The notes beneath the pieces were generated by a model that was not told the DNA's origin, made no database searches, and saw only the letters and a program-made list of their open reading frames with translations. A DNA stretch of 64,000 nt. Source: Odiellus spinosus. Lineage: Eukaryota; Arthropoda; Arachnida; Opiliones; Phalangiidae. The stretch covers positions 27,447,935 to 27,511,934 of the forward strand of contig OY987227.1 of the NCBI GenBank assembly GCA_963920705.1, given 5' to 3'. Below are positions 1 through 64,000 of the stretch, one piece after another. The translations under genes and the position numbers were made by a program. Numbering within the stretch: position 1 is the stretch's first letter; every line of letters begins with the position of its first letter.

Positions 1-1245
1 TTCGCAAAATTTAATGACGCGTATAAATACGTAATGTTTTACCCGATTAAGATGAAAGTAGTATTCCCAAACTACTAGTAAACGAGCGAACTCTATTATA
101 TCTACCCACGGATGTTTTTATACTCTTAGAGGTTTACCTATAAAGGTTTCCCCTTAATGTAATAAGCCTCGCCTCTATAGTTTCACCCTTCAACCTCGAA
201 GCTAAACGCGTTACCTCAGAGCGAGATTTATGTACCACAGTACTCTTGTTTCCCCGGAGAAGCACTTAACGTAGACATATAGAGAAATATAACTTTTATA
301 TTGGGTTTATACGATTTACACTTTTAACAGAAGTTCGTGAAAGGTCCATTGAAGTTTACTCTTCCCGGGTCTAATAGATATAAAAGGGAGGAGTCCTTTT
401 TCGTAAGTTGAGCGTCGACGTCACCCGTGACGTTTCTTGTACAGAAACATACATCCGGAACTCTAGGCGATGAGTGACGTCTACAGTGACGCGGCCGCTA
501 AACTAACAAGTTGATCAAGCCAAACTGAGCTATTTATATAATCATCTATTCGCCCGTCTCCTACTGATGTAGGAGTTGTAATAAACATATACCTTCCCAG
601 GGAGCTCTATTCTGTAAGTCAAAGTGTGTTTTTAATAGTCTACATCTTAGGTTACAGTGCAGTATTTGAATGGCCAAGTCTTATTGAAGCTACGAACTCA
701 TTAAAAACATTGAGTTTTAAAAAGTGAGTCGTTTATTTTTGAACTTCTGAATTCCCCCTTGAACAGCCGTGATTCATTTAAAAAGCTTTCTCCATATAAA
801 ATCAATCGCACAAATGGATTTAATTTCAAGAGCAATTTAGCTAAAAGGGGTACAGTTCGAAAAACATGTTTGGATATTTTTTTTTCTTCTTCTGAATATT
901 TAAATTTCTCGCTCAACGAGGTTTTTGCGGGCGTAAAATAATTTAAGTCCACGTTATTCGTGTTTTACGTACTTCGCCGATAAACCTTTAGACTTTTAGA
1001 CTAGTATCCTGATTTTTATTTTATATTTTCACGGTCTTATTAGTCGATTAAGTCGGGTATCGAAAGGGATTCGGGAGATTTAGTCGATTTATTCTTATCC
1101 CCTGGACGATCTTGACGGGCCTAATTTCAGATTCTGTTTTGGAAACGGGCTTACGAGGTTACATATAGAAAGGATTTCTTGGGGATGGATCTTCCTCCAG
1201 TCATCCGTTCCTTGAAAGGGCAAGTCGACAAGAAACGCTATTTTG
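1..1245. other. Unassigned AT-rich DNA
   Basis: No coding exon, RNA or repeat structure recognised. A GAAGAAAAAAAAATATCC tract near 868-892 breaks up the only overlapping ORFs (701-952). Confidence 0.5.
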
Positions 1246-1252
1246 ATACCAG

Positions 1253-1588
1253 CAGAAGCCGATGAAACCCTCCTTTGAAGTCTACTACTCCAATGTTCCA
1301 TATAGCGCTCCTCTCTGTATGGGTAAAATTCCCAATTATACGAGTTAGAAAGGGTCCTACTTCATCCCCCCTGTCTACGGAAAATTGGAAATTCTCTCTC
1401 TCCACAAACGACGACGTTTTTTTGACGAACTCCGAGGCTGCTAGAGATATTCGCTCGACGAACTCCCGCTCCGAAAACCTTACCGTTAGGAGGCGTACGA
1501 ATCGCGCCTTTTGAGAATAACCCATACAGAGAGGGGTAGACAAGACCCGGGAGTAATAGACTTCAAAGGAGGGTTTCATCGGCTTCTG
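1253..1588 (+). mobile_element. MITE family A, copy 1 (336 bp)
   Basis: Non-autonomous DNA transposon with a near-perfect terminal inverted repeat (CAGAAGCCGATGAAACCCTC at the left end, its complement at the right) and an imperfect subterminal inverted repeat that reaches the CTCTCTGTATGGGT motif on both sides. It is flanked by an exact 7-bp duplication ATACCAG (1246-1252 and 1589-1595). It encodes no transposase. Short ORFs in it recur in the other copies only because the element is conserved. Confidence 0.93.
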
Positions 1589-1941
1589 ATACCAGTAACG
1601 AAAAGCCTAATTTCAGTTTATTTACGGAGAATGAAACTGGTCACCGAAAAATTCTTTTGGACTTTTTAAGCCGCGTTCGTACTATAACAAAAAAGAACAA
1701 CTGTTTTCTGGGAAAGATGTGGGGCTAGGCTCTTCTTTATATTCAGGAAATTAGATGAAATAATATATAAAACTGGTATTGGAATCATTTAACTTACCAC
1801 AAAACACGGCTATATAGTAGCTTACTACGCTAGAAAATAAATCCAAAAATAATACTCAATTTCCATTTGGAGTTTATGAAAACAACCCGAATGACTCCAC
1901 TTGAATGGTTTTACTACCTCAAATATATGTATATGACAAAC

Positions 1942-2280
1942 CAGAAGCCGATGAAACCCTCCTTTGAAGTCTACTACTCTAATGTTCCATATAGCGCGCC
2001 TCTTTGTATGGGTAAAATTCACGATTTTACGAGATCGGAGGGGTCCGACTTCATGCCCCCTGTCTACGGAAAATTGGAAATTCTCTCTCTCCACAAACGA
2101 CGACGTTTTTTTTTGACGAACTCCGAGGTTGCTAGAGATATTCGCTCGACGAACTCCCGCTCCGAAAATATCTACCATTAGGAGACGTACGAATCGCGCT
2201 TTTTGAAACTAACCCATACAGAGAGGGATAGACAAGACCAGGGAGTAATAGACTTCAAAGGAGGGTTTCATCGGCTTCTG
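1942..2280 (+). mobile_element. MITE family A, copy 2 (339 bp)
   Basis: Same termini and body as the copy at 1253, same orientation, only ~350 bp away. Flanked by an exact 7-bp duplication GACAAAC (1935-1941, 2281-2287). It differs from copy 1 by scattered substitutions and small indels, so the two are independent insertions rather than one local duplication: the target sites differ. Confidence 0.93.
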
Positions 2281-2287
2281 GACAAAC

Positions 2288-3129
2288 TAAAAGACTATAA
2301 TTTGCCCATCGTCGTCGTGGCTTTTTCGATACAATGCTATTTTAATTACCTTTGAAAATGAATCTTCGCTCGAAATGGTCACAATCGCGAGACTAGTCCT
2401 TTAATCCAAGCTAGAAGACAAAGGTGCTGGACGGAATAAGATTGGGAGGGAGTGGCACGCGGGAGTTGATCGTCGCAACGGTTTCCAGACCGCTTAATGA
2501 CTGAATAAATGTAAAAGCTTTTCTAAAGCTGAGAATTCCGCCGTCTCGTTTGGATGAAAGTTCTTGTTTTGATGATGCCCAACTAACGATAATTTGCCGG
2601 CTATAGGCTAAATTTCATCCGCTCTTAAACACTTCCAGCAAATTGGCCAAAACACTATTTCCTTATTGTTACAAAATAGGATTTAGAATGTGCCTGGCTG
2701 TGAAATGATGAAGGATGAAGTCTTGTTCGGACGAAGATTCAAATACATTCACCAATGTTTTGGTTGTTAATTAGCTATATAGAGCGGTATTTGAGACCAA
2801 AGAGTACTAAAACCAAAAGTCTATAACTTATTCCATGAAAGTAAACAATTCCCGTAGCTATAGGTCCAGGTGAATGTACCGGCAGATTCTGATTCGAGAC
2901 ACTCAGTGTAAATAGTGAAATCGGAAGCGCCACTCTTTGGAGTAATTCTGGAGTTAGGGGAAGACGTTACAGCCTAGCGCGGCCCGCCTAAATTCCGTCC
3001 ATCTCTTCAACACATTTGTAAATTAAAATACTAAAGCTAAGGGATGTTTTAATTAACTTATATTTAGTCTCTTCCAAGAGTGAGAGATATTTTTTTTTAG
3101 ATCAGACAATTTTCTCTGCATGATAATAA
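2288..3129. other. Unassigned DNA between MITEs A2 and B1
   Basis: Somewhat less AT-rich in 2,390-2,500 (AGGGAGTGGCACGCGGGAGT), with no usable frame or splice pair seen. Confidence 0.45.
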
Positions 3130-3136
3130 ATCTCAG

Positions 3137-3554
3137 AAGAGGTATATAATAACCCCCTTCGGGGGGAAGTATGAAAGGTAGGCAAAATCGACGAACAACG
3201 AGTGCGCGGCGTAAATCGCGGCGGATCGACACACCACTTTACTCCCAAAAAATAGTTACACCATTTTGAACCTCACTAAATTTTCCCTACGCGCGCTTCC
3301 GGAACTCGCGAGCTGAAGTCAACCTTCGACTCGATTTTAACAGACAGCCTGACTCCCGAGACAGGAAGTTCTAAACACAAATCGAGCCGTCTTGTTTATA
3401 CAAAGACCATTTACTAGAGTAGCGACATTGAGAAGTCCAGCGCGAGCTAGTGGCCTAGATAGTCAGCAGCGGGCTCTTGTTGTTCGTGATTTTTAGCATT
3501 GGTAGTATAGGGGCTTTCATACTTCCCCCTGAAGGGGGTTATTATATACCTCTG
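3137..3554 (+). mobile_element. MITE family B, copy 1 (418 bp)
   Basis: Foldback-ended element. The termini are (C)AGAGGTATATAATAACCCCC and its complement, followed inside by a CCCCCTTCGGGGGG hairpin and AAGTATGAAA. The 7-bp duplication is ATCTCAG (3130-3136, 3555-3561). The first base is A here rather than the C of the other copies. The interior is GC-richer than the surroundings and non-coding. Confidence 0.93.
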
Positions 3555-3561
3555 ATCTCAG

Positions 3562-5650
3562 CAAACTTAAGTTTAATTAAATTGAGTAGAATTTGATAAT
3601 TGCGCTAGATAGTTTAATCACGGAATTAAAACTATATTTGGTGTTAAATTTTTTATTAGATTAGGAGTTTTTTTATTCTTTTAATATAAATGAGCTCATT
3701 TACAAACACTTTTAAATTATAAATTGGAAGCTTTAATTAAACCTTCTGATACGCGAATATTTTCTTAGCACGAAAAAGCGTTAGCGCTGCCTTTTAATAA
3801 AATTTAATTGTGTTTTTGCGTGTGAGAAAATTATTTTGAAGAGAAAGAATTTAAAGTTTTGGAAAGTAAGTCTACCTTCACAATTTTTAGGAGCTGAGAA
3901 GGTAGATTAAGGCAGATTAAGGTAGAAAAGCTAATTAAACCAGCGAAATTATTTTAAAAAAATGGTAACTTAAAGGGGCTTACAAGGACTCGTTAAAAAA
4001 AATTGAAATATCAATTATGGTATAAATAATAATGTCGAATTTGACGTATACCTGATTTTCATTTTGAAGTTATAATATTAGAATCTATAATATCTCTATT
4101 TTTAATAATGAGATCCGTTCTTTAACGCTCCATATAAGAGTTATACTGCGAACGAGACTTATTTCCTATTCAAAACCCGGGTCGTTTTGGCGTGGCGGCC
4201 AACTTTATCGAGTAACCATCTAGAATTCCGTATCATTAAGTAAGGACAATTGTTCTAATTGCTCGAATCTCCTTACGCGTTATACCCTTCCCTTACCAGC
4301 CCCATTTTCTTAACAATGGGGCTATAGGGCTAGTATATGGGAATTGTAGAGGGTTGGTGTAGCTGGCGGTTGGGCGGGCGGGCGTGGCGTGGCGACGAAA
4401 GGATCGAGGGTCTAGCTATCACGAAACGCGTCCTCGTTAATCTTGATGATAAATTGCTAACATTTCGATACCAGAAATATATCGGCGTTTAAAAAGCGAG
4501 CTTTAATATAGCTTGTTCGGGGGCCCCTCTGTACCGACATCAACGAAGGGAATTTTTCTTCTTTTAAAAAATAAAAGGAGACACGATCATGCCGGCTCTT
4601 AATTTTCAAGTGGCGTCTAGCGTAAGACCGTCGCGCACCAACTAATTATAGGTTTGAGAAATTCATAAGGAAAAATACCAAGTACTTAGACTAGAGAGAT
4701 CGAGGTTTGGACCAGATAATCCACAAATATCAGTTAATCAGTTAAATTTTTCGATTCCATTGGATTTATCATAGACTTCCCGTGGATAATTTCAAATATC
4801 AGAAATATCTTCTCCAATCCTCGACCTCTATTTAAATCTAAATTCCTTCTTCGGTAAAATAAAATTTACTCGAATATGACGTTCTTTATAATGTAATTTA
4901 CGGAAAAACTGAGGCTTTCCCAAGCTTATATAGAGAGAAATTTGCGAAGTATAGACAGAATAAGATGGGAAAGGTACATCTGGACACCCCAATTCCATAA
5001 ATTTCATCGGTCCATAGCCATTTATAACCGCGAGTTGTCTCCGGTAAATACGCTAGAGTTTTAACTACGAAGCGCGTTTCGTTATTCCAATATATCTACC
5101 CTATCAACGCTATAACCGTCTCTTTCCGCCCCCCGGGCTACTAATTGAAAAATCCATAGTTTTCAATTTGTAAGCTCACGACGCCTATACGTATACCCGT
5201 TTATAACTAAGAGCGCGGGTTGGATCGAGCACTCATAACGAAGGATTCAATTTTCTCCGCCGCTGTTTACCGCCGAATAAGTTTTGGGAGGGAATCCAAT
5301 TGCCACCGTGAGCTTATTAGAATTTTCCGATATATATATTATACGTTCAGCCTATTAGTATCGTTTACGTTGAGGCTGTAAGTTATTTAAAGTTTGCGAA
5401 GTTTTGAAAGGCGTATTTATCTATTGGAAGTTCAAAGTTTCAGGGTCTTTTTTTCACATTTATATTTAAAATATAAAGCCGGGTTCAATTTATAAGAACG
5501 AAACGTTCGCACCACACGAATTATATTTTATTTTGTTCAGTCGTAGCGACAGCAATGTAAAATGTGCTCTATTCTAACAAATTTGCTGTTTTGTCAGGAA
5601 GTTTTTTGAGTGCTCCCAACTGTTATCCTTTTAGACCAAACTCTTATACG
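3562..5650. other. Unassigned AT-rich DNA around one family D copy
   Basis: Apart from the D element at 4,692-4,830, a short GGCGGGCGGGCGTGGCGTGG tract (~4,372-4,395) is the only compositional anomaly. No downstream Dscam exon was recognised here on the minus strand, although short exons without ATG would be easy to miss by eye. Confidence 0.4.
4692..4830. mobile_element. TA-flanked palindromic MITE (family D), diverged copy
   Basis: Small element whose ends are degenerate forms of TAGAGGTCGGGGTTTG and its complement CCTCGACCTCTA. The interior (AGATAATCCAC, CATTGGATTTATCATAGA, GTGGATAATTTC) matches the copy at 43025. The TA at each end fits a Tc1/mariner-like TA target, an inference from the boundary only. 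Confidence 0.7.
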
Positions 5651-5656
5651 TTTCTC

Positions 5657-5733
5657 CACAAGTAAATGATCCTACAAGTTTATAAGATGTCATACTGCGG
5701 CTGACAATGAAGCGAGTCCGATTTTCTCAGCCC
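5657..5733 (+). repeat. Member of a 77-bp dispersed pair (partner at 36171)
   Basis: CACAAGTAAATGATCCTACA, AGTTTATAAGA and GCGAGTCCGATTTTCT match 36,171-36,245 with roughly one difference in seven bases. No inverted repeats are seen at the edges. Confidence 0.6.
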
Positions 5734-5907
5734 TAAGTATATATAAATATATACTGGTTCTGGAGTTTAACCGCTGTTTTTCACTCAAAAAATATTGTTA
5801 ACGGTAAATTAGGTATAGAAATCTATTGCCTTCACTCATTTTTAGATTTGAGGAATATTAGTTAGTTTTTGCAGCTGCCTAAATGTTTAATATGGTTAAA
5901 CATCACA

Positions 5908-6064
5908 TAGCCCCTAGAGACTTTAATACCATTTTTAACCGTTTTGGAAAGGTCAAAATGGACGATTTAGGGTTCAACTATAGAGATATTTAGTCAAAAA
6001 AAGGAATTATTTCGTTTCAACCTTCGAAATGGTTTGAAAATGGTTTCAAAGTGTGAACGTAGCT
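5908..6064. mobile_element. Family F1 element (TTCACACTTGAC-ended), decayed
   Basis: The right end reads CAAAGTGTGAACGTAGCT, the complement of the AGCTACGTTCACACTTGACA start of the copy at 23122. Both sides carry imperfect GAAACCRTTTTCAAACC-type subterminal repeats. The left terminus has lost its TTCACA. It lies 158 bp beyond the donor side of the Dscam exon. Confidence 0.6.
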
Positions 6065-6221
6065 TTGAGTATTTCCAAAATCAAATTAGTTGGGATCCTT
6101 CGACGATCTACACTTCCTCGAAAGTGTCTAACATTGAATATTTAACTATCGGTATTAAATTTGGGCGGCGAGTTTAGTTTGGGATTAGATTAGTGGGTAG
6201 TAAATAAGCATTAATATTTAC

Positions 6222-6539
6222 CCGCTCGAACGTGTATGTCCCGGCTGCGAATGCTTCCCACCGAATTTGTGGCCAAACAGCGATAGGTGGCGGCGTGAAC
6301 ATCCTGCCGATACCTGCTGGGTCTGAAAGGCGGGAAGACCAAGGTGCCGTCCGGTTTCAACTCGCGTAGTCCCGACACCGCTACCACTTCACTGCCATCC
6401 ATTTTTTGCCAGGTTATAATCGGTGGCGGGTTGCCTCTCGACGAACAAACTACGGAAGCACCCGAACTATTCGTGAAGTCTACACGAGACGCTGGTTCGT
6501 GGATAAAATTTGGACCTTGTTGCGGTTTCCCTGAACACA
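6222..6539 (-). CDS. Dscam: Dscam-family exon encoding the first Ig domain (partial gene)
   Basis: Internal exon of a Dscam-type cell-surface adhesion receptor, a family that acts in neuronal self-recognition and, in arthropods, immunity. The exon starts after a pyrimidine-rich acceptor (tttaatttttcag, AG at 6541-6540) and ends at a donor GTAAAT (GT at 6221-6220). It is 318 bp and phase 1 at both ends, as expected of a symmetrical Ig-domain exon. Within its 105 complete codons, Cys31, Trp43 and Cys87 (in a YRC motif) are the Ig core residues, with typical Cys spacing. Recognisable Dscam Ig1 features are a DFxNSxGA segment (20-27), GNPPPxIxW (35-43), DGTLVFPPF (63-71), YRQDVHA (76-82) and GSIxSRDxHVRA (94-105). 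No flanking exon was recognised, so the paralogue is unknown. The reading frame is intact. The domain assignment is secure; calling it Dscam rather than another Ig-CAM rests on motif memory, not a search. Confidence 0.88.
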
Positions 6540-6616
6540 CTGAAAAATTAAAGAAAACAATTTAATTACCACGAGTTTTTAAAACAAATAACGCGCTTTA
6601 AAAGCTAGGAGTTAGC

Positions 6617-6954
6617 AGAAGTAGATGAAACCCTCCTTTGAAGTCTACTACTCTAATGTTCGATATAGCGCGCCTCTCTGTATGGGTAAAATTCCCAATT
6701 TTACGAGATCGGAGAGGGGTCCTACTTCATCCCCCCTGTCTACGGAAAATTGGAAATTCTCTCTCTCCACAAACGACGACGGTTTTTTGACGAACTCCGA
6801 GGCTTCTAGAGATATTCGCTCGACGAACTCCCGCTCCGAAAATATCTACCGTTAGGAGGCGTACGAATCGCGCTTTTTAAAACTAACCCATACAGAGAGG
6901 GGTAGACAAGACCCGGGAGTAATAGACTTCAAAGGAGGGTTTCATCGGCTTCTG
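6617..6954 (+). mobile_element. MITE family A, copy 3 (338 bp)
   Basis: Family A element ~80 bp upstream of the Dscam exon acceptor, in the adjoining intron. The 7-bp duplication is GAGTTAG (6610-6616, 6955-6961). The left terminus has a changed base inside the repeat (CAGAAGTAGATG instead of CAGAAGCCGATG). Confidence 0.92.
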
Positions 6955-7065
6955 GAGTTAGTAAAGAGACGGGTTAAGCAGACTCTGCCAAGTCACGTGA
7001 CATCTATACAGTTATCAGTATAGAAGGGGCGAGCTTGCGCGCGGGTTAGATCTCATCGGCACAAT

Positions 7066-7346
7066 AGCCGCATTCACACTAGGCCTTGGAATCGATTTAA
7101 ACCGTTTCAAAACGTTTCGTTAGAGTCGTTTGAACGGGAAACCGTCTTTTCTCGAATCGATTTGATTCAATTTCTTGAAACTGCTTCGGGAACCAGTTTC
7201 ATAACGATTCTGTTTCAACAACCGATAGATGAAGCTACATTAAATCGATTTATAATGATCATTCGTGAAACCATTCCTGGCAATTTGAATATCGGTTTGA
7301 TTTTACCGTTTTAAATTGATTAATAAATGCTAGTGTGACCGTAGCC
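7066..7346. mobile_element. Family F2 element (281 bp)
   Basis: Inverted ends AGCCGCATTCACACTAGG and CTAGTGTGACCGTAGCC. The interior is rich in AATCGATTT and GTTTCAACAACCGATAG motifs shared with the copies at 23305 and 45992. The termini resemble F1 but the body differs. No coding capacity. Confidence 0.65.
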
Positions 7347-7362
7347 AATATCTGTCGAAACT

Positions 7363-7765
7363 GAGGCGAATTGCTTTAATCAGAAGCCGATAAAACCCTC
7401 CTTTGAAGTCTATTACTCCCGGGTCTTGTCTACCCCTCTCTGTATGGGTTAGTTTCAAAAAACGCGATTCGTACGCCTCCTAACGGTAGATATTTTCGGA
7501 GCGGGAGTTCGTCCAGCAAATATATCTAGCAGCCTCGGAGTTCGTCAAAAAAACGTCGTCGTTTGTGGAGAGAGAGAATTTCCAATTTTCCGTAGACAGG
7601 GGGGTATGAAGTAGGACTCCCTCCGATCTCGTAAAATTGTGAATTTTACTCATACAGAGAGGAGCGCTATATGGAACATTGGAGTAGTAGACTTCAAAGG
7701 AGGGTTTCATCGGCTTCTGCTTTAATACAATATTAAACTTCGTAGGGTCAAAGTAGTCGTTTCCA
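7363..7765. repeat. Dispersed repeat H, split by MITE A copy 4
   Basis: 7363-7380 (GAGGCGAATTGCTTTAAT) and 7727-7765 (ACAATATTAAACTTCGTAGG, then AAAGTAGTC) join across the MITE into a copy of the repeat seen at 11951 and 12055 (GGCGGATTGATATACAATG, TTAAAC, GTAGGAATTAAA). The parent element is unknown. Confidence 0.65.
7381..7719 (-). mobile_element. MITE family A, copy 4 (339 bp), inserted in repeat H
   Basis: Family A element in the opposite orientation to copy 1 (the CCCGGGTCTTGTCTACC side comes first). The 7-bp duplication is CTTTAAT (7374-7380, 7720-7726). The flanks join into a copy of dispersed repeat H once the element and one duplication are removed, which verifies the insertion boundaries independently. 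Confidence 0.94.
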
Positions 7766-8515
7766 ATTTTTAAAACTTCTATTGTAGTTATTTCAAAATA
7801 TATTTTGCACACCACCTCCATTACATTTTCGCTATAAAATATCGAACCAGTTTTCGTATTTTTATAATCTTATAAAAAACATCCGCGGGTATATCATATT
7901 TTGTACGAACCTTATGGAGAAAATCTAATCTTACAGAGCCGCGCTGGGGAATCTCATCAAATATTGAAGTTCCATTGCTAGACAGTTTGCGAGCGAAAAC
8001 TGAGATTTAATAATACAAATTACGTTAAGCTTTCTCCCTTACCAACTTAGGAACTGATTCAACCCTTTAAAGCGTAAATATTTTAACAGCTGATACAAAA
8101 TAAGCTATAGTGAAATTTAATATTCTATCGTCCCTCCAACGTTAAGTAACCTCCTTAATGCTTTAAACCGCCAAAAACCGGAATTTGAAAAGAAATATCC
8201 AAGGGATCGTGAATTTCAAAATCAATTATATCATCTGGACTAGAAAAATTATAATCTCTATGGTTAGTTTTTAGTTTAAATTGATTAAAACAGCCTGAAA
8301 AGTCGAAAAGTGTTTCGCTAAAGTAGGATGTATGTTGATAAAGTTGGTCTAGCGATTTATTTCGGTAAATTATCGTAGTATTTTTAAAATATTATGTTTA
8401 ACTGGATTTCTCAAACTGAAATTTCGGCTGGAAATATGTTTTAAATCTCATTATAGGTGTAGAGCACACATTCAGAAATTGCGTACAAATTTTATTTTTC
8501 TACGTTCGTTCGATT

Positions 8516-8807
8516 CAAGAAGGATCAGATAAGGAGAGGAAAAGTGGGGCTGCGTTGAGTTAGAGAGAGAGGAGCCAACCTCCCACTCGGGTGGAAAGGG
8601 GGGATAGGAAATTCTCGAGGTAAACTGTTGTCACGTGGTCGCTAGCTAGCGCGTCTCATAAAGGATTCGTTTTACCCACGTGACAACAATTTACCACTAA
8701 GCAAATCTACCCCCGTCTGTCCCCCGTTCTCCCAGAGTGGGAGTTTAGGCCGACGCAGTAGAAGCCGAGCCGTTCCCACTTTTCCTCTCCTTATCTGATC
8801 CTTCTTG
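8516..8807 (+). mobile_element. MITE family C, copy 1 (292 bp)
   Basis: Foldback element with ends CAAGAAGGATCAGATAAGG and the complement. The internal arms pair across GTTGTCACGTGG / CCACGTGACAAC with a GCTAGCTAGC centre. Exact 7-bp duplication TTCGATT (8509-8515, 8808-8814). Non-coding. Confidence 0.93.
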
Positions 8808-8814
8808 TTCGATT

Positions 8815-10885
8815 CAAAGTAATTTTTGAAAACGCAAATAAAGAACTAATTATTGGATTGTAATATTTATTTTAGCGAGTTATACCATACTTATTTTATA
8901 ATCCCTATTCATGTTTAAGGCTAAACCCATTATAATGTATTTAATTCACAAGGAGGCGCTAAAATTTAACTAATAAATATCTTAATTTATTTTTTTGACA
9001 ACGTTTGTAACCTATAACTTCATCTTCGGGTCATTATTAGTGGAATTGCTATGCCTCGTGGATACAAAATTGTTCATTATCCCTTTAAGTTAAAGATATT
9101 TTTATATTTACGTAATACTGTCTTTATATCAAATCTTTATAAACTGGACGACAGGATAAAACTAAAGAAAGCTGCCCTTGTAGTCAAGGTTTTCTCGCGA
9201 CCAAATTGATGTATCGATCAATATCGAGTTGGCCGAGATATATAAGGTTTTGCCCTGGACGATATAATATCGAAGGTGTAGTGCCGCGACTAGATCCCCC
9301 GCTTTTATACCACGGCGATGGTATACCAATTTATCCCTAAGACGGAGTAAAAGTCCAATTTATCATAGTTAGGAATATATACAGAAGCCTATAGGTTTTT
9401 AGGACCCCGTCGTAGATACCCGAATCCCGACTGGCGACGTCCTAAATATAATATAAGAAAAATAGAAAATTTTTGTTACGCTTAAAGGGATTGTTACGTA
9501 TTATACCCAAGAGATATTGTCACCATTTCTTGTCGAAGTCTATCAACAGTTTTATTTTTAGGAGTTTTTGTTTTGTCACGCATGAGGGGAAAGGTGTACT
9601 GAATTCAATAGTTGTTACCATAAAAGAGGAGGTGCTTACTTATGGAATGTTGTCGTCGACGTCATAGCGCTCGTGAGCACCGAGCATTTCTTAAGCTTAT
9701 TTTGTTCTAAATCCGTGTCGGCTCTCAATGTCTGGTCTCTCCCGAATGACTTCTGAGCCGTCTGGCCCCTAAGGCCCCTAATGTTTTATAACCTTAAGGC
9801 CACGTGATTTAGTGACGTAGTTATCAACATTCGAACCTTATGTCGCACCCGCAAGTTCTTTTATAATATCAACTATTCCCTTGAGTTTCAATCTGAGCAA
9901 ACTCGCTTACCAATAAAAGTTGATCTGATCCGAAGAGGTCCTCAAGAACGCTACAAAGTTGCTAGACATCTTAAAGACTTCCCCAAGACTTCTTGACATA
10001 AATAAAGACTTTCCCAAGACCTCTTATGACTAACCTTTTTCGGTAAGGGCTGGAACTCGGGATTTTAGCTTTTCTAGCGCGTTAAGTTTCAAAAATTGGT
10101 TCTCAAGTATATTTGGCCATCTCTTACACCCTTGAAATAGACTACATCTCAAAATTAAGGTACAGGCCAGAAATATGGAGTCAACGTGTCCAGAAATCTA
10201 AATTTATGAAACTATCCCTTTGTTAAGAAAATAAGAAAACTGGGCGCGGTGTGTCAACAATGTTCGTTCGTATACCCCGAGACAAATCGGTCTATATATT
10301 TCGAAATTCTTGAAAAAGGGAACTTCTTTTCAACGCTTATATTTCGAACTATGTTTGTAATATTATTTGGAAGGCAAAACTTGGCGTATTTTGATAATTA
10401 ATTGCTTAGACTGCTTCGCTCTCAACAGCACGCGCGCTTAAATTCCTCCTCCGCGGGGAATTTTCATTTTCTCATCAAGGGTCCCGCCGGAAAACGGTCG
10501 AATCCTATAAAACCAAGTTCTACCCCCCTCTCTTCAATTCAAAAACTCGGTTTCCTATTTACAATTAGCATAATCTCCGACCAAACTAGCGCGTTTCCTT
10601 TCCATCCCAAAAATATTTATGGAAATGATCTTTTCTAGCTTTAATCCACTGTTTTCCGCCCCGGGTCTCTCCGGAGAGCGTTAAGGGGTGATGCTCCGCT
10701 TCTGGGACGACCATCCAGAAATTTGGTTTCCTCGTTTTTATTAAGAATAATGTCTTGTCGCGAACTACGACTTTGGAAAAGACAGACACCGGGAAACCTC
10801 TTTTTTTTTAAATCCACTTTACTCTACTGGGATTCCCATTGTTTATCAAGAGAGGATGAAGAGGAAAATAAAGTTGGGTTTATCA
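8815..10885. other. Unassigned AT-rich DNA
   Basis: Contains a short imperfect direct repeat (AAAGACTTCCCCAAGACTTC / AAAGACTTTCCCAAGACCTC, ~9,969-10,025). The ORFs at 9,473 and 10,402 have no recognisable content. Confidence 0.45.
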
Positions 10886-10892
10886 ATTGTAT

Positions 10893-11310
10893 CAGAGGTA
10901 TATAATAACCCCCTTCGGGGGGAAGTATGAAAGGTAGGCAAAATCGACGAACAACGAGTGCCCGGCGTAAATCGCGGAGGATCGACACACCGCTTTACTC
11001 CCAAAAAATAGTTACACCATTTTGAAACTCACTAAATTTTCCCTACGCCCACTTCCGGAACTCGCGAACTGAAGTCAACCTTCGACTCGATTTTAACAGA
11101 CAGCCTGACTCCTGAGACAGGAAGTTCTAAACACAAATGAAGCCGTCTTGTTTATACAAAGACCATTTACTAGAGTAGCGACATTGAGAAGTCCAGCGCG
11201 AGCTAGTGGCCTAGATAGTCAGCAGCGGGCTCTTGTTGTTCGTGATTTTTAGCATTGCTAGTATAGGGGCTTTCATACTTCCCCCCGAAGGGGGTTATTA
11301 TATACCTCTG
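10893..11310 (+). mobile_element. MITE family B, copy 2 (418 bp)
   Basis: Same length and orientation as the copy at 3137, with few substitutions. Terminal CAGAGGTATA and its complement are intact. Exact 7-bp duplication ATTGTAT (10886-10892, 11311-11317). Confidence 0.94.
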
Positions 11311-11336
11311 ATTGTATATACTATAAAGCTACGTTC

Positions 11337-11505
11337 ACGCTTGACACTTTGAAACCCTTTTCAAACCATTTTTAAGGTTCAAATCGACTTTTTAAGATAT
11401 AAATTTTGTTTCTTGATTAAAAGTGTACACGGGTGACCCCGAAATATTATAATTTGACCTTTCCAAAACGGTGCGCGTTTTAAATGGTCTGATAAACCAA
11501 ATCAG
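11337..11505. mobile_element. Family F1 element, right end lost
   Basis: Starts AGCTACGTTCACGCTTGACA and shares CACGGGTGACCCC and TAATTTGACCTTTCCAAAA with the copy at 23122. The right terminus is unreadable, so the end given is approximate. It starts ~20 bp after MITE B copy 2. Confidence 0.55.
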
Positions 11506-11852
11506 TATCCTTCAGTTATACTTCTAACTTGGCTCTAATTACCCTCATAATTTATGCGAAAATTACCAGGTTAATAGCATTTTACAGTTTCCTATTAGGA
11601 AATTATCAAAATATAATTTTTATTTAATATTTTTGATTAAAAGTAAACAAAATTCATAAAGACGTCAAAAGTTTTTCTTAAATCGACTAATAAATGGTAG
11701 AAACTTTAACACAAGCGTGGTGCTTATTTTTTAGTAACAGACGGGATTAAAAAAATCACTTTTCTTCTTCACTCTCACCTTCCCTTTAAAAGAGGCTCAT
11801 CTCATTTACAATCATTTCTCTTCGAAAGGAAGTGGCAACGTAGTGAAATTTT

Positions 11853-12115
11853 AGGCGGATGAATACATAATATTAAACCTCGTAAGAATTAAAGTAGTCT
11901 TAATTACCAACTTATTCCGAATAATAGTGTATTAAGGAACTTGAAGACATTTGGGGCGGATTGATATACAATGTTAAACTGCGTAGGAATTAAAAAAGTG
12001 GCCTCGTAAATAGCTATTCAAAGTTTCAAGAGGAGTTTACAAATTAACTAAACCTGGGGCGGATTGATATATAATGTTAAACGTCATATAAATTAAAATA
12101 GTCTTTGTCAACTAA
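11853..12115. repeat. Three tandem copies of dispersed repeat H (~102-bp period)
   Basis: Core blocks start at about 11,853, 11,954 and 12,057: (G)GCGGATTGATATACAATG / TTAAACYKCGTAGGAATTAAA. Copies two and three are closest; the first reads GATGAATACATAATATTAAA. The same core occurs singly near 44,042 and 63,420, so this is a dispersed element that was locally triplicated. Confidence 0.65.
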
Positions 12116-14585
12116 ACTTGTTAAGAATATATTATATAAAAACCTTTTCAAATTCTAGATTAGTTGGAAAAAACTTTGGCGTATAAAAGTAACCTTGTCC
12201 AACCTCTCTTCAATAAGAACGTAGAAACTAATATGGAGTTAGGGGAACTTGAGAGAGACTAGAAGGGCGAGGGAGGTTAAAGGTCGCGTTAAAAAAAATG
12301 GAGCAAGAATGGGTCTCTAGTAATTGCGAAATAATTCTCTCTTTGGCGACGATTTCTTTGTCGCGAAACCTTAATTTCTGCGGGGAGAGATTCTCTCCTT
12401 TGTCTGGTAAATTGATAATATGAAAACTATGGAGAATGAGCTTCAAAGCGGGTTTTTAGGCGGACCCGTTACTCCTAGTATCTCATACAGACGCCTTCGA
12501 TTCTTGTTGTTATTTAATGTTGAAATGAAAGTTTTCGGCAACCTGGGGTTCTTATTTCTTCCCGGTCCGTCTCTTTTCATTTTTCCATTTTCTTTACGCG
12601 TCTCATTCGCGATCTCTGTCGCGGTGGCTGCAACCTTCTCTGATTCCTTTTTTTTTATATACCTTCCCACTTTTCTTTTATTCGTTGTACGAATCAATTA
12701 AGAAAAGTGGAAAGAGAGAAGTAAGATCTGACAGAAATCGTCCCACTCCTTTTTCCGAGGAATAATTACGTCTCGGTGCAAGTCTTGCATCTTTTCTCCA
12801 CGTATATAAAGCGTGTTTTTTATTACACAACGAAGCGCCCGCTTATGTCAATTGAGTCTCCTAGCTGCTCTCTTAATATATTTTGCAAATTGGAATTAGA
12901 CAGTTAATTAATAGCGTGTCTTCGCGCGTTGTAGTTTTATTTTTTTATATAATATATTATTAATAGGATTAAGATTCTTAATTTATTACGACGTCTTGTT
13001 GGATGTTGGAGTAATCTAATTTGCCCTTTGCGTTGGCTTCTATTGGCTATATTAGGGCTCTATACACGTCGATTTTCAAATTAGGTGCAGAAGTGGAGTG
13101 ATAGAAGCTGAGCTGATTTTAGGGGCGGGAAAATCTTACGACGAGATGGCGACACTAGCCTTTTATTTAAATTTCGCCTTGAATATATTAAAAGAATTAA
13201 TTTTTAGTTCCATTAATTTATGCAGACATTAAATATTTAAGGACTATTAGACTTATTGCCTTGTAGCAAGAAGAAGAGCTTCACCCATCAACGTCAATCA
13301 AAACTTTATATCTTATCGTGTTTCTTGAACTGACTTTGCTGACGTGAGTGGCAAAAAAATACATATGGTTGTCCTGGTTACGACCCGGTTTTGCCTAAGA
13401 AAAATAAGACTAACCTCCTCTTTTCTATGCACCCTCCTATTGGAGGGATCGTGGACTATGACGCGCACTCATTAAAACCAACAAATATTCATTCTTTATT
13501 GATAAATTCCTATTTTAGGTAATTCTTTTTGGCAGTTTTAAATTTTTATTATATTTTTTTATACGCTCCCTGGAGATTGTAAATATTTTCCTTCTCGATC
13601 GTGATACGTCTGTTCTTTAAATGAGATGAGACTGTCTCTTTAAAATGAATGTAGACTATCCCTTTCTCATTGCAACTGCAGACTTTGCTATGAACCTTCC
13701 GGTAAATTCGCGAATCGGTAGCTGACTTCCAAGAGAGGTCTTGTCAATTTATGACTCGTATTTAGAAAACTCTGCTGTGTAGTCTTTATAGCCCGTGTGA
13801 GAAAGACAGCCAAACGTAATTGCCATCATCAATATACCGTACAAAAAACGTTATTCCTAATTAAAAGCATAAGGCGTTTAGCCCCGGGGTTGATGTGGAA
13901 ATAATAACCTGGCTTAATTGATCAATTAATCCAACTTTTTATCGATAAACCTCGCAAATTGATTTAACGGTGGTCAGCACGTGACCTAACCACGTTGATC
14001 TCTACCCCTTTGTGGTCTAATATCTAATTGTTGTCATCGTTTACTTTGCGCAGTCGCAATGAGGTTTGCAGGCGTACGCGGGAAACTTCTCTTTGGGTTG
14101 TATTTTGAATTTAATAGTATTACGCCAATAAACCCTATCCATTCATTTTTTTCACCAATGACCTTTTCTAAAATAAGGAAGTATATGCTTTTTTTTTTTT
14201 TCACAACTATTCCACACGTTTTAGGTGTTTCCCTTCAAACTATATAGTTTACAATAACAATTTAAAAACTCCTTGACCCTATAGATATTTCCGGTTTGGG
14301 ATAATGTTAATTATACGTGCCATCCAAGACGACAAACGACAAACGTCTCGGGGCAAACTTAAAGCATCAACCTCTTGGGTAACCATCCACATTTTCTTAC
14401 CAACTGCGCTAGAACCGAATAGTAGAGAAGTTATAAAAGCAAAAACCCGTTTTCCAGAATTTTCCAGAATTTTTTAGACATCTCCAGACTTTTTTTAGAA
14501 CATTCTGGTAAAAGTTACGGACAAATTATTAGTTTTTGATAACGTTCGAATAGTATAAAGCATGAATCCGGGTTTTTTTGCGTTA
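12116..14585. other. Unassigned AT-rich DNA
   Basis: Purine/pyrimidine-asymmetric stretch at 12,530-12,720 yields two antiparallel low-complexity ORFs. A small hairpin CCCTCC-TATT-GGAGGG lies at 13,432-13,447. Otherwise nothing recognised. Confidence 0.45.
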
Positions 14586-14655
14586 TTAGGGATTGCTCTA
14601 TGCCGTGGTAAGAGCGTGTGACGATTACCTAAAAGGTCGGTAGTTCGGCGTTAAT
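14586..14655 (+). repeat. Possible tRNA-derived SINE head or tRNA pseudogene
   Basis: GCTC-TATGCCGTGGTAA-GAGC forms a D-arm with an A-box-like TGCCGTGGTAAGAGCG. A B-box-like TAGTTCGGCGTT follows ~30 bp downstream. There is no matching acceptor stem, so it is not a functional tRNA gene. Similar weak tRNA-like pieces occur on the minus strand near 14,400-14,430 (TAGCGCAGTTGGTAAG) and 36,695-36,745 (GAGGTTCGAGTACC). Confidence 0.3.
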
Positions 14656-15525
14656 AATTTATATATTTTTAATTAACTGTATAAATCTGCGCAAACATAG
14701 CTAGTAAACAAAAATCCACAACAGATATACGATGTTTTTATTAAACATTTTCCCCATAAAAAAGTATGGTACATAAAAGAGAAAACTCCCATAAAATTAT
14801 ATCAAGCTATATAAACCCCGTTTACCCAAATTACAATTCCCAATTTAATCAATTAGATTATTTTCACGCTATCCGCCCTCGCGAGTAGCGGCGGAACGAG
14901 AGACTCAAATGTGGCTATCTAGAGTTTTTTTTATTTTATTTTACGACCACATACCTAGGTATCTCATTTATTATTCAAGTATTAGAGAGATACGATATCG
15001 TTAGGAAGTTCCAGATGCGTCTAGCTAGACTAGCTTATAACCTATATTGGAATGACGCGCGTAAAAGTGCCCTATTATTACGAGGCCTATTAAACTAAGG
15101 CTTATACGTAATACTTTTGTGGGGCGTGACAATCATCCGCGGGTATTAGTGAGAAATGGCTAGAACAAATCTATATATGTATCCCACGTTGCCTTGTCTG
15201 CGTGAGCAATGTGCCCCCCATATAAAAAATAATAGTACCAAATAGAAGCGAATATCCTCTTATTAATTACATTAATGGGACGAATGTATATGATTTCGGT
15301 GTCCACGTAGCGTATGATTAATAAGCGTTGAATCCTCTCTTACCGGTATTTATTATTTGCTAAGGATATAAAAGATACCCCTGGTATGGGCAGGCCTCCT
15401 CTCCCACGAAATAACTCCGTGGGTTGACCGTATTAAAGGAATATTATTATCTAGGAATGAAGTTATTTTTCCAATTGCGAGAGACATTTTAAAGTTTTTG
15501 TAACATAAATATGAGTTTGAATTTT
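14656..15525. other. Unassigned AT-rich DNA
   Basis: No ORF of note and no repeat pairing seen. Confidence 0.45.
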
Positions 15526-15532
15526 ATTTTAC

Positions 15533-15870
15533 CAGAAGCCGATGAAACCCTCCTTTGAAGTCTACTACTCTAATGTTCCATATAGCGTTCCTCTCTGTAT
15601 GGGTAAAATCCACAATTTTACGAGATCAGAGGGGTCCTACTTCATACCCCTCTGTCTACGGAAAATTGAAAATTCTCTCTCTCCACAAACGACGACGTTT
15701 TTTTGACGAGCTCCGAGGCTGCTAGAGATATTCGCTCGACGAACTCCCGCTCTGAAAATATCTACCGTTAGGAGGCGTACGAATCGCGCTTTTTGAAACT
15801 AACCCATACAGAGAGGGGTAGACAAGACCCGGGAGTAATAGACTTCAAAGGAGGGTTTCATCGGCTTCTG
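15533..15870 (+). mobile_element. MITE family A, copy 5 (338 bp)
   Basis: Family A element with both terminal repeats intact. The 7-bp duplication is ATTTTAC (15526-15532, 15871-15877). Same orientation as copy 1. Confidence 0.93.
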
Positions 15871-15877
15871 ATTTTAC

Positions 15878-16652
15878 CCAAAATAACTAAATCGAGGAAA
15901 AAATCTGCTGTCCTGCCTCCTCCGTAAAAATAACCTTCTTAAAAATAAGACATTTGACCCGCCAATAAAAATCTATTTCGATTAGATAATATTTTCCCCG
16001 ATAATATCTCGAATCTGAAGACTCACTGTCTAGCGTAGGTAGAGCGAGGAAAAACTCTCTCTCTTCTCTCCGTGCCCGCAGCAATAGTCTTTGAAACCGT
16101 TTTGAATCTGATGTTCTTTAAATAATTCTTTAAGTGAAAAACATTCAGTTTAAAATTACGCGGAATAATGCGGAAAAAAGCCCATTTTGTAGCATTTTAA
16201 GATCGCTTGAGAATGTGTAATGGAAAAGCGCTATAGTTAAGTGTCAATTAAGGGTTTTATGAGTAACTTTCGTTTAGTCATAAGTATAATAATTAAATAT
16301 AACTATGCCATAAAGCCAATTTCCCCATAATAATGCATTTTGAGAACCTTTCCTATTACCGAGTACGTAACGGATCAGACCTTACGCGCGGATCATTCCC
16401 CATACAGTATAAGTGGGTATTTGCTACTGTACTGGGAAGTCTATGGAGTATAAGCGGACGACAGAACAATAAATTCACAATAGATGGAGCTTAATTGGCA
16501 TACTTAAGTTTAATTATTGTATTTATGGTTTAATAAAGAAGCAGTATATAATAATAATATAGTATTTTTAGTTTAATTTCGATACCTTTCAAATATCAAA
16601 ATTTTAAAGTAACCGTTCTAATTAGATGGAATAAACGTGCGAATTTTACCCA
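15878..16652. other. Unassigned AT-rich DNA
   Basis: A 65-codon minus-strand ORF at 15,887-16,084 is not recognised and lacks splice or start context. Confidence 0.45.
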
Positions 16653-17172
16653 GAAAACCTTTTTTCTGCTAGTTTCGTGACGCAGAAACCTTTTTTCCAC
16701 CAGTTTCGTCACGCGAATCCCTTTTTTCCACCAGTTTCGTCACGCAGAAACCTTTTTTTGGCAAGTTTTGTCACGCGAAACCATTTTTCTGCCAGTTTTC
16801 GTGACGCGAAACCCTTTTTTCTATCAGTTTTATCACGCAAAACCCTTTTTTCCACCAGTTTCGTCACGCGAAACCCTTTTTTCTATCAGTTTCATCACGC
16901 GAAACCCTTTTTTCTATCAGTTTCATCACGCGAAACCCTTTTTTCTATCAGTTTCATCACGCGAAACCCTTTTTTCTATCAATTTCATCACGCGAAACCC
17001 TTTTTTCTATCAGTTTTATCACGCAAAATCCTTTTTTCCACCAGTTTTCGTGACGCGAAACCTTTTTTCTATCAGTTTCATCACGCGAAACCCTTTTTTC
17101 TATCAGTTTCGTCACGCGAAACCCTTTTTTCTATCAGTTTCATCACGCGAAACCTTTTTTCTTCGCATTTCA
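16653..17172. repeat. 31-bp minisatellite (~17 units)
   Basis: Tandem units of the type GTTTCATCACGCGAAACCC plus a T6 run and CTATCA. The outer units are more diverged (CCACCA for CTATCA, GTGACG for TCACGC); the centre is nearly homogeneous. Each unit contains the small inverted repeat GTTTCG-nnnn-CGAAAC. Because 31 is not a multiple of three, the 145- and 169-codon ORFs cycle through three versions of the translation and are not credible genes. Confidence 0.95.
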
Positions 17173-18420
17173 TCACGAAAACTTGATACGTATCCTCTCT
17201 TTTAAGCATTTACCATTTATTAATCGAATCAAAACTTGTATCCTACAAAATCTACATCTTTCATTTAATAAATTTAAAAGTAAGATATTAGCTTAGCTTT
17301 AATCTAAAATTAAACTCGCTGTATGTGAAATTTGATCATTTTATAGTGAAAACACTAAAGAAAACTAATTTCCATAATGATTTTCAAAAGCGAGGTATAC
17401 GCTCTCCTTCTATTATTTTTATAATAAATATATTGCTAAATTGTAGCATCAAAAATTTTTCCTCGTCCATATACGAGGCTTATATTTTTACTTTCTTCAT
17501 TTTGCCTTCAACGTAATTGGGTTAAATTTAAGTTTGAGCTTAAAATTTAAGAACCTTGTGGAAGAAACATTTTATGGCGGGAGTTCAAGTAATTTAGCTC
17601 TTGGGGCGAAAAACGTTCCGTGTGTTTATGTTTTGGCGCGAAACCTCCCTCTCTAAAACTTCCAAAAAGGAGAGCCGAGAGTTTACTTAAAGGAATTGAA
17701 ATTGTACACGTTCTATCCTGGGGAATACTTTCCTCGAGAAGCCTGCAGGATACTCGGGCGCTGAATAGTTAACAATATAAACATTTCTTATAAAACTACT
17801 CTTTTTTTGGAAATGGAACGTTTTACCTAATTTTCTGGATGCATTTTAATTAAATTTAAATTCTTTTAAGTTTTAAAGTTGAGTGTGAGCTTTCATTATA
17901 CACATTGTATATCTGTTTTGGTGTTTTTAATTGTTAATTAACTCGTAACCTTAATTTGGTTAGAGTATATAAAAAAGTTATTTATTATGCCGCTTCGAGC
18001 GCGAAATTTGGCTCCGCACTAAGGATTATCGTAAAAATTCGTTTATGCTTAATATTAAGGTTTTGGAGTTTTAAAAACAAGTATACAATAGGGATTACTA
18101 ATTATTTTTTAAAAGTACATTGAAAGAGGGTTATTTAACTTAATGGTATTTAATTAATTATTTTATTAGCATAAATTTCAAAATTTACTTAATCACCAAT
18201 ATAAACAACTATAATAATTAAGGGTCCTCTTTAATAATATAATTTTATATAAACCAACCTTCAAGAATCATACGGCAATGCAATCGCGTCATTAAATAAT
18301 TAATTATATATTTTTTTTTTTTAAATATTACCGGGGAAATTATGGAACAGTTAGACACGAATAATTAAAGCTTAATTCATTATTGTCTAGCTAACATTTT
18401 TTTCGAGCCAGTTTTTTATT
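17173..18420. other. Unassigned, very AT-rich DNA
   Basis: Dominated by TTAATTA / AATTTAAA words and a T10-type run near 18,310. No supported feature. Confidence 0.5.
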
Positions 18421-18508
18421 CGACAGCTCCGCAGCTCATGAGGCACTCGAAAATACATTACTTACGTCTTTTCGAGTGCTCCTGAAGCTGTCCTGGAGCA
18501 GTCGAAGC
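18421..18508. repeat. Imperfect hairpin with ~35-bp arms
   Basis: CGACAGCTCC...GAGGCACTCGAAAA pairs with TTTTCGAGTGCTCCTGAAGC...GGAGCAGTCG around a ~21-nt loop at 18,455-18,475, with an internal AGCTGTC direct echo. Function unknown; it may be a decayed foldback element. Confidence 0.65.
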
Positions 18509-18840
18509 AGCCCAATAAATAAATACTGAATATTTAATTAAACGAGAAAATTAGTTAGAGTGAAAGGTTTTTTCATCTGAACAGGCCAAATAGTGTCTGT
18601 CCTTAAAACGATCCTTTGTTAACCCGGGCTAACCGTTTCATGTTTATGTATAGGTTATTAATTTTACTAATCTTTAGATTCGTAATCTTGGATTATAATA
18701 TTTATGTTAAGGAGTTAGTTTTCTTATACGAATATATCTCAATCCAACATAACCTTAATTGTTTTGATTTAACCCCAAATTTTTATCCCTCTATTTTGAG
18801 TGAATGTCAATGCTAATTAAGTTGTCGATATTGGTGGAAC

Positions 18841-18969
18841 TAGAGGTCGGGGTTTGGACAAGATCATTCTTATTATTTTATCTTTTATTCATAATTTGAG
18901 ATTATCCGCCGGATAAATCCAATGTAATCCAAATATATGTGGATTATCTTTTTCAAACCCCGACCTCTA
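18841..18969. mobile_element. Family D MITE (129 bp), intact ends
   Basis: Both ends are intact: TAGAGGTCGGGGTTTGG and CAAACCCCGACCTCTA. The TA at each end is the presumed target duplication. No coding capacity. Confidence 0.82.
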
Positions 18970-19389
18970 CGTGAAATATGGGTAGCAAATTAGCGATGCG
19001 CGTCTGAAGATGAATATTTAAATTCAACATTTTGAGTAACAAGGAACTTACCCGCGTTTAACGTTAAGATGAAACATCCAATAAGAAAGGTTTCTTTATC
19101 CATTTGGCTAACAAACACTCAACTATTTTAAATACGAATGGGTTGTGTTAAGTAGATTTAAATACAAATATACCGTATATAATATTTACAATAAAAACTT
19201 TCCAGTACGCGTTTATTAAAGATGTAGACTAAAAATTGACGAAAAACGTTTTTTTCAAATTTTCCAAAAGCGACCGAAAGTTAATAATAATAATAATATT
19301 CAATCCACGCGACGATGTAATTCCGAGTATTACGAGATTCGGTAAAAACTTCTCCAATTGAGAGGAAAATTCTCCGATGTTTTTTATCC
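18970..19389. other. Unassigned AT-rich DNA
   Basis: A short (AAT)n run at ~19,281-19,299 only. Confidence 0.5.
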
Positions 19390-19960
19390 TACACACTGTA
19401 GCTATTTTTTGACACGAGAGCCGCGGAGAATCGCGATATAAGAAGAGTTATTGGAAGAACCGCCGGAGAAGCTTTAGGGAAAGAGTTTGGAAACACGCAC
19501 TGAGACTGAAAGAGAGAGAGCCTCTTCTCCGCGCTACTGGCCCGTTCGGCAGTCGAGTTCTGCCTGGCCGAACACGAGCTCTGGCATCGCCAGGAATGCG
19601 TCGCTCGATCTTTTAGGAACCTCGGATAAAAGGGGGAAAAGCTAGTATCTTGTGGCGCTTGCGCTGTATGGATTTCGCTTCTCTCTCTTCAGCTTCTTCT
19701 ACAGCTCGGAGGATTTCTCCGCGTGGTGCAGTCGAAAATCTTAGGGCGCCTTTACCGCTTCGGCACGTTCCCCGTTACTACCACCGTCACCACCACGTGT
19801 TGTCTTCGCGCGCGGTCGCTAAACGCGTGTTTTCTTGCCTTTTTCTCTGTGATCGATTTGGATCTTCTGGAGACCCTCGCTCCTTTTCCTCTATAGCTTC
19901 TTTCCTGACTATTTTTTTAAGATTTTTTTATTTCTAGGCTCCCCCTAGCGTTTCTTCCGC
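19390..19960. promoter_or_regulatory. GC/CpG-richer block, possible promoter or 5' UTR
   Basis: The only half-kilobase in the window with clearly elevated GC and many CpGs that is not a repeat. It includes GCGCTACTGGCCCGTTCGGC and CGTTCCCCGTTACTACCACC and is followed by a GAGAGAGAGAGAGAAAGAGA tract (from 20,094). A 95-codon plus-strand ORF inside it (19,650-19,937) has Arg/Ser-rich, leader-like content and is not recognised. On the minus strand the block is ~13 kb upstream of the Dscam exon, so it could be that gene's promoter/first exon; this is speculation. Confidence 0.3.
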
Positions 19961-20618
19961 GCACTACCGACAATTTTATTTTTTCGTTCTTCGTAGAATT
20001 CTGGGTACCTGTCTGTGGAATAAACCTTTTTTTGTTAGAGGGTGTAAGGATAGTAGGGAATGGTAGGAATTTCTCTTATTTTTTTGTCGAAACGAGAGAG
20101 AGAGAGAGAAAGAGAGGGTGCTGCATTGGAGGAAAGGTTTAAGTCAGCTTAGAGATTCAATAGAAAATGATATTGAACTTCCTCTCCCGCTTTTTCTCTC
20201 CTCGTTCTTATTATTTTTGTTTTTTTCTTTTTTTCTCCCGTTACGGTTACGATGAAATTGCGTTTCTAAAAGCCCAACTGTTACCCGCGCACTTTTCCAC
20301 CAATTTTTTTTTTTCTCCTATTCTTCTAATAATTGGACTTTTCTGAAATTTTTTTCCTCCTTTTTGTGTTGGGTATATAAGAGATTCGGGTTGAAGGAAT
20401 TCTATGGGATAATCTTTATCGGATATTAATCTCTATGAAAGTCCAAATCATACCATCGAAAACCTCAAGATATTTTTTTTTTTTTGAAATCCCATATCAT
20501 ATCCTCGTTAATTCATCCGTTAATATCCCTATATATTATTTTTCCCTATATAAATTATTTCCCCCTATATAACTTATTTTCGTTACTTGTTAGTCGTTAT
20601 CACGTTAAAACTTTACAG
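19961..20618. other. T-rich DNA downstream of the GC block
   Basis: Many poly-T runs and a GA repeat at ~20,094-20,116. Three TCCCTATATA-type echoes lie at 20,527-20,572. No coding signal. Confidence 0.5.
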
Positions 20619-20900
20619 TTAAAGGGATAATGAAGCTGTAAAACAATTTTCTATCGATTATTTATCATTGAAACAATTTCTATAACAATACTAAACTTTT
20701 AAATCAAATATAAGTTCGAAAAATTGATTTTTCAAACTTAAACTATTTTTTTTTCTTCATTTTCTTTGGATTAAATTCGCGAGCTTGGTGCGCTATCAAA
20801 TCGATTCGAGAGAAGTCGGTTTCCCGTTTTGAAACGTTTCAAATCGATTCAAATAAGGCCTAGTATGAACGCGTCTTTATTGGCTGCATTGTCCCTTTAA
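20619..20900. mobile_element. TTAA-flanked MITE related to family E (282 bp)
   Basis: Left end TTAAAGGGATAATGAAGC and right end GCTGCATTGTCCCTTTAA form an inverted repeat, with TTAA at both boundaries. Internal TATCGATTATTTATCATTGA resembles the subterminal region of family E. The right half contains a family F fragment, so this is a nested or composite element. Confidence 0.65.
20777..20876. mobile_element. Family F2 terminal fragment inside a TTAA element
   Basis: AAATCGATTCGAGAGAAGTC, CGGTTTCCCGTTTTG and GGCCTAGTATGAACGCGTCT match the right part of the copy at 23305. It occupies the right half of the TTAA element 20619-20900. Confidence 0.5.
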
Positions 20901-21430
20901 CATTAAAGAAAATAAATTCCACGGATATAGACAGCCTTTTTATTGTATTGACATTTTCGTGTGTCGTAACCGAACATCTACAAGTCAAATTTATTAGCAT
21001 TATCACTTTCGCAATACGGATAGCTTTTTCCACTTTTTTTCCGCATTATCAAAGAGTTTCGAAATATTTGGTTTCCCAAACAAAATCAATTTGAAATTTC
21101 ATTAACGCTAAAGCCATATCTTATGATCTTTAGCCTTTGATTTTAAAGAAATAAGCTGAAGCTTAGTTTTGTAAGCGCTGAAATTTCAAACTGAATTGAA
21201 CTGGAATGTAAAGGAAAGTATCAGCATAGAGTTTTTTCTTTATAAACAATATTTAAACAAGTGGGTAAAGGCGTAATAATACCTTCACTTTTAGATCTAT
21301 ATATTCTATAAATATTCAACATTCAGCGCCATCTATGAGTTCATTTAAATAAGCTGGTCAGGAGTTAGGCTAGCCTACAACGTGACGTCTCTCGCTCCTC
21401 CTTCCCGCCCCGAGAGTTCAATGCATTTAC

Positions 21431-21755
21431 CAGAAGCCGATGAAACCCTCCTTTGAAGTCTACTACTCCAATGTTCCATATAGCGCTCCTCTCTGTATGG
21501 GTAAAATTCCCAATTTTACGAGTTAGAAGGGGTCCTACTTCATCGGAAAATTGGAAATTCTCTCTCTCCACAAACGACGACGTTTTTTGGACGAACTTCG
21601 AGGCTGCTAGAGATATTCGCTGGACGAACTCCCGCTCCGAAAATATCTACCGTTAGGAGGCGTACGAATCGCGCTTTTTGAAACTAACCCATACAGAGAG
21701 GGGTAGACAAGACCAGGGAGTAATAGACTTCAAAGCAGGGTTTCATCGGCTTCTG
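21431..21755 (+). mobile_element. MITE family A, copy 6 (325 bp)
   Basis: Family A element with an internal deletion of about 12-13 bp compared with the others, in the block following the GGGTCCTACTTCATC motif. The 7-bp duplication is CATTTAC (21424-21430, 21756-21762). The right terminus carries one substitution (CAAAGCAGGG for CAAAGGAGGG). Confidence 0.93.
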
Positions 21756-22399
21756 CATTTACCAATAATGAATGAGTTTTAATTATGTAATTCAAGAAGA
21801 TACTGTACTTTGGTAATAATATTAAAATTATCAAAATGCAGTGTCTTCGTATTGAAAATTATTACATAATTTCACCTGTAATAAGAATATTAGTTCAAAA
21901 ATTAAATAGTTTTAAATTCGTATCTATTTAATAAAGCTCAGAAAAAATATATTCAGAGGGTTTATTTTTTACGGTGATCATCACCTTTAATATATTTGAA
22001 AGTCACTCAAAAGAAGGTATTCCGTCATATCCTTAGTGGGAGCGCGTAGGAAGATAGATTGTTATTCCCCAATCGGAATCTGTCTCTTATTTATTGCTTT
22101 TCGTCGGCCAGATTTTGGTCTAGACCATTAAGTCCGTCGGGAATGTCACCGTGCAACGTTGACCAGTCTAAGAGACTTTCGTCTAAGAGACTTTTTTTGA
22201 ACTTTGAACTTTGAGATTACAAAATAACAAACTAATGGAAAGTAGACGCGCTTTCTTTTAAACGCTTGTTATATTGGACTAGACGCTTTTCCAATTTTTC
22301 ATTACGTGAAAGGAAAAACCACGTATCTTACATATTGATGATGTTTTCAAAAGGGAATAGTGAACTTTTTATTTACCATGGTTAAGATATATTCCATTC

Positions 22400-22830
22400 T
22401 TAAAGGGAGAATGCAACCTAATTACAAGTGATTTTTTATCGATTCCTTATCGTTGAAATAGGCCTAATCCATCGATAAAAAGTTTACAATACAAATATTA
22501 AACTAGAAATAAATTTAAAACTTACCCTGAAAATAGGCTTAGCGGGATTCACGGAGATCCTGAATCGCGTCCGTGTAAGGTCTAGCGACCAATGAGCGAA
22601 GGCCCGTCGTTCGCGCGAGATCTCTACGAGACTTACGTCGCGCGCGATTGGTCGCTAGACCTTACACGCGAGGAAATCAGGAGCTCCATGAATCCCACTA
22701 AGCCTATTTTCAGGGTAAGTTTTAAATTTATTTCTAGTTTAATATTTGTTTCTAAATTTTTTTAATAGTGAATTAGGCCTACTTAAACAATAAGGAATCG
22801 ATAAGTTGTTAGGTTGCATCCTCCCTTTAA
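22400..22830. mobile_element. TTAA-flanked foldback MITE (family E), 431 bp
   Basis: Begins TTAA-AGGGAGAATGCAACC and ends GGTTGCATCCTCCCT-TTAA. The two arms (~190 bp each) are inverted copies of one another, including the shared blocks AAACTTACCCTGAAAATAGG and GTAAGGTCTAGCGACCAAT, around a GC-rich CpG-dense centre (~22,595-22,640). A TTAA target duplication is characteristic of the piggyBac superfamily (also Kolobok). The superfamily call is inference since no transposase is present. Confidence 0.85.
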
Positions 22831-23121
22831 TGGATTCATGAAAGTTGCATGCGGAACTGTTTTCCTCAGTTTCCCCCGTGCCTATTGCGTGCTTCCGTTT
22901 AAATTATTGTTGTAGCTATGGTTTTAGATATATTCTTGATTTTTGACACGTATTCTATATTTCGCGTCTATTTATAGTCTTATATATAATTTATAATACT
23001 CCCTCCTATCGCGTGAATTATAATTTTGTATTCAAATCCCTAAAGCCGCTTAACGTTTTAATCCCTAATCAAACTTGAAATTTAATATATCACCGAACTG
23101 AAACCGTATATTGGAGACTAT

Positions 23122-23304
23122 AGCTACGTTCACACTTGACACTTTGGAACCGTTTTCAAACCGTTTCGGATTTTCAAATCGTCTTTCCCAGATATTAATT
23201 TTCTTTCTTTTTCAAAGATCTACACGGGTGACCCCAAAATTTTATAATTTGACCTTTCCAAAATGGTTTAAAATGGTTTAAAAGTCTTTAGTGTGAACGC
23301 GGCT
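23122..23304. mobile_element. Family F1 element (183 bp), intact ends
   Basis: Best-preserved F1 copy: AGCTACGTTCACACTTGACA at the left, TTTAGTGTGAACGCGGCT at the right, with subterminal AAACCGTTTTCAAACC-type inverted blocks. No transposase. Superfamily unassigned; the target duplication cannot be read clearly. Confidence 0.7.
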
Positions 23305-23555
23305 TAGCGTATCTCTAAATCGATTTGAAACGGTATAAATCAAACCGATCGATTCAAATCGCCAGGAATCGTTTTAAGCGTCACGCGTTCGATTTATCGT
23401 AGCTTCATCTATCGGTTGTTGAAACCGAATCGGTACGAAACACTGGTCCACGAATCAAATCGATTCGAGAAAAGACGGTTTCCCGTTCGCGCGACTCCAG
23501 CGAAAGGTTATGAAAAGGTTTAAATCGATTCCAAGGCCTAGTACGAACGCGTCTT
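23305..23555. mobile_element. Family F2 element abutting F1, inverted copy
   Basis: Directly follows the F1 copy ending at 23304, giving two elements end to end. Shares CATCTATCGGTTGTTGAAAC and GACGGTTTCCCGTTCG with the copy at 7066 in reverse orientation, and ends GGCCTAGTACGAACGCGTCT. Confidence 0.6.
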
Positions 23556-26093
23556 ATATTGTAAAACGTTTCTCTTTATCATATTATCCGGCCGAGTCTC
23601 TCATTATTGCTCCGTAATAAATTTTGAACTTTTTAAAACTTCATTGCGTCGTAAATTTTGGACAAATCGCCTTAGTTCGGTGGTTATAGGAACATCCCAT
23701 TTTTAATTGGTCGTTAGCCCCGAACTGGTAGACCTATAAACCCCGGAAGAACGTAAATTAGCGTAATATAATCCTCTCTTGATAATTTTTTTTTATTATT
23801 AATAATTTTTACGCCCGCAAAATGTCTAGTTAATCTTTTTTTTCTTCGGTTTTAATTTCTGAAAAATTATCCCTCTCCTGAGACTAATCCTCTAACCCTC
23901 TAACTTTGAAAAACAACCAGTTTTTTTTTGAATACGAAAGCGCTTGTGAAATTTTCCACACCTTGTTTTTAAGAGTTGATAAATTAATTTTGTTTTTATA
24001 CACGGGTTTTTTTCACCAGGAGACAAAAAAGGGGATATTTTGGGATCAATAAATCGGCTTTCGAAGCATGGAGAAAATATAAAAGGATATCCAGACGTTG
24101 TGATATGTGGAACACGATTTAATGTCCAAGTCCCCCCCTCCCTTTTTTTTTAATTCATCAGAATCCTTCAATTTTGTCCCTTTAGTTTGCTAAATTAGCT
24201 CAGTACAGGTTGTTAATTCGCAAACAAAGATGTCTAAATCTCTTAAAAGCTATTGACAATTCTTGGAATCCATTTGGAAAGATGTAGCGGTGTAAAATCG
24301 ACTAAGTATAGTGATCAGAAAACATCGGGTCGAGATGAAGTCACTTAATTCATAATTCCAATAAAACTTATTGAAAACACATGGAAGAATTCGAGGTCGG
24401 TTATCTTCTATGACCAGGGGAAGCTAAAAGTTCTCGTTTGATCTTTTACAAAAGACTTCCAAGCTATCTAAAGAGACTATTTGCTACTTCTAATTAAATT
24501 CCCGCGATCTAGACACGTTTCTTAATTCGACTGTGACTTAATCCAGCTGAAGTAATATTCCTTCAATGAGTCTTAGTCTCGTAGATTTATTTGTCCGGGT
24601 GATACGCGAAATATCCCATGTAGCCGTGCTACCATATTGTAATTACCTAGTTGTAATTACCTCGTTGGTGTTAGGGTTAAAAATTGAAAGTGAAGTAGTG
24701 TTTTTATCGTTTTCAAATCACTCGCCATTTTTCTCACGTCTGGCTCTCTCCCTATGGTTGTTTCTCCATGCTTAATGTTCGTAGAGTATTGATTAATCAA
24801 GTTCAAGGTTGAATGGCTTTAAGTGTCACATAAATCGAATACGGTTTTCCTTATCGAGTTACCTATAATATCTAGTTGAAGGGGTTCGATGTTATTCATT
24901 CCCACCACTTATTGGTTTGTAATATCGTTTAAAATCTCGAAATTAAAAAAAAATAATAATTAAATTAAAAACTTTGCTTAAAATCTCAAATCCCAAAATC
25001 TGAAAATCCTTAAATCTTAGTTAAAGTTAAGTCTCAAATTTCCGAAATACTGGCTACATATCAGAAATTACTCTTTAAAATCGTAGCATCGCGTCACATC
25101 TTAAAATCTCACGCAAATTATCAAAATCAGAGTAGAAATCCAGATTTCTATAAAATCATAAATCTAAGAAACTACTCTTTCAAATCGCAGCGTCGCGTCT
25201 TAAAATCTCTGTCCCAATATCTCCTTAAAATATCTTAATCTTCTATCATATTTTTAGACTTTCGAAATCCTTCAAATTATCAAAATCTCAATAGAAATCC
25301 GAATATTTCTATAAAATCTAAGTTAAAATCTCAAAATATTGTAGATTTGTATATTTTTGAAATCTCAGTAAAATTCTCAACCTCGTACTTTTAATATCAA
25401 GTGTTAAGCCCCGTTTTCAATCAAGATATATTTGGCCAAAAAGTTACTTTTTATCCAAAAATTCTTGATTGAAAACGCGCCTTTAAAATCCCTAGCATCT
25501 AGTATACATCTGAACTTTACGAACGAATTTCCGAAGATATACGCGAAGTTTGTTGTAATTCAAATACAGTACGGGACTTCTATGTCAGAAACGGTAATCC
25601 GACCCTTTACAACCTTTCTACGTATTATTCAAAGAAGTTCGAACAAGATAGAGCCGGGTTGTATAGCGATAAGCAAACTTTCCCTTTTTTATCAAAGTAA
25701 TGGTAGGTCCTTATAAAGCAGGTGCGACCGAGTGACAACAGCAATTACTTCCTCGGTTTAGAGTTCAAAATCATGTACGCTTTGCAACAGGCCCAAGCTC
25801 ATTTATCGCGAATGTACACGAATGTTGGCTTCCCATATTCTTATCGAGAAGGACAGGCATTCTTAGCCAACTATGTTAGGCTGTATTAGCTCCATAGGGA
25901 TACGAACGTGGTATGCCAATCTTACATAGCTTATATCGGTTTCCATAATGAAATGACAGAGTCAACAAAACCAGGAATTTACACGTGTATCTGTTTTGTC
26001 TATCGTAAGGTAACATTCTTGTTAACGTGGTGTTGTTTTTCACAATTATTTTTGGTGTTAAAACTAGTTGATAAATTTTCAGACCTTTCAATC
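23556..26093. other. Unassigned DNA containing a degenerate tandem region
   Basis: Outside the AAAATCTC-rich part (24,925-25,400), nothing is recognised. The 94-codon ORF at 25,432 is composed of ordinary AT-rich translation. Confidence 0.45.
24925..25400. repeat. Degenerate AAAATCTCA-rich tandem repeat region
   Basis: The stretch is built from variants of AAAATCTCAAA. Longer echoes occur about 105-155 bp apart, for example ACTCTTTAAAATCGTAGCAT / ACTCTTTCAAATCGCAGCGT and ATTATCAAAATC...TAGAAATCC. It is an old, decayed tandem array with no ORF. Confidence 0.6.
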
Positions 26094-26100
26094 GTATAAC

Positions 26101-26438
26101 CAGAAGCCGATGAAACCCTCCTTTGAAGTCTATTACTCCCGGGTCTTGTCTACCCCTCTCTGTATGGGTTATTCTCAAAAAGGCGTGATTCGTACGCCTC
26201 CTAACGGTAGATGTTTTCGGAGCGGGAGCTCGTCGAGCGAATATCTCTAGCAGCCTCGGAGTTCGTCCAAAAAACGTCGTCGTTTGTGGAGAGAGAGAAT
26301 TTCCAATTTTCCGTAGACAGGGGGGATGAAGTAGGACCCCTTCTAACTCGTAAAATTGGGAATTTTACCCATACAGAGAGGAGCGCTATATGGAACATTA
26401 GAGTAGTAGACTTCAAAGGAGGGTTTCATCGGCTTCTG
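26101..26438 (-). mobile_element. MITE family A, copy 7 (338 bp)
   Basis: Family A element in reverse orientation with intact termini. The flanks GTATAAC and ACGTAAC agree at only the last four positions, so the duplication has decayed, or the flank was changed after insertion. This is the only family A copy without a readable 7-bp duplication. Confidence 0.9.
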
Positions 26439-26445
26439 ACGTAAC

Positions 26446-27154
26446 TAATAACTATTAATTATGAAAAAAAGAAATTTGTTATAGATTATAATAGCCCATC
26501 TTCATTCTTTCAATCGCGTTACTTTTAATATACATTGGGAACTTTACGCGAAGACGCCGAAGAATGGAAGTTATCTCCATTTACTGTTTTTAATTCCACC
26601 AATCCTTATATGGTGCGTGACGATCGATCGATCAGTTTGCCAAGTAACAAAACTCTACTTCTATTGCCCCGTAATAAGAAACTTCTATATAGAGCTATTG
26701 TAAAACGCCCAGTAACGTTATACGAGTTCCTGTATCTTTTCTTCTTTCTTTTTCTTCTTCTATACCCTTCTCTTTTATCATTCAAAGGCCTAGTAGTTTC
26801 AAAAGCCGCTACTAAGTTCCGTATAGACGACTGGTTCTGTTTCCGCGAGCCTTAGGCTCCAGTATATATATATAGGTAGAGAGAAAGAGAGGGAGAGAAG
26901 GGTCGTATACTCTAGGGAAGTTTAGATTCCAAGGTAATGGTCGAATTTGAAACCAGAGATGGCTAAAACGGCTTCGCAACTGTCGTTAAAGTTCAAACGA
27001 CAGGTCGTTACGCAAAACTATGGCCAGAAAAGGGCCAGAAAAGACGCCGACTTTTGCTATATATATATATAGGTTTTAACTCCAGGTTCGGCTTTGATTT
27101 TAAACCCGCGAATACTTATGGTTTCGCCTACCATGAGAATTCCGAGCATCGTAA
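26446..27154. other. Unassigned DNA with TA and GA simple repeats
   Basis: (TA)n at ~26,860 and ~27,058 and a GAGAGAAAGAGAGGGAGAGA tract at ~26,880. The 106-codon ORF 26,535-26,855 includes a TTC/TTT-driven Phe/Leu run and is doubtful. Confidence 0.45.
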
Positions 27155-27339
27155 AGCAGCGTTTACATTTAAGACTTTAAAACGGGTTTTAAACCGATTT
27201 AAAATTGTTAAATCGTAAAATATATTCCTTAAAACTTGATGATTTATCAATAAATGCAATTATCAGATTGAAACGTTTGTTTTTGAAATTTGATTAGAAA
27301 AAGGTTTCAAAATTCCTAGATCCTAGTGTCAACGTAGCT
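27155..27339. mobile_element. Family F1-like element (185 bp)
   Basis: Left AGCAGCGTTTACATTTAAGA and right CCTAGTGTCAACGTAGCT are diverged versions of the F1 termini. The interior has TTTTAAACCGATTTAAAA-type pairing blocks. Confidence 0.6.
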
Positions 27340-27476
27340 TAGATGAAAAATATAAAAAAACAATAACTCTCGCTATTCGTGTCATTTGCTATTTGGGATT
27401 TTTGTACGAAGATGAAACTAGTACATGTATAAATATATCTGGAGTTTTAGTCCCGACCACAAATACTAGGCTATAT

Positions 27477-27768
27477 CAAGAAGGATCAGATAAGGAGGGG
27501 AAAAGTGGGAACGGCGCGGCTCCTACTGCGTCGGCCTAAACTCCCACTCTGGGAGAACGGGGGACAGACGGGGTTAGAGTTGCTTCGTGGTAAATTGTTG
27601 TCACGTGGGTAAAACGAATCCTTTATGAGACGCGCTAGCTAGCGACCACGTGACAACAGTTTACCTCGAGAATTTCCTATCCCCCCTTTCCACCCGAGTG
27701 GGAGGTTGGCTCTTCTCTCTCTAACTCAACGCAGCCCCACTTTTCCTCTCCTTATCTAATCCTTCTTG
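27477..27768 (-). mobile_element. MITE family C, copy 2 (292 bp)
   Basis: Inverted copy, same length as the other two, nearly identical. Exact 7-bp duplication GCTATAT (27470-27476, 27769-27775). Confidence 0.94.
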
Positions 27769-28388
27769 GCTATATCTATATATTTTCAAATGATTGGCGT
27801 TATGAGAAAAGATCAGGTGGATTGATATACAACTTTGAAGCTAGTGCTGACTTGAAACCTTTTCTAGTCATCGTACAGAATAATTACTAATAAAATTAAT
27901 ATAATAATATTATTATAATGATATAAGTAATGAAATGTATAGAATATTTTGTATAGCCTTAGTATGTTTAGGTACTTTTCTACTTAATGACATAAATTTC
28001 CTCCGCGTATACGATTACGACCACGCTGACGCAACAAATATAAGATCCTACACCACCACCACCTTTGATGTTAAAATGGGACTAAAACCCGCGGTACCTG
28101 AACGTATGTCTTCGGTGCGAGACCTAATTAACAACTGAAAATTATTTTATTATTATCCTAGACAAGGGAGGTATGTTTTGTACGTTCGTGATTTCTACCG
28201 CGTATGAGGGATTTATTTTAGATCACTCTCGCGTGACGAAAATGTAAATTTGGGAAAAATAATGAAATACGGGGCAATTTGGATTAAATTAAACTTTGTA
28301 AGGGGACATTTCCTGGGTCACATCTGAGTGGAATGGAAAAATCCTTCAAATATTCACTCTAAGAGAAGGATGAATGGTTTGTTTTTAT

Positions 28389-29225
28389 TTAAAGTGACTC
28401 AGTTACGGATTTTTCACGAACTCCAAATATAATTTGAGTAGCATTCTCGGAAAAAAAATCGTTTAAAATCTATTAAAAATATATTTATTTATATACAGGG
28501 TGTTGTTGAAATATTTGTAACAAATTCAGGTGCTTGTTCTTTAAAAATGTAAGTGAATAAAAGTTTTTCATTGATGGAAACACCTTAAATCCGTAGCTAA
28601 TAACGTAATTTATAGCGATAGCACATTTCTAAACGCAAGAAGGTCAAATTTTGTCTCTTATCTCGTTTGGTTGGCTTGTACAATTGTTCCTATTTTTGAA
28701 AACAAGTTGGTAAAATCCAGCATAGCTGAGTTTCACAATTTATGTAATTTGAAGGCTACTTTTGGGGTGGGAGCCAGAACTCTGAAACGACTGGATTTGG
28801 GCAATGGGTTCAAGAGTTTTTTTTTCACTGATAGTAACCCAAGGAACAAGCACCTTCATTTTTGACACACTTTTCAACAACACCCTGTATATAAGCAGAT
28901 TCCTGATTTATAAAAAAAATGTGCATTTCATTTTTCTGAGCATCATAATAAAATAAAAATATCTTCAGCCAATATTTAATCACTTCGCGAATTATGACAA
29001 AAAATAGCTCGTAAAAATTTTATATCAACTCTTCGATGACAGCTATAAAAATAAATTCAACAATACTTTTAAATTTGGTTAAATTAAACTTTTAGTACTC
29101 TTGGAAATATAGATCATGGAACAAAAGTTCTTTATTTAAAGGGAAAATGTAATCGTTTAAATAGGTCCAACACAATTGTTTCGCGAAATTCTATTTTTAC
29201 TTATTAGCTTAGATTTTCCCTTTAA
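28389..29225. mobile_element. TTAA-flanked element (family I) interrupted by a mariner-like MITE
   Basis: Left end TTAAAGTGACTC with the ATTTTTCACGAA and AATTTGAGTA blocks, right end TTTCGCGAAATTCT followed by TTTTCCCTTTAA. Both ends match the element at 34618. Removing the 28496-28887 insertion leaves ~440 bp. A second internal TTAAAGGGAAAATG at 29136 makes the right boundary ambiguous: 29136-29225 could be a separate 90-bp element. Confidence 0.55.
28496..28887. mobile_element. Mariner-like MITE with CAGGGTGTTGTTGAAA ends (392 bp)
   Basis: Both ends are CAGGGTGTTGTTGAAA in inverted orientation, with an additional shared AGGTGCTTGTTC block ~30 bp inside each end. Flanked by TATA on both sides, fitting a TA target duplication. 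CAGGGTG-type ends and TA targets are typical of arthropod Tc1/mariner elements. There is no intact transposase; a 64-codon ORF inside is not recognisable. Confidence 0.8.
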
Positions 29226-32200
29226 CGTAAAAACCTCGAATAAAAATGAGTAAAAAAGGAACTAAATTCGTCTAGGTAAACCGGAATTAAAATTTTTACG
29301 ACCAATAAAAACTTTTTTATTATTTAACCCCCCCTTCCCTTTTTCCCTTTCTTTTATTGGCCTTCTAGTTCGGTTAAAAAAAAAGAAAATATAAATTTAC
29401 GCCCTCTTACGTTTTATCCCTTTTCATACTGTGGAGAAATAGCATTCTTCTTTCACACCCCCTCATCCAAATCCGTAAAAATTGGGCGAGGGGAGATTTG
29501 AGACTTTGGGGAAATCGGGGATTGAAAACTGGACCCCCGGCAAGGCCAACTGGACTCTTCGGATAAATTTCCGATTCCCCCTTTTTTTTTTTTAAAGGCG
29601 CTTATTATTACCCCTATTCTAACTCCCTCTTCAAAGGACGAGTTACGTTCAGTAATTCGCAACGGAATCCATTTTTTTTTGTTGAAAGATTTTTTTGTAG
29701 TTTCGGTTTTGACGTCACTATTCTAATCAGGCGGTCAAAGAAAGAAGCTGCGTTTTTCATGGAGCAATATGACGTAGGATTGCCAGGGAGTTCTGATATT
29801 TTGATCATAAACTTTTAATAATAATTGAAGAAACTTCGCAATTTTAATAAATTTTATTGAATGAGAAAGTTTCGGAGCTATTATTACTGATATTCAAAGC
29901 TTGATTTATTTTTTTAATTGGATCCGAACGCTATTAATTAGCAATAATTACTTAAGCCTTTGCCAAGTACAAAAAAATGCTTTCAACTACTGACGTAGTG
30001 TTGCTTTCCAAACAACCTGACTTTACTGACATTGCCAAATTCTAAATTATTCGCTTCTTGTTTCTAATCGAATTTTGGCATGATTAGTGTCATCATTAAA
30101 CTGTACTAGTATATATATCTAAAATATTTCAATCTAGACTACACTTTCCCTTTAAATAAGCTCATTCCCCCAAAAACCTTCTCCTACCGTATCTATGGGG
30201 TTCTTCACTATATATAGCAGTTCGATTTTTCATTTCCTCTTTTCTGTCTACTTCCGGTGGTGGGCATAACTTCCGGTCTACGGAAACTGACTCGGGACTG
30301 GGAGGATTATCTTCGGCGCGTGTTACATATTTCATCCCGAAAGCCTTCCTCGCTCAAAATTAATCCTTTCTTTCACGCCAGAAATCCGGGCCCAGGCCTT
30401 TAGCGGGAGCTCCTAACTCCGGACTTTGTACTTTCCCTCGCGTGGTCCTGGCTAGATAGCGAGTTTTCGCCAGGGTCAGTTAAATTACGTATATACTCCG
30501 CACGACCCCCAAAACCTCCGAGAGAGTTCTACCTCTGAAACTCTCTTTCATTTCGCGCTCTTTAGAAGATTAGCTTAGAAATATATAGTATATATATTAC
30601 TAAAATGTACTTTTATTCGCGTAGATTTTACGTTTCCTTTCAAGACATCCACGATTTTACAACTTTATATTATCTAGTTTACAAATTGCTCCCAAGTGCT
30701 GTCCACTTTTATCGTTAATATCACGTAGTTAAATTTCAATCGTAATTTAAGACAATTTTGCAGCTTTGTTTTTCCGCAATATGTTATTTTGTAGCAATAT
30801 ATTTTTATTTTATTTTAAGAAAAAAACGCGTGGAGATAACGGAGTTCAGTTTAAAAAAAAAATAAAAAAAATAAAAACAGTGTCAGAAATCTTTCCATCT
30901 CGGAAGGTCTTTTTCAGACTGAAGAAGACCTTCCGTGGTCGAAATAATCAAGATTTTCTTGTGGCTAATAATCGAGCTTAACAGAAAAACGGATATCTAA
31001 ATGAATTTGAAAAGTTGATTGAAATCGGGGCTTTACTATTTTTTAATAAAATCCTAACACCAAGTTATATCTACGCCTTTCCTTACTTTAAAAAATATTT
31101 TTGGATAACGATCTCTACCCTGTAAGGATGCTTCTCTGCAAACACGTCTGTACGAAGGTTGGAACACTTCTACAGGCGTAAAATTGAAAAGCGTAACATA
31201 TATTATATACTATGGTGATTTAGACATTTATTTTAATTAATGAGACTGGTTTAATAAATTTACACATTTTCAAAGTCGATTATGGAGTTATTGGTCTCGT
31301 TTTAAAGCTGTTAATGATATTTATTGCAATAACTTGATAACATAAAATATATAAATTAGCTAAAATTTATATTTTTTTCAAAACCAACGGAATAACCATT
31401 TTGTGTAGGAAACGTGCTCTTTTCTTAATTTACGCCCGACTAAAGCTTAAATTAATCCGCCAAGTATAGAATATACTTTATTTTTTTTTATTCTTCTTTT
31501 AGTTATTTCACTCGCGAGTAAATCTTAATTAACCCGGTAATCGAACCGAGAGGAGACTTATATTTTTTTCATTTTTTTGTCAACTAGAAAAAACTGTCAC
31601 GTCTCTGTCCTCTCAAATTAGTTTCCTATCTAAAAGACTCCGCTCTATATTAAAGTTACCCTTTCACCGATTTCTAGAGGCGCGATTAACCAAAGATTTT
31701 AGAGACGCGTCTCTCCCGTTAGTAACATTTCCTACGTCGGGTTGCCACGGTAACGGAAGAAACGCGTTTGCAAAAATCGCGTATGATCCCGCCACATATC
31801 GAGAAAAAATGACAATCCTATGCAAGCTAATGTCCCCTCCTTTGGCTTTGATAAAATATATTAGACGTTGGCCTAGCTTTATAAGAGGACCTGTACCCAA
31901 AGATACAAAATTTTCAATCTCAATAAAATCTGCAAAAATGGTGACATGGTTACTTTCAGTTTCATCTAAAAGTCAGCACTGTATATTAATAATATATATT
32001 TTTTTCTATGCCACTGACAAAAAAAAGTATGCAGCTGAAAAAAATGGTTTGCTTTGGCAACGGAAACAGGAGGGGGAACAAATAATAAAAAAAAACATAA
32101 AAAAAAACTCGAAATTCAGTTACTATGGCAATTATATTCAGTTCGGCGTAGCGTAGAAAGATGCGACCAGCTCTAGATTCCTAATTATATCTCGCTAATT

Positions 32201-34617
32201 AAATGGGGAGCTCATAATGCAAATGTTCCGCGCGTGCTTTGGCGGAAATTGTAATTTCTATCTCACGCTCTTTCGCTCGTTCCGGGTCTCTTTACTCCCT
32301 AGTCCTACAGTCCCGTTGGATTTAAACCAGCCACGGAATTAGAAACGAAAAAAAAAAAAAAAAAAAATTGCAACAACAAATACGTTTTATGGAGGGAATC
32401 TCGTTAAGATCATTAAAGAGATGATGTAACGCCCCATAAACTGGTTGATTACAATTTATTTCTAAATATAGACTGTTTTTTTTTTCTTTCTTTTTATCAA
32501 ACAAAGGTCAAAAGTTCGTTGACGCGATTTGTAATAATCATTTCAGGGTTTAGAATTATATTAGACAGGGCCAGATTATGATTTAAAGGGGAAGTCAGTC
32601 ACTGAACTTGATACGTGGAATCTAAACCCCCTTCAAAATAAATCACTGCTTAAAAAGTTTAGAATTTAATTAAATTATTTAAACGCAAATTAGCTTATTT
32701 TTACGCGTAAAAATTAATTCGACACGTTTTAAAGAGCCAATAACGAGTGAAAAGTCTCTCCCGCTTTTTGGATCTCCAAATTTAGCGTCGGTTAATGCAT
32801 TAGTTAGGCACTGGCTATAATCACCGTGGAAATAAATGATAGGCGTGTACTCTTTAATTTTTACCCGATATATTTCTCTTGGTCGCTCCAAATCCCCTTT
32901 TACATCGAAGACGACGTTCGTGTTTTAACGTCGTAAATTATTCTAAACTTATATTGATTGTCCACTGAATTAGAGACAAAAGATTGAAAGGTGGAAGTAC
33001 GTATATAATGACGTTAGTGCCTTACTTTCTTAACTTTCCATTTATTGCGTGTAATTCGTTAGGCATACCCTAGCTACTAATTTTGGCCTACGGTAGCTAA
33101 CGCCCTCCCCACCCCTACAAGTTCTTTTTCTCCTTGGTTTTCGCTTTCACGCTTAACCAAGCTTACATTATTGCCGTTTAGCTTGAGTAAAACGCGAATT
33201 TATTCTTACCAAGAAGATAATATAAAAGGAGAGCCATATGCGAGAGAGAACGTGATTGGGAAGCGTCGAAATTTTCAATTTTTACCCCCGTCGCCCACTA
33301 CTATTTTCGATTGTAACACACGAACGTCACCAATCAATAATTTCTGTAAGGCGGAATTGCTTGATGCGCGGAAAAACATAAATCCGATTCATGATTGAGG
33401 CAATTGCTTATTTCATCTTCAGCTCTTATAGGATGGAGCATGTTGCGTTAAAATAGAACTGCAAAAATTGAGATTACTTTATTTATCGTTATTTCGCCTC
33501 GTCTGTCTCTCCCTATGTTATTTCTTCGCGTTATTACGGGGCAAAATACTTGTACGAAAGATTTGCATAAAGCACATAATTTATTTGACGAAGGCGTAAA
33601 CTTACCGTTTCCGGGCCAAAACCAGGAGGGGAGAGAGTGGATTTTTGGGAGGGGTTTTAGCCTTGACACGGGTAAATAGAGCATCAAGTTTACAACAAGG
33701 CATTTTTCTGGAAGTTATGTCGTTAGAGTTTAAAGATTTGTTCCAGATTCGCGGATATTTTATAATTTGAATGATTAAAAGATTTAAAATCAATCACAGT
33801 ACCAAATATGTCCTAGTGGCGGACCCCTCTTTAGGGTCTAACGTTCCTCGTAACACGATATAGACTCATTATGAAAAATATATCTCTCCTATTTAATAAT
33901 CCCAAAGAGCTTTATGTATGGAGGCGGAATATGTAAAATTTTCGCATTTACATAATTGAAAAAAACGATTATTACCGGCATTTTAATATTTAAGCCTTAT
34001 TATTAAATATTATTTCCGAAGCTAAATAGACAAAGACTACTTTTTATCGTATGATATTTAACATTGCGTAGCACTCCGCCTTACATTCTTTCATTACTCT
34101 TGAAGTTTAGTAGGGATTTAGAGTTTTTTAATCCGCTTAACGCCTAATAGTATAAATTTATAATTACTCTACGCAAAATATAGATGGGGAGACTGTAATT
34201 AATTTTAAAATTAATTTCGTTTAATATTAATCTCCAATGGGATTTAATTTCTAGCCCCGGGATGTCAAATTAGGCGCCGCTCTCTTTAATGAATATTCAT
34301 TAAGTCAAGTGTCACTGTTTAATCTAATAACCCGAAACCTCAGATTCTCCAAAAAAATAAATTCTTCTTATAAATGTGTAATTTTAATCTCTTTTTATAG
34401 TTTTCGAGGCGAGGAATAAACTCAAACTTTAATCCGAAATGTTGTTGATAATGATCATTTTAAAAGGACAACAAACATCAGTAACGATTTATTTTTAATC
34501 GATACGAATCGATATAATAAAAATAACGCACCAAACCTAACTTTCTCTTGAATTTAAAATTAATTAACAATTAAGAATATTACGAAATTAGATGATGAAA
34601 ATTTTTATAATTCGTAG
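29226..34617. other. Unassigned AT-rich DNA (5.4 kb)
   Basis: Contains homopolymer runs (T at ~29,581; A at ~32,350-32,367), two CTTCCGG ETS-type words at 30,250-30,275 and a somewhat GC-richer block at 30,290-30,540. Short ORFs across it (for example 31,664-32,156 and 33,171-33,793) are mutually overlapping and unrecognised. No RNA gene seen. Confidence 0.4.
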
Positions 34618-34991
34618 TTAAAGTGAGGCTGTCATAGATTTTTCATGAATTTCAAATTGAATTTGAGTATTTTTTTCTGGAAAATCGTTGAAAAACGATT
34701 CAATATAAAAATAGGTACATGTCATAGAAAATATATTTTAAATCGCTATTGTCGAGATTTATAAAACTTAAAATTTCCCAGCCATGTTATCACTACGGTC
34801 ACGTGGTATTGTAGAGCCTACAGCTATCGTTCACGCGTTCTCGCAACTGATAAGGTTATTTATAAAATATACACCCATTTTAAGGGGTTTTAACAAAACA
34901 ATATTTGTTTTGTCTCATTCATATGTATGTTGCGCGAAATTCTTATATTTGTAATCTTAGTTGCAAAATATGAATTGTAGTTTCCCTTTAA
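34618..34991. mobile_element. TTAA-flanked element (family I), uninterrupted copy (374 bp)
   Basis: Starts TTAAAGTGAGGCTGTCATAG and ends GTAGTTTCCCTTTAA. It shares ATTTTTCATGAA, AATTTGAGTA and GCGCGAAATTCT with 28389-29225. A third decayed left half (GTCATAGATTTCTCATGAA) is visible at ~40,655-40,720. Confidence 0.55.
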
Positions 34992-35240
34992 AGCTAAAGA
35001 CTATATATATTTGATGGGGGATAAATGGTGGCGCTATTAAGGCTATCCTTTTGGCGCGGTTAGACCCCCTCCACCGATAATAATTAAGCTTTTCTTCTTT
35101 TTCCCAGGCTCTTACGATCTCTATACACCTCCTTCTTCCTCTACCTTGGCTTCTTATATCGCTGACCCGATGTTTTAAGCCTCGGACAAAACTGCCTTTC
35201 TTATTGTTAACAGTCGGCCCAATGCCCCAATCGAAATGGC

Positions 35241-35260
35241 GCGGCTATAAAAGCCTTGGC
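35241..35260 (+). promoter_or_regulatory. Isolated TATA box in a GC-richer block
   Basis: GCGGCTATAAAAGCC with TATAAAAG at 35,246-35,253 in a locally GC-richer, pyrimidine-rich stretch (35,030-35,480). No initiator or coding sequence was identified downstream. Confidence 0.2.
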
Positions 35261-35480
35261 GCGATTTTCTCGGACCCCCTAGTCCCTACTCCCGCACCCC
35301 TGGCTGCCTATACTCTCTTTTCTCGAGCAACTGGGTAATGTTCTACTCGCCAACCCCTAATGGATATGTTTAGGAAGTTATCCCGCCCCGGATGAAACTA
35401 CTGATACTTTCTTCCTCTCACTCTCCTTCTCTCGGACTGAAATGATCTTTCAAATTGCTATTCCTCCAACCCCTCGGCCT

Positions 35481-37261
35481 TGCCCTTAAGGCTGCTTAAC
35501 ATGTCCGCTTTTTTCCTGACTTTTCTGACTTGAAAATAGTTCATTTTTTGGAATAATCTGGATTTAAAACTCGCTGTTACTTTTCAAACGTTGCCAATAG
35601 ATTCTCTCCCAGATCTAGGGGGTGGTGTAGAAAGGGAAGGCTTAGTTTTTTCTTTTGTGAATTAGTGACTCTATGCGCTGAATGTCATGAAAAACATGTG
35701 ACGCCTAATGGGAACGAAATCGTCAATGGCTTCTTTGATCTTGTAGAAAAGCCCCAACTTCTAGTAGAGCTAATGGGAATATTTTTTTTTTTTTTGCATT
35801 GTTTTACGCGCTGCTTATTGAAGTTGGAGATACGTATTACTAACTGGAAATTTGTTAGACACGAAATAAGCCACAATATCGAGTAATCACTAACGGAGTG
35901 GCGTGTGGATGGATCTTGAGGCTTTATACAGGGGTAATTTGTAGAAAGGTACTTTTCAATCGCCAAAACGTGGGGGTGGGAAAGTTTTTTTTAGATTGGT
36001 CCGGAAATTCGTTTTCCAATATTTTGCTTTACGCAGTTTTGTGGTTTTGATGGATATTATTGGATGGGTGGGGGAAGGTTTGATCATCAAGCGAACACGC
36101 TTTACTTATACAAAATATATTAATCAGCTTAGGTGTGATTTTTCTGTTAACATTTGATATTTGCATTTTCACAAGTAAATCATCCTTCAAGTTTATAAGA
36201 CAACATACTACGGGTGACGATGAAGTGAGTCCGATTTTCTAAGTCCATTGTTTCACCCTAAGTATTCCAAAATTTGTACAGAAAGGTGGCAAGGCCCAGT
36301 ATATTCTTTGTAGAGTAAATCAGACTCGAAATCGTTTCGCGAAAGAGAGAGAGAGAGGGGGGGAGAGTCGTTTTCATTCGATACATTTCCACCCCCGTAA
36401 ATAACTAGAAAGTTAAGCGCAATATTAGCACCCAAGCACCGCCTATTTAGTTCCAATCTCAACCGCTAGAGAGATCAATTTCGAATTGCGTATCTCGACC
36501 GTTTAGAGTTTTTGGATTTTTTTCCTGTCTCCTCGGGCGAAAGCTCTGACGACAAAACTTTCAGAACCACATTCCAATCATAATATGTCTCGTTGTAAAC
36601 TTGAAGCGTGATTTACCCGTGATATTTTACGTATTGCGTCGATATCGATTGAAATCTTTGATAATGTTGTATAAAACCAAAAATAGAATCGGAACTATTA
36701 CCAAGTAGGTACTCGAACCTCGGCAGCGGTATAAGGCTACCAAATAATCATGGTTTGGTGGAGATTTTAGGCCCGCCTAAAATTTAATGGCTTTTTCTTT
36801 CGTTCTATAGCGTTTCTATAATTTTATTTCTCGCGTAGTTATATAGCGTAGCCTCGAAATGGTTTTCAAAAAGCGAGCTAGAGATAGAGAGATAACGAAA
36901 AGAGCGGAGATTTTTCATAAAATGGGAAGCTCGCGAGGCCCACTTTAATTTACGCCCCTTAATCCTCGTTTTCATTAAAAGCGAGCCAAGAAGAACATTA
37001 AAAACGCGGAGCAGCCCCTAATTCAACTTTTTTTTTCCTTCTCCCACTTTAAACCTACCTCCATCCCTCTCTCACTGTACTCGCGGTAGTCTTCGGTACA
37101 TATAAAGCGGTTGTTAGACAATATTTTAAAAATATTTCAAATGTAGGTCAAATATATATGTTAGCGATGTATTTACTCTCAAAAATTATCTAAAAATCCA
37201 CGGACAATAATATTTTCTACCTTTATCCTCTATACATGTTAAAGGCCTCTTTAAAATGCTC
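35481..37261. other. Unassigned AT-rich DNA
   Basis: Aside from the 77-bp dispersed repeat at 36,171, it contains a GAGAGAGAGAGGGGGGGAGA tract at ~36,344 and a weak B-box-like word near 36,700. No supported gene. Confidence 0.4.
36171..36245 (+). repeat. Member of a 77-bp dispersed pair (partner at 5657)
   Basis: CACAAGTAAATCATCCTTCA, AGTTTATAAGA and GTGAGTCCGATTTTCT: same order and strand as 5,657-5,733. The flanks are unrelated. Confidence 0.6.
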
Positions 37262-37268
37262 GTCCTAT

Positions 37269-37560
37269 CAAGAAGGGTCAGATAAGGAGAGGAAAAGTGG
37301 GGCTGCGTTGAGTTAGAGAGAGAAGAGCCAACCTCCCACTCGGGTGGAAAGGGGGGATAGGAAATTCTCGAGGTAAACTGTTGTCACGTGGTCGCTAGCT
37401 AGCGCGTCTCATTAAGGATTCGTTTTACCCACGTGACAACAATTTACCACGAAGCATCTCTACCCCCGTCTGTCCCCCGTTCTCCCAGAGTGGGAGTTTA
37501 GGCCGACGCAGTAGGAGCCGCGCCGTTCCCACTTTTCCTCTCCTTATCTGATCCTTCTTG
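37269..37560 (+). mobile_element. MITE family C, copy 3 (292 bp)
   Basis: Same orientation as copy 1. One substitution in the left terminus (AAGGGTCAG for AAGGATCAG). Exact 7-bp duplication GTCCTAT (37262-37268, 37561-37567). Very low divergence between the three copies suggests recent spread. Confidence 0.94.
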
Positions 37561-37567
37561 GTCCTAT

Positions 37568-39255
37568 ATGCCTACAGCCTAGCTTTGACTGTACAAGTTG
37601 TTATAGCCAATGTGCTAAGATAGAAAAGAAGGAGACTTTAAAGGGGGTTTAAAAATCGCGGATAATCCTTTTCATAACTAAAGTCGCTTAACCCCGTTTC
37701 TAAGAAACTTTAGATGAAAATTCCTACGTTTTGGACCGTTTAATGACGGACGCGGTTAAAAGTATGGCGACTCTTTATTGCTTTGTCATTATGTTACAAA
37801 ACTTATGTAAGAGTCGTTTTTTTACAAACAATTATTTCTAGGTCTATTATATCTCTATTATTTTCTCATGGCACTATTCCTACATATATTCTAGAATAAT
37901 TATGTTCGCTTGTGATGAGCATTATTATTAGAGAATATTTTGTAAAATATAGTTTTAACTAACCCTTTTGCCTTTTAGCTATCTGTAACGCGCTCACGGT
38001 TTATAACGTAACTTTAATGCTTTTAACGCTCTCCTATATTAGTGATTTTAATAAAAATAAAAAATATGAGACGCGAGAAAGAGCCAGCGTATACCGAGTT
38101 AAGGAAGATGAGGTCGAAAGAGAAAGACGTGTTAAATCCGTCTTAATGATTCACGAGTTAATTTACCGGCCGTTTATTCTAGGAGAGATTTATTTGAGGA
38201 AGAAATTTAAGCTTTATAATACTCTTTTACGCCCTTAAGATAATATTTATTTAGAGTTTACGGAGAACAACGTGTAATACATTTTAAACGTGACACCTAA
38301 CTAAGTCTATAATTTTTTTTAATTTCAAGCACCGTTGAATTTTGAAGCGTACTTATATTAAACTTATATTTAGCCAAACTTAAACTTCGATTTTGAAGAC
38401 ATTTCAAAACAGATATAAACAGAGCGATGAAAAGTAGTAGAAAACCTCCCCTTGTTCGCGTTCGTGGTCGCAGACTTTTGAAATGGAAAAAGGAAACTCA
38501 AAACCGCCTTAATTTTCACACCAGACGTATTTCTCTCCGATTTTATCTTGAATTTTAAATTGTGACATCCGTGCCAGAAACTTCTCTCTAATTTGATCTT
38601 AATCCTTCGCCAAACTCGTGTGTGTATATATATTTATATACATGTATAAATAGTTAAAACGTTATATTAATAAAGAATTAGGAAAAGAGTGGGTTTCGCC
38701 CGTCAGCTCGTCAGCTCATCCCCGAAGAGCGCCCTCTCCCCTTTTTGGGGTTAACTCGATATTTATCATCCGACCCCCTAAAACGTTTGAGCCAGCGCGT
38801 GTCACTCGGAGACGCTATTAATAGTCTTCCATTTAAAGTTAAGACGACTCTTTCGGGCTCTCTTCGTAATTTTTCTCTCGCCTCTTCCATCTTCGTCTCG
38901 CGTGGCAAGGAGGCTCTCAGTTCTCCTGGATATCCGTTCGTATAGGAAGCTCGGAACCAGTTCGTTTTCTATCCGTAGAAAGTATGGTTTAAGCGAAATT
39001 AAAGAACTTTTCCAAGGTTGCGATTGGCTATAGAGCGTAGGGGAGGGTAGGATCTTGTCTCGACGAAGGGTTTCGTAAAAATTCAGCTGCCCCCTCTTTA
39101 ATCAAAAGCGTTAAAAAGAAAATGATGGCACTCCAGAAAAAGGTCGTCCACCGACTAAATGGAGAAATTGATCGAATCGTCCTGTCGACGGAATTAACCC
39201 GAAACTTTTTTCCTCACTTAAACTTCCCCACTTTACCCACCTACTTTTACTTGAC
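37568..39255. other. Unassigned AT-rich DNA
   Basis: A moderately GC-richer piece at 38,700-38,945 carries two antiparallel ORFs of ~65 codons, neither recognisable. Confidence 0.4.
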
Positions 39256-39787
39256 TTAAAGGGAAAATACGCGTCTTATTTCAAGATGAAACTCTAGGTT
39301 CAGTTTACGGAATGTATAGATTAATTTCTCTGATCAAGTTTTCAAGAAACTCAATCGCGATATCACTCTTTAATAGAATAATTTGATTCACCCGAATTTT
39401 TTCTACACAGAAATTAAAATCTGAATTTAAATTATCCTCTTAAAGTTGTCATTAAAATTGTCCAAAATTTATTATTTTCGTAATTTTTAAAATAAATTTA
39501 AAAGCTATTCCATATTTAGCTAGTAGTTTCAAGGTTTAAAATATAACCAGGGGGAAAAAAATAGAGGAATTAAGAATGAAATCATGGAACATGGGTTTCC
39601 AATTGAATCTGTTTTCAGAAATGAACCTATTTTTCATTTACTGCGTACGTATGTGGCCATTCCCTTCGCGGATAAATCAGGGAGAGTGCTTGAAAGTTCT
39701 GGAAATGTCTCGTGGGTTTTCGCTAGTTACGTATATTATAGTATATTCTTATATACGAAGATAACCTAAAAAAGGCTTTCCCTTTAA
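39256..39787. mobile_element. Possible TTAA-flanked MITE (532 bp)
   Basis: TTAAAGGGAAAATACG at the left and GGCTTTCCCTTTAA at the right make an ~11-bp inverted repeat with TTAA boundaries. The interior is AT-rich and shows no further pairing that I can see. Isolated ends of the same type also occur near 30,152, 44,320 and 60,506, so the pairing of these two ends is not certain. Confidence 0.4.
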
Positions 39788-40489
39788 GAAATCAAGAAGG
39801 GGGAGGAAATCCTGACAATCTTTTAATAGATAACTCCTTTAAGTCGTTCTATATCATGGCGTCGATTAGCTGCGAAGCATTCCATCGCGCTTTTCCCTCC
39901 ATTTTTCCCACTCACTCTCAGAACTCTCTTATGATTGAGAACTTTCGGGTCCTGTCTAAAAAGAGGGTGAAAATATTATTGGCAAAATAACGTAATCTAA
40001 ATTATACCCAATTTTTTAACGTTGGATTAAAGAATTACACATTATTTAGCGTATTGAAATCTTTATTTCCCTTCTTTCAAATGGAAATTTAGAGGCTATA
40101 GTTTCAACACCTTATATTATGATTATTTTATAATCATATTATCATTGCAGATTCATTATGCGCACTTTTTAATCTACAATTCATCCATTAGTTATTCATT
40201 GAACCTTTTTTTATATTTCCAAGCCGTTTCGGAGTCTGCTACTCCTGTGTTATATTATTTTATAAATATCTTTACCTTATATGAGCTTGACAAACCCTTT
40301 TTGCATTGCAATTATTGCGGGCAAAGTCAAAAAGCTTCCACATCTGCGGCTTTAAAACGTAATTTGCTCTCTTTCACCTAAGTTTCCCTTTCAACCAAGT
40401 CTTCAAAACTCTGACCATAACTAGCAACTCGTTGGCAATTTCACCATAATAGTTCTTGGAGGCAATAAAGTGTCTTCGTGTTGGGATAG

Positions 40490-40556
40490 GTATATATATT
40501 TATATACTTCGGGCTTTTCTATCAGACCATCGCTACACGTCAACTTCGTTTGGTCG
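40490..40556 (+). promoter_or_regulatory. Candidate TATA/initiator core promoter
   Basis: TATATATATTTATATA (40,491-40,506) lies ~30 bp before TCAGAC (initiator A at 40,524), and GGTCG at 40,552-40,556 sits one base off the usual downstream promoter element position. All three motifs on one strand, followed by plausible leader exons, make this the best promoter candidate in the window. AT-rich DNA gives TATA runs by chance, so it remains tentative. Confidence 0.35.
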
Positions 40557-41038
40557 AAACAGCTTTAGTTTTCAACTTGTTAGCGATGCTACGTATCCTC
40601 TGTTTGTAAAACCAGAAACGTAAGCTAGAGAAGAAATAAGAGAGTTGATTATTTGTCATAGATTTCTCATGAAAAGCAAATTTGGGTATTAGGCATAATT
40701 TTCGATAAATCATTGAATGGAAAATTTACAAAATTTGATATGGCACAACCTCGTTTTCAAATACTTTAAACCGAAATTAATTATTTTAAATTTTTATTAG
40801 GTAAGCGAACGATGAAATATCGCTGAGTCATCCAGCATTGACGTGCAAGTGGCCGACGACGATGGAGCAAGCTCAAACGCGCCTGAAAGATCATTCGATT
40901 AAAAATATTCAACCACGGACACTGATCTGAAAGTCGGGCAAAGGTCACCAAGGAGCTCTAGTACCTTCCAATACTCAACGATTGCGTTATTTTGGATATT
41001 ATAAACTCAAACAGCATTCATCTAGAGCTTCAAAATGG
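40524..41038 (+). other. Candidate 5' leader exons with ATG at a splice donor
   Basis: Inferred first exon 40,524-40,619 ends at donor GTAAGC. Inferred second exon 40,801-41,038 begins after TTTAAATTTTTATTAG and ends CAAAATG-GTAAGT, so the start codon would be directly before a consensus donor (phase 0), an arrangement common in metazoan genes. The second exon is clearly less AT-rich than the sequence around it. It contains a short upstream ORF (MEQAQTRLKDHS...). No downstream coding exon was matched. It could be a chance set of splice motifs. Confidence 0.3.
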
Positions 41039-41399
41039 TAAGTTTTATTTATATTCCATGTTTCTGTTGGTTTTTGTGAGGATTTACTATATTGAATTTG
41101 AATAATTTAATAACCACGGTTGAGAATTGAATGTAATATGATGTAATTTGTGGGCTTCCTTCTACTTCATAAATTATAATTATTCCGAAGATACAGTTTT
41201 AGCAGTTAGGCAATTTTTATTTGAATCGGAAATGTCTTATATCCTAAAATCACAATTGTGATAGTTAACTGCGAATTAGCACGAGACCATTGGCGAGTTT
41301 GACCCTGTGGCTTCGCCAGCATTTTTTCACACGTAGGTTGGTAACTTTAAGTGTCCCCCATTTTCGACGTAGCTGTCATTTTTCCTCGACAGTAATTAG

Positions 41400-41482
41400 C
41401 AGGCCCTTTTGAGAGATTTTCGAGGCCCCTTTCGTTTGTTTTCTAAGCCCCTTTGAGTGGATTTTGGGGCCCCTTTGAAATG
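41400..41482. repeat. Degenerate ~23-bp tandem repeat (4 units)
   Basis: Units of the type RGGCCCCTTTNNNTNNNTTTTCT repeat at ~22-23 bp spacing: AGGCCCTTTTGAGAGATTTT, AGGCCCCTTTCGTTTGTTTT, AAGCCCCTTTGAGTGGATTT, GGGCCCCTTTGAAATG. Confidence 0.6.
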
Positions 41483-42171
41483 TACACGTAGGCTATAGGA
41501 TACTCTTAAGCCTACCCCTGAGGGCGCCACTGATAAATATCATATGGAGACTATCTGATATTCTAATTTCTTGCGCATACTATTTGTTTCTTCTATAAAA
41601 TATCAATTCGCGAGGTTAGCCTTTTACGCGTTGAAATCTGAAAATGAATTAAACTTTTCGCGAAACCAAAGTTAATGAGGAAATGTTGAGGGGATTGAGT
41701 GAAAACTGTTAACCGAAAGGTAGCAGACTCGCGCTTTCATCTCTGTTAATTCTCTTTCCGCGAATAAGTTTTCCATAAACTCGCCATCAGAGTTTTGATT
41801 CGAGGATGTTGAGTTACGAGAAAGGTGAGCGAAGTATTCGCGAGCTATCTCTTAATAAAGAATAAGGTAGTGAAATTAGGTTTTGAATTACGTTTCATTC
41901 AAGGTTCTTCATAATGTTCTTCGTTTAATCGTAGTCCGCGAACGCGCTTTTATATAGAGTTTGGAATCTGGTCCCGTTTTCTCTGGTCGCGTCTCCGGGG
42001 GCCGTTACTAAAAGTTATCCCAGCTGAGTTTGAGGTTTAGAATCTTCTCGAGCCTAGATATTAAAGTGAGGATGAAACTAAAATTAATTTTAATCTTATC
42101 TATCGCAATTTTAAGACACGTTTTTGGTGTTTACATTAATTTCTAAAGTTTTATTAAAATTTGAAGAACAG

Positions 42172-42238
42172 TCGGGGAATTTTAAGATATTTTAAAAAGT
42201 CGGGGAATTTAAAGATCTTTCAAGAAGCCAGGAAATTA
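42172..42238. repeat. Degenerate ~32-bp tandem repeat (3 units)
   Basis: GTCGGGGAATTTTAAGATAT, GTCGGGGAATTTAAAGATCT and a weaker GCCAGGAAATTACAATCAT follow each other. Confidence 0.5.
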
Positions 42239-43024
42239 CAATCATTATCTGCGGAGAAGATTTGAAGCTGACCGTGTCAGTTGTATAGATTAGAACAAAG
42301 ATGTGTTTGGCGAACGCGGTTATATAAAAAATTAAAGGTTAAAAATTGTGTAGTATTAGCCGAAACGGTTAGGGAAAATCGTTGGTAAAGGTCAGGGGAA
42401 AACCTGGGAATTTGAATCTGAAAAAACTGTGGCAACCCTGAACTGTAAAATTAAGTAATTTTATTCTTTTGTTTTTGTCTTCACTCTCTCTTTAAAATTC
42501 TCGCCATTTTAAACTTTACCGGAATAGATTTTGAGTCTAGATAGGAGATGATGCTCGCCAAGTTTCGGCCCATTAAAGTGTTTCGAAGAGAAAAGACGAA
42601 GCGTCGCTTAAATTTTGGGATAATCATCTTACTTAATATCGTAAAGGCATGCGGCGCACGCTGTGGCCTGGGACTGCTCTTTAAACGTTATAGTGTTTAA
42701 AAGTGTACTCTTAGCGACACGCCCCTTATATTATAATTAAAATCTTAGTTTTATACGTTTATATATAAGGTTCGCGTGATGACCCTATATTTATGCCCAA
42801 AACAATTGAGCCTCTCTTCATTACAGGGCGTTTTCTCCCCTAAACCATAGCGTGATTGACTTTGTTGGACCGGAAATAATTACCATTTAACCGTACACAT
42901 AAGATTCACCCAACCAGGTCAAGAAATTTAAATAACACACGCTTACAGCTTTCAGAAAACAACCATTATGACGATCGGCTGGTTTTTCTTGTTAGATATT
43001 AGTACCTCAGCTGCAAAACTTGAT

Positions 43025-43178
43025 TAGAGGTCGGGGTTTGGACAAGATAATCCCACAAAACTTTTTGGTTAATTATTAATAATAATCAGTTAAATATTTC
43101 GATTGCATTGGATTTATCATAGATTTCCCATGGATAATTTTAAATTATGAATAAAGATAATATCTTGTTCAAACCCCG
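43025..43178. mobile_element. Family D MITE, right end decayed
   Basis: The left end TAGAGGTCGGGGTTTGG is intact. The body shares the AGATAATCC and GGATTTATCATAGA blocks with the copy at 4692. The right end reads TTCAAACCCCGTCTGTC, so the last ~10 bp are mutated or replaced. Confidence 0.72.
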
Positions 43179-43864
43179 TCTGTCTCGCCATTGGTTCTAA
43201 TTCATTAGATAACTTTATACGTACCGGTAGTTGCCTACACGTGATAAGTGTATGTATCAAGTTAATTTGAGCCAATAGAGAGAATGGCGCGAAAGCCACC
43301 ACATTTGGTGCGTTTTTCTGGACTGTCTCATTTATTCGGTAAACTTGCCGCGTATAATTTAGTACAAGTTTGAGGCGCGACATGTCAAAAGTTTGCGTCT
43401 CCCTCGGCATCGACGGGCGTAGCATACACGACTTTTAGTTTGCTAAAACTTTACCTCGACCTTTAAATCCCTCTAGACCTACCTGGTACACGCTTTACTA
43501 AATACTGAAACTTCGTTCAACTAATTTCGTGTAATTAAACGATGCGCGGGACTGAGTTTAACTGGTAAACATGCTTTTACGGTTGCGTATCATTATACAA
43601 GTTTCTTCAAATATATTTAACAAACTGCGCGAAGTAACTCGTGTTTATTCATTTTGGGGAAAAGGCCTAATAATATTAAAATATTCAAATGAAACCCCTC
43701 TTAAGGGACCCTTGGTTTCATTTTTGTCGAACGTCTACGTGAGAATAAAATTACGAAAATGTATTACTAATTCAAATTTTAGAAATACGTTAAACCAGAA
43801 AATAATTAAAATATTAAGTCGAGGACTAGACAGTCCTTCCTGCTTGTGCCCGTAGGAAACACTT

Positions 43865-43912
43865 AGGCCCTGTTCACACTAGAGACTTTGAAACCATTTC
43901 GAACCGGTTTAT
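43865..43912. mobile_element. Family F1 terminal fragment
   Basis: GGCCCTGTTCACACTAGAGA followed by CTTTGAAACCATTTCGAACC matches the left 45 bp of F1. The match stops abruptly at an unrelated sequence. Confidence 0.5.
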
Positions 43913-44039
43913 GAGAAGCCACGTGTAGATGGCGTGGCTGCCCTATTCTATCCCCTTTTTCCCAAATTCCAGTACTACTGGAGGAAAAAACACGCAGTTC
44001 ACGGCGATTTATTTTATCGGTCTATTTGTGGAAATACTA

Positions 44040-44095
44040 TGGGCCCCTTGATATACAATGCTAAACGTCATAAGGAATAAGTAGGCTTAACTCCT
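44040..44095. repeat. Single copy of dispersed repeat H
   Basis: CCCTTGATATACAATGCTAA followed by ACGTCATAAGGAATAAGTAG matches the H core found at 11,951-12,115. Confidence 0.5.
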
Positions 44096-44434
44096 TTTGA
44101 ATACGAATATAAGCACCCCGAGACTACGCGCCAGGAAAAAAAGTAATTCAGGATATTAGCGAAACGCCTAATAGCTGTTATCAGTCAAAGCCCGTAACGT
44201 GAACCACTTACAGATATCAGAAAATGGATGTCCGTCAGACGTTTTGGCTGCCAGCACTGAATATACGTTCGCCCCTCCTTATATCCATTTCGCTCTTTTA
44301 TAGATTCACAGTTATATGGTTAAAGGGAAAGTAAACGGTATACTTCCACGCGGACGTATAGTAAAAATATTTTTACGATATTTCGGTGAGAATTTCTACA
44401 TTTAGAAGATTTTTATTATATCTTCCATTTCACA

Positions 44435-44638
44435 TAGCCCCCTGAATAGCCCCCTGAATAGCCCCCTGAATAGCCCCCTGAATAGCCCCCTGAATAGCCC
44501 CCTGAATAGCCCCCTGAATAGCCCCCTGAATAGCCCCCTGAATAGCCCCCTGAATAGCCCCCTGAATAGCCCCCTGAATAGCCCCCTGAATAGCCCCCTG
44601 AATAGCCCCCTGAATAGCCCCCAGAATAGCCCCCAGAA
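44435..44638. repeat. 12-bp minisatellite TAGCCCCCTGAA (~17 units)
   Basis: Sixteen to seventeen near-perfect units of TAGCCCCCTGAA. The last two change to CCCCCAGAA and then decay into a C-rich tract ending in a run of ~11 C at 44,686. On the minus strand the array reads as a (Gly-Gly-Tyr-Ser)n frame, but no conserved flanking coding sequence or splice sites support translation. Confidence 0.95.
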
Positions 44639-44699
44639 TCGCCATGATTAGCGCCCCCCAAAAGCCCCAATTGCCCAGATTAGCCCCCCCCCCCAATTA

Positions 44700-45562
44700 T
44701 GAAGATCCTAGCGACGCCCCAGAATATACATATATATTTTAAAATAACTTAATTCGCAAAAACCAAAAACTAATTTCAGATTACTTAGAAATTTCCCAGA
44801 ACTTTATAGAATTTTCTGGAAAAGGTTACGAACGTACGCACTTACGAACATTGTAAATTAATAATGTTTGATATAATCACGCGTAAACATTCGCCTTCTA
44901 AATCTACAAACCTTGAAAAATATATAAAATTTAATTTAGTTTTTGAAAAGTAAACGAAACCTTTTTCGTGGTCAACCTCCCTTAAACTGACTGCCCTTTT
45001 ACATTTTATATTTCGCCAATAAAATAACCAACCGATAGTTGGTCGGACGACGCCGGGCGCTCGCGGCTTAGTTGTTAATATTTGGAGTTTATATATCTAT
45101 ACACGAACGCTTCGACCGCGCCGCGTTACCTCATTTCCAAACTGTTTAGAGGCGTAAATCCTTATAAGCCATAAAGAAAAACGATTATTTACTTCCAAAG
45201 TACTACGTAAATGTTAGTCCGGAAGTTTCGGCCCGCGTCTTCCAAAAGATAGAATAACTTAGAAGACGGGGAACATTTTGCCTAACGGATTAACAAAGTT
45301 TTCGCGTAACTTGGGATTCTAATATTATAACCGAATAAGTTGTTTACAAGTTTTAAGTTTTAAAGTGAAGCTCACACCGTTTTGGTTTTCGAAGCCATAT
45401 GGAAGTAATTTTAGTAGAAATAAGTCTTTTCTTGCAGAGATAACGACGTGGTATTGTACGAAAAACTTTAGATACGAGACGTCGATCGTAATGTTCTAAT
45501 TTAGAGCTCCGAATTCATATAACTTTTGTTAATTGAATAAGACCATCGTGAATGTCAATCAA
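44700..45562. other. Unassigned AT-rich DNA
   Basis: TTTTCTGGAAAAGGTTACGAAC at ~44,812 echoes TTCTGGTAAAAGTTACGGAC at ~14,503, a weak dispersed-repeat similarity. Nothing else recognised. Confidence 0.4.
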
Positions 45563-45569
45563 TTATTAT

Positions 45570-45906
45570 CAGAATCCGATGAAACCCTCCTTTGAAGTCT
45601 ATTACTCCCGGGTCTTGTCTACCCCTCTCTGTATGGGTTATTCTCAAAAGGCGCGATTCGTACGCCTCCTAACGGTAGATGTTTTCGGAGCGGGAGCTCG
45701 TCGAGCGAATATCTCTAGCAGCCTCGGAGTTAGTCAAAAAAACGTCGTCGTTTGTGGAGAGAGAGAATTTCCAATTTTCCGTAGACAGGGGGGATGAAGT
45801 AGGACCCCTTCTAACTCGTAAAATTGGGAATTTTACCCATACAGAGAGGAGCGCTATATCGAACATTGGAGTAGTAGACTTCAAAGGAGGGTTTCATCGG
45901 CTTCTG
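45570..45906 (-). mobile_element. MITE family A, copy 8 (337 bp)
   Basis: Reverse-oriented family A element. The left terminus has one change (CAGAATCCGATG). Exact 7-bp duplication TTATTAT (45563-45569, 45907-45913). Confidence 0.93.
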
Positions 45907-45991
45907 TTATTATCCATACGCGCAAAAATATCCATTTCTTATTCGAGTTACCGTATATGAATGTAACAGCAAACCTTTTATTCGTACTCAT

Positions 45992-46181
45992 TAGCCGCGT
46001 TCATGCCTTGAAATCGATTTAAACCCGTTTCCAAACGTTTCGCTAGAGTCGTGTGAACGGGAAACCGTCTTTTTTCGAATCGATTTGATTCTATTTCTCG
46101 AAACTGCTTCGGGAACCAGTTTCGTACCGATTCGGTTTCAACAACCGATAGATTTTAGAAATTCTAGTGTGACCGTAGCTA
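45992..46181. mobile_element. Family F2 element with internal deletion (190 bp)
   Basis: Starts TAGCCGCGTTCATGCC, ends CTAGTGTGACCGTAGCT. The body matches 7066-7346 up to the CAACCGATAGA block, then jumps to the right end, so ~90 bp of interior is missing. A 72-codon ORF crossing it is not credible. Confidence 0.65.
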
Positions 46182-47064
46182 TAGAGTTGTCCCTCCCTCC
46201 TCGTTTTAATAGGGTACCGTATTACCCTGTATTTTCTTTGCCAATTTACTTTCAACCCGAATACCTCCAAACTTTGAAAGTTCAGTCATGTTTTTGGATT
46301 TAAATATACTAAAATATATCCTATATATCGTTATTTTGTTCAAAAGTACGTCAAATTCTTTAGAACATAAAAACTTAGGTTTCCGAATTTATCCCTACGT
46401 ATATTCTTTCGAGTCGTATAAGAATTCGCGTTTGCAGTTTCCGGTAACTCCCATTCGGATCATTAGTTTTTAAAGAAGAGACGTTAAAAGGAAAGGAGCC
46501 TTCAGAACGAAGAGAGAGGTTCAAAAACGAAAAATATATATATAATATTGTTGTTTCAACGTTTTCTTACTTTTGCTGAATTTGTATATTTCGTGGAACT
46601 TTCTGTTCCGAGTCGGTTGCGTGGAGGGGAAGCGATTGTACCAGATTTTTAAGTCGAAAAGGGGCAAAAATTTTAAGACTCTCGATGGGAAAGAATGTTC
46701 GGAAAAGTCAGAATTTATAGCCCGGAATACGTATTTTTCGAAAGTTCGACTATAAGAGTCGAAAGGTATTTCGTATAGGGAAAATTAACTGGCTAAAACT
46801 GCTTCGAAAAGACAATATCTTTCATCTTTTACCTCTCGCTTTTCTTTTCCATATTTTTCTCGAGGCGTAAATATTAATGACTGTAACCTTTATATTCCCT
46901 TTTGGAAAGTGGCCGATCTCGTGATTAATGACGTATACGCGCCTTCCATTGTTACGTCTCTGTCTTTAAATGGCGAGTCTCATGAATATTTATCTTTATA
47001 AGAAGTTAGGAAACTAGGAATAGTAAAACCCACCCGCCTTCGTACGCGGAGTTACGAGGTTTTC
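46182..47064. other. Unassigned AT-rich DNA
   Basis: Three short plus-strand ORFs (46,085-46,755) are AT-driven translations without motifs. Confidence 0.45.
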
Positions 47065-47071
47065 ATGTTAC

Positions 47072-47489
47072 CAGAGGTGTATAATAACCCCCTTCGGGGG
47101 GAAGTATGAAAGCCCCTATACTACCAATGCTAAAAATCACGAACAACGAGAGCCCGCTGCTGACTATCTAGGCCACTAGCTCGCGCTGGACTTCTCAATG
47201 TCGCTACTCTAGTAAATGGTCTTTGTATAAACAAGACGGCTCGATTTGTGTTTGGAACTTCCTGTCTCGGGAGTCAGGCTGTCTGTTAAAATGAAGTCGA
47301 AGGTTGACTTCGGCTCGCGAGTTCCGGAAGTGTGCGTAGGGAAAATTTAGTGAGGTTCAAAATGGTGTAACTATTTTTTGGGAGTAAAGCGGTGTGTCGA
47401 TCCGCCGCGATTTACGCCGGGCACTCGTTGTTCGTCGATTTTGCCTACCTTTCATACTTCCCCCCGAAGGGGGTTATTATATACCTCTG
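47072..47489 (-). mobile_element. MITE family B, copy 3 (418 bp)
   Basis: Inverted copy with the same 418-bp length. The flanking 7-mers ATGTTAC (47065-47071) and ATATTAC (47490-47496) differ by one base. A 60-codon ORF overlapping its right end is an artefact of the repeat. Confidence 0.93.
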
Positions 47490-47534
47490 ATATTACTATA
47501 CGTGTCACCCATAAAACAATGGTATCTTCTAAAA

Positions 47535-47714
47535 TAGAGGTCGGGGTTTGGATAAGATAATTTCTGTTTGTTTTATCTTTATTCATATTTTGAAATTATC
47601 TACGGGAAGTCTATGATAAATCCAATGTAATCGCGAATAATTAACCGATTATTTTTTATGATTAACTGATTAACCAAATATTTGTGGATAATCTTTTTCA
47701 AACCCCGACCTCTA
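47535..47714. mobile_element. Family D MITE (180 bp with TA), intact ends
   Basis: Longest family D copy, ends TAGAGGTCGGGGTTTGG / CAAACCCCGACCTCTA, flanked by TA. The sequence outside continues as AAAATA on the left and TATTTTA on the right. It lies 46 bp from the end of MITE B copy 3. Confidence 0.82.
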
Positions 47715-48122
47715 TTTTAATAGAGCCCCAGAGTTTTTGTAAGCTAATGTTGTACTGACCACAACGATTTCATACATTCGTGTTAGGTTATATTCTTTAT
47801 TGTTAGCACACTATATATAGACTCGAAAATCGATCGGTTCGTGGAATTGGCGGGTTTAACACTGGGAAGGAACTGATGAAAAATAAGGGGAGCTATACAT
47901 TTACACGCGCAAGGGCCAGGTATTTTGACATCACGCGAAATTTCGATCCAAACTTTTTTGTTTAGTAGAAATAAGTCAAATGTCTCATATTTATCTTTTT
48001 CTTCCCATTATATTGAATATAACCTAGTACAGGATAAGAAGCACTCGTAAAAATTACTTTATTCACCGCAATCTTCGGTCTGAATTGATGGGATTTATTG
48101 AATGGTTCAAATCTTCCATGAC

Positions 48123-48300
48123 TTAAAGAGAGAATGAAAACTGACAATTTTTTATCGATTCCTTATCGTTTAAATAGGCCTAATCCACAAACAAATATTA
48201 AACTAGAAATAAATTTAAAACTTACCCTGAAAATAGGCTTAGCTGGATTCATGTAGATCTCCTGAATTAATTCGCGTTGATTGGTCAGCGATCATTGACC
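48123..48300. mobile_element. Truncated family E element (left arm only)
   Basis: Matches the left arm of the element at 22400: TTAAAGAGAGAATG, then TTATCGATTCCTTATCGTT, AAATAGGCCTAATCC, AAACTTACCCTGAAAATAGG. Similarity fades near 48,300 and no right terminus is seen. Confidence 0.72.
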
Positions 48301-48410
48301 CATCAACGTGAAGATATTCAAGATCGCGTAAATTATGAAAAAGCTCTAAAATTCTTAAATTTTTACTTGATTTTGAGTTCATAGGTCATGTAGTTTAATA
48401 TAAAAAATTC

Positions 48411-48458
48411 AAAATGAAAATATAACTTAAAACATGTTTTAAGTTATATTTTCATTTT
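48411..48458. repeat. Perfect 48-bp palindrome
   Basis: AAAATGAAAATATAACTTAA followed by AACA and then the exact complement. All 24 base pairs match with no spacer, and pairing stops immediately outside. It lies ~110 bp right of the family E fragment. It could extrude a cruciform, or be the remains of an inverted duplication. Confidence 0.9.
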
Positions 48459-49530
48459 AGCTTGTTGAATCGTTTAAGTATCTCTTTAATGAGGAACAAA
48501 CCCAGAATATAAAATAAGTTATCGAATTTCACTCTCCCCTTGCTTCTGCGTTCATTATAGAATCCTTTTTTCTTTCTTGCTTATTGAGATAACTAAAACA
48601 CTTATTTCAATTAAGGTTTTATTTTTATTTATTTTTTTAAAAAAAAGCAATCGAAGGTCTATTGTCGTAATTATTTTATAAAAGGGTAACCTTGTAATAT
48701 TAACTCATCATCGTAATGGAACTAGTCGATTATTTTTCTCCCGCACCATATTGATTTTTGATTGGCTACTCGTCTAAAATGTTTCTTCTCTCTATATGTA
48801 TATTTGAGGAGAAAACAATTCTCTCGGTAAAACGAGAAGAGCTCTCAGTGTTTGTTATTTTTTTGTTTCCTCCGGGTTGGCTTTACTTTCACTCGCCCTT
48901 CTTCCTCCTATCTATCTGGGAGAAAAGCTTCCTAAGCTTCTCAAATTCCGAGCAGTTGAGCAACGATTAATGGTAGCGAAAGCTTTTGTTGCGTAGCCGG
49001 GGCTCCGTGTAAGGCGGAGTTTTTGTCCACCACCGCTCGCTTTTAGAGAAGTTTCTCGCGATGTTCGTTGGCCTTTCTTCCGCTTCAACGAACCTCTCTC
49101 TTTCTTAGTCTCTTCTTCTCTTCGTTTCGTCTAGAATTCTTCCCAGAGGAAAAAAAAGGGCTATTTTTCCCGATTTCGCCGAAATCGGGCACTCCAAGAA
49201 TCTCTTAGTTACCGTAGTGTGCCATTCTTAGCATTAGCGCCAACCGCGGGAAATATTTACACCATATTGGGCTACGCGTCTGCGAAACATAGCGGCTGAA
49301 CTAAAATACTACTCTGTTAGCTATCGACGAAATCCCCAAATTGATCGATTCTTAGCTTTATGTTCGATGGGCAGGTGGTGGCTCTAACTTTGAATTTGCA
49401 TATTACGAACGTTCCTGGACTTTTCGAAATCTATCACTAAGCAGTTTTCTCTTCAAGGGAAACTAGGGCTGCATGTTAGAAATAAATTTCCGAAAGATTT
49501 AGCGAGCGTGTCTACTCTGTATCTACTTAA
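48459..49530. other. Unassigned DNA with a GC-richer middle
   Basis: 48,890-49,330 is less AT-rich and holds a 21-nt hairpin at 49,170-49,190 (CCCGATTTCG-C-CGAAATCGGG). No coding assignment. Confidence 0.4.
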
Positions 49531-49616
49531 AACGCCGGGGTTTGTACAAGATAATCCACAATTTTTGGTTAACGATAAAATAATTCGGAAGTATTTTGCA
49601 CACATCCCGACCTCTA
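49531..49616. mobile_element. Family D MITE, short internally deleted copy
   Basis: Left end CGCCGGGGTTTGTACAAG and right end ATCCCGACCTCTA retain the family termini around a body of ~50 bp with the AGATAATCCACA block. It is therefore a shortened and diverged member. Confidence 0.62.
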
Positions 49617-50049
49617 ATTTTTTCATTTCTCCTCGCCATAATCTACAGTTCCATCTTACCGATGTTTAGTGTTCGTTACGAGGAGGCATGGTAGTCGTAT
49701 TTTCGCGTTTCTAAATCTTGAGAGTGGCCCTGAAGCTTTTCTTGTATTTCATATAGAAGATAGAAAATATTTGACGAAAACACTTTCCTTAATTAGCGTC
49801 TTCTTTATTAATTTGTACTAAGAGTGTATCGAGAGGACAATGATATGGGGCACGTCTGAAGCTAATTAAAGCGCGTTTGAAGTTTACTGTTCTATTATCT
49901 CATTTCAAATAGCGTCCCCCTCCTACTTGGAAATATTCCTCTTTTACTCTCTGTGAAAGAGCCTAGTTCATACCATACATTTCGAACCTCTTTCAGATGG
50001 AGTGGTTTCATTACGCGTGGGACCAAGAGATCAATGTTATTTGTTTCAG

Positions 50050-50175
50050 GCAATACTGCTTTTTCGAAATCACAGCCCTTTTCTGGAAGATTTGCTCAAA
50101 TGTCTACTCACGCCGGTGCAAGGCATCAGCCAGTAGCCAAGGTTATAGAAATTGAGGAGCCGCAAGATCGTTAAT
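50050..50175 (+). CDS. Possible terminal coding exon, unknown product
   Basis: A strong acceptor (TTATTTGTTTCAG) is followed by an open frame ending in TAA. It would enter in phase 1 and code NTAFSKSQPFSGRFAQMSTH then AGARHQPVAKVIEIEEPQDR. The charged, low-repeat composition and higher GC than the flanks look like real protein. The family is not recognised. The frame is also open upstream to 49,953, so an alternative is a longer exon. The next sequence is a T-rich tract. It could belong to the gene whose leader is proposed at 40.5-41.04 kb, but nothing links them directly. Confidence 0.28.
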
Positions 50176-50319
50176 TTTCCCAATAGAGTGATTTTTTTTT
50201 TTTTTTAAAGTACATAAGCCTTAACTTCCTCTCCAAAAAAATGTACCGCTAGAATGCTCAAAAATAGGAATTTTGGAAACTTTTTCCGTCATGCAGACAC
50301 GGATACGTAAAATAGACCA

Positions 50320-50358
50320 TAGAATAGTAAACTTCAAAGGATCTTTCATTCTCTTCTG
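50320..50358. mobile_element. Decayed solo end of a family A MITE
   Basis: About 39 bp resembling the right terminus of family A: a GAATAGTAAACTTCAAAGGA block followed by TTTCAT and CTTCTGG. The rest of the element is missing, so it is probably an old truncated copy. Confidence 0.5.
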
Positions 50359-50671
50359 GACACACGTATTACACGCGATAAATAATTCGGTCCAGTCCCG
50401 ATGGGCGACTCCTTAATAACTTAAGACGGGGGCAACCGAATAAAAGTCGAAGTACATATACTATACATTCTTACCACCCAATTCCCCAATTCCCTTCGAC
50501 TCTTCAACCGTGAAAGGGAGTCTGAAAAGGAAATTAGACCTTGAAACAAAACTCCCAACTAGTTACTCCGAACTTTTAGCTTTTTAGAAGAAACTGTAAC
50601 AGATAATATGTTGGTAAGTTAACTTTACCCAGTTATACTGACTCTAGTAGATTATGTATACTGGCTTCATT

Positions 50672-51055
50672 GGGTCAGATGTACTCGCTCCTTTTGGGTC
50701 AGATGTACTCGCTCCTTTTGGGTCAGATGTACTCGCTCCTTTTGGGTCAGATGTACTCGCTCCTTTTGGGTCAGATGTACTCGCTCCTTTTGGGTCAGAT
50801 GTACTCGCTCCTTTTGGGTCAGATACGCTCGCTCCTTTTGGGTCAGATACGCTCGCTCCTTTTGGGTCAGATACGCTCGCTCCTTTTGGGTCAGATACGC
50901 TCGCTCCTTTTGGGTCAGATACGCTCGCTCCTTTTGGGTCAGATACGCTCGCTCCTTTTGGGTCAGATACGCTCGCTCCTTTTGGGTCAGATACGCTCGC
51001 TCCTTTTGGGTCAGATACGCTCGCTCCTTTTGGGTCAGATACGCTCGTTTCTTTG
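50672..51055. repeat. 24-bp minisatellite, 16 units in two subtypes
   Basis: Unit GGGTCAGATRYRCTCGCTCC plus TTTT. The first six units read GATGTACTCG and the next ten GATACGCTCG, with a clean switch at ~50,816; the last unit is altered (TCGTTTCTTTGG). Each subtype is internally homogeneous, indicating separate local expansions. 24 is a multiple of three, so four frames stay open through the array; they are not evidence of a gene. Confidence 0.95.
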
Positions 51056-53020
51056 GCGAAACCCCGCGCACCCCGAATATTATCCGTTTCACCCTTCCTT
51101 AAAGACGAAGACTGAAATTTAAGCCTCTCATCCCTCCATCCCCCGCACGCATCCTCCCTCGTCATCCCGCAACCATCTCTTCTTATTTCTCCTTCGGCCA
51201 GAAGTAATTAAACTTCGCTCATTTATTTACGCTTCAATGCTATACGAAATCTTTTTTACACCACCAACCCCCTTTTCCGACGACTATAAGGCTCCAAAGA
51301 CCAGTCATTCGGAAGAGGGGAAAAAAGAAAAAGGGAGAAAGATTCGAAGGATGGAGAAAAAAATCAGTATAGAGCGAGGGAGGATCTATAGGAACGACCA
51401 AATCCTATTGGGCGTTTAAAAAAAATTAAGCTTTAGCCACAGCCGCGCGCTTGTTGCACTGAATTCGGCTTTTTATTTTTTGGAACTTTTTTTTTATCCT
51501 TGGACTTAACTATGCTTCTGGCAATGCCAGTGTGTGTGTGTGATTGTGGAAAGAGAGAGACTGTTTTAAGCCCCTTTTCTAAAAGATCCTAGGGGGCCCC
51601 GGGCGAGGTTGCGAAGCTCGGCTGTATACCCATACGCGAGAAATCACGGGAACCCTTTTTAACATCATTTACTCTAAAGATACCTTCACAAACGCTTTTA
51701 AACCAATTACCATGACCACGATTTTCCATCAATATGGAAGAAACCATTTTTTAAGATTTTTCATTAAAGGGAGAATGCAACCTAATAACTGAATTTTTAT
51801 CGTTTCCTTTTTACCCAATACCATGGACAACAGTAAATTTACAATTTATAAATAAGTTCTAATGAGTCTTGGCACTGGCACTGACATTGTGAGTCCATTA
51901 TTTCCTTATGTACTGTTACGTAAGATCCTTCTCAATTTCGTTTTTTTAGTGTGACGTCTTTCAATTCATTTCCTAGAATTCGTGTTCAGCGCGAAAATCT
52001 CTCTAAACTGATCTATTTTCCAGATTTGGCATCAAAATTGCCTGAATTGACCTTCGACCTAAAACGAGTATACGTGTGAAGGCGCATTAAGGTCTAAATA
52101 AGATTGGGAGACTTAGGTGAGGTAGAGAAGAGGGTGGAATTTCGTCGACTGATTTCTTTTTTTAGCCTTTTAATCAGCTTTAAAGCTGAAGATTCCTTTT
52201 TCCCGATTTTTAACGGTCGCCAAATGGCTTCCAAAAAAAAAAAAAAAATGGCAAGGATTGAGAAAGTCTCGTATTTAGCTTTTTTTGCTGTTTCTTGTAA
52301 AGGATTTTAAGGTTCAATTTAAGCTTTTATTCTGGTACCCTTATTTGACGTGAATTGATTTTTGGCAAGGATAAAACCGTGGTCTTATAAGGCTTTCCTG
52401 ACTTAAGAAATAATATTTTAAAATATTTGCAACTGGCGTGTACCCGAGAGGGCGTAACTCTTGAATTCGTTGTATACCTAAGGTCATCGAGTTCAGATTT
52501 GACAGTGCATTGGGTTCAAACTCTCGTGAAGTTCTTTGACCCTTCCCCTATAGCAAAAAATGTTTGCAAAAATAGGTATTCGGAGAACCCGGTAGGGTTC
52601 TTACGTTATGGGCTGATCATCATTTGTAATGCTATTTTGATTTCCTAAAAAATTCAGCCTCTAGCCAATCAAAACGCTCCATTTTCCCATAGAAATAACA
52701 TTAAAATCGACTTTTTCGAGGACATGTCTGTTCCGGGGCATAACTTATCGAAATAATCATTTGTTACAGTTGAAACTAATTTTAAATGAAAGATTAAAGT
52801 TCGAATGTGTGCCTTTTCTAAGTTTCATTTAAAAATATTAAGTCTAAGTATTTTAAAATTAATTCTGAAATTGACCCTTTTTTTGGTACTTAGCTGGTTT
52901 CGCGCATGGCCAAATTCGTAATGTTATTCTATGGGATTTAGTTTTTTGAAAGTAGCTTACCTTTAAGATTTATTTTCTAATACTTCCAGATATTTTTGAA
53001 ACTTGGATTTTCCGTGTGGT
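51056..53020. other. Unassigned DNA between minisatellites
   Basis: Contains a family E fragment (51,764), a GTGTGTGTGTG run at ~51,531 and an A14-type run at ~52,236. ORFs of 60-73 codons are not recognised. Confidence 0.45.
51764..51830. mobile_element. Family E terminal fragment
   Basis: Starts TTAAAGGGAGAATGCAACC, identical to the left end of the element at 22400, then TTTTTATCGTTTCC. Similarity is lost after ~65 bp. Confidence 0.6.
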
Positions 53021-53183
53021 AATGGGGAAAATATAATGATTTTACTGCGGTTGTCGGAGGTATTAACATCAAAATTGATGAAAAAATTCATTTAAATTTG
53101 GTTTAAAGGGCAATGGGGAAAATATAATGATTTCGCTGCGGCTGTCGGAGGTATTAACATCAAAATTGATGAAAAAATTAATT
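53021..53183. repeat. Two ~90-bp direct repeats left of the 12-bp array
   Basis: 53,021-53,110 and 53,111-53,183 share AATGGGGAAAATATAATGAT, CTGCGGYTGTCGGAGG and TATTAACATCAAAATTGATG. The second copy runs straight into the 12-bp array. Confidence 0.85.
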
Positions 53184-56136
53184 GAAACGAGGACCGAAAC
53201 GAGGACGAGGACCGAAACGAGGACCGAAACGAGGACCGAAACGAGGACCGAAAGGAGGACCGAAAGGAGGACCGAAAGGAGGACCGAAAGGAGGCCCGAA
53301 AGGAGGCCCGAAAGGAGGCCCGAAAGGAGGCCCGAAAGGAGGCCCGAAAGGAGGACCGAATCGAGGACCGAATCGAGGACCGAATCGAGGACCGAATCGA
53401 GGACCGAATCGAGGACCGAATCGAGGACCGAATCGAGGACCGAATCGAGGACCGAAAGGAGGCCCGAAAGGAGGCCCGAAAGGAGGCCCGAAAGGAGGAC
53501 CGAAAGGAGGACCGAAAGGAGGACCGAAAGGAGGACCGAAAGGAGGACCGAAAGGAGGACCGAAAGGAGGACCGAAAGGAGGACCGAAAGGAGGACCGAA
53601 AGGAGGACCGAAAGGAGGACCGAAAGGAGGACCGAAAGGAGGACCGAAAGGAGGCCCGAAAGGAGGACCGAAAGGAGGACCGAAAGGAGGACCGAAAGGA
53701 GGACCGAATCGAGGACCGAATCGAGGACCGAATCGAGGACCGAATCGAGGACCGAATCGAGGACCGAATCGAGGACCGAATCGAGGACCGAATCGAGGAC
53801 CGAATCGAGGACCGAATCGAGGACCGAATCGAGGACCGAATCGAGGACCGAATCGAGGACCGAATCGAGGACCGAATCGAGGACCGAATCGAGGACCGAA
53901 TCGAGGACCGAATCGAGGACCGAATCGAGGACCGAATCGAGGACCGAATCGAGGACCGAATCGAGGACCGAATCGAGGACCGAATCGAGGACCGAATCGA
54001 GGACCGAATCGAGGACCGAATCGAGGACCGAATCGAGGACCGAATCGAGGACCGAATCGAGGACCGAATCGAGGACCGAATCGAGGACCGAATCGAGGAC
54101 CGAATCGAGGACCGAATCGAGGACCGAATCGAGGACCGAATCGAGGACCGAATCGAGGACCGAATCGAGGACCGAATCGAGGACCGAATCGAGGACCGAA
54201 TCGAGGACCGAATCGAGGACCGAATCGAGGACCGAATCGAGGACCGAATCGAGGACCGAATCGAGGACCGAATCGAGGACCGAATCGAGGACCGAATCGA
54301 GGACCGAATCGAGGACCGAATCGAGGACCGAATCGAGGACCGAATCGAGGACCGAATCGAGGACCGAATCGAGGACCGAATCGAGGACCGAATCGAGGAC
54401 CGAATCGAGGACCGAATCGAGGACCGAATCGAGGACCGAATCGAGGACCGAATCGAGGACCGAATCGAGGACCGAATCGAGGACCGAATCGAGGACCGAA
54501 TCGAGGACCGAATCGAGGACCGAATCGAGGACCGAATCGAGGACCGAATCGAGGACCGAATCGAGGACCGAATCGAGGACCGAATCGAGGACCGAATCGA
54601 GGACCGAATCGAGGACCGAATCGAGGACCGAATCGAGGACCGAATCGAGGACCGAATCGAGGACCGAATCGAGGACCGAATCGAGGACCGAATCGAGGAC
54701 CGAATCGAGGACCGAATCGAGGACCGAATCGAGGACCGAATCGAGGACCGAATCGAGGACCGAATCGAGGACCGAATCGAGGACCGAATCGAGGACCGAA
54801 TCGAGGACCGAATCGAGGACCGAATCGAGGACCGAATCGAGGACCGAATCGAGGACCGAATCGAGGACCGAATCGAGGACCGAATCGAGGACCGAATCGA
54901 GGACCGAATCGAGGACCGAATCGAGGACCGAATCGAGGACCGAATCGAGGACCGAATCGAGGACCGAATCGAGGACCGAATCGAGGACCGAATCGAGGAC
55001 CGAATCGAGGACCGAATCGAGGACCGAATCGAGGACCGAATCGAGGACCGAATCGAGGACCGAATCGAGGACCGAATCGAGGACCGAATCGAGGACCGAA
55101 TCGAGGACCGAATCGAGGACCGAATCGAGGACCGAATCGAGGACCGAATCGAGGACCGAATCGAGGACCGAATCGAGGACCGAATCGAGGACCGAATCGA
55201 GGACCGAATCGAGGACCGAATCGAGGACCGAATCGAGGACCGAATCGAGGACCGAATCGAGGACCGAATCGAGGACCGAATCGAGGACCGAATCGAGGAC
55301 CGAATCGAGGACCGAATCGAGGACCGAATCGAGGACCGAATCGAGGACCGAATCGAGGACCGAATCGAGGACCGAATCGAGGACCGAATCGAGGACCGAA
55401 TCGAGGACCGAATCGAGGACCGAATCGAGGACCGAATCGAGGACCGAATCGAGGACCGAATCGAGGACCGAATCGAGGACCGAATCGAGGACCGAATCGA
55501 GGACCGAATCGAGGACCGAATCGAGGACCGAATCGAGGACCGAATCGAGGACCGAATCGAGGACCGAATCGAGGACCGAATCGAGGACCGAATCGAGGAC
55601 CGAATCGAGGACCGAATCGAGGACCGAATCGAGGACCGAATCGAGGACCGAATCGAGGACCGAATCGAGGACCGAATCGAGGACCGAATCGAGGACCGAA
55701 TCGAGGACCGAATCGAGGACCGAATCGAGGACCGAATCGAGGACCGAATCGAGGACCGAATCGAGGACCGAATCGAGGACCGAATCGAGGACCGAATCGA
55801 GGACCGAATCGAGGACCGAATCGAGGACCGAATCGAGGACCGAATCGAGGACCGAATCGAGGACCGAATCGAGGACCGAATCGAGGACCGAATCGAGGAC
55901 CGAATCGAGGACCGAATCGAGGACCGAATCGAGGACCGAATCGAGGACCGAATCGAGGACCGAATCGAGGACCGAATCGAGGACCGAATCGAGGACCGAA
56001 TCGAGGACCGAATCGAGGACCGAATCGAGGACCGAATCGAGGACCGAATCGAGGACCGAATCGAGGACCGAATCGAGGACCGAATCGAGGACCGAATCGA
56101 GGACCGAATCGAGGACCGAATCGAGGACCGAAAGGA
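53184..56136. repeat. ~2.95-kb minisatellite of a 12-bp unit (~245 units)
   Basis: Unit GGACCGAATCGA with variants GGACCGAAACGA, GGACCGAAAGGA and GGCCCGAAAGGA. Order: ~5 AACGA units (one with a 6-bp irregularity), a block of AAGGA units, 8 AATCGA units (53,353-53,448), another AAGGA block to 53,700, then ~202 AATCGA units without a visible difference to ~56,124, and one AAGGA unit at the end. No unit contains a stop in four frames, which creates ORFs of about 1000 codons on both strands. These have repeat-only translations and no supporting signals. Confidence 0.97.
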
Positions 56137-56284
56137 GCTATTAACATCAAAAATTATGAAAAAATTAATTTTAATTGGGTTTAAAGGGCAATGGTAAAAA
56201 TGTAGAGATCTGACTGAATCAAGTGAGGCTGCCCCAGCTATTAACATCAAAAATTATGAAAAAATTAATTTTAATTGAAGTTTA
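56137..56284. repeat. Two related direct repeats right of the 12-bp array
   Basis: Two copies of CTATTAACATCAAAAATTATG / AAAAAATTAATTTTAATTG separated by GGGTTTAAAGGGCAATGG. They are homologous to the repeats on the left side, so the 12-bp array expanded inside a four-copy ~90-bp tandem repeat. Confidence 0.82.
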
Positions 56285-56300
56285 CAATAAAACGTAAGAC

Positions 56301-56460
56301 TGAAGGAACAGATATTATATCAAAAATGTCTTTGCGAACAAAGACCCAGAAGGACACGTTATGATTTCGGAAGGCTGAAGCGACAGATATTATATCAAAA
56401 ATGTCTTTGTGAACAAAGACCCAGAAAGATATGTTATGATTTCAGATGGCTGAAGGGACA
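56301..56460. repeat. Two-copy ~82-bp direct repeat at the edge of the inverted repeat
   Basis: GAACAGATATTATATCAAAA, ATGTCTTTG, GAACAAAGACCCAGAA and TTATGATTTC occur twice in tandem (from 56,307 and from 56,380), with substitutions. The second copy is the outer end of the left arm of the large inverted repeat. Confidence 0.8.
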
Positions 56461-57820
56461 GATATGTTAAATTTTCTTTTAAAACGTAAAATTTAATTTT
56501 AATCGCAATCTGTCAGGATTTAGAGTCTAATTTCAAAACAACTGATTTTATTCACTCGCAAATATTTAAGAAAAACATAACAGGCGATTTTCTCCCATTG
56601 ACCCTTAACATTAAATTTGGCTTAATTATTTTTCAGGGATTACGTGTCAGCCGAAATAAAACTTTTCGTTCGATAGAAAAGGTTGGGTATTCTAACTTTC
56701 GAATTAGTCGTAAATTCATTCACCGAGATTTAAGTATATTTCAGACACATTTTTTTATTCTTACTTTGAATTACTATTCGTTAAAGACTACACGCTATCC
56801 CGAAACCAGAGATTACTCAACGTCGTTGTTTCAAAGGCCATATCTGCTCTAGAATGGGTACTATTAAAAAGCTCTTTATTTATGTCCTCGATATGTAAAC
56901 AAACCAAGGTTGCGAGATATTTGGCTTTAAAGGGGCTATACGCTAATCATGGATACTTTCTTTAACTATATGTATTTCGATAATTAATATTCTTAAATTT
57001 GTAATTGACGAATACTCGAATACCGACCTTGAAATTCCGTTAAAACTACTTAAATAAATAATGTTTTATTATAACTCCTCGACTTTAGTCGAGGCAATAC
57101 GTTCATATTGCATTATGCGTGCTGAAATAAGGAGTTTATACGGAATAAAAATTCGCTGTATTTTAGTCCCAATTTAGGTTGCGGATTTCCAAAACCAAAA
57201 TCCTTATGTATTTAGGTTTTAGCGCTAGAAAGTGATCTCTTTCAAGGGAATCATAAAAGAAAAATAACTACGAATAATTTAAAAGGCTTATCTTTTCTGA
57301 AATTTGCCTCCTTTAAAATCCTCATTTGACTGCTCAATGCTCAATTTGTTACGGTCAACGTCGTCTGCTAAGCTAGAAAACATGGTGAGTACAAAGGGGC
57401 TTTAAAAAACGCAAATAGTCCCTATAAGATACACATTCTTATAAACCGGCGAGCATTTTTAACGATCTGTTGAAGTACGAGTCGTGACAATTTGGGGTTA
57501 AAAAAAGTGAACTCACATTATACTAAAAAAAAAAAAAAAAAAAAAAAAAAACAATTCAATACACGTTTTCCCTGAAAAATAATTAAGCCAAATTTAATGT
57601 TAAGGGTCAATGGGAGAAAATCGCCTGTTATGTTTTTTTTCTTAAATATTTGCGAGTGAATAAAATCAGTTGTTTTGAAATTAGACTCTAAATCCTGTCA
57701 GATTGCGATTATAATTAAATTTTACGTTTTAAAAGAAAATTTAACATAACTGTCCCTTCAGCCATCTAAAATCATAACAGATCTTTCTGGGTCTTTGTTC
57801 ACAAAGACATTTTTGATATA
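56391..57820. repeat. Large inverted repeat: ~250-bp arms, ~930-bp spacer
   Basis: Left arm 56,391-56,639 and right arm 57,569-57,820 are inverted copies, for example TTTGGCTTAATTATTTTTCA on the left and its complement on the right. A few substitutions and small indels separate them. The spacer holds a run of 27 A at 57,525-57,551 and short unconvincing ORFs. It may be a foldback transposon or a duplication-inversion. Transcription through it would give a long hairpin RNA. No target duplication was identified. Confidence 0.85.
57525..57551. repeat. A27 homopolymer
   Basis: 27 consecutive A in the spacer of the large inverted repeat. It could be the tail of a small retroposed sequence, but no body or target duplication was recognised. 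Confidence 0.85.
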
Positions 57821-59362
57821 ATTGAAAATTGGGACGGCTTGTTTATATTGTCTTCACGCTCAACATCGAAAGTGTCTCGAATCAGTTGTTTACTTTATTG
57901 GAATAAGGTTATAGACTTTTGGTGTTACGCGTAATATCCTTTGAAAGTAACTAAATCGCGTGTAAATTCATTTTTTTGGTAGCAAATGTAGTCTTTTCCA
58001 AGTTAGTAAGCTATAGTATTATCTACGTGTCTATATAGCGGCATTTTCTCCGGGCAAATCTGGAATACAAATTAGTTGGGCAATGGTACACGACACACAA
58101 ATATCTACTTTGACTAAACCTCTCGCAATTTCAGTCTTTTTGTTTCTTTTTTGAGATCCAAAATTGGACCGATATCTTCTCTTCACCTTTATTTTTGGGG
58201 TTTTTCTTTTTTTTTCTCGCCCCCGGTCGACTTTTAACGCGATACGTGACTCGGATACGAAGCGAGGGGTTAGGAATATTCCTCTTTTCTTTATTTTTTA
58301 TTCGGTGGTCTTTGTCTTTGTCTTTTAGGAAACGTGGTAGAGGAGTCGGAACACGGGTAGGGTTTAGGAGGATGGTAAGAATTGGCATTCCCTTTTTTTT
58401 TTTGTTTCGCTTACGGTGATTGAACCCGCATACATCAGGAGTTCTTCCGCCTGATATTCCAGCGTACCGAGCAAAAAGACCACGCTAAAAATAAAAGAAA
58501 CAAGAACTAGCACGCAGAGAGAATATTTCAATGGAGTAGAATGTTTCCTCTTGGCATTTTATTCGCTTTATATTGAAAGCAAAATTTTGGAGGGAAGAGA
58601 CCAAGAAATATGGTGAGAAATGGGTCAAGTTCTTTTAAATCGGCACTTAAAATTCTTATTAGGATCGGACTAATTTACTAGCCACTATCGTCTGGACAAA
58701 ATTGACTAAAAAAGCTAAGTTTATGAACTGCTAAAAATGTTCCGAACCTTTCAATTTATGTCGAATTAATTCGGCAGTCAATTTTGTCCAGAAACTTTGA
58801 GTTTCAGTAGCTCTGAAAATTAGCATTTTAATTTGGTCTTCAGTATCTTGCTTGGATATTTTGTTTTTCTTGCTAAAATCAAAAGTTACGACATTCAGAC
58901 ATTCAGAAGATATGTCCTTTATGACAATTGTTTTAGGCGACATTTATGAGCTTGATTTTATTTCTGGTGTTTGGTTAGATATGAATTTAATTGAAGGAAA
59001 AAACGAACCAATAATATTAATCCAACCACCCGCAGTACTAATTTTATCGAATTTCTTGAAAACCTCCATAAGATGGAGAGAGAGAGATTTCGTTCGAAAA
59101 TGATTGGAACCTTAACTGTTGAAGGCTGGGCTGTTAAATTAATCTGATTTGACAATTGACCATGTACCTTAAACGGACGAGCAGAACAGTAGCTTCCACT
59201 GTATTTAATTACCTCGCTTTCCTTCAAAGATTCTCCCTCGGGTGTGAGACAACTAGGAGAAAAAAATAGGAAGCTAGTGAGCTTTCAAGTTCAAATTAAC
59301 TCCAAAAAAAAACGAGAGGCACCGAGAAAAAAATTGTTCAAAAATGTCTAGGGTTGATATTG
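57821..59362. other. Unassigned DNA with a broken minus-strand frame
   Basis: On the minus strand a 41-codon ORF (ATG at 59,069) and a 70-codon ORF (ATG at 58,943) lie in the same frame, separated only by one TAA (58,946-58,944). This could be a decayed coding segment or chance. No family recognised. Confidence 0.35.
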
Positions 59363-59369
59363 GAATAAT

Positions 59370-59706
59370 CAGAAGCCGATGAAACCCTCCTTTGAAGTCT
59401 ACTACTCCAATGTTCGATATAGCGCTCCTCTCTGTATGGGTAAAATTCCCAATTTTACGAGTTAGAAGGGGTCCTACTTCATCCCCCCTGTCTACGGAAA
59501 ATTGGAAATTCTCTCTCTCCACAAACGACGACGTTATTTGGACGAACTCCGAGGCTGCTAGAGATATTCGCTCGACGAGCTCTCGCTCCGAAAACATCTA
59601 CCGTTAGGAGGCGTACGAATCGCGCCTTTTGAGAATAACCCATACAGAGAGAGGTAGACAAGACCCGGGAGTAATAGACTTCAAAGGAGGGTTTCATCGG
59701 CTTCTG
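59370..59706 (+). mobile_element. MITE family A, copy 9 (337 bp)
   Basis: Family A element with intact termini. The flanking 7-mers GAATAAT (59363-59369) and GAATAGT (59707-59713) differ at one base, consistent with a slightly older insertion. Confidence 0.92.
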
Positions 59707-60522
59707 GAATAGTTTAGTAGAACTTTGTTTAGTCCGTGCGTCTTTTGTTTTGTTATATTTAAATCTGGTAAGTTTCTACTCCATTCATACGTATACTCTG
59801 TAGAGGAAAAGCTAGAAAAAGGAGAAGAGGTTTTGGTTGGTTGTGCAGAGGGGTGTAAGAGAACTTAATGTATACCGTGTGGCGCGCATCTGTAGGAACT
59901 CGGATCAATTTTGCTTCCATCATAGAGTGACTGGCTAACGTTGGTGACAATCCCTCGGGAATTCGGGCCCACGCTTTCAATGGATCGCCTCGCCTACCGT
60001 TCTCGGAAAACGAATCAAAAACTATATACGGCCAAAACTACAGAGCGGATGGAGTAAAAAAGTAAAAAAGAAATAGCCATGTAAATAATATAAATACGCT
60101 AGCTAGTTTGTTTTCCTATGAACTTTAACATTGTAGATCAATACGCGTTAGTTTCTCTCGTTATGTCGACTCATCTTTTACCTAGATTTATGAAACTCTT
60201 AGGGGGGGGGGGAGAATTGTTCTTTTTAGCCTTGTAAGTTCCTCCTCTATCTTAGAAGCGATAGAGTGAGAGTTTTTGGGACGAATGGATAATCATTATG
60301 ATGTCATTACGCTTATCGCTGACTTCCCGCGTTTGATCTATAAATAGATTTAAGTCATTGAGCGGATAATAATAGAAGCTATCGAAGATCGGTTTTCAAT
60401 AACAACGGAATGCGCGATTGGAAACGCCCCTTTAATACGATAGAAGGGGGATTTTAAAATTATTCGCATTGTTTTGGAAAATGATTTTTAGCTCCAATTT
60501 CCCTTTAAACTAAAAATTATTA

Positions 60523-60942
60523 TTATATAATTCTTACAAAAATGATTATCGCAAATTTTCGTTTTATATTATACCTTACATTGTTATTAGGATTAAGTTG
60601 GAGAAAATATGGTTTTGTATCTGACCTGGCACAAAGGTTGCTCCCAACTGAGTAAATTTCTTGTTGTGGTCCTAAAAACTCACTTAAATAGATGAATCCA
60701 GGTATGCCTATAAAAATAGAGATGGTATGCCCATCGAAATGCCCGCCAATGTTCCGATTGGTGGGTATATGCAGCCTCACAAATGGGCTTTCCTGTTTCC
60801 CATAGAATAGGGGGTACGATGAAGCTTGTAGGACAGTAGGATTCGCTTCTGATATCAAATAATATATTCCACCTTCTTTTTCTTGGCATAAATTGACGAC
60901 CAGTAAAACTTTACGGAAATATTTCCTAAATTTTAATTTCAA
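60523..60942 (-). CDS. Unidentified 139-codon ORF, possibly an exon
   Basis: The longest non-repetitive ORF in the window. The central segment (about codons 25-120: KEGGIYYLISEANPTVLQAS ... NIGGHFDGHTISIFIGIPGF ... GSNLCARSDTKPYFLQL) has protein-like composition. The N- and C-terminal ends are lysine/isoleucine-rich, as expected of translated AT-rich DNA, so the true coding part may be an internal exon. No family motif recognised; an overlapping 69-codon ORF in another frame is likely a shadow. Function unknown. Confidence 0.22.
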   Translation of the reverse strand: MKLKFRKYFRKVLLVVNLCQEKEGGIYYLISEANPTVLQASSYPLFYGKQESPFVRLHIPTNRNIGGHFDGHTISIFIGIPGFIYLSEFLGPQQEIYSVGSNLCARSDTKPYFLQLNPNNNVRYNIKRKFAIIIFVRII

Positions 60943-62478
60943 ATTTTGCTATTTTTCGTCGGATTTTAAGCCTAGTTTTGTTAAATTATCCTTTTTCTTC
61001 TTTTTGGAAACTGTTTATAATTCGACGGTTGTAGGCGTGTACGGTATATAAGCGCCACGTTTTGAGAATTTTCGAGGAAAATATTTGCAAATTAGCTAGG
61101 GAAAAGCTTTCCATCCGGTTTCGGGTATAATACGTCAAATCCTTGCTTTTGAAATATTACTCTTTAAAAGTATTCGCCGCTGAGAGAAGAGGTTTTTGGA
61201 GAAACGAGAGGTTTCGCGGCAATTCGTTGGGAAGCGAGTCAGCGCCAAGAAGGTTACGGTGGTGGTGAAAATAGGGGAGACCTTATCCTTGGAAGGTGAG
61301 AGAGCCATTGCCGCGGATATTGTTCCATTTGAATGAGATCCTTCAAAAATTTGATCGATCGAGAAAATATACTTTCTCAAAAAGGGGGCCAAGTATAGCC
61401 GCCATTTTGGGGCCCCTTGGGCGTTTAGCTTTTTTCCCTTTATCTTCTTTTTTTCTTCACGAGTACCGTTACCTTACAAAACGATCCCAATACTCGACGG
61501 CGTATCACGTACCGCTACTTTTAGATGTTTTTTCTTTTTTTAGACTTCGCCCCGCGTTCGATATGGTATCTAATAGATTATTGATTTATGTTTGTGTTAT
61601 TATATGTGGTATTTGTAATAATGGATTGTATAGTTTTTAATTTGATTTTTAATTGGTGAAAATAATATTAAGTGATTTATATTAATCATATTATAATATG
61701 AATTGTTTTTTTTACACAGAAAACGTCATTTTTCGAATTTTTTCTAAAAGTACTATGTTGTTTTCTCTGTAAAATTATATTTTTCCGAATTTTCATTTTA
61801 TTAAGAACCAATACAAGGTTGATAGAAAGTTACTATTTCCACCATTTTCCTAATTAGGCAAGTTAATTATATTATTACGTTTACTTCCAGTCCTAAAGTT
61901 CTCAACATTTTAGATTTGGAAGCCTCGTTATCTTTTATAAAATTCCCTGTTTATTAAATTTATTTTATAAAATTTGCGCAAATAGGCTCATTTTTAGTTA
62001 ATATTTACGGCTAGTTACTTACCTTTATAAAACTAAATTGTTATTTTTTTTTTTCTTTACTTAATGATGACGTAGAACATCACCAATTTGAATCGATTTA
62101 GACGGATTAAGTATTATAACGTGACGGAACGAGAGAGAATTTATTGTTGGCTCAATTTTAAATACCGTTTAAAAAAAACTTTATTGTAAGAATAATTAGA
62201 CAATCATTTCTTAATTGAACTTTACTTCTAAAAAAGGCTTTAAGTTATTCAGCTTTGATAATCCTTGGTTATCCGGAGTATTTTAGTCATAGACCATATT
62301 GTTTTTTCTCTCTCTTTCTCTCGAAGAATACAATAACTTTTAGAGGAAACTATAGGGGTCGGCGAGATATAACTAAAAAGAAAAGTGTAGAAAGAGTGAA
62401 GGGGTGGCTGGCGTAGTTTTTCTTTTAAGTCGAACCACCGATTCGGTTCGCGTGTCGTCAATACCATCCATTTTTTTC

Positions 62479-62486
<8 letters not shown>

Positions 62487-62524
<38 letters not shown>
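62487..62524. repeat. (CT)n microsatellite
   Basis: About 19 uninterrupted CT units. A 95-codon minus-strand ORF running through it (Arg-Glu repeats) is an artefact. Confidence 0.95.
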
Positions 62525-62527
<3 letters not shown>

Positions 62528-63417
62528 CACCACCATTGTGGGGTCATCTTTTGGAAGAAAAAAACTATTGACAAAAGATATGAATAGGGCCCTTTTCCTC
62601 GCTCATAGAACGTGGTTTTGGCCGTGCTCGCGCGTTCTTAACTTATATATAGGATATTTGCCGAAGTATAGCACGTTTTTACTTTGTCATTGGAGCCTTC
62701 TGTTGTTCGTTATTAATGGCCCGTGCTCGCCTATAGTCCAAGCTAGAAAAATATCATTTCCCCCGCCCATTTTTACCGTATGTTTTCGGGGTCGACTGGG
62801 GGGTGGGTGTAATGTTGTCTTTGATAGGAACCCAGGTTGCTCGTTACGGTTAAGATAGAAAGGTGTTACCCTTTAACCCCTAATTGTATCAAACGTAACT
62901 TTTACGTGCTTTATGTTATAACGCGATAACCTGAAAAATCAATATTTTCTTTCGCCAAGTTAATATTGGTATACGTTTGACCCCAGCGTGACTCCGTGAT
63001 CCTATAATTCGTTTAATATTTTTTATTACAAAATATAGATCCACATAAAGTCCAGTTTTATTAAATTTATAGTAAAAATTAAGTATTATCCATATTTTGC
63101 GAAGAATACCAGATTTTATATTTTATTAAATAATACAAAATCAAAAAAAAAAATGAACAAAATCGTAATTTATCGTACAAAATTAAGTTTTTCAAAAATA
63201 ATGAGATAATTTTTCACGATCTATCCGAATTTGAAATTTTTTCTGCCTCTGAATGGTAGCTTTTCTCTGAGCTTTGGTGCGCTGTACGCGCAACACTTTT
63301 ACAGGCGCCTATTTGAAATATATTGCTACTTTAAATCCTGTATGCTTGCTTTTCCCCACTTATTCATTCATTTATTGGGAAATACATTTTTTAGTTCGAA
63401 ATCAAAGTTGAAAAAAT

Positions 63418-63485
63418 GGGGAAATACTGAGGTGAATGGATACATAATGTTTAATAATCTTAGGAATAAAGTAGTGCTCGACATC
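63418..63485. repeat. Single diverged copy of dispersed repeat H
   Basis: GGTGAATGGATACATAATGT, then TAATCTTAGGAATAAAGTAG, matches the first, most diverged unit of the triplet at 11,853. An 89-codon ORF runs through it, which argues against that ORF being a gene. Confidence 0.45.
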
Positions 63486-64000
63486 GGCAACGTATCGTGA
63501 ACAAGAATAAAAGCTTATAATAAATAAAGGTCTAATAAAATATAAAAATATTTATGAAATATTTATTTTTGGAATCACCATGACATATAATTGAATAATT
63601 ATTAATCATATGATTGGCTAAATTTTTCCTCTTACTTAAATTAAAATCTAACCAAATATTGAGCGCTAAAAACGTCTTCCACAAATTATATTTAAAATTA
63701 AGGTGCAGATTCTGAATTTTTTCTTTTAAATACGTTGCAATTTCAGCTGTTAATTTCACTTTAAAATTATAATACGCGTAAAAATTAAATTATGTGAAGT
63801 AATATATCTGTCGTGATATACTCGTATATAAACGAATTACTAATTACAAGAAGAAAAAAAACCTGCTTTTTTCCCCATGGGGAAATTCTCCTCCTATTAG
63901 ACCATATTCATTTTTTTTCTTCTATTCCAAGCATGAACCTTCAAAGAATTCTTTTTCATAAAGTTTTTTTTTCCTTTACTTCGTATCTCGTCGCAATTTC

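Follow-up and report, generated by a model that had tools for sequence, protein, structure and literature searches.

The MITE families A, B and C, found in a 64,000 nucleotide stretch of Odiellus spinosus DNA (contig OY987227.1, positions 27,447,935–27,511,934; termed the window), are very probably non-coding cut-and-paste elements moved in trans by P-superfamily transposases that have a 7-bp stagger. The families have in common a 7-bp target duplication and a palindromic insertion site. Movement by P-type transposases is the most likely cause: many of these are encoded in the genome, and P elements there make the same duplication.

The window displays 15 confirmed MITE copies, nine of A, three of B and three of C. 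They are given below with the flanking duplication.

1253..1588, + strand, MITE A copy 1; ATACCAG exact, at 1246–1252 and 1589–1595
1942..2280, + strand, MITE A copy 2; GACAAAC exact
6616..6954, + strand, MITE A copy 3; left TIR mutated; GAGTTAG exact
7381..7719, − strand, MITE A copy 4; CTTTAAT exact
15533..15870, + strand, MITE A copy 5; ATTTTAC exact
21431..21755, + strand, MITE A copy 6; CATTTAC exact
26101..26438, − strand, MITE A copy 7; flanks GTATAAC and ACGTAAC, three mismatches, without a clean duplication
45570..45906, − strand, MITE A copy 8; TTATTAT exact
59370..59706, + strand, MITE A copy 9; GAATAAT and GAATAGT, one mismatch
3137..3554, + strand, MITE B copy 1; first base mutated; ATCTCAG exact
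10893..11310, + strand, MITE B copy 2; ATTGTAT exact
47072..47489, − strand, MITE B copy 3; ATGTTAC and ATATTAC, one mismatch
8516..8807, + strand, MITE C copy 1; TTCGATT exact
27477..27768, − strand, MITE C copy 2; GCTATAT exact
37269..37560, + strand, MITE C copy 3; GTCCTAT exact

The sequence-only reading held that the three families have unrelated interiors and different ends, and the TIRs and interiors in the window bear this out. The TIRs are ~32 bp in A, ~41 bp in B and ~33 bp in C, and the elements are 292–418 bp long and non-coding. The ends are of the CA...TG type (CAGAAGCC, CAGAGGTA and CAAGAAGG). A, B and C are MITEs in that they are short and non-coding, have TIRs and target duplications, and are present in high copy number. 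Exact 18–19 bp termini are found genome-wide at 9730 + 9813 places for A and 1816 + 1791 for B. For C, the target motif with a terminus directly behind it occurs 194 + 180 times (≤1 mismatch).

The same reading counted a 7-bp duplication at 14 of the 15 window insertions. A recount agrees, with 12 exact, two with one mismatch and one unclear. The wider tabulation of duplication length that it proposed covers the window and loci L001–L068, where 106 BLAST matches reduce to 89 separate copies that can be scored (A 48, B 34, C 7; the window contributes 15 of them) once 13 truncated and four duplicate matches are left out. The A and B loci are the 30 best-scoring matches per family, thus this part of the sample favors well-preserved copies. 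The duplication is exact at 7 bp in 71 of the 89 copies. None is exact at 3, 5, 6 or 8–12 bp, one is exact at 4 bp and nine at 2 bp. As a control, flanks were paired between different copies, and 12/7832 of these are exact at 7 bp. With respect to C, 84 of 100 matches listed form 42 left/right pairs and 16 are unpaired; 41 of the 42 pairs have identical 7-bp flanks in this sample, which is preselected for the target motif.

The preferred target is the palindrome TnnRTWWWAYnnA, which extends beyond the duplication and is strong in A and B and weak in C, where there are six sites only. It was scored at four positions, i.e. T at −3, T at 2, A at 6 and A at +3. These are present, in that order, in 32, 33, 33 and 27 of 41 A sites, in 20, 19, 22 and 21 of 24 B sites, and in 5, 5, 4 and 5 of 6 C sites. 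All four occur at once in 28/71 sites, compared with 1.1% of window positions. The insertion sites are dispersed and AT-rich.

Transposases with the P layout (THAP, RNase H with a GTP-binding insertion) are abundant in the genome. The P transposase domain PF21787 has 386 candidates, and all 150 that were scored exceed the Pfam cut-off. Comparison with solved structures was made for two open reading frames, and both match 6p5a, a P transposase (E-values of 3.3e-21 and 5.4e-19). The ends of the P superfamily are CA...TG, and of the P families here two begin with CATAG and CATGG and one with CGGTG. Where ends are definable, the 7-bp duplication is exact in Tp801 (4/4 copies), Tp856 (1/1) and P626 (1/1). 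At these six sites 18 of 24 motif positions are occupied (p ~1e-5 at 31% per position). The sequence-only reading had named P-type elements as one possible source, and this fits, as 6/6 P-element insertions are exact at 7 bp and lie at similar sites.

That reading also proposed a search for autonomous elements whose termini match those of A, B or C. None was found among 34 P loci, mostly viewed in part: a terminus of A, B or C serves as the element's own end in 0/34, where 27 of the 34 were viewed only in a 0.7–1.4 kb 5′ window. B was also analyzed by pairing of termini, using 100 exact termini listed of 3607, all 100 on C1. Among these there are 40 pairs less than 600 bp apart, and no unpaired B ends that face each other at 1.5–8 kb. 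One unpaired B end, at C1:1900648, is 2.7 kb from an end that is already paired with a nearer one among the termini listed.

The locus at C17:8098387 was considered as a family A parent, since the left 40 bp of A precede the P gene and A positions 32–336 follow it, and was rejected. In three other P626 copies the match starts only at query positions 37–39, past the A bases, and P626 has ends of its own (CATGGACTC...) flanked by exact ACTACAC. Because the other copies are without A bases and the P626 ends carry the ACTACAC duplication, the locus is read as an A MITE that received a P626 insertion. The host A copy has the flanks GGCAATT and GTTACAT, without a matching duplication, and is the sole A terminus that adjoins a P gene in the P loci examined. 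A near-A terminus in L111 (C17:13606505) was dropped, as an inverted partner is lacking genome-wide at ≤1 mismatch. B-like matches (4/19 mismatches) recur at the same position of a P gene that is represented twice, in L070 and L071, and were put down to chance.

The proposal that one transposase superfamily mobilizes several MITE families here is thus supported by the duplication length, the palindromic target and the likeness of the P elements, though only in part, as no parent that ends in A, B or C termini was found in the 34 P loci, mostly viewed in part. As TIRs differ from family to family, one superfamily is supported and a single common transposase is not. For the same reason each family probably uses its own P family, perhaps extinct or unsampled. 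Movement of A, B and C by such P transposases would begin with recognition of family-specific TIRs that start with CA, followed by excision of the element. Insertion would then take place at the palindrome, where the target would be cut with a 7-base stagger, and gap filling would give the 7-bp duplication.

Movement by an unusual hAT branch with a 7-bp stagger is unlikely because of the duplication length. MITEs of hAT type have CAG-type ends, and CAGAAGCC and CAGAGGTA resemble hAT ends. Domains for hAT dimerization (PF05699) are abundant too, with 220 candidates in the genome by domain count only, some of which fall within long open frames, and this counts against the P-superfamily reading. 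The GT..AC frame of the MITE targets recurs in the hobo target GTNCGNAC, however hobo makes 8-bp duplications in 99.83% of insertions in the portion of PMC3276498 drawn on here. An exact 8-bp duplication, the hAT hallmark, is present in 0/89 MITE copies, and the P elements of this genome have 7 bp in 6/6.

The lack of a parent for A, B or C in the 34 mostly part-viewed P loci would also be expected if the mover were of a superfamily not considered, or if parents from different superfamilies shared the length by chance. This is quite unlikely, as the families share the four-position motif (weak in the six C sites) as well as the length, and the P elements share both. Dada-type elements, the other lead of the sequence-only reading, have published duplications of 6–7 bp, but their anatomy makes them an extremely improbable source. 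In the published descriptions, as far as these were available, Dada-U6 and Dada-U1 are without terminal inverted repeats and all clear-ended Dada elements are in small-RNA genes. The MITEs here have TIRs of 32–41 bp at dispersed sites, and Rfam at gathering scores gives no RNA gene in the window.

The element 1360 of Drosophila, a member of the P superfamily, is also named Hoppel or PROTOP. In the portions of the literature drawn on here, 1360 displays a 7-bp duplication (modal, 98.21%) and a palindromic GT..AC target, GTTNAAC (PMC3276498), as do the MITEs. However 1360 and P tend to ANAGT..ACTNT (PMC4168063), whereas the MITEs favor T and A three positions outside on the left and right. Galileo, also of the Drosophila P superfamily, is similar in its mostly 7-bp duplication, its close target GTATTAC and a palindrome longer than the duplication (PMC4168063, in part). 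It differs in its outer flanks, AANGT..ACNTT compared with TnnRT..AYnnA here, in non-autonomous copies that average 1.7–2.2 kb compared with 292–418 bp, and in long, internally repeated TIRs, which the 32–41 bp TIRs here are not. The P-MITEs of Anopheles gambiae (PMC1562414, in part) are likewise short, non-coding, attributed to P and more numerous than their masters. However they have 8-bp duplications, 44–571 copies and identified masters, whereas here the duplication is 7 bp, A is far more numerous and masters were not found in 34 P loci. In a root-knot nematode, 7-bp duplications are also mentioned for an inverted-repeat element of 936 bp that is unclassified (PMC3169594).

An unexpected feature is a second gene beside the P transposases. 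Its relatives point towards the P transposase at 25/42 places, and it is inside the element in P626 and Tp856. This position within the element and the convergent layout support a two-gene reading. Among the papers listed in the literature search there is no description of a second gene or open reading frame in P elements. The predicted structure is of low confidence (mean pLDDT 49.4). A profile comparison with the same-strand stretch beside the P gene in L102 is not significant (1.5% probability), and BLAST against the C-terminal piece in L070 gives no match. The idea of a relocated C-terminus therefore rests on the layout and on a short motif of RGGL type noted by visual inspection. As a tentative proposal, somewhat short of an even chance, a whole P branch in this genome may be a two-gene system, in which a transposase gene that ends just past the RNase H C-terminal part is faced by a second gene on the opposite strand that is conserved across divergent families, the two lying within one TIR pair flanked by a 7-bp duplication. 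Its product could be an accessory factor or the C-terminus of the transposase, split off as a separate protein, and the 7-bp MITEs might be moved by elements of this kind.

Duplication length together with target motif can place orphan MITEs in a superfamily when the parent is not in sight. The usual picture of the P element is that of a one-gene transposon; two-gene P elements, if confirmed, would change it and would pose a testable question on the job of the second protein. For A, B and C, length and motif indicate the part of the P superfamily that makes 7-bp duplications, described in Drosophila in the portions of the literature drawn on here, and MITEs are present in roughly ten thousand copies here, compared with the hundreds given there for the Anopheles P-MITEs.

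The flanks of the 15 insertions in the window comprise 12 exact 7-mers, two pairs with one mismatch and one with three mismatches, the last flanking the copy at 26101-26438; the places and counts of the sequence-only reading, i.e. 12 exact and two one-mismatch duplications of 7 bp, are thus reproduced. Further copies display the same length. The window and loci L001-L068 gave 106 BLAST matches, from which 13 truncated and four duplicate matches were left out; the remaining 89 are distinct copies in which both ends and both flanks are present. The A and B loci fetched were the best-scoring matches and the sample is therefore skewed to well-preserved copies. An exact 7-bp duplication is found in 71 of the 89. 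Exact duplications at other lengths are nine at 2 bp, one at 4 bp and 0 at 3, 5, 6 and 8-12 bp. When flanks are paired across different copies as a control, 12 of 7832 are exact at 7 bp.

The consensus of the 71 exact sites is RTWWWAY. Outside the duplication there is a T three bases 5′ and an A three bases 3′, and the whole forms a 13-bp palindrome, TnnRTWWWAYnnA. The four key positions (T at −3, T at 2, A at 6 and A at +3) are enriched in A alone and in B alone, and the C sites (n = 6) lean likewise (p 0.013 for three of the positions, 0.079 for the remaining one). All four occur together in 28/71 sites vs 1.1% of window positions. The C terminus directly after this motif, with at most one mismatch, has 194 + 180 occurrences in the genome (control 0). 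Among the 100 C matches listed, 84 form 42 left/right pairs and 16 are unpaired; identical 7-mers flank 41 of these 42 listed pairs, in a sample selected for the motif.

Family A is about 337 bp long with a 32-bp terminal inverted repeat (TIR), family B is 418 bp with a 41-bp TIR and family C is 292 bp with a 33-bp TIR. Mean divergence from the consensus in the window and L001-L068 is 2.2% for A (48 copies), 0.7% for B (34 copies) and 4.0% for C (7 copies). In the 443 Mb assembly (286 contigs), eukaryotic in size and contents, exact matches to the 18-bp A terminus number 9730 + 9813 and those to the 19-bp B terminus 1816 + 1791, with 0 for both reversed controls. As each copy carries one terminus per strand, these counts correspond to about ten thousand A copies and eighteen hundred B copies.

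Neither a translated search with eight pieces of P-type protein nor Rfam at gathering scores gives a match in the window. Other repeats are present. Positions 53069-56197 form an array of 12-bp repeats, about 3 kb long. On both strands several of its reading frames are open; it looks like a satellite and not a gene. Open frames at 50607-51122 and 16635-17205 have internally repeated translations and are probably tandem repeats. Two other inverted repeats lie at 56389-57822 and 22436-22804; one has 187-bp arms about 1.06 kb apart and one has 158-bp arms 53 bp apart.

There are 386 genomic candidates for the P RNase H domain (PF21787), and all 150 that were scored pass the Pfam cut-off. Three families have definable ends; these and their associated frames are:

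C8:12671397-12675173, Tp801, with a frame of 801 residues that comprises THAP, RNase H and GTP-binding insertion domains; TIR CGGTGCCTCC
C2:30618905-30624574, Tp856; TIR CATAGACTAAGAAC, duplication GTCTGTC
C17:8098425-8104149, P626; TIR CATGGACTCTAAATC, duplication ACTACAC
C2:30622601-30623796 (L072/L115), second-gene frames of Tp856, convergent to the transposase
C17:8102266-8103756 (L074/L114), second-gene frames of P626, convergent to the transposase

Tp801 duplications are exact at 7 bp in 4/4 copies (GTTTTAC, TTTGAAG, ATTATAC and ATACAGA), and the P-element sites of the three families together in 6/6; three further Tp856 copies, whose right ends are outside the fetched sequence, were excluded. 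The six sites agree with the motif at 18/24 positions; taking 31% for each position, p is about 1e-5. No element ends were definable in L069, L070 and the L089/L075 stretch. Inside Tp856 (L072, 3504-3575) are two small palindromes built of Tp856 end sequence; the second has TTCTTAC on either side and may be a minimal element that consists of just two ends. The first ~144 bp of the P626 left end have ten short matches of 76-77% identity (e.g. C11:6775699, C13:5864753), possibly P626-derived short elements.

The opposite-strand open frames within the TIRs of P626 and Tp856 represent a putative second gene pointing at the transposase. The two proteins show a relationship over 73 residues (36%, E 3e-12). 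Neither has a Pfam match over the cut-off. Part of the P626 second protein, used as a query against the genome, gave 49 matches, which merge to 42 places. With the 150 of 386 P candidates listed, 25 of the 42 are convergent with a P RNase H match at ≤4 kb and one is divergent; there are no same-strand cases, and the other 16 lack a listed P match nearby. By eye, the transposase frames of P626 and Tp856 end soon past the RNase H C-terminal part, while in L070 the same strand continues past it. One reading is that the second gene and the short transposase constitute a split transposase; a profile comparison of the second protein with a same-strand stretch beside another P gene (L102) was not significant, and its structure model is too weak for use. 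Among the papers listed by literature searches none describes a second gene in P elements, which is weak evidence of absence.

A parent of A, B or C was sought at 34 P loci (batches of 3, 4, 12, 10 and 5), the last 27 viewed only as 0.7-1.4 kb on the 5′ side and two of these also as 1.4 kb on the 3′ side. At just one of the 34 does an A/B/C terminus lie where it could bound the P element, and this locus was rejected as the A parent since it is P626 nested within an A MITE. The nest is at C17:8098387-8104457 (L088, L074, L114), with the exact 7-bp duplication ACTACAC; P-type activity is later than insertion of this A copy. Another A-like right end lies at C17:8104740, 283 bp past the nest. Among 100 B termini listed there are 40 MITE-sized pairs and, at spacings of 1.5-8 kb, no two unpaired ends that face each other. 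One of the unpaired ends in this list (C1:1900648) is 2.7 kb from an end with a nearer partner. The parent may be extinct, may be among other P loci or may lie beyond the stretches viewed, and its absence is the main weakness of the P assignment. hAT transposases are also in the genome (220 candidates, by count only).

In the sections of PMC3276498 consulted, hobo (hAT) and the P element are given 8-bp duplications and 1360 has 7 bp with the target GTTNAAC. Galileo, in the part of PMC4168063 consulted, makes mostly 7 bp, with the target GTATTAC. Both 1360 and Galileo share with the three families the length and a GT..AC-type palindrome. The proposal that one superfamily lies behind all three families has good support, with P as that superfamily. 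A single transposase for the three is not supported because their TIRs differ. Together, the 7-bp length and the GT..AC-type palindrome point, within the P superfamily, to the side of 1360 and Galileo.
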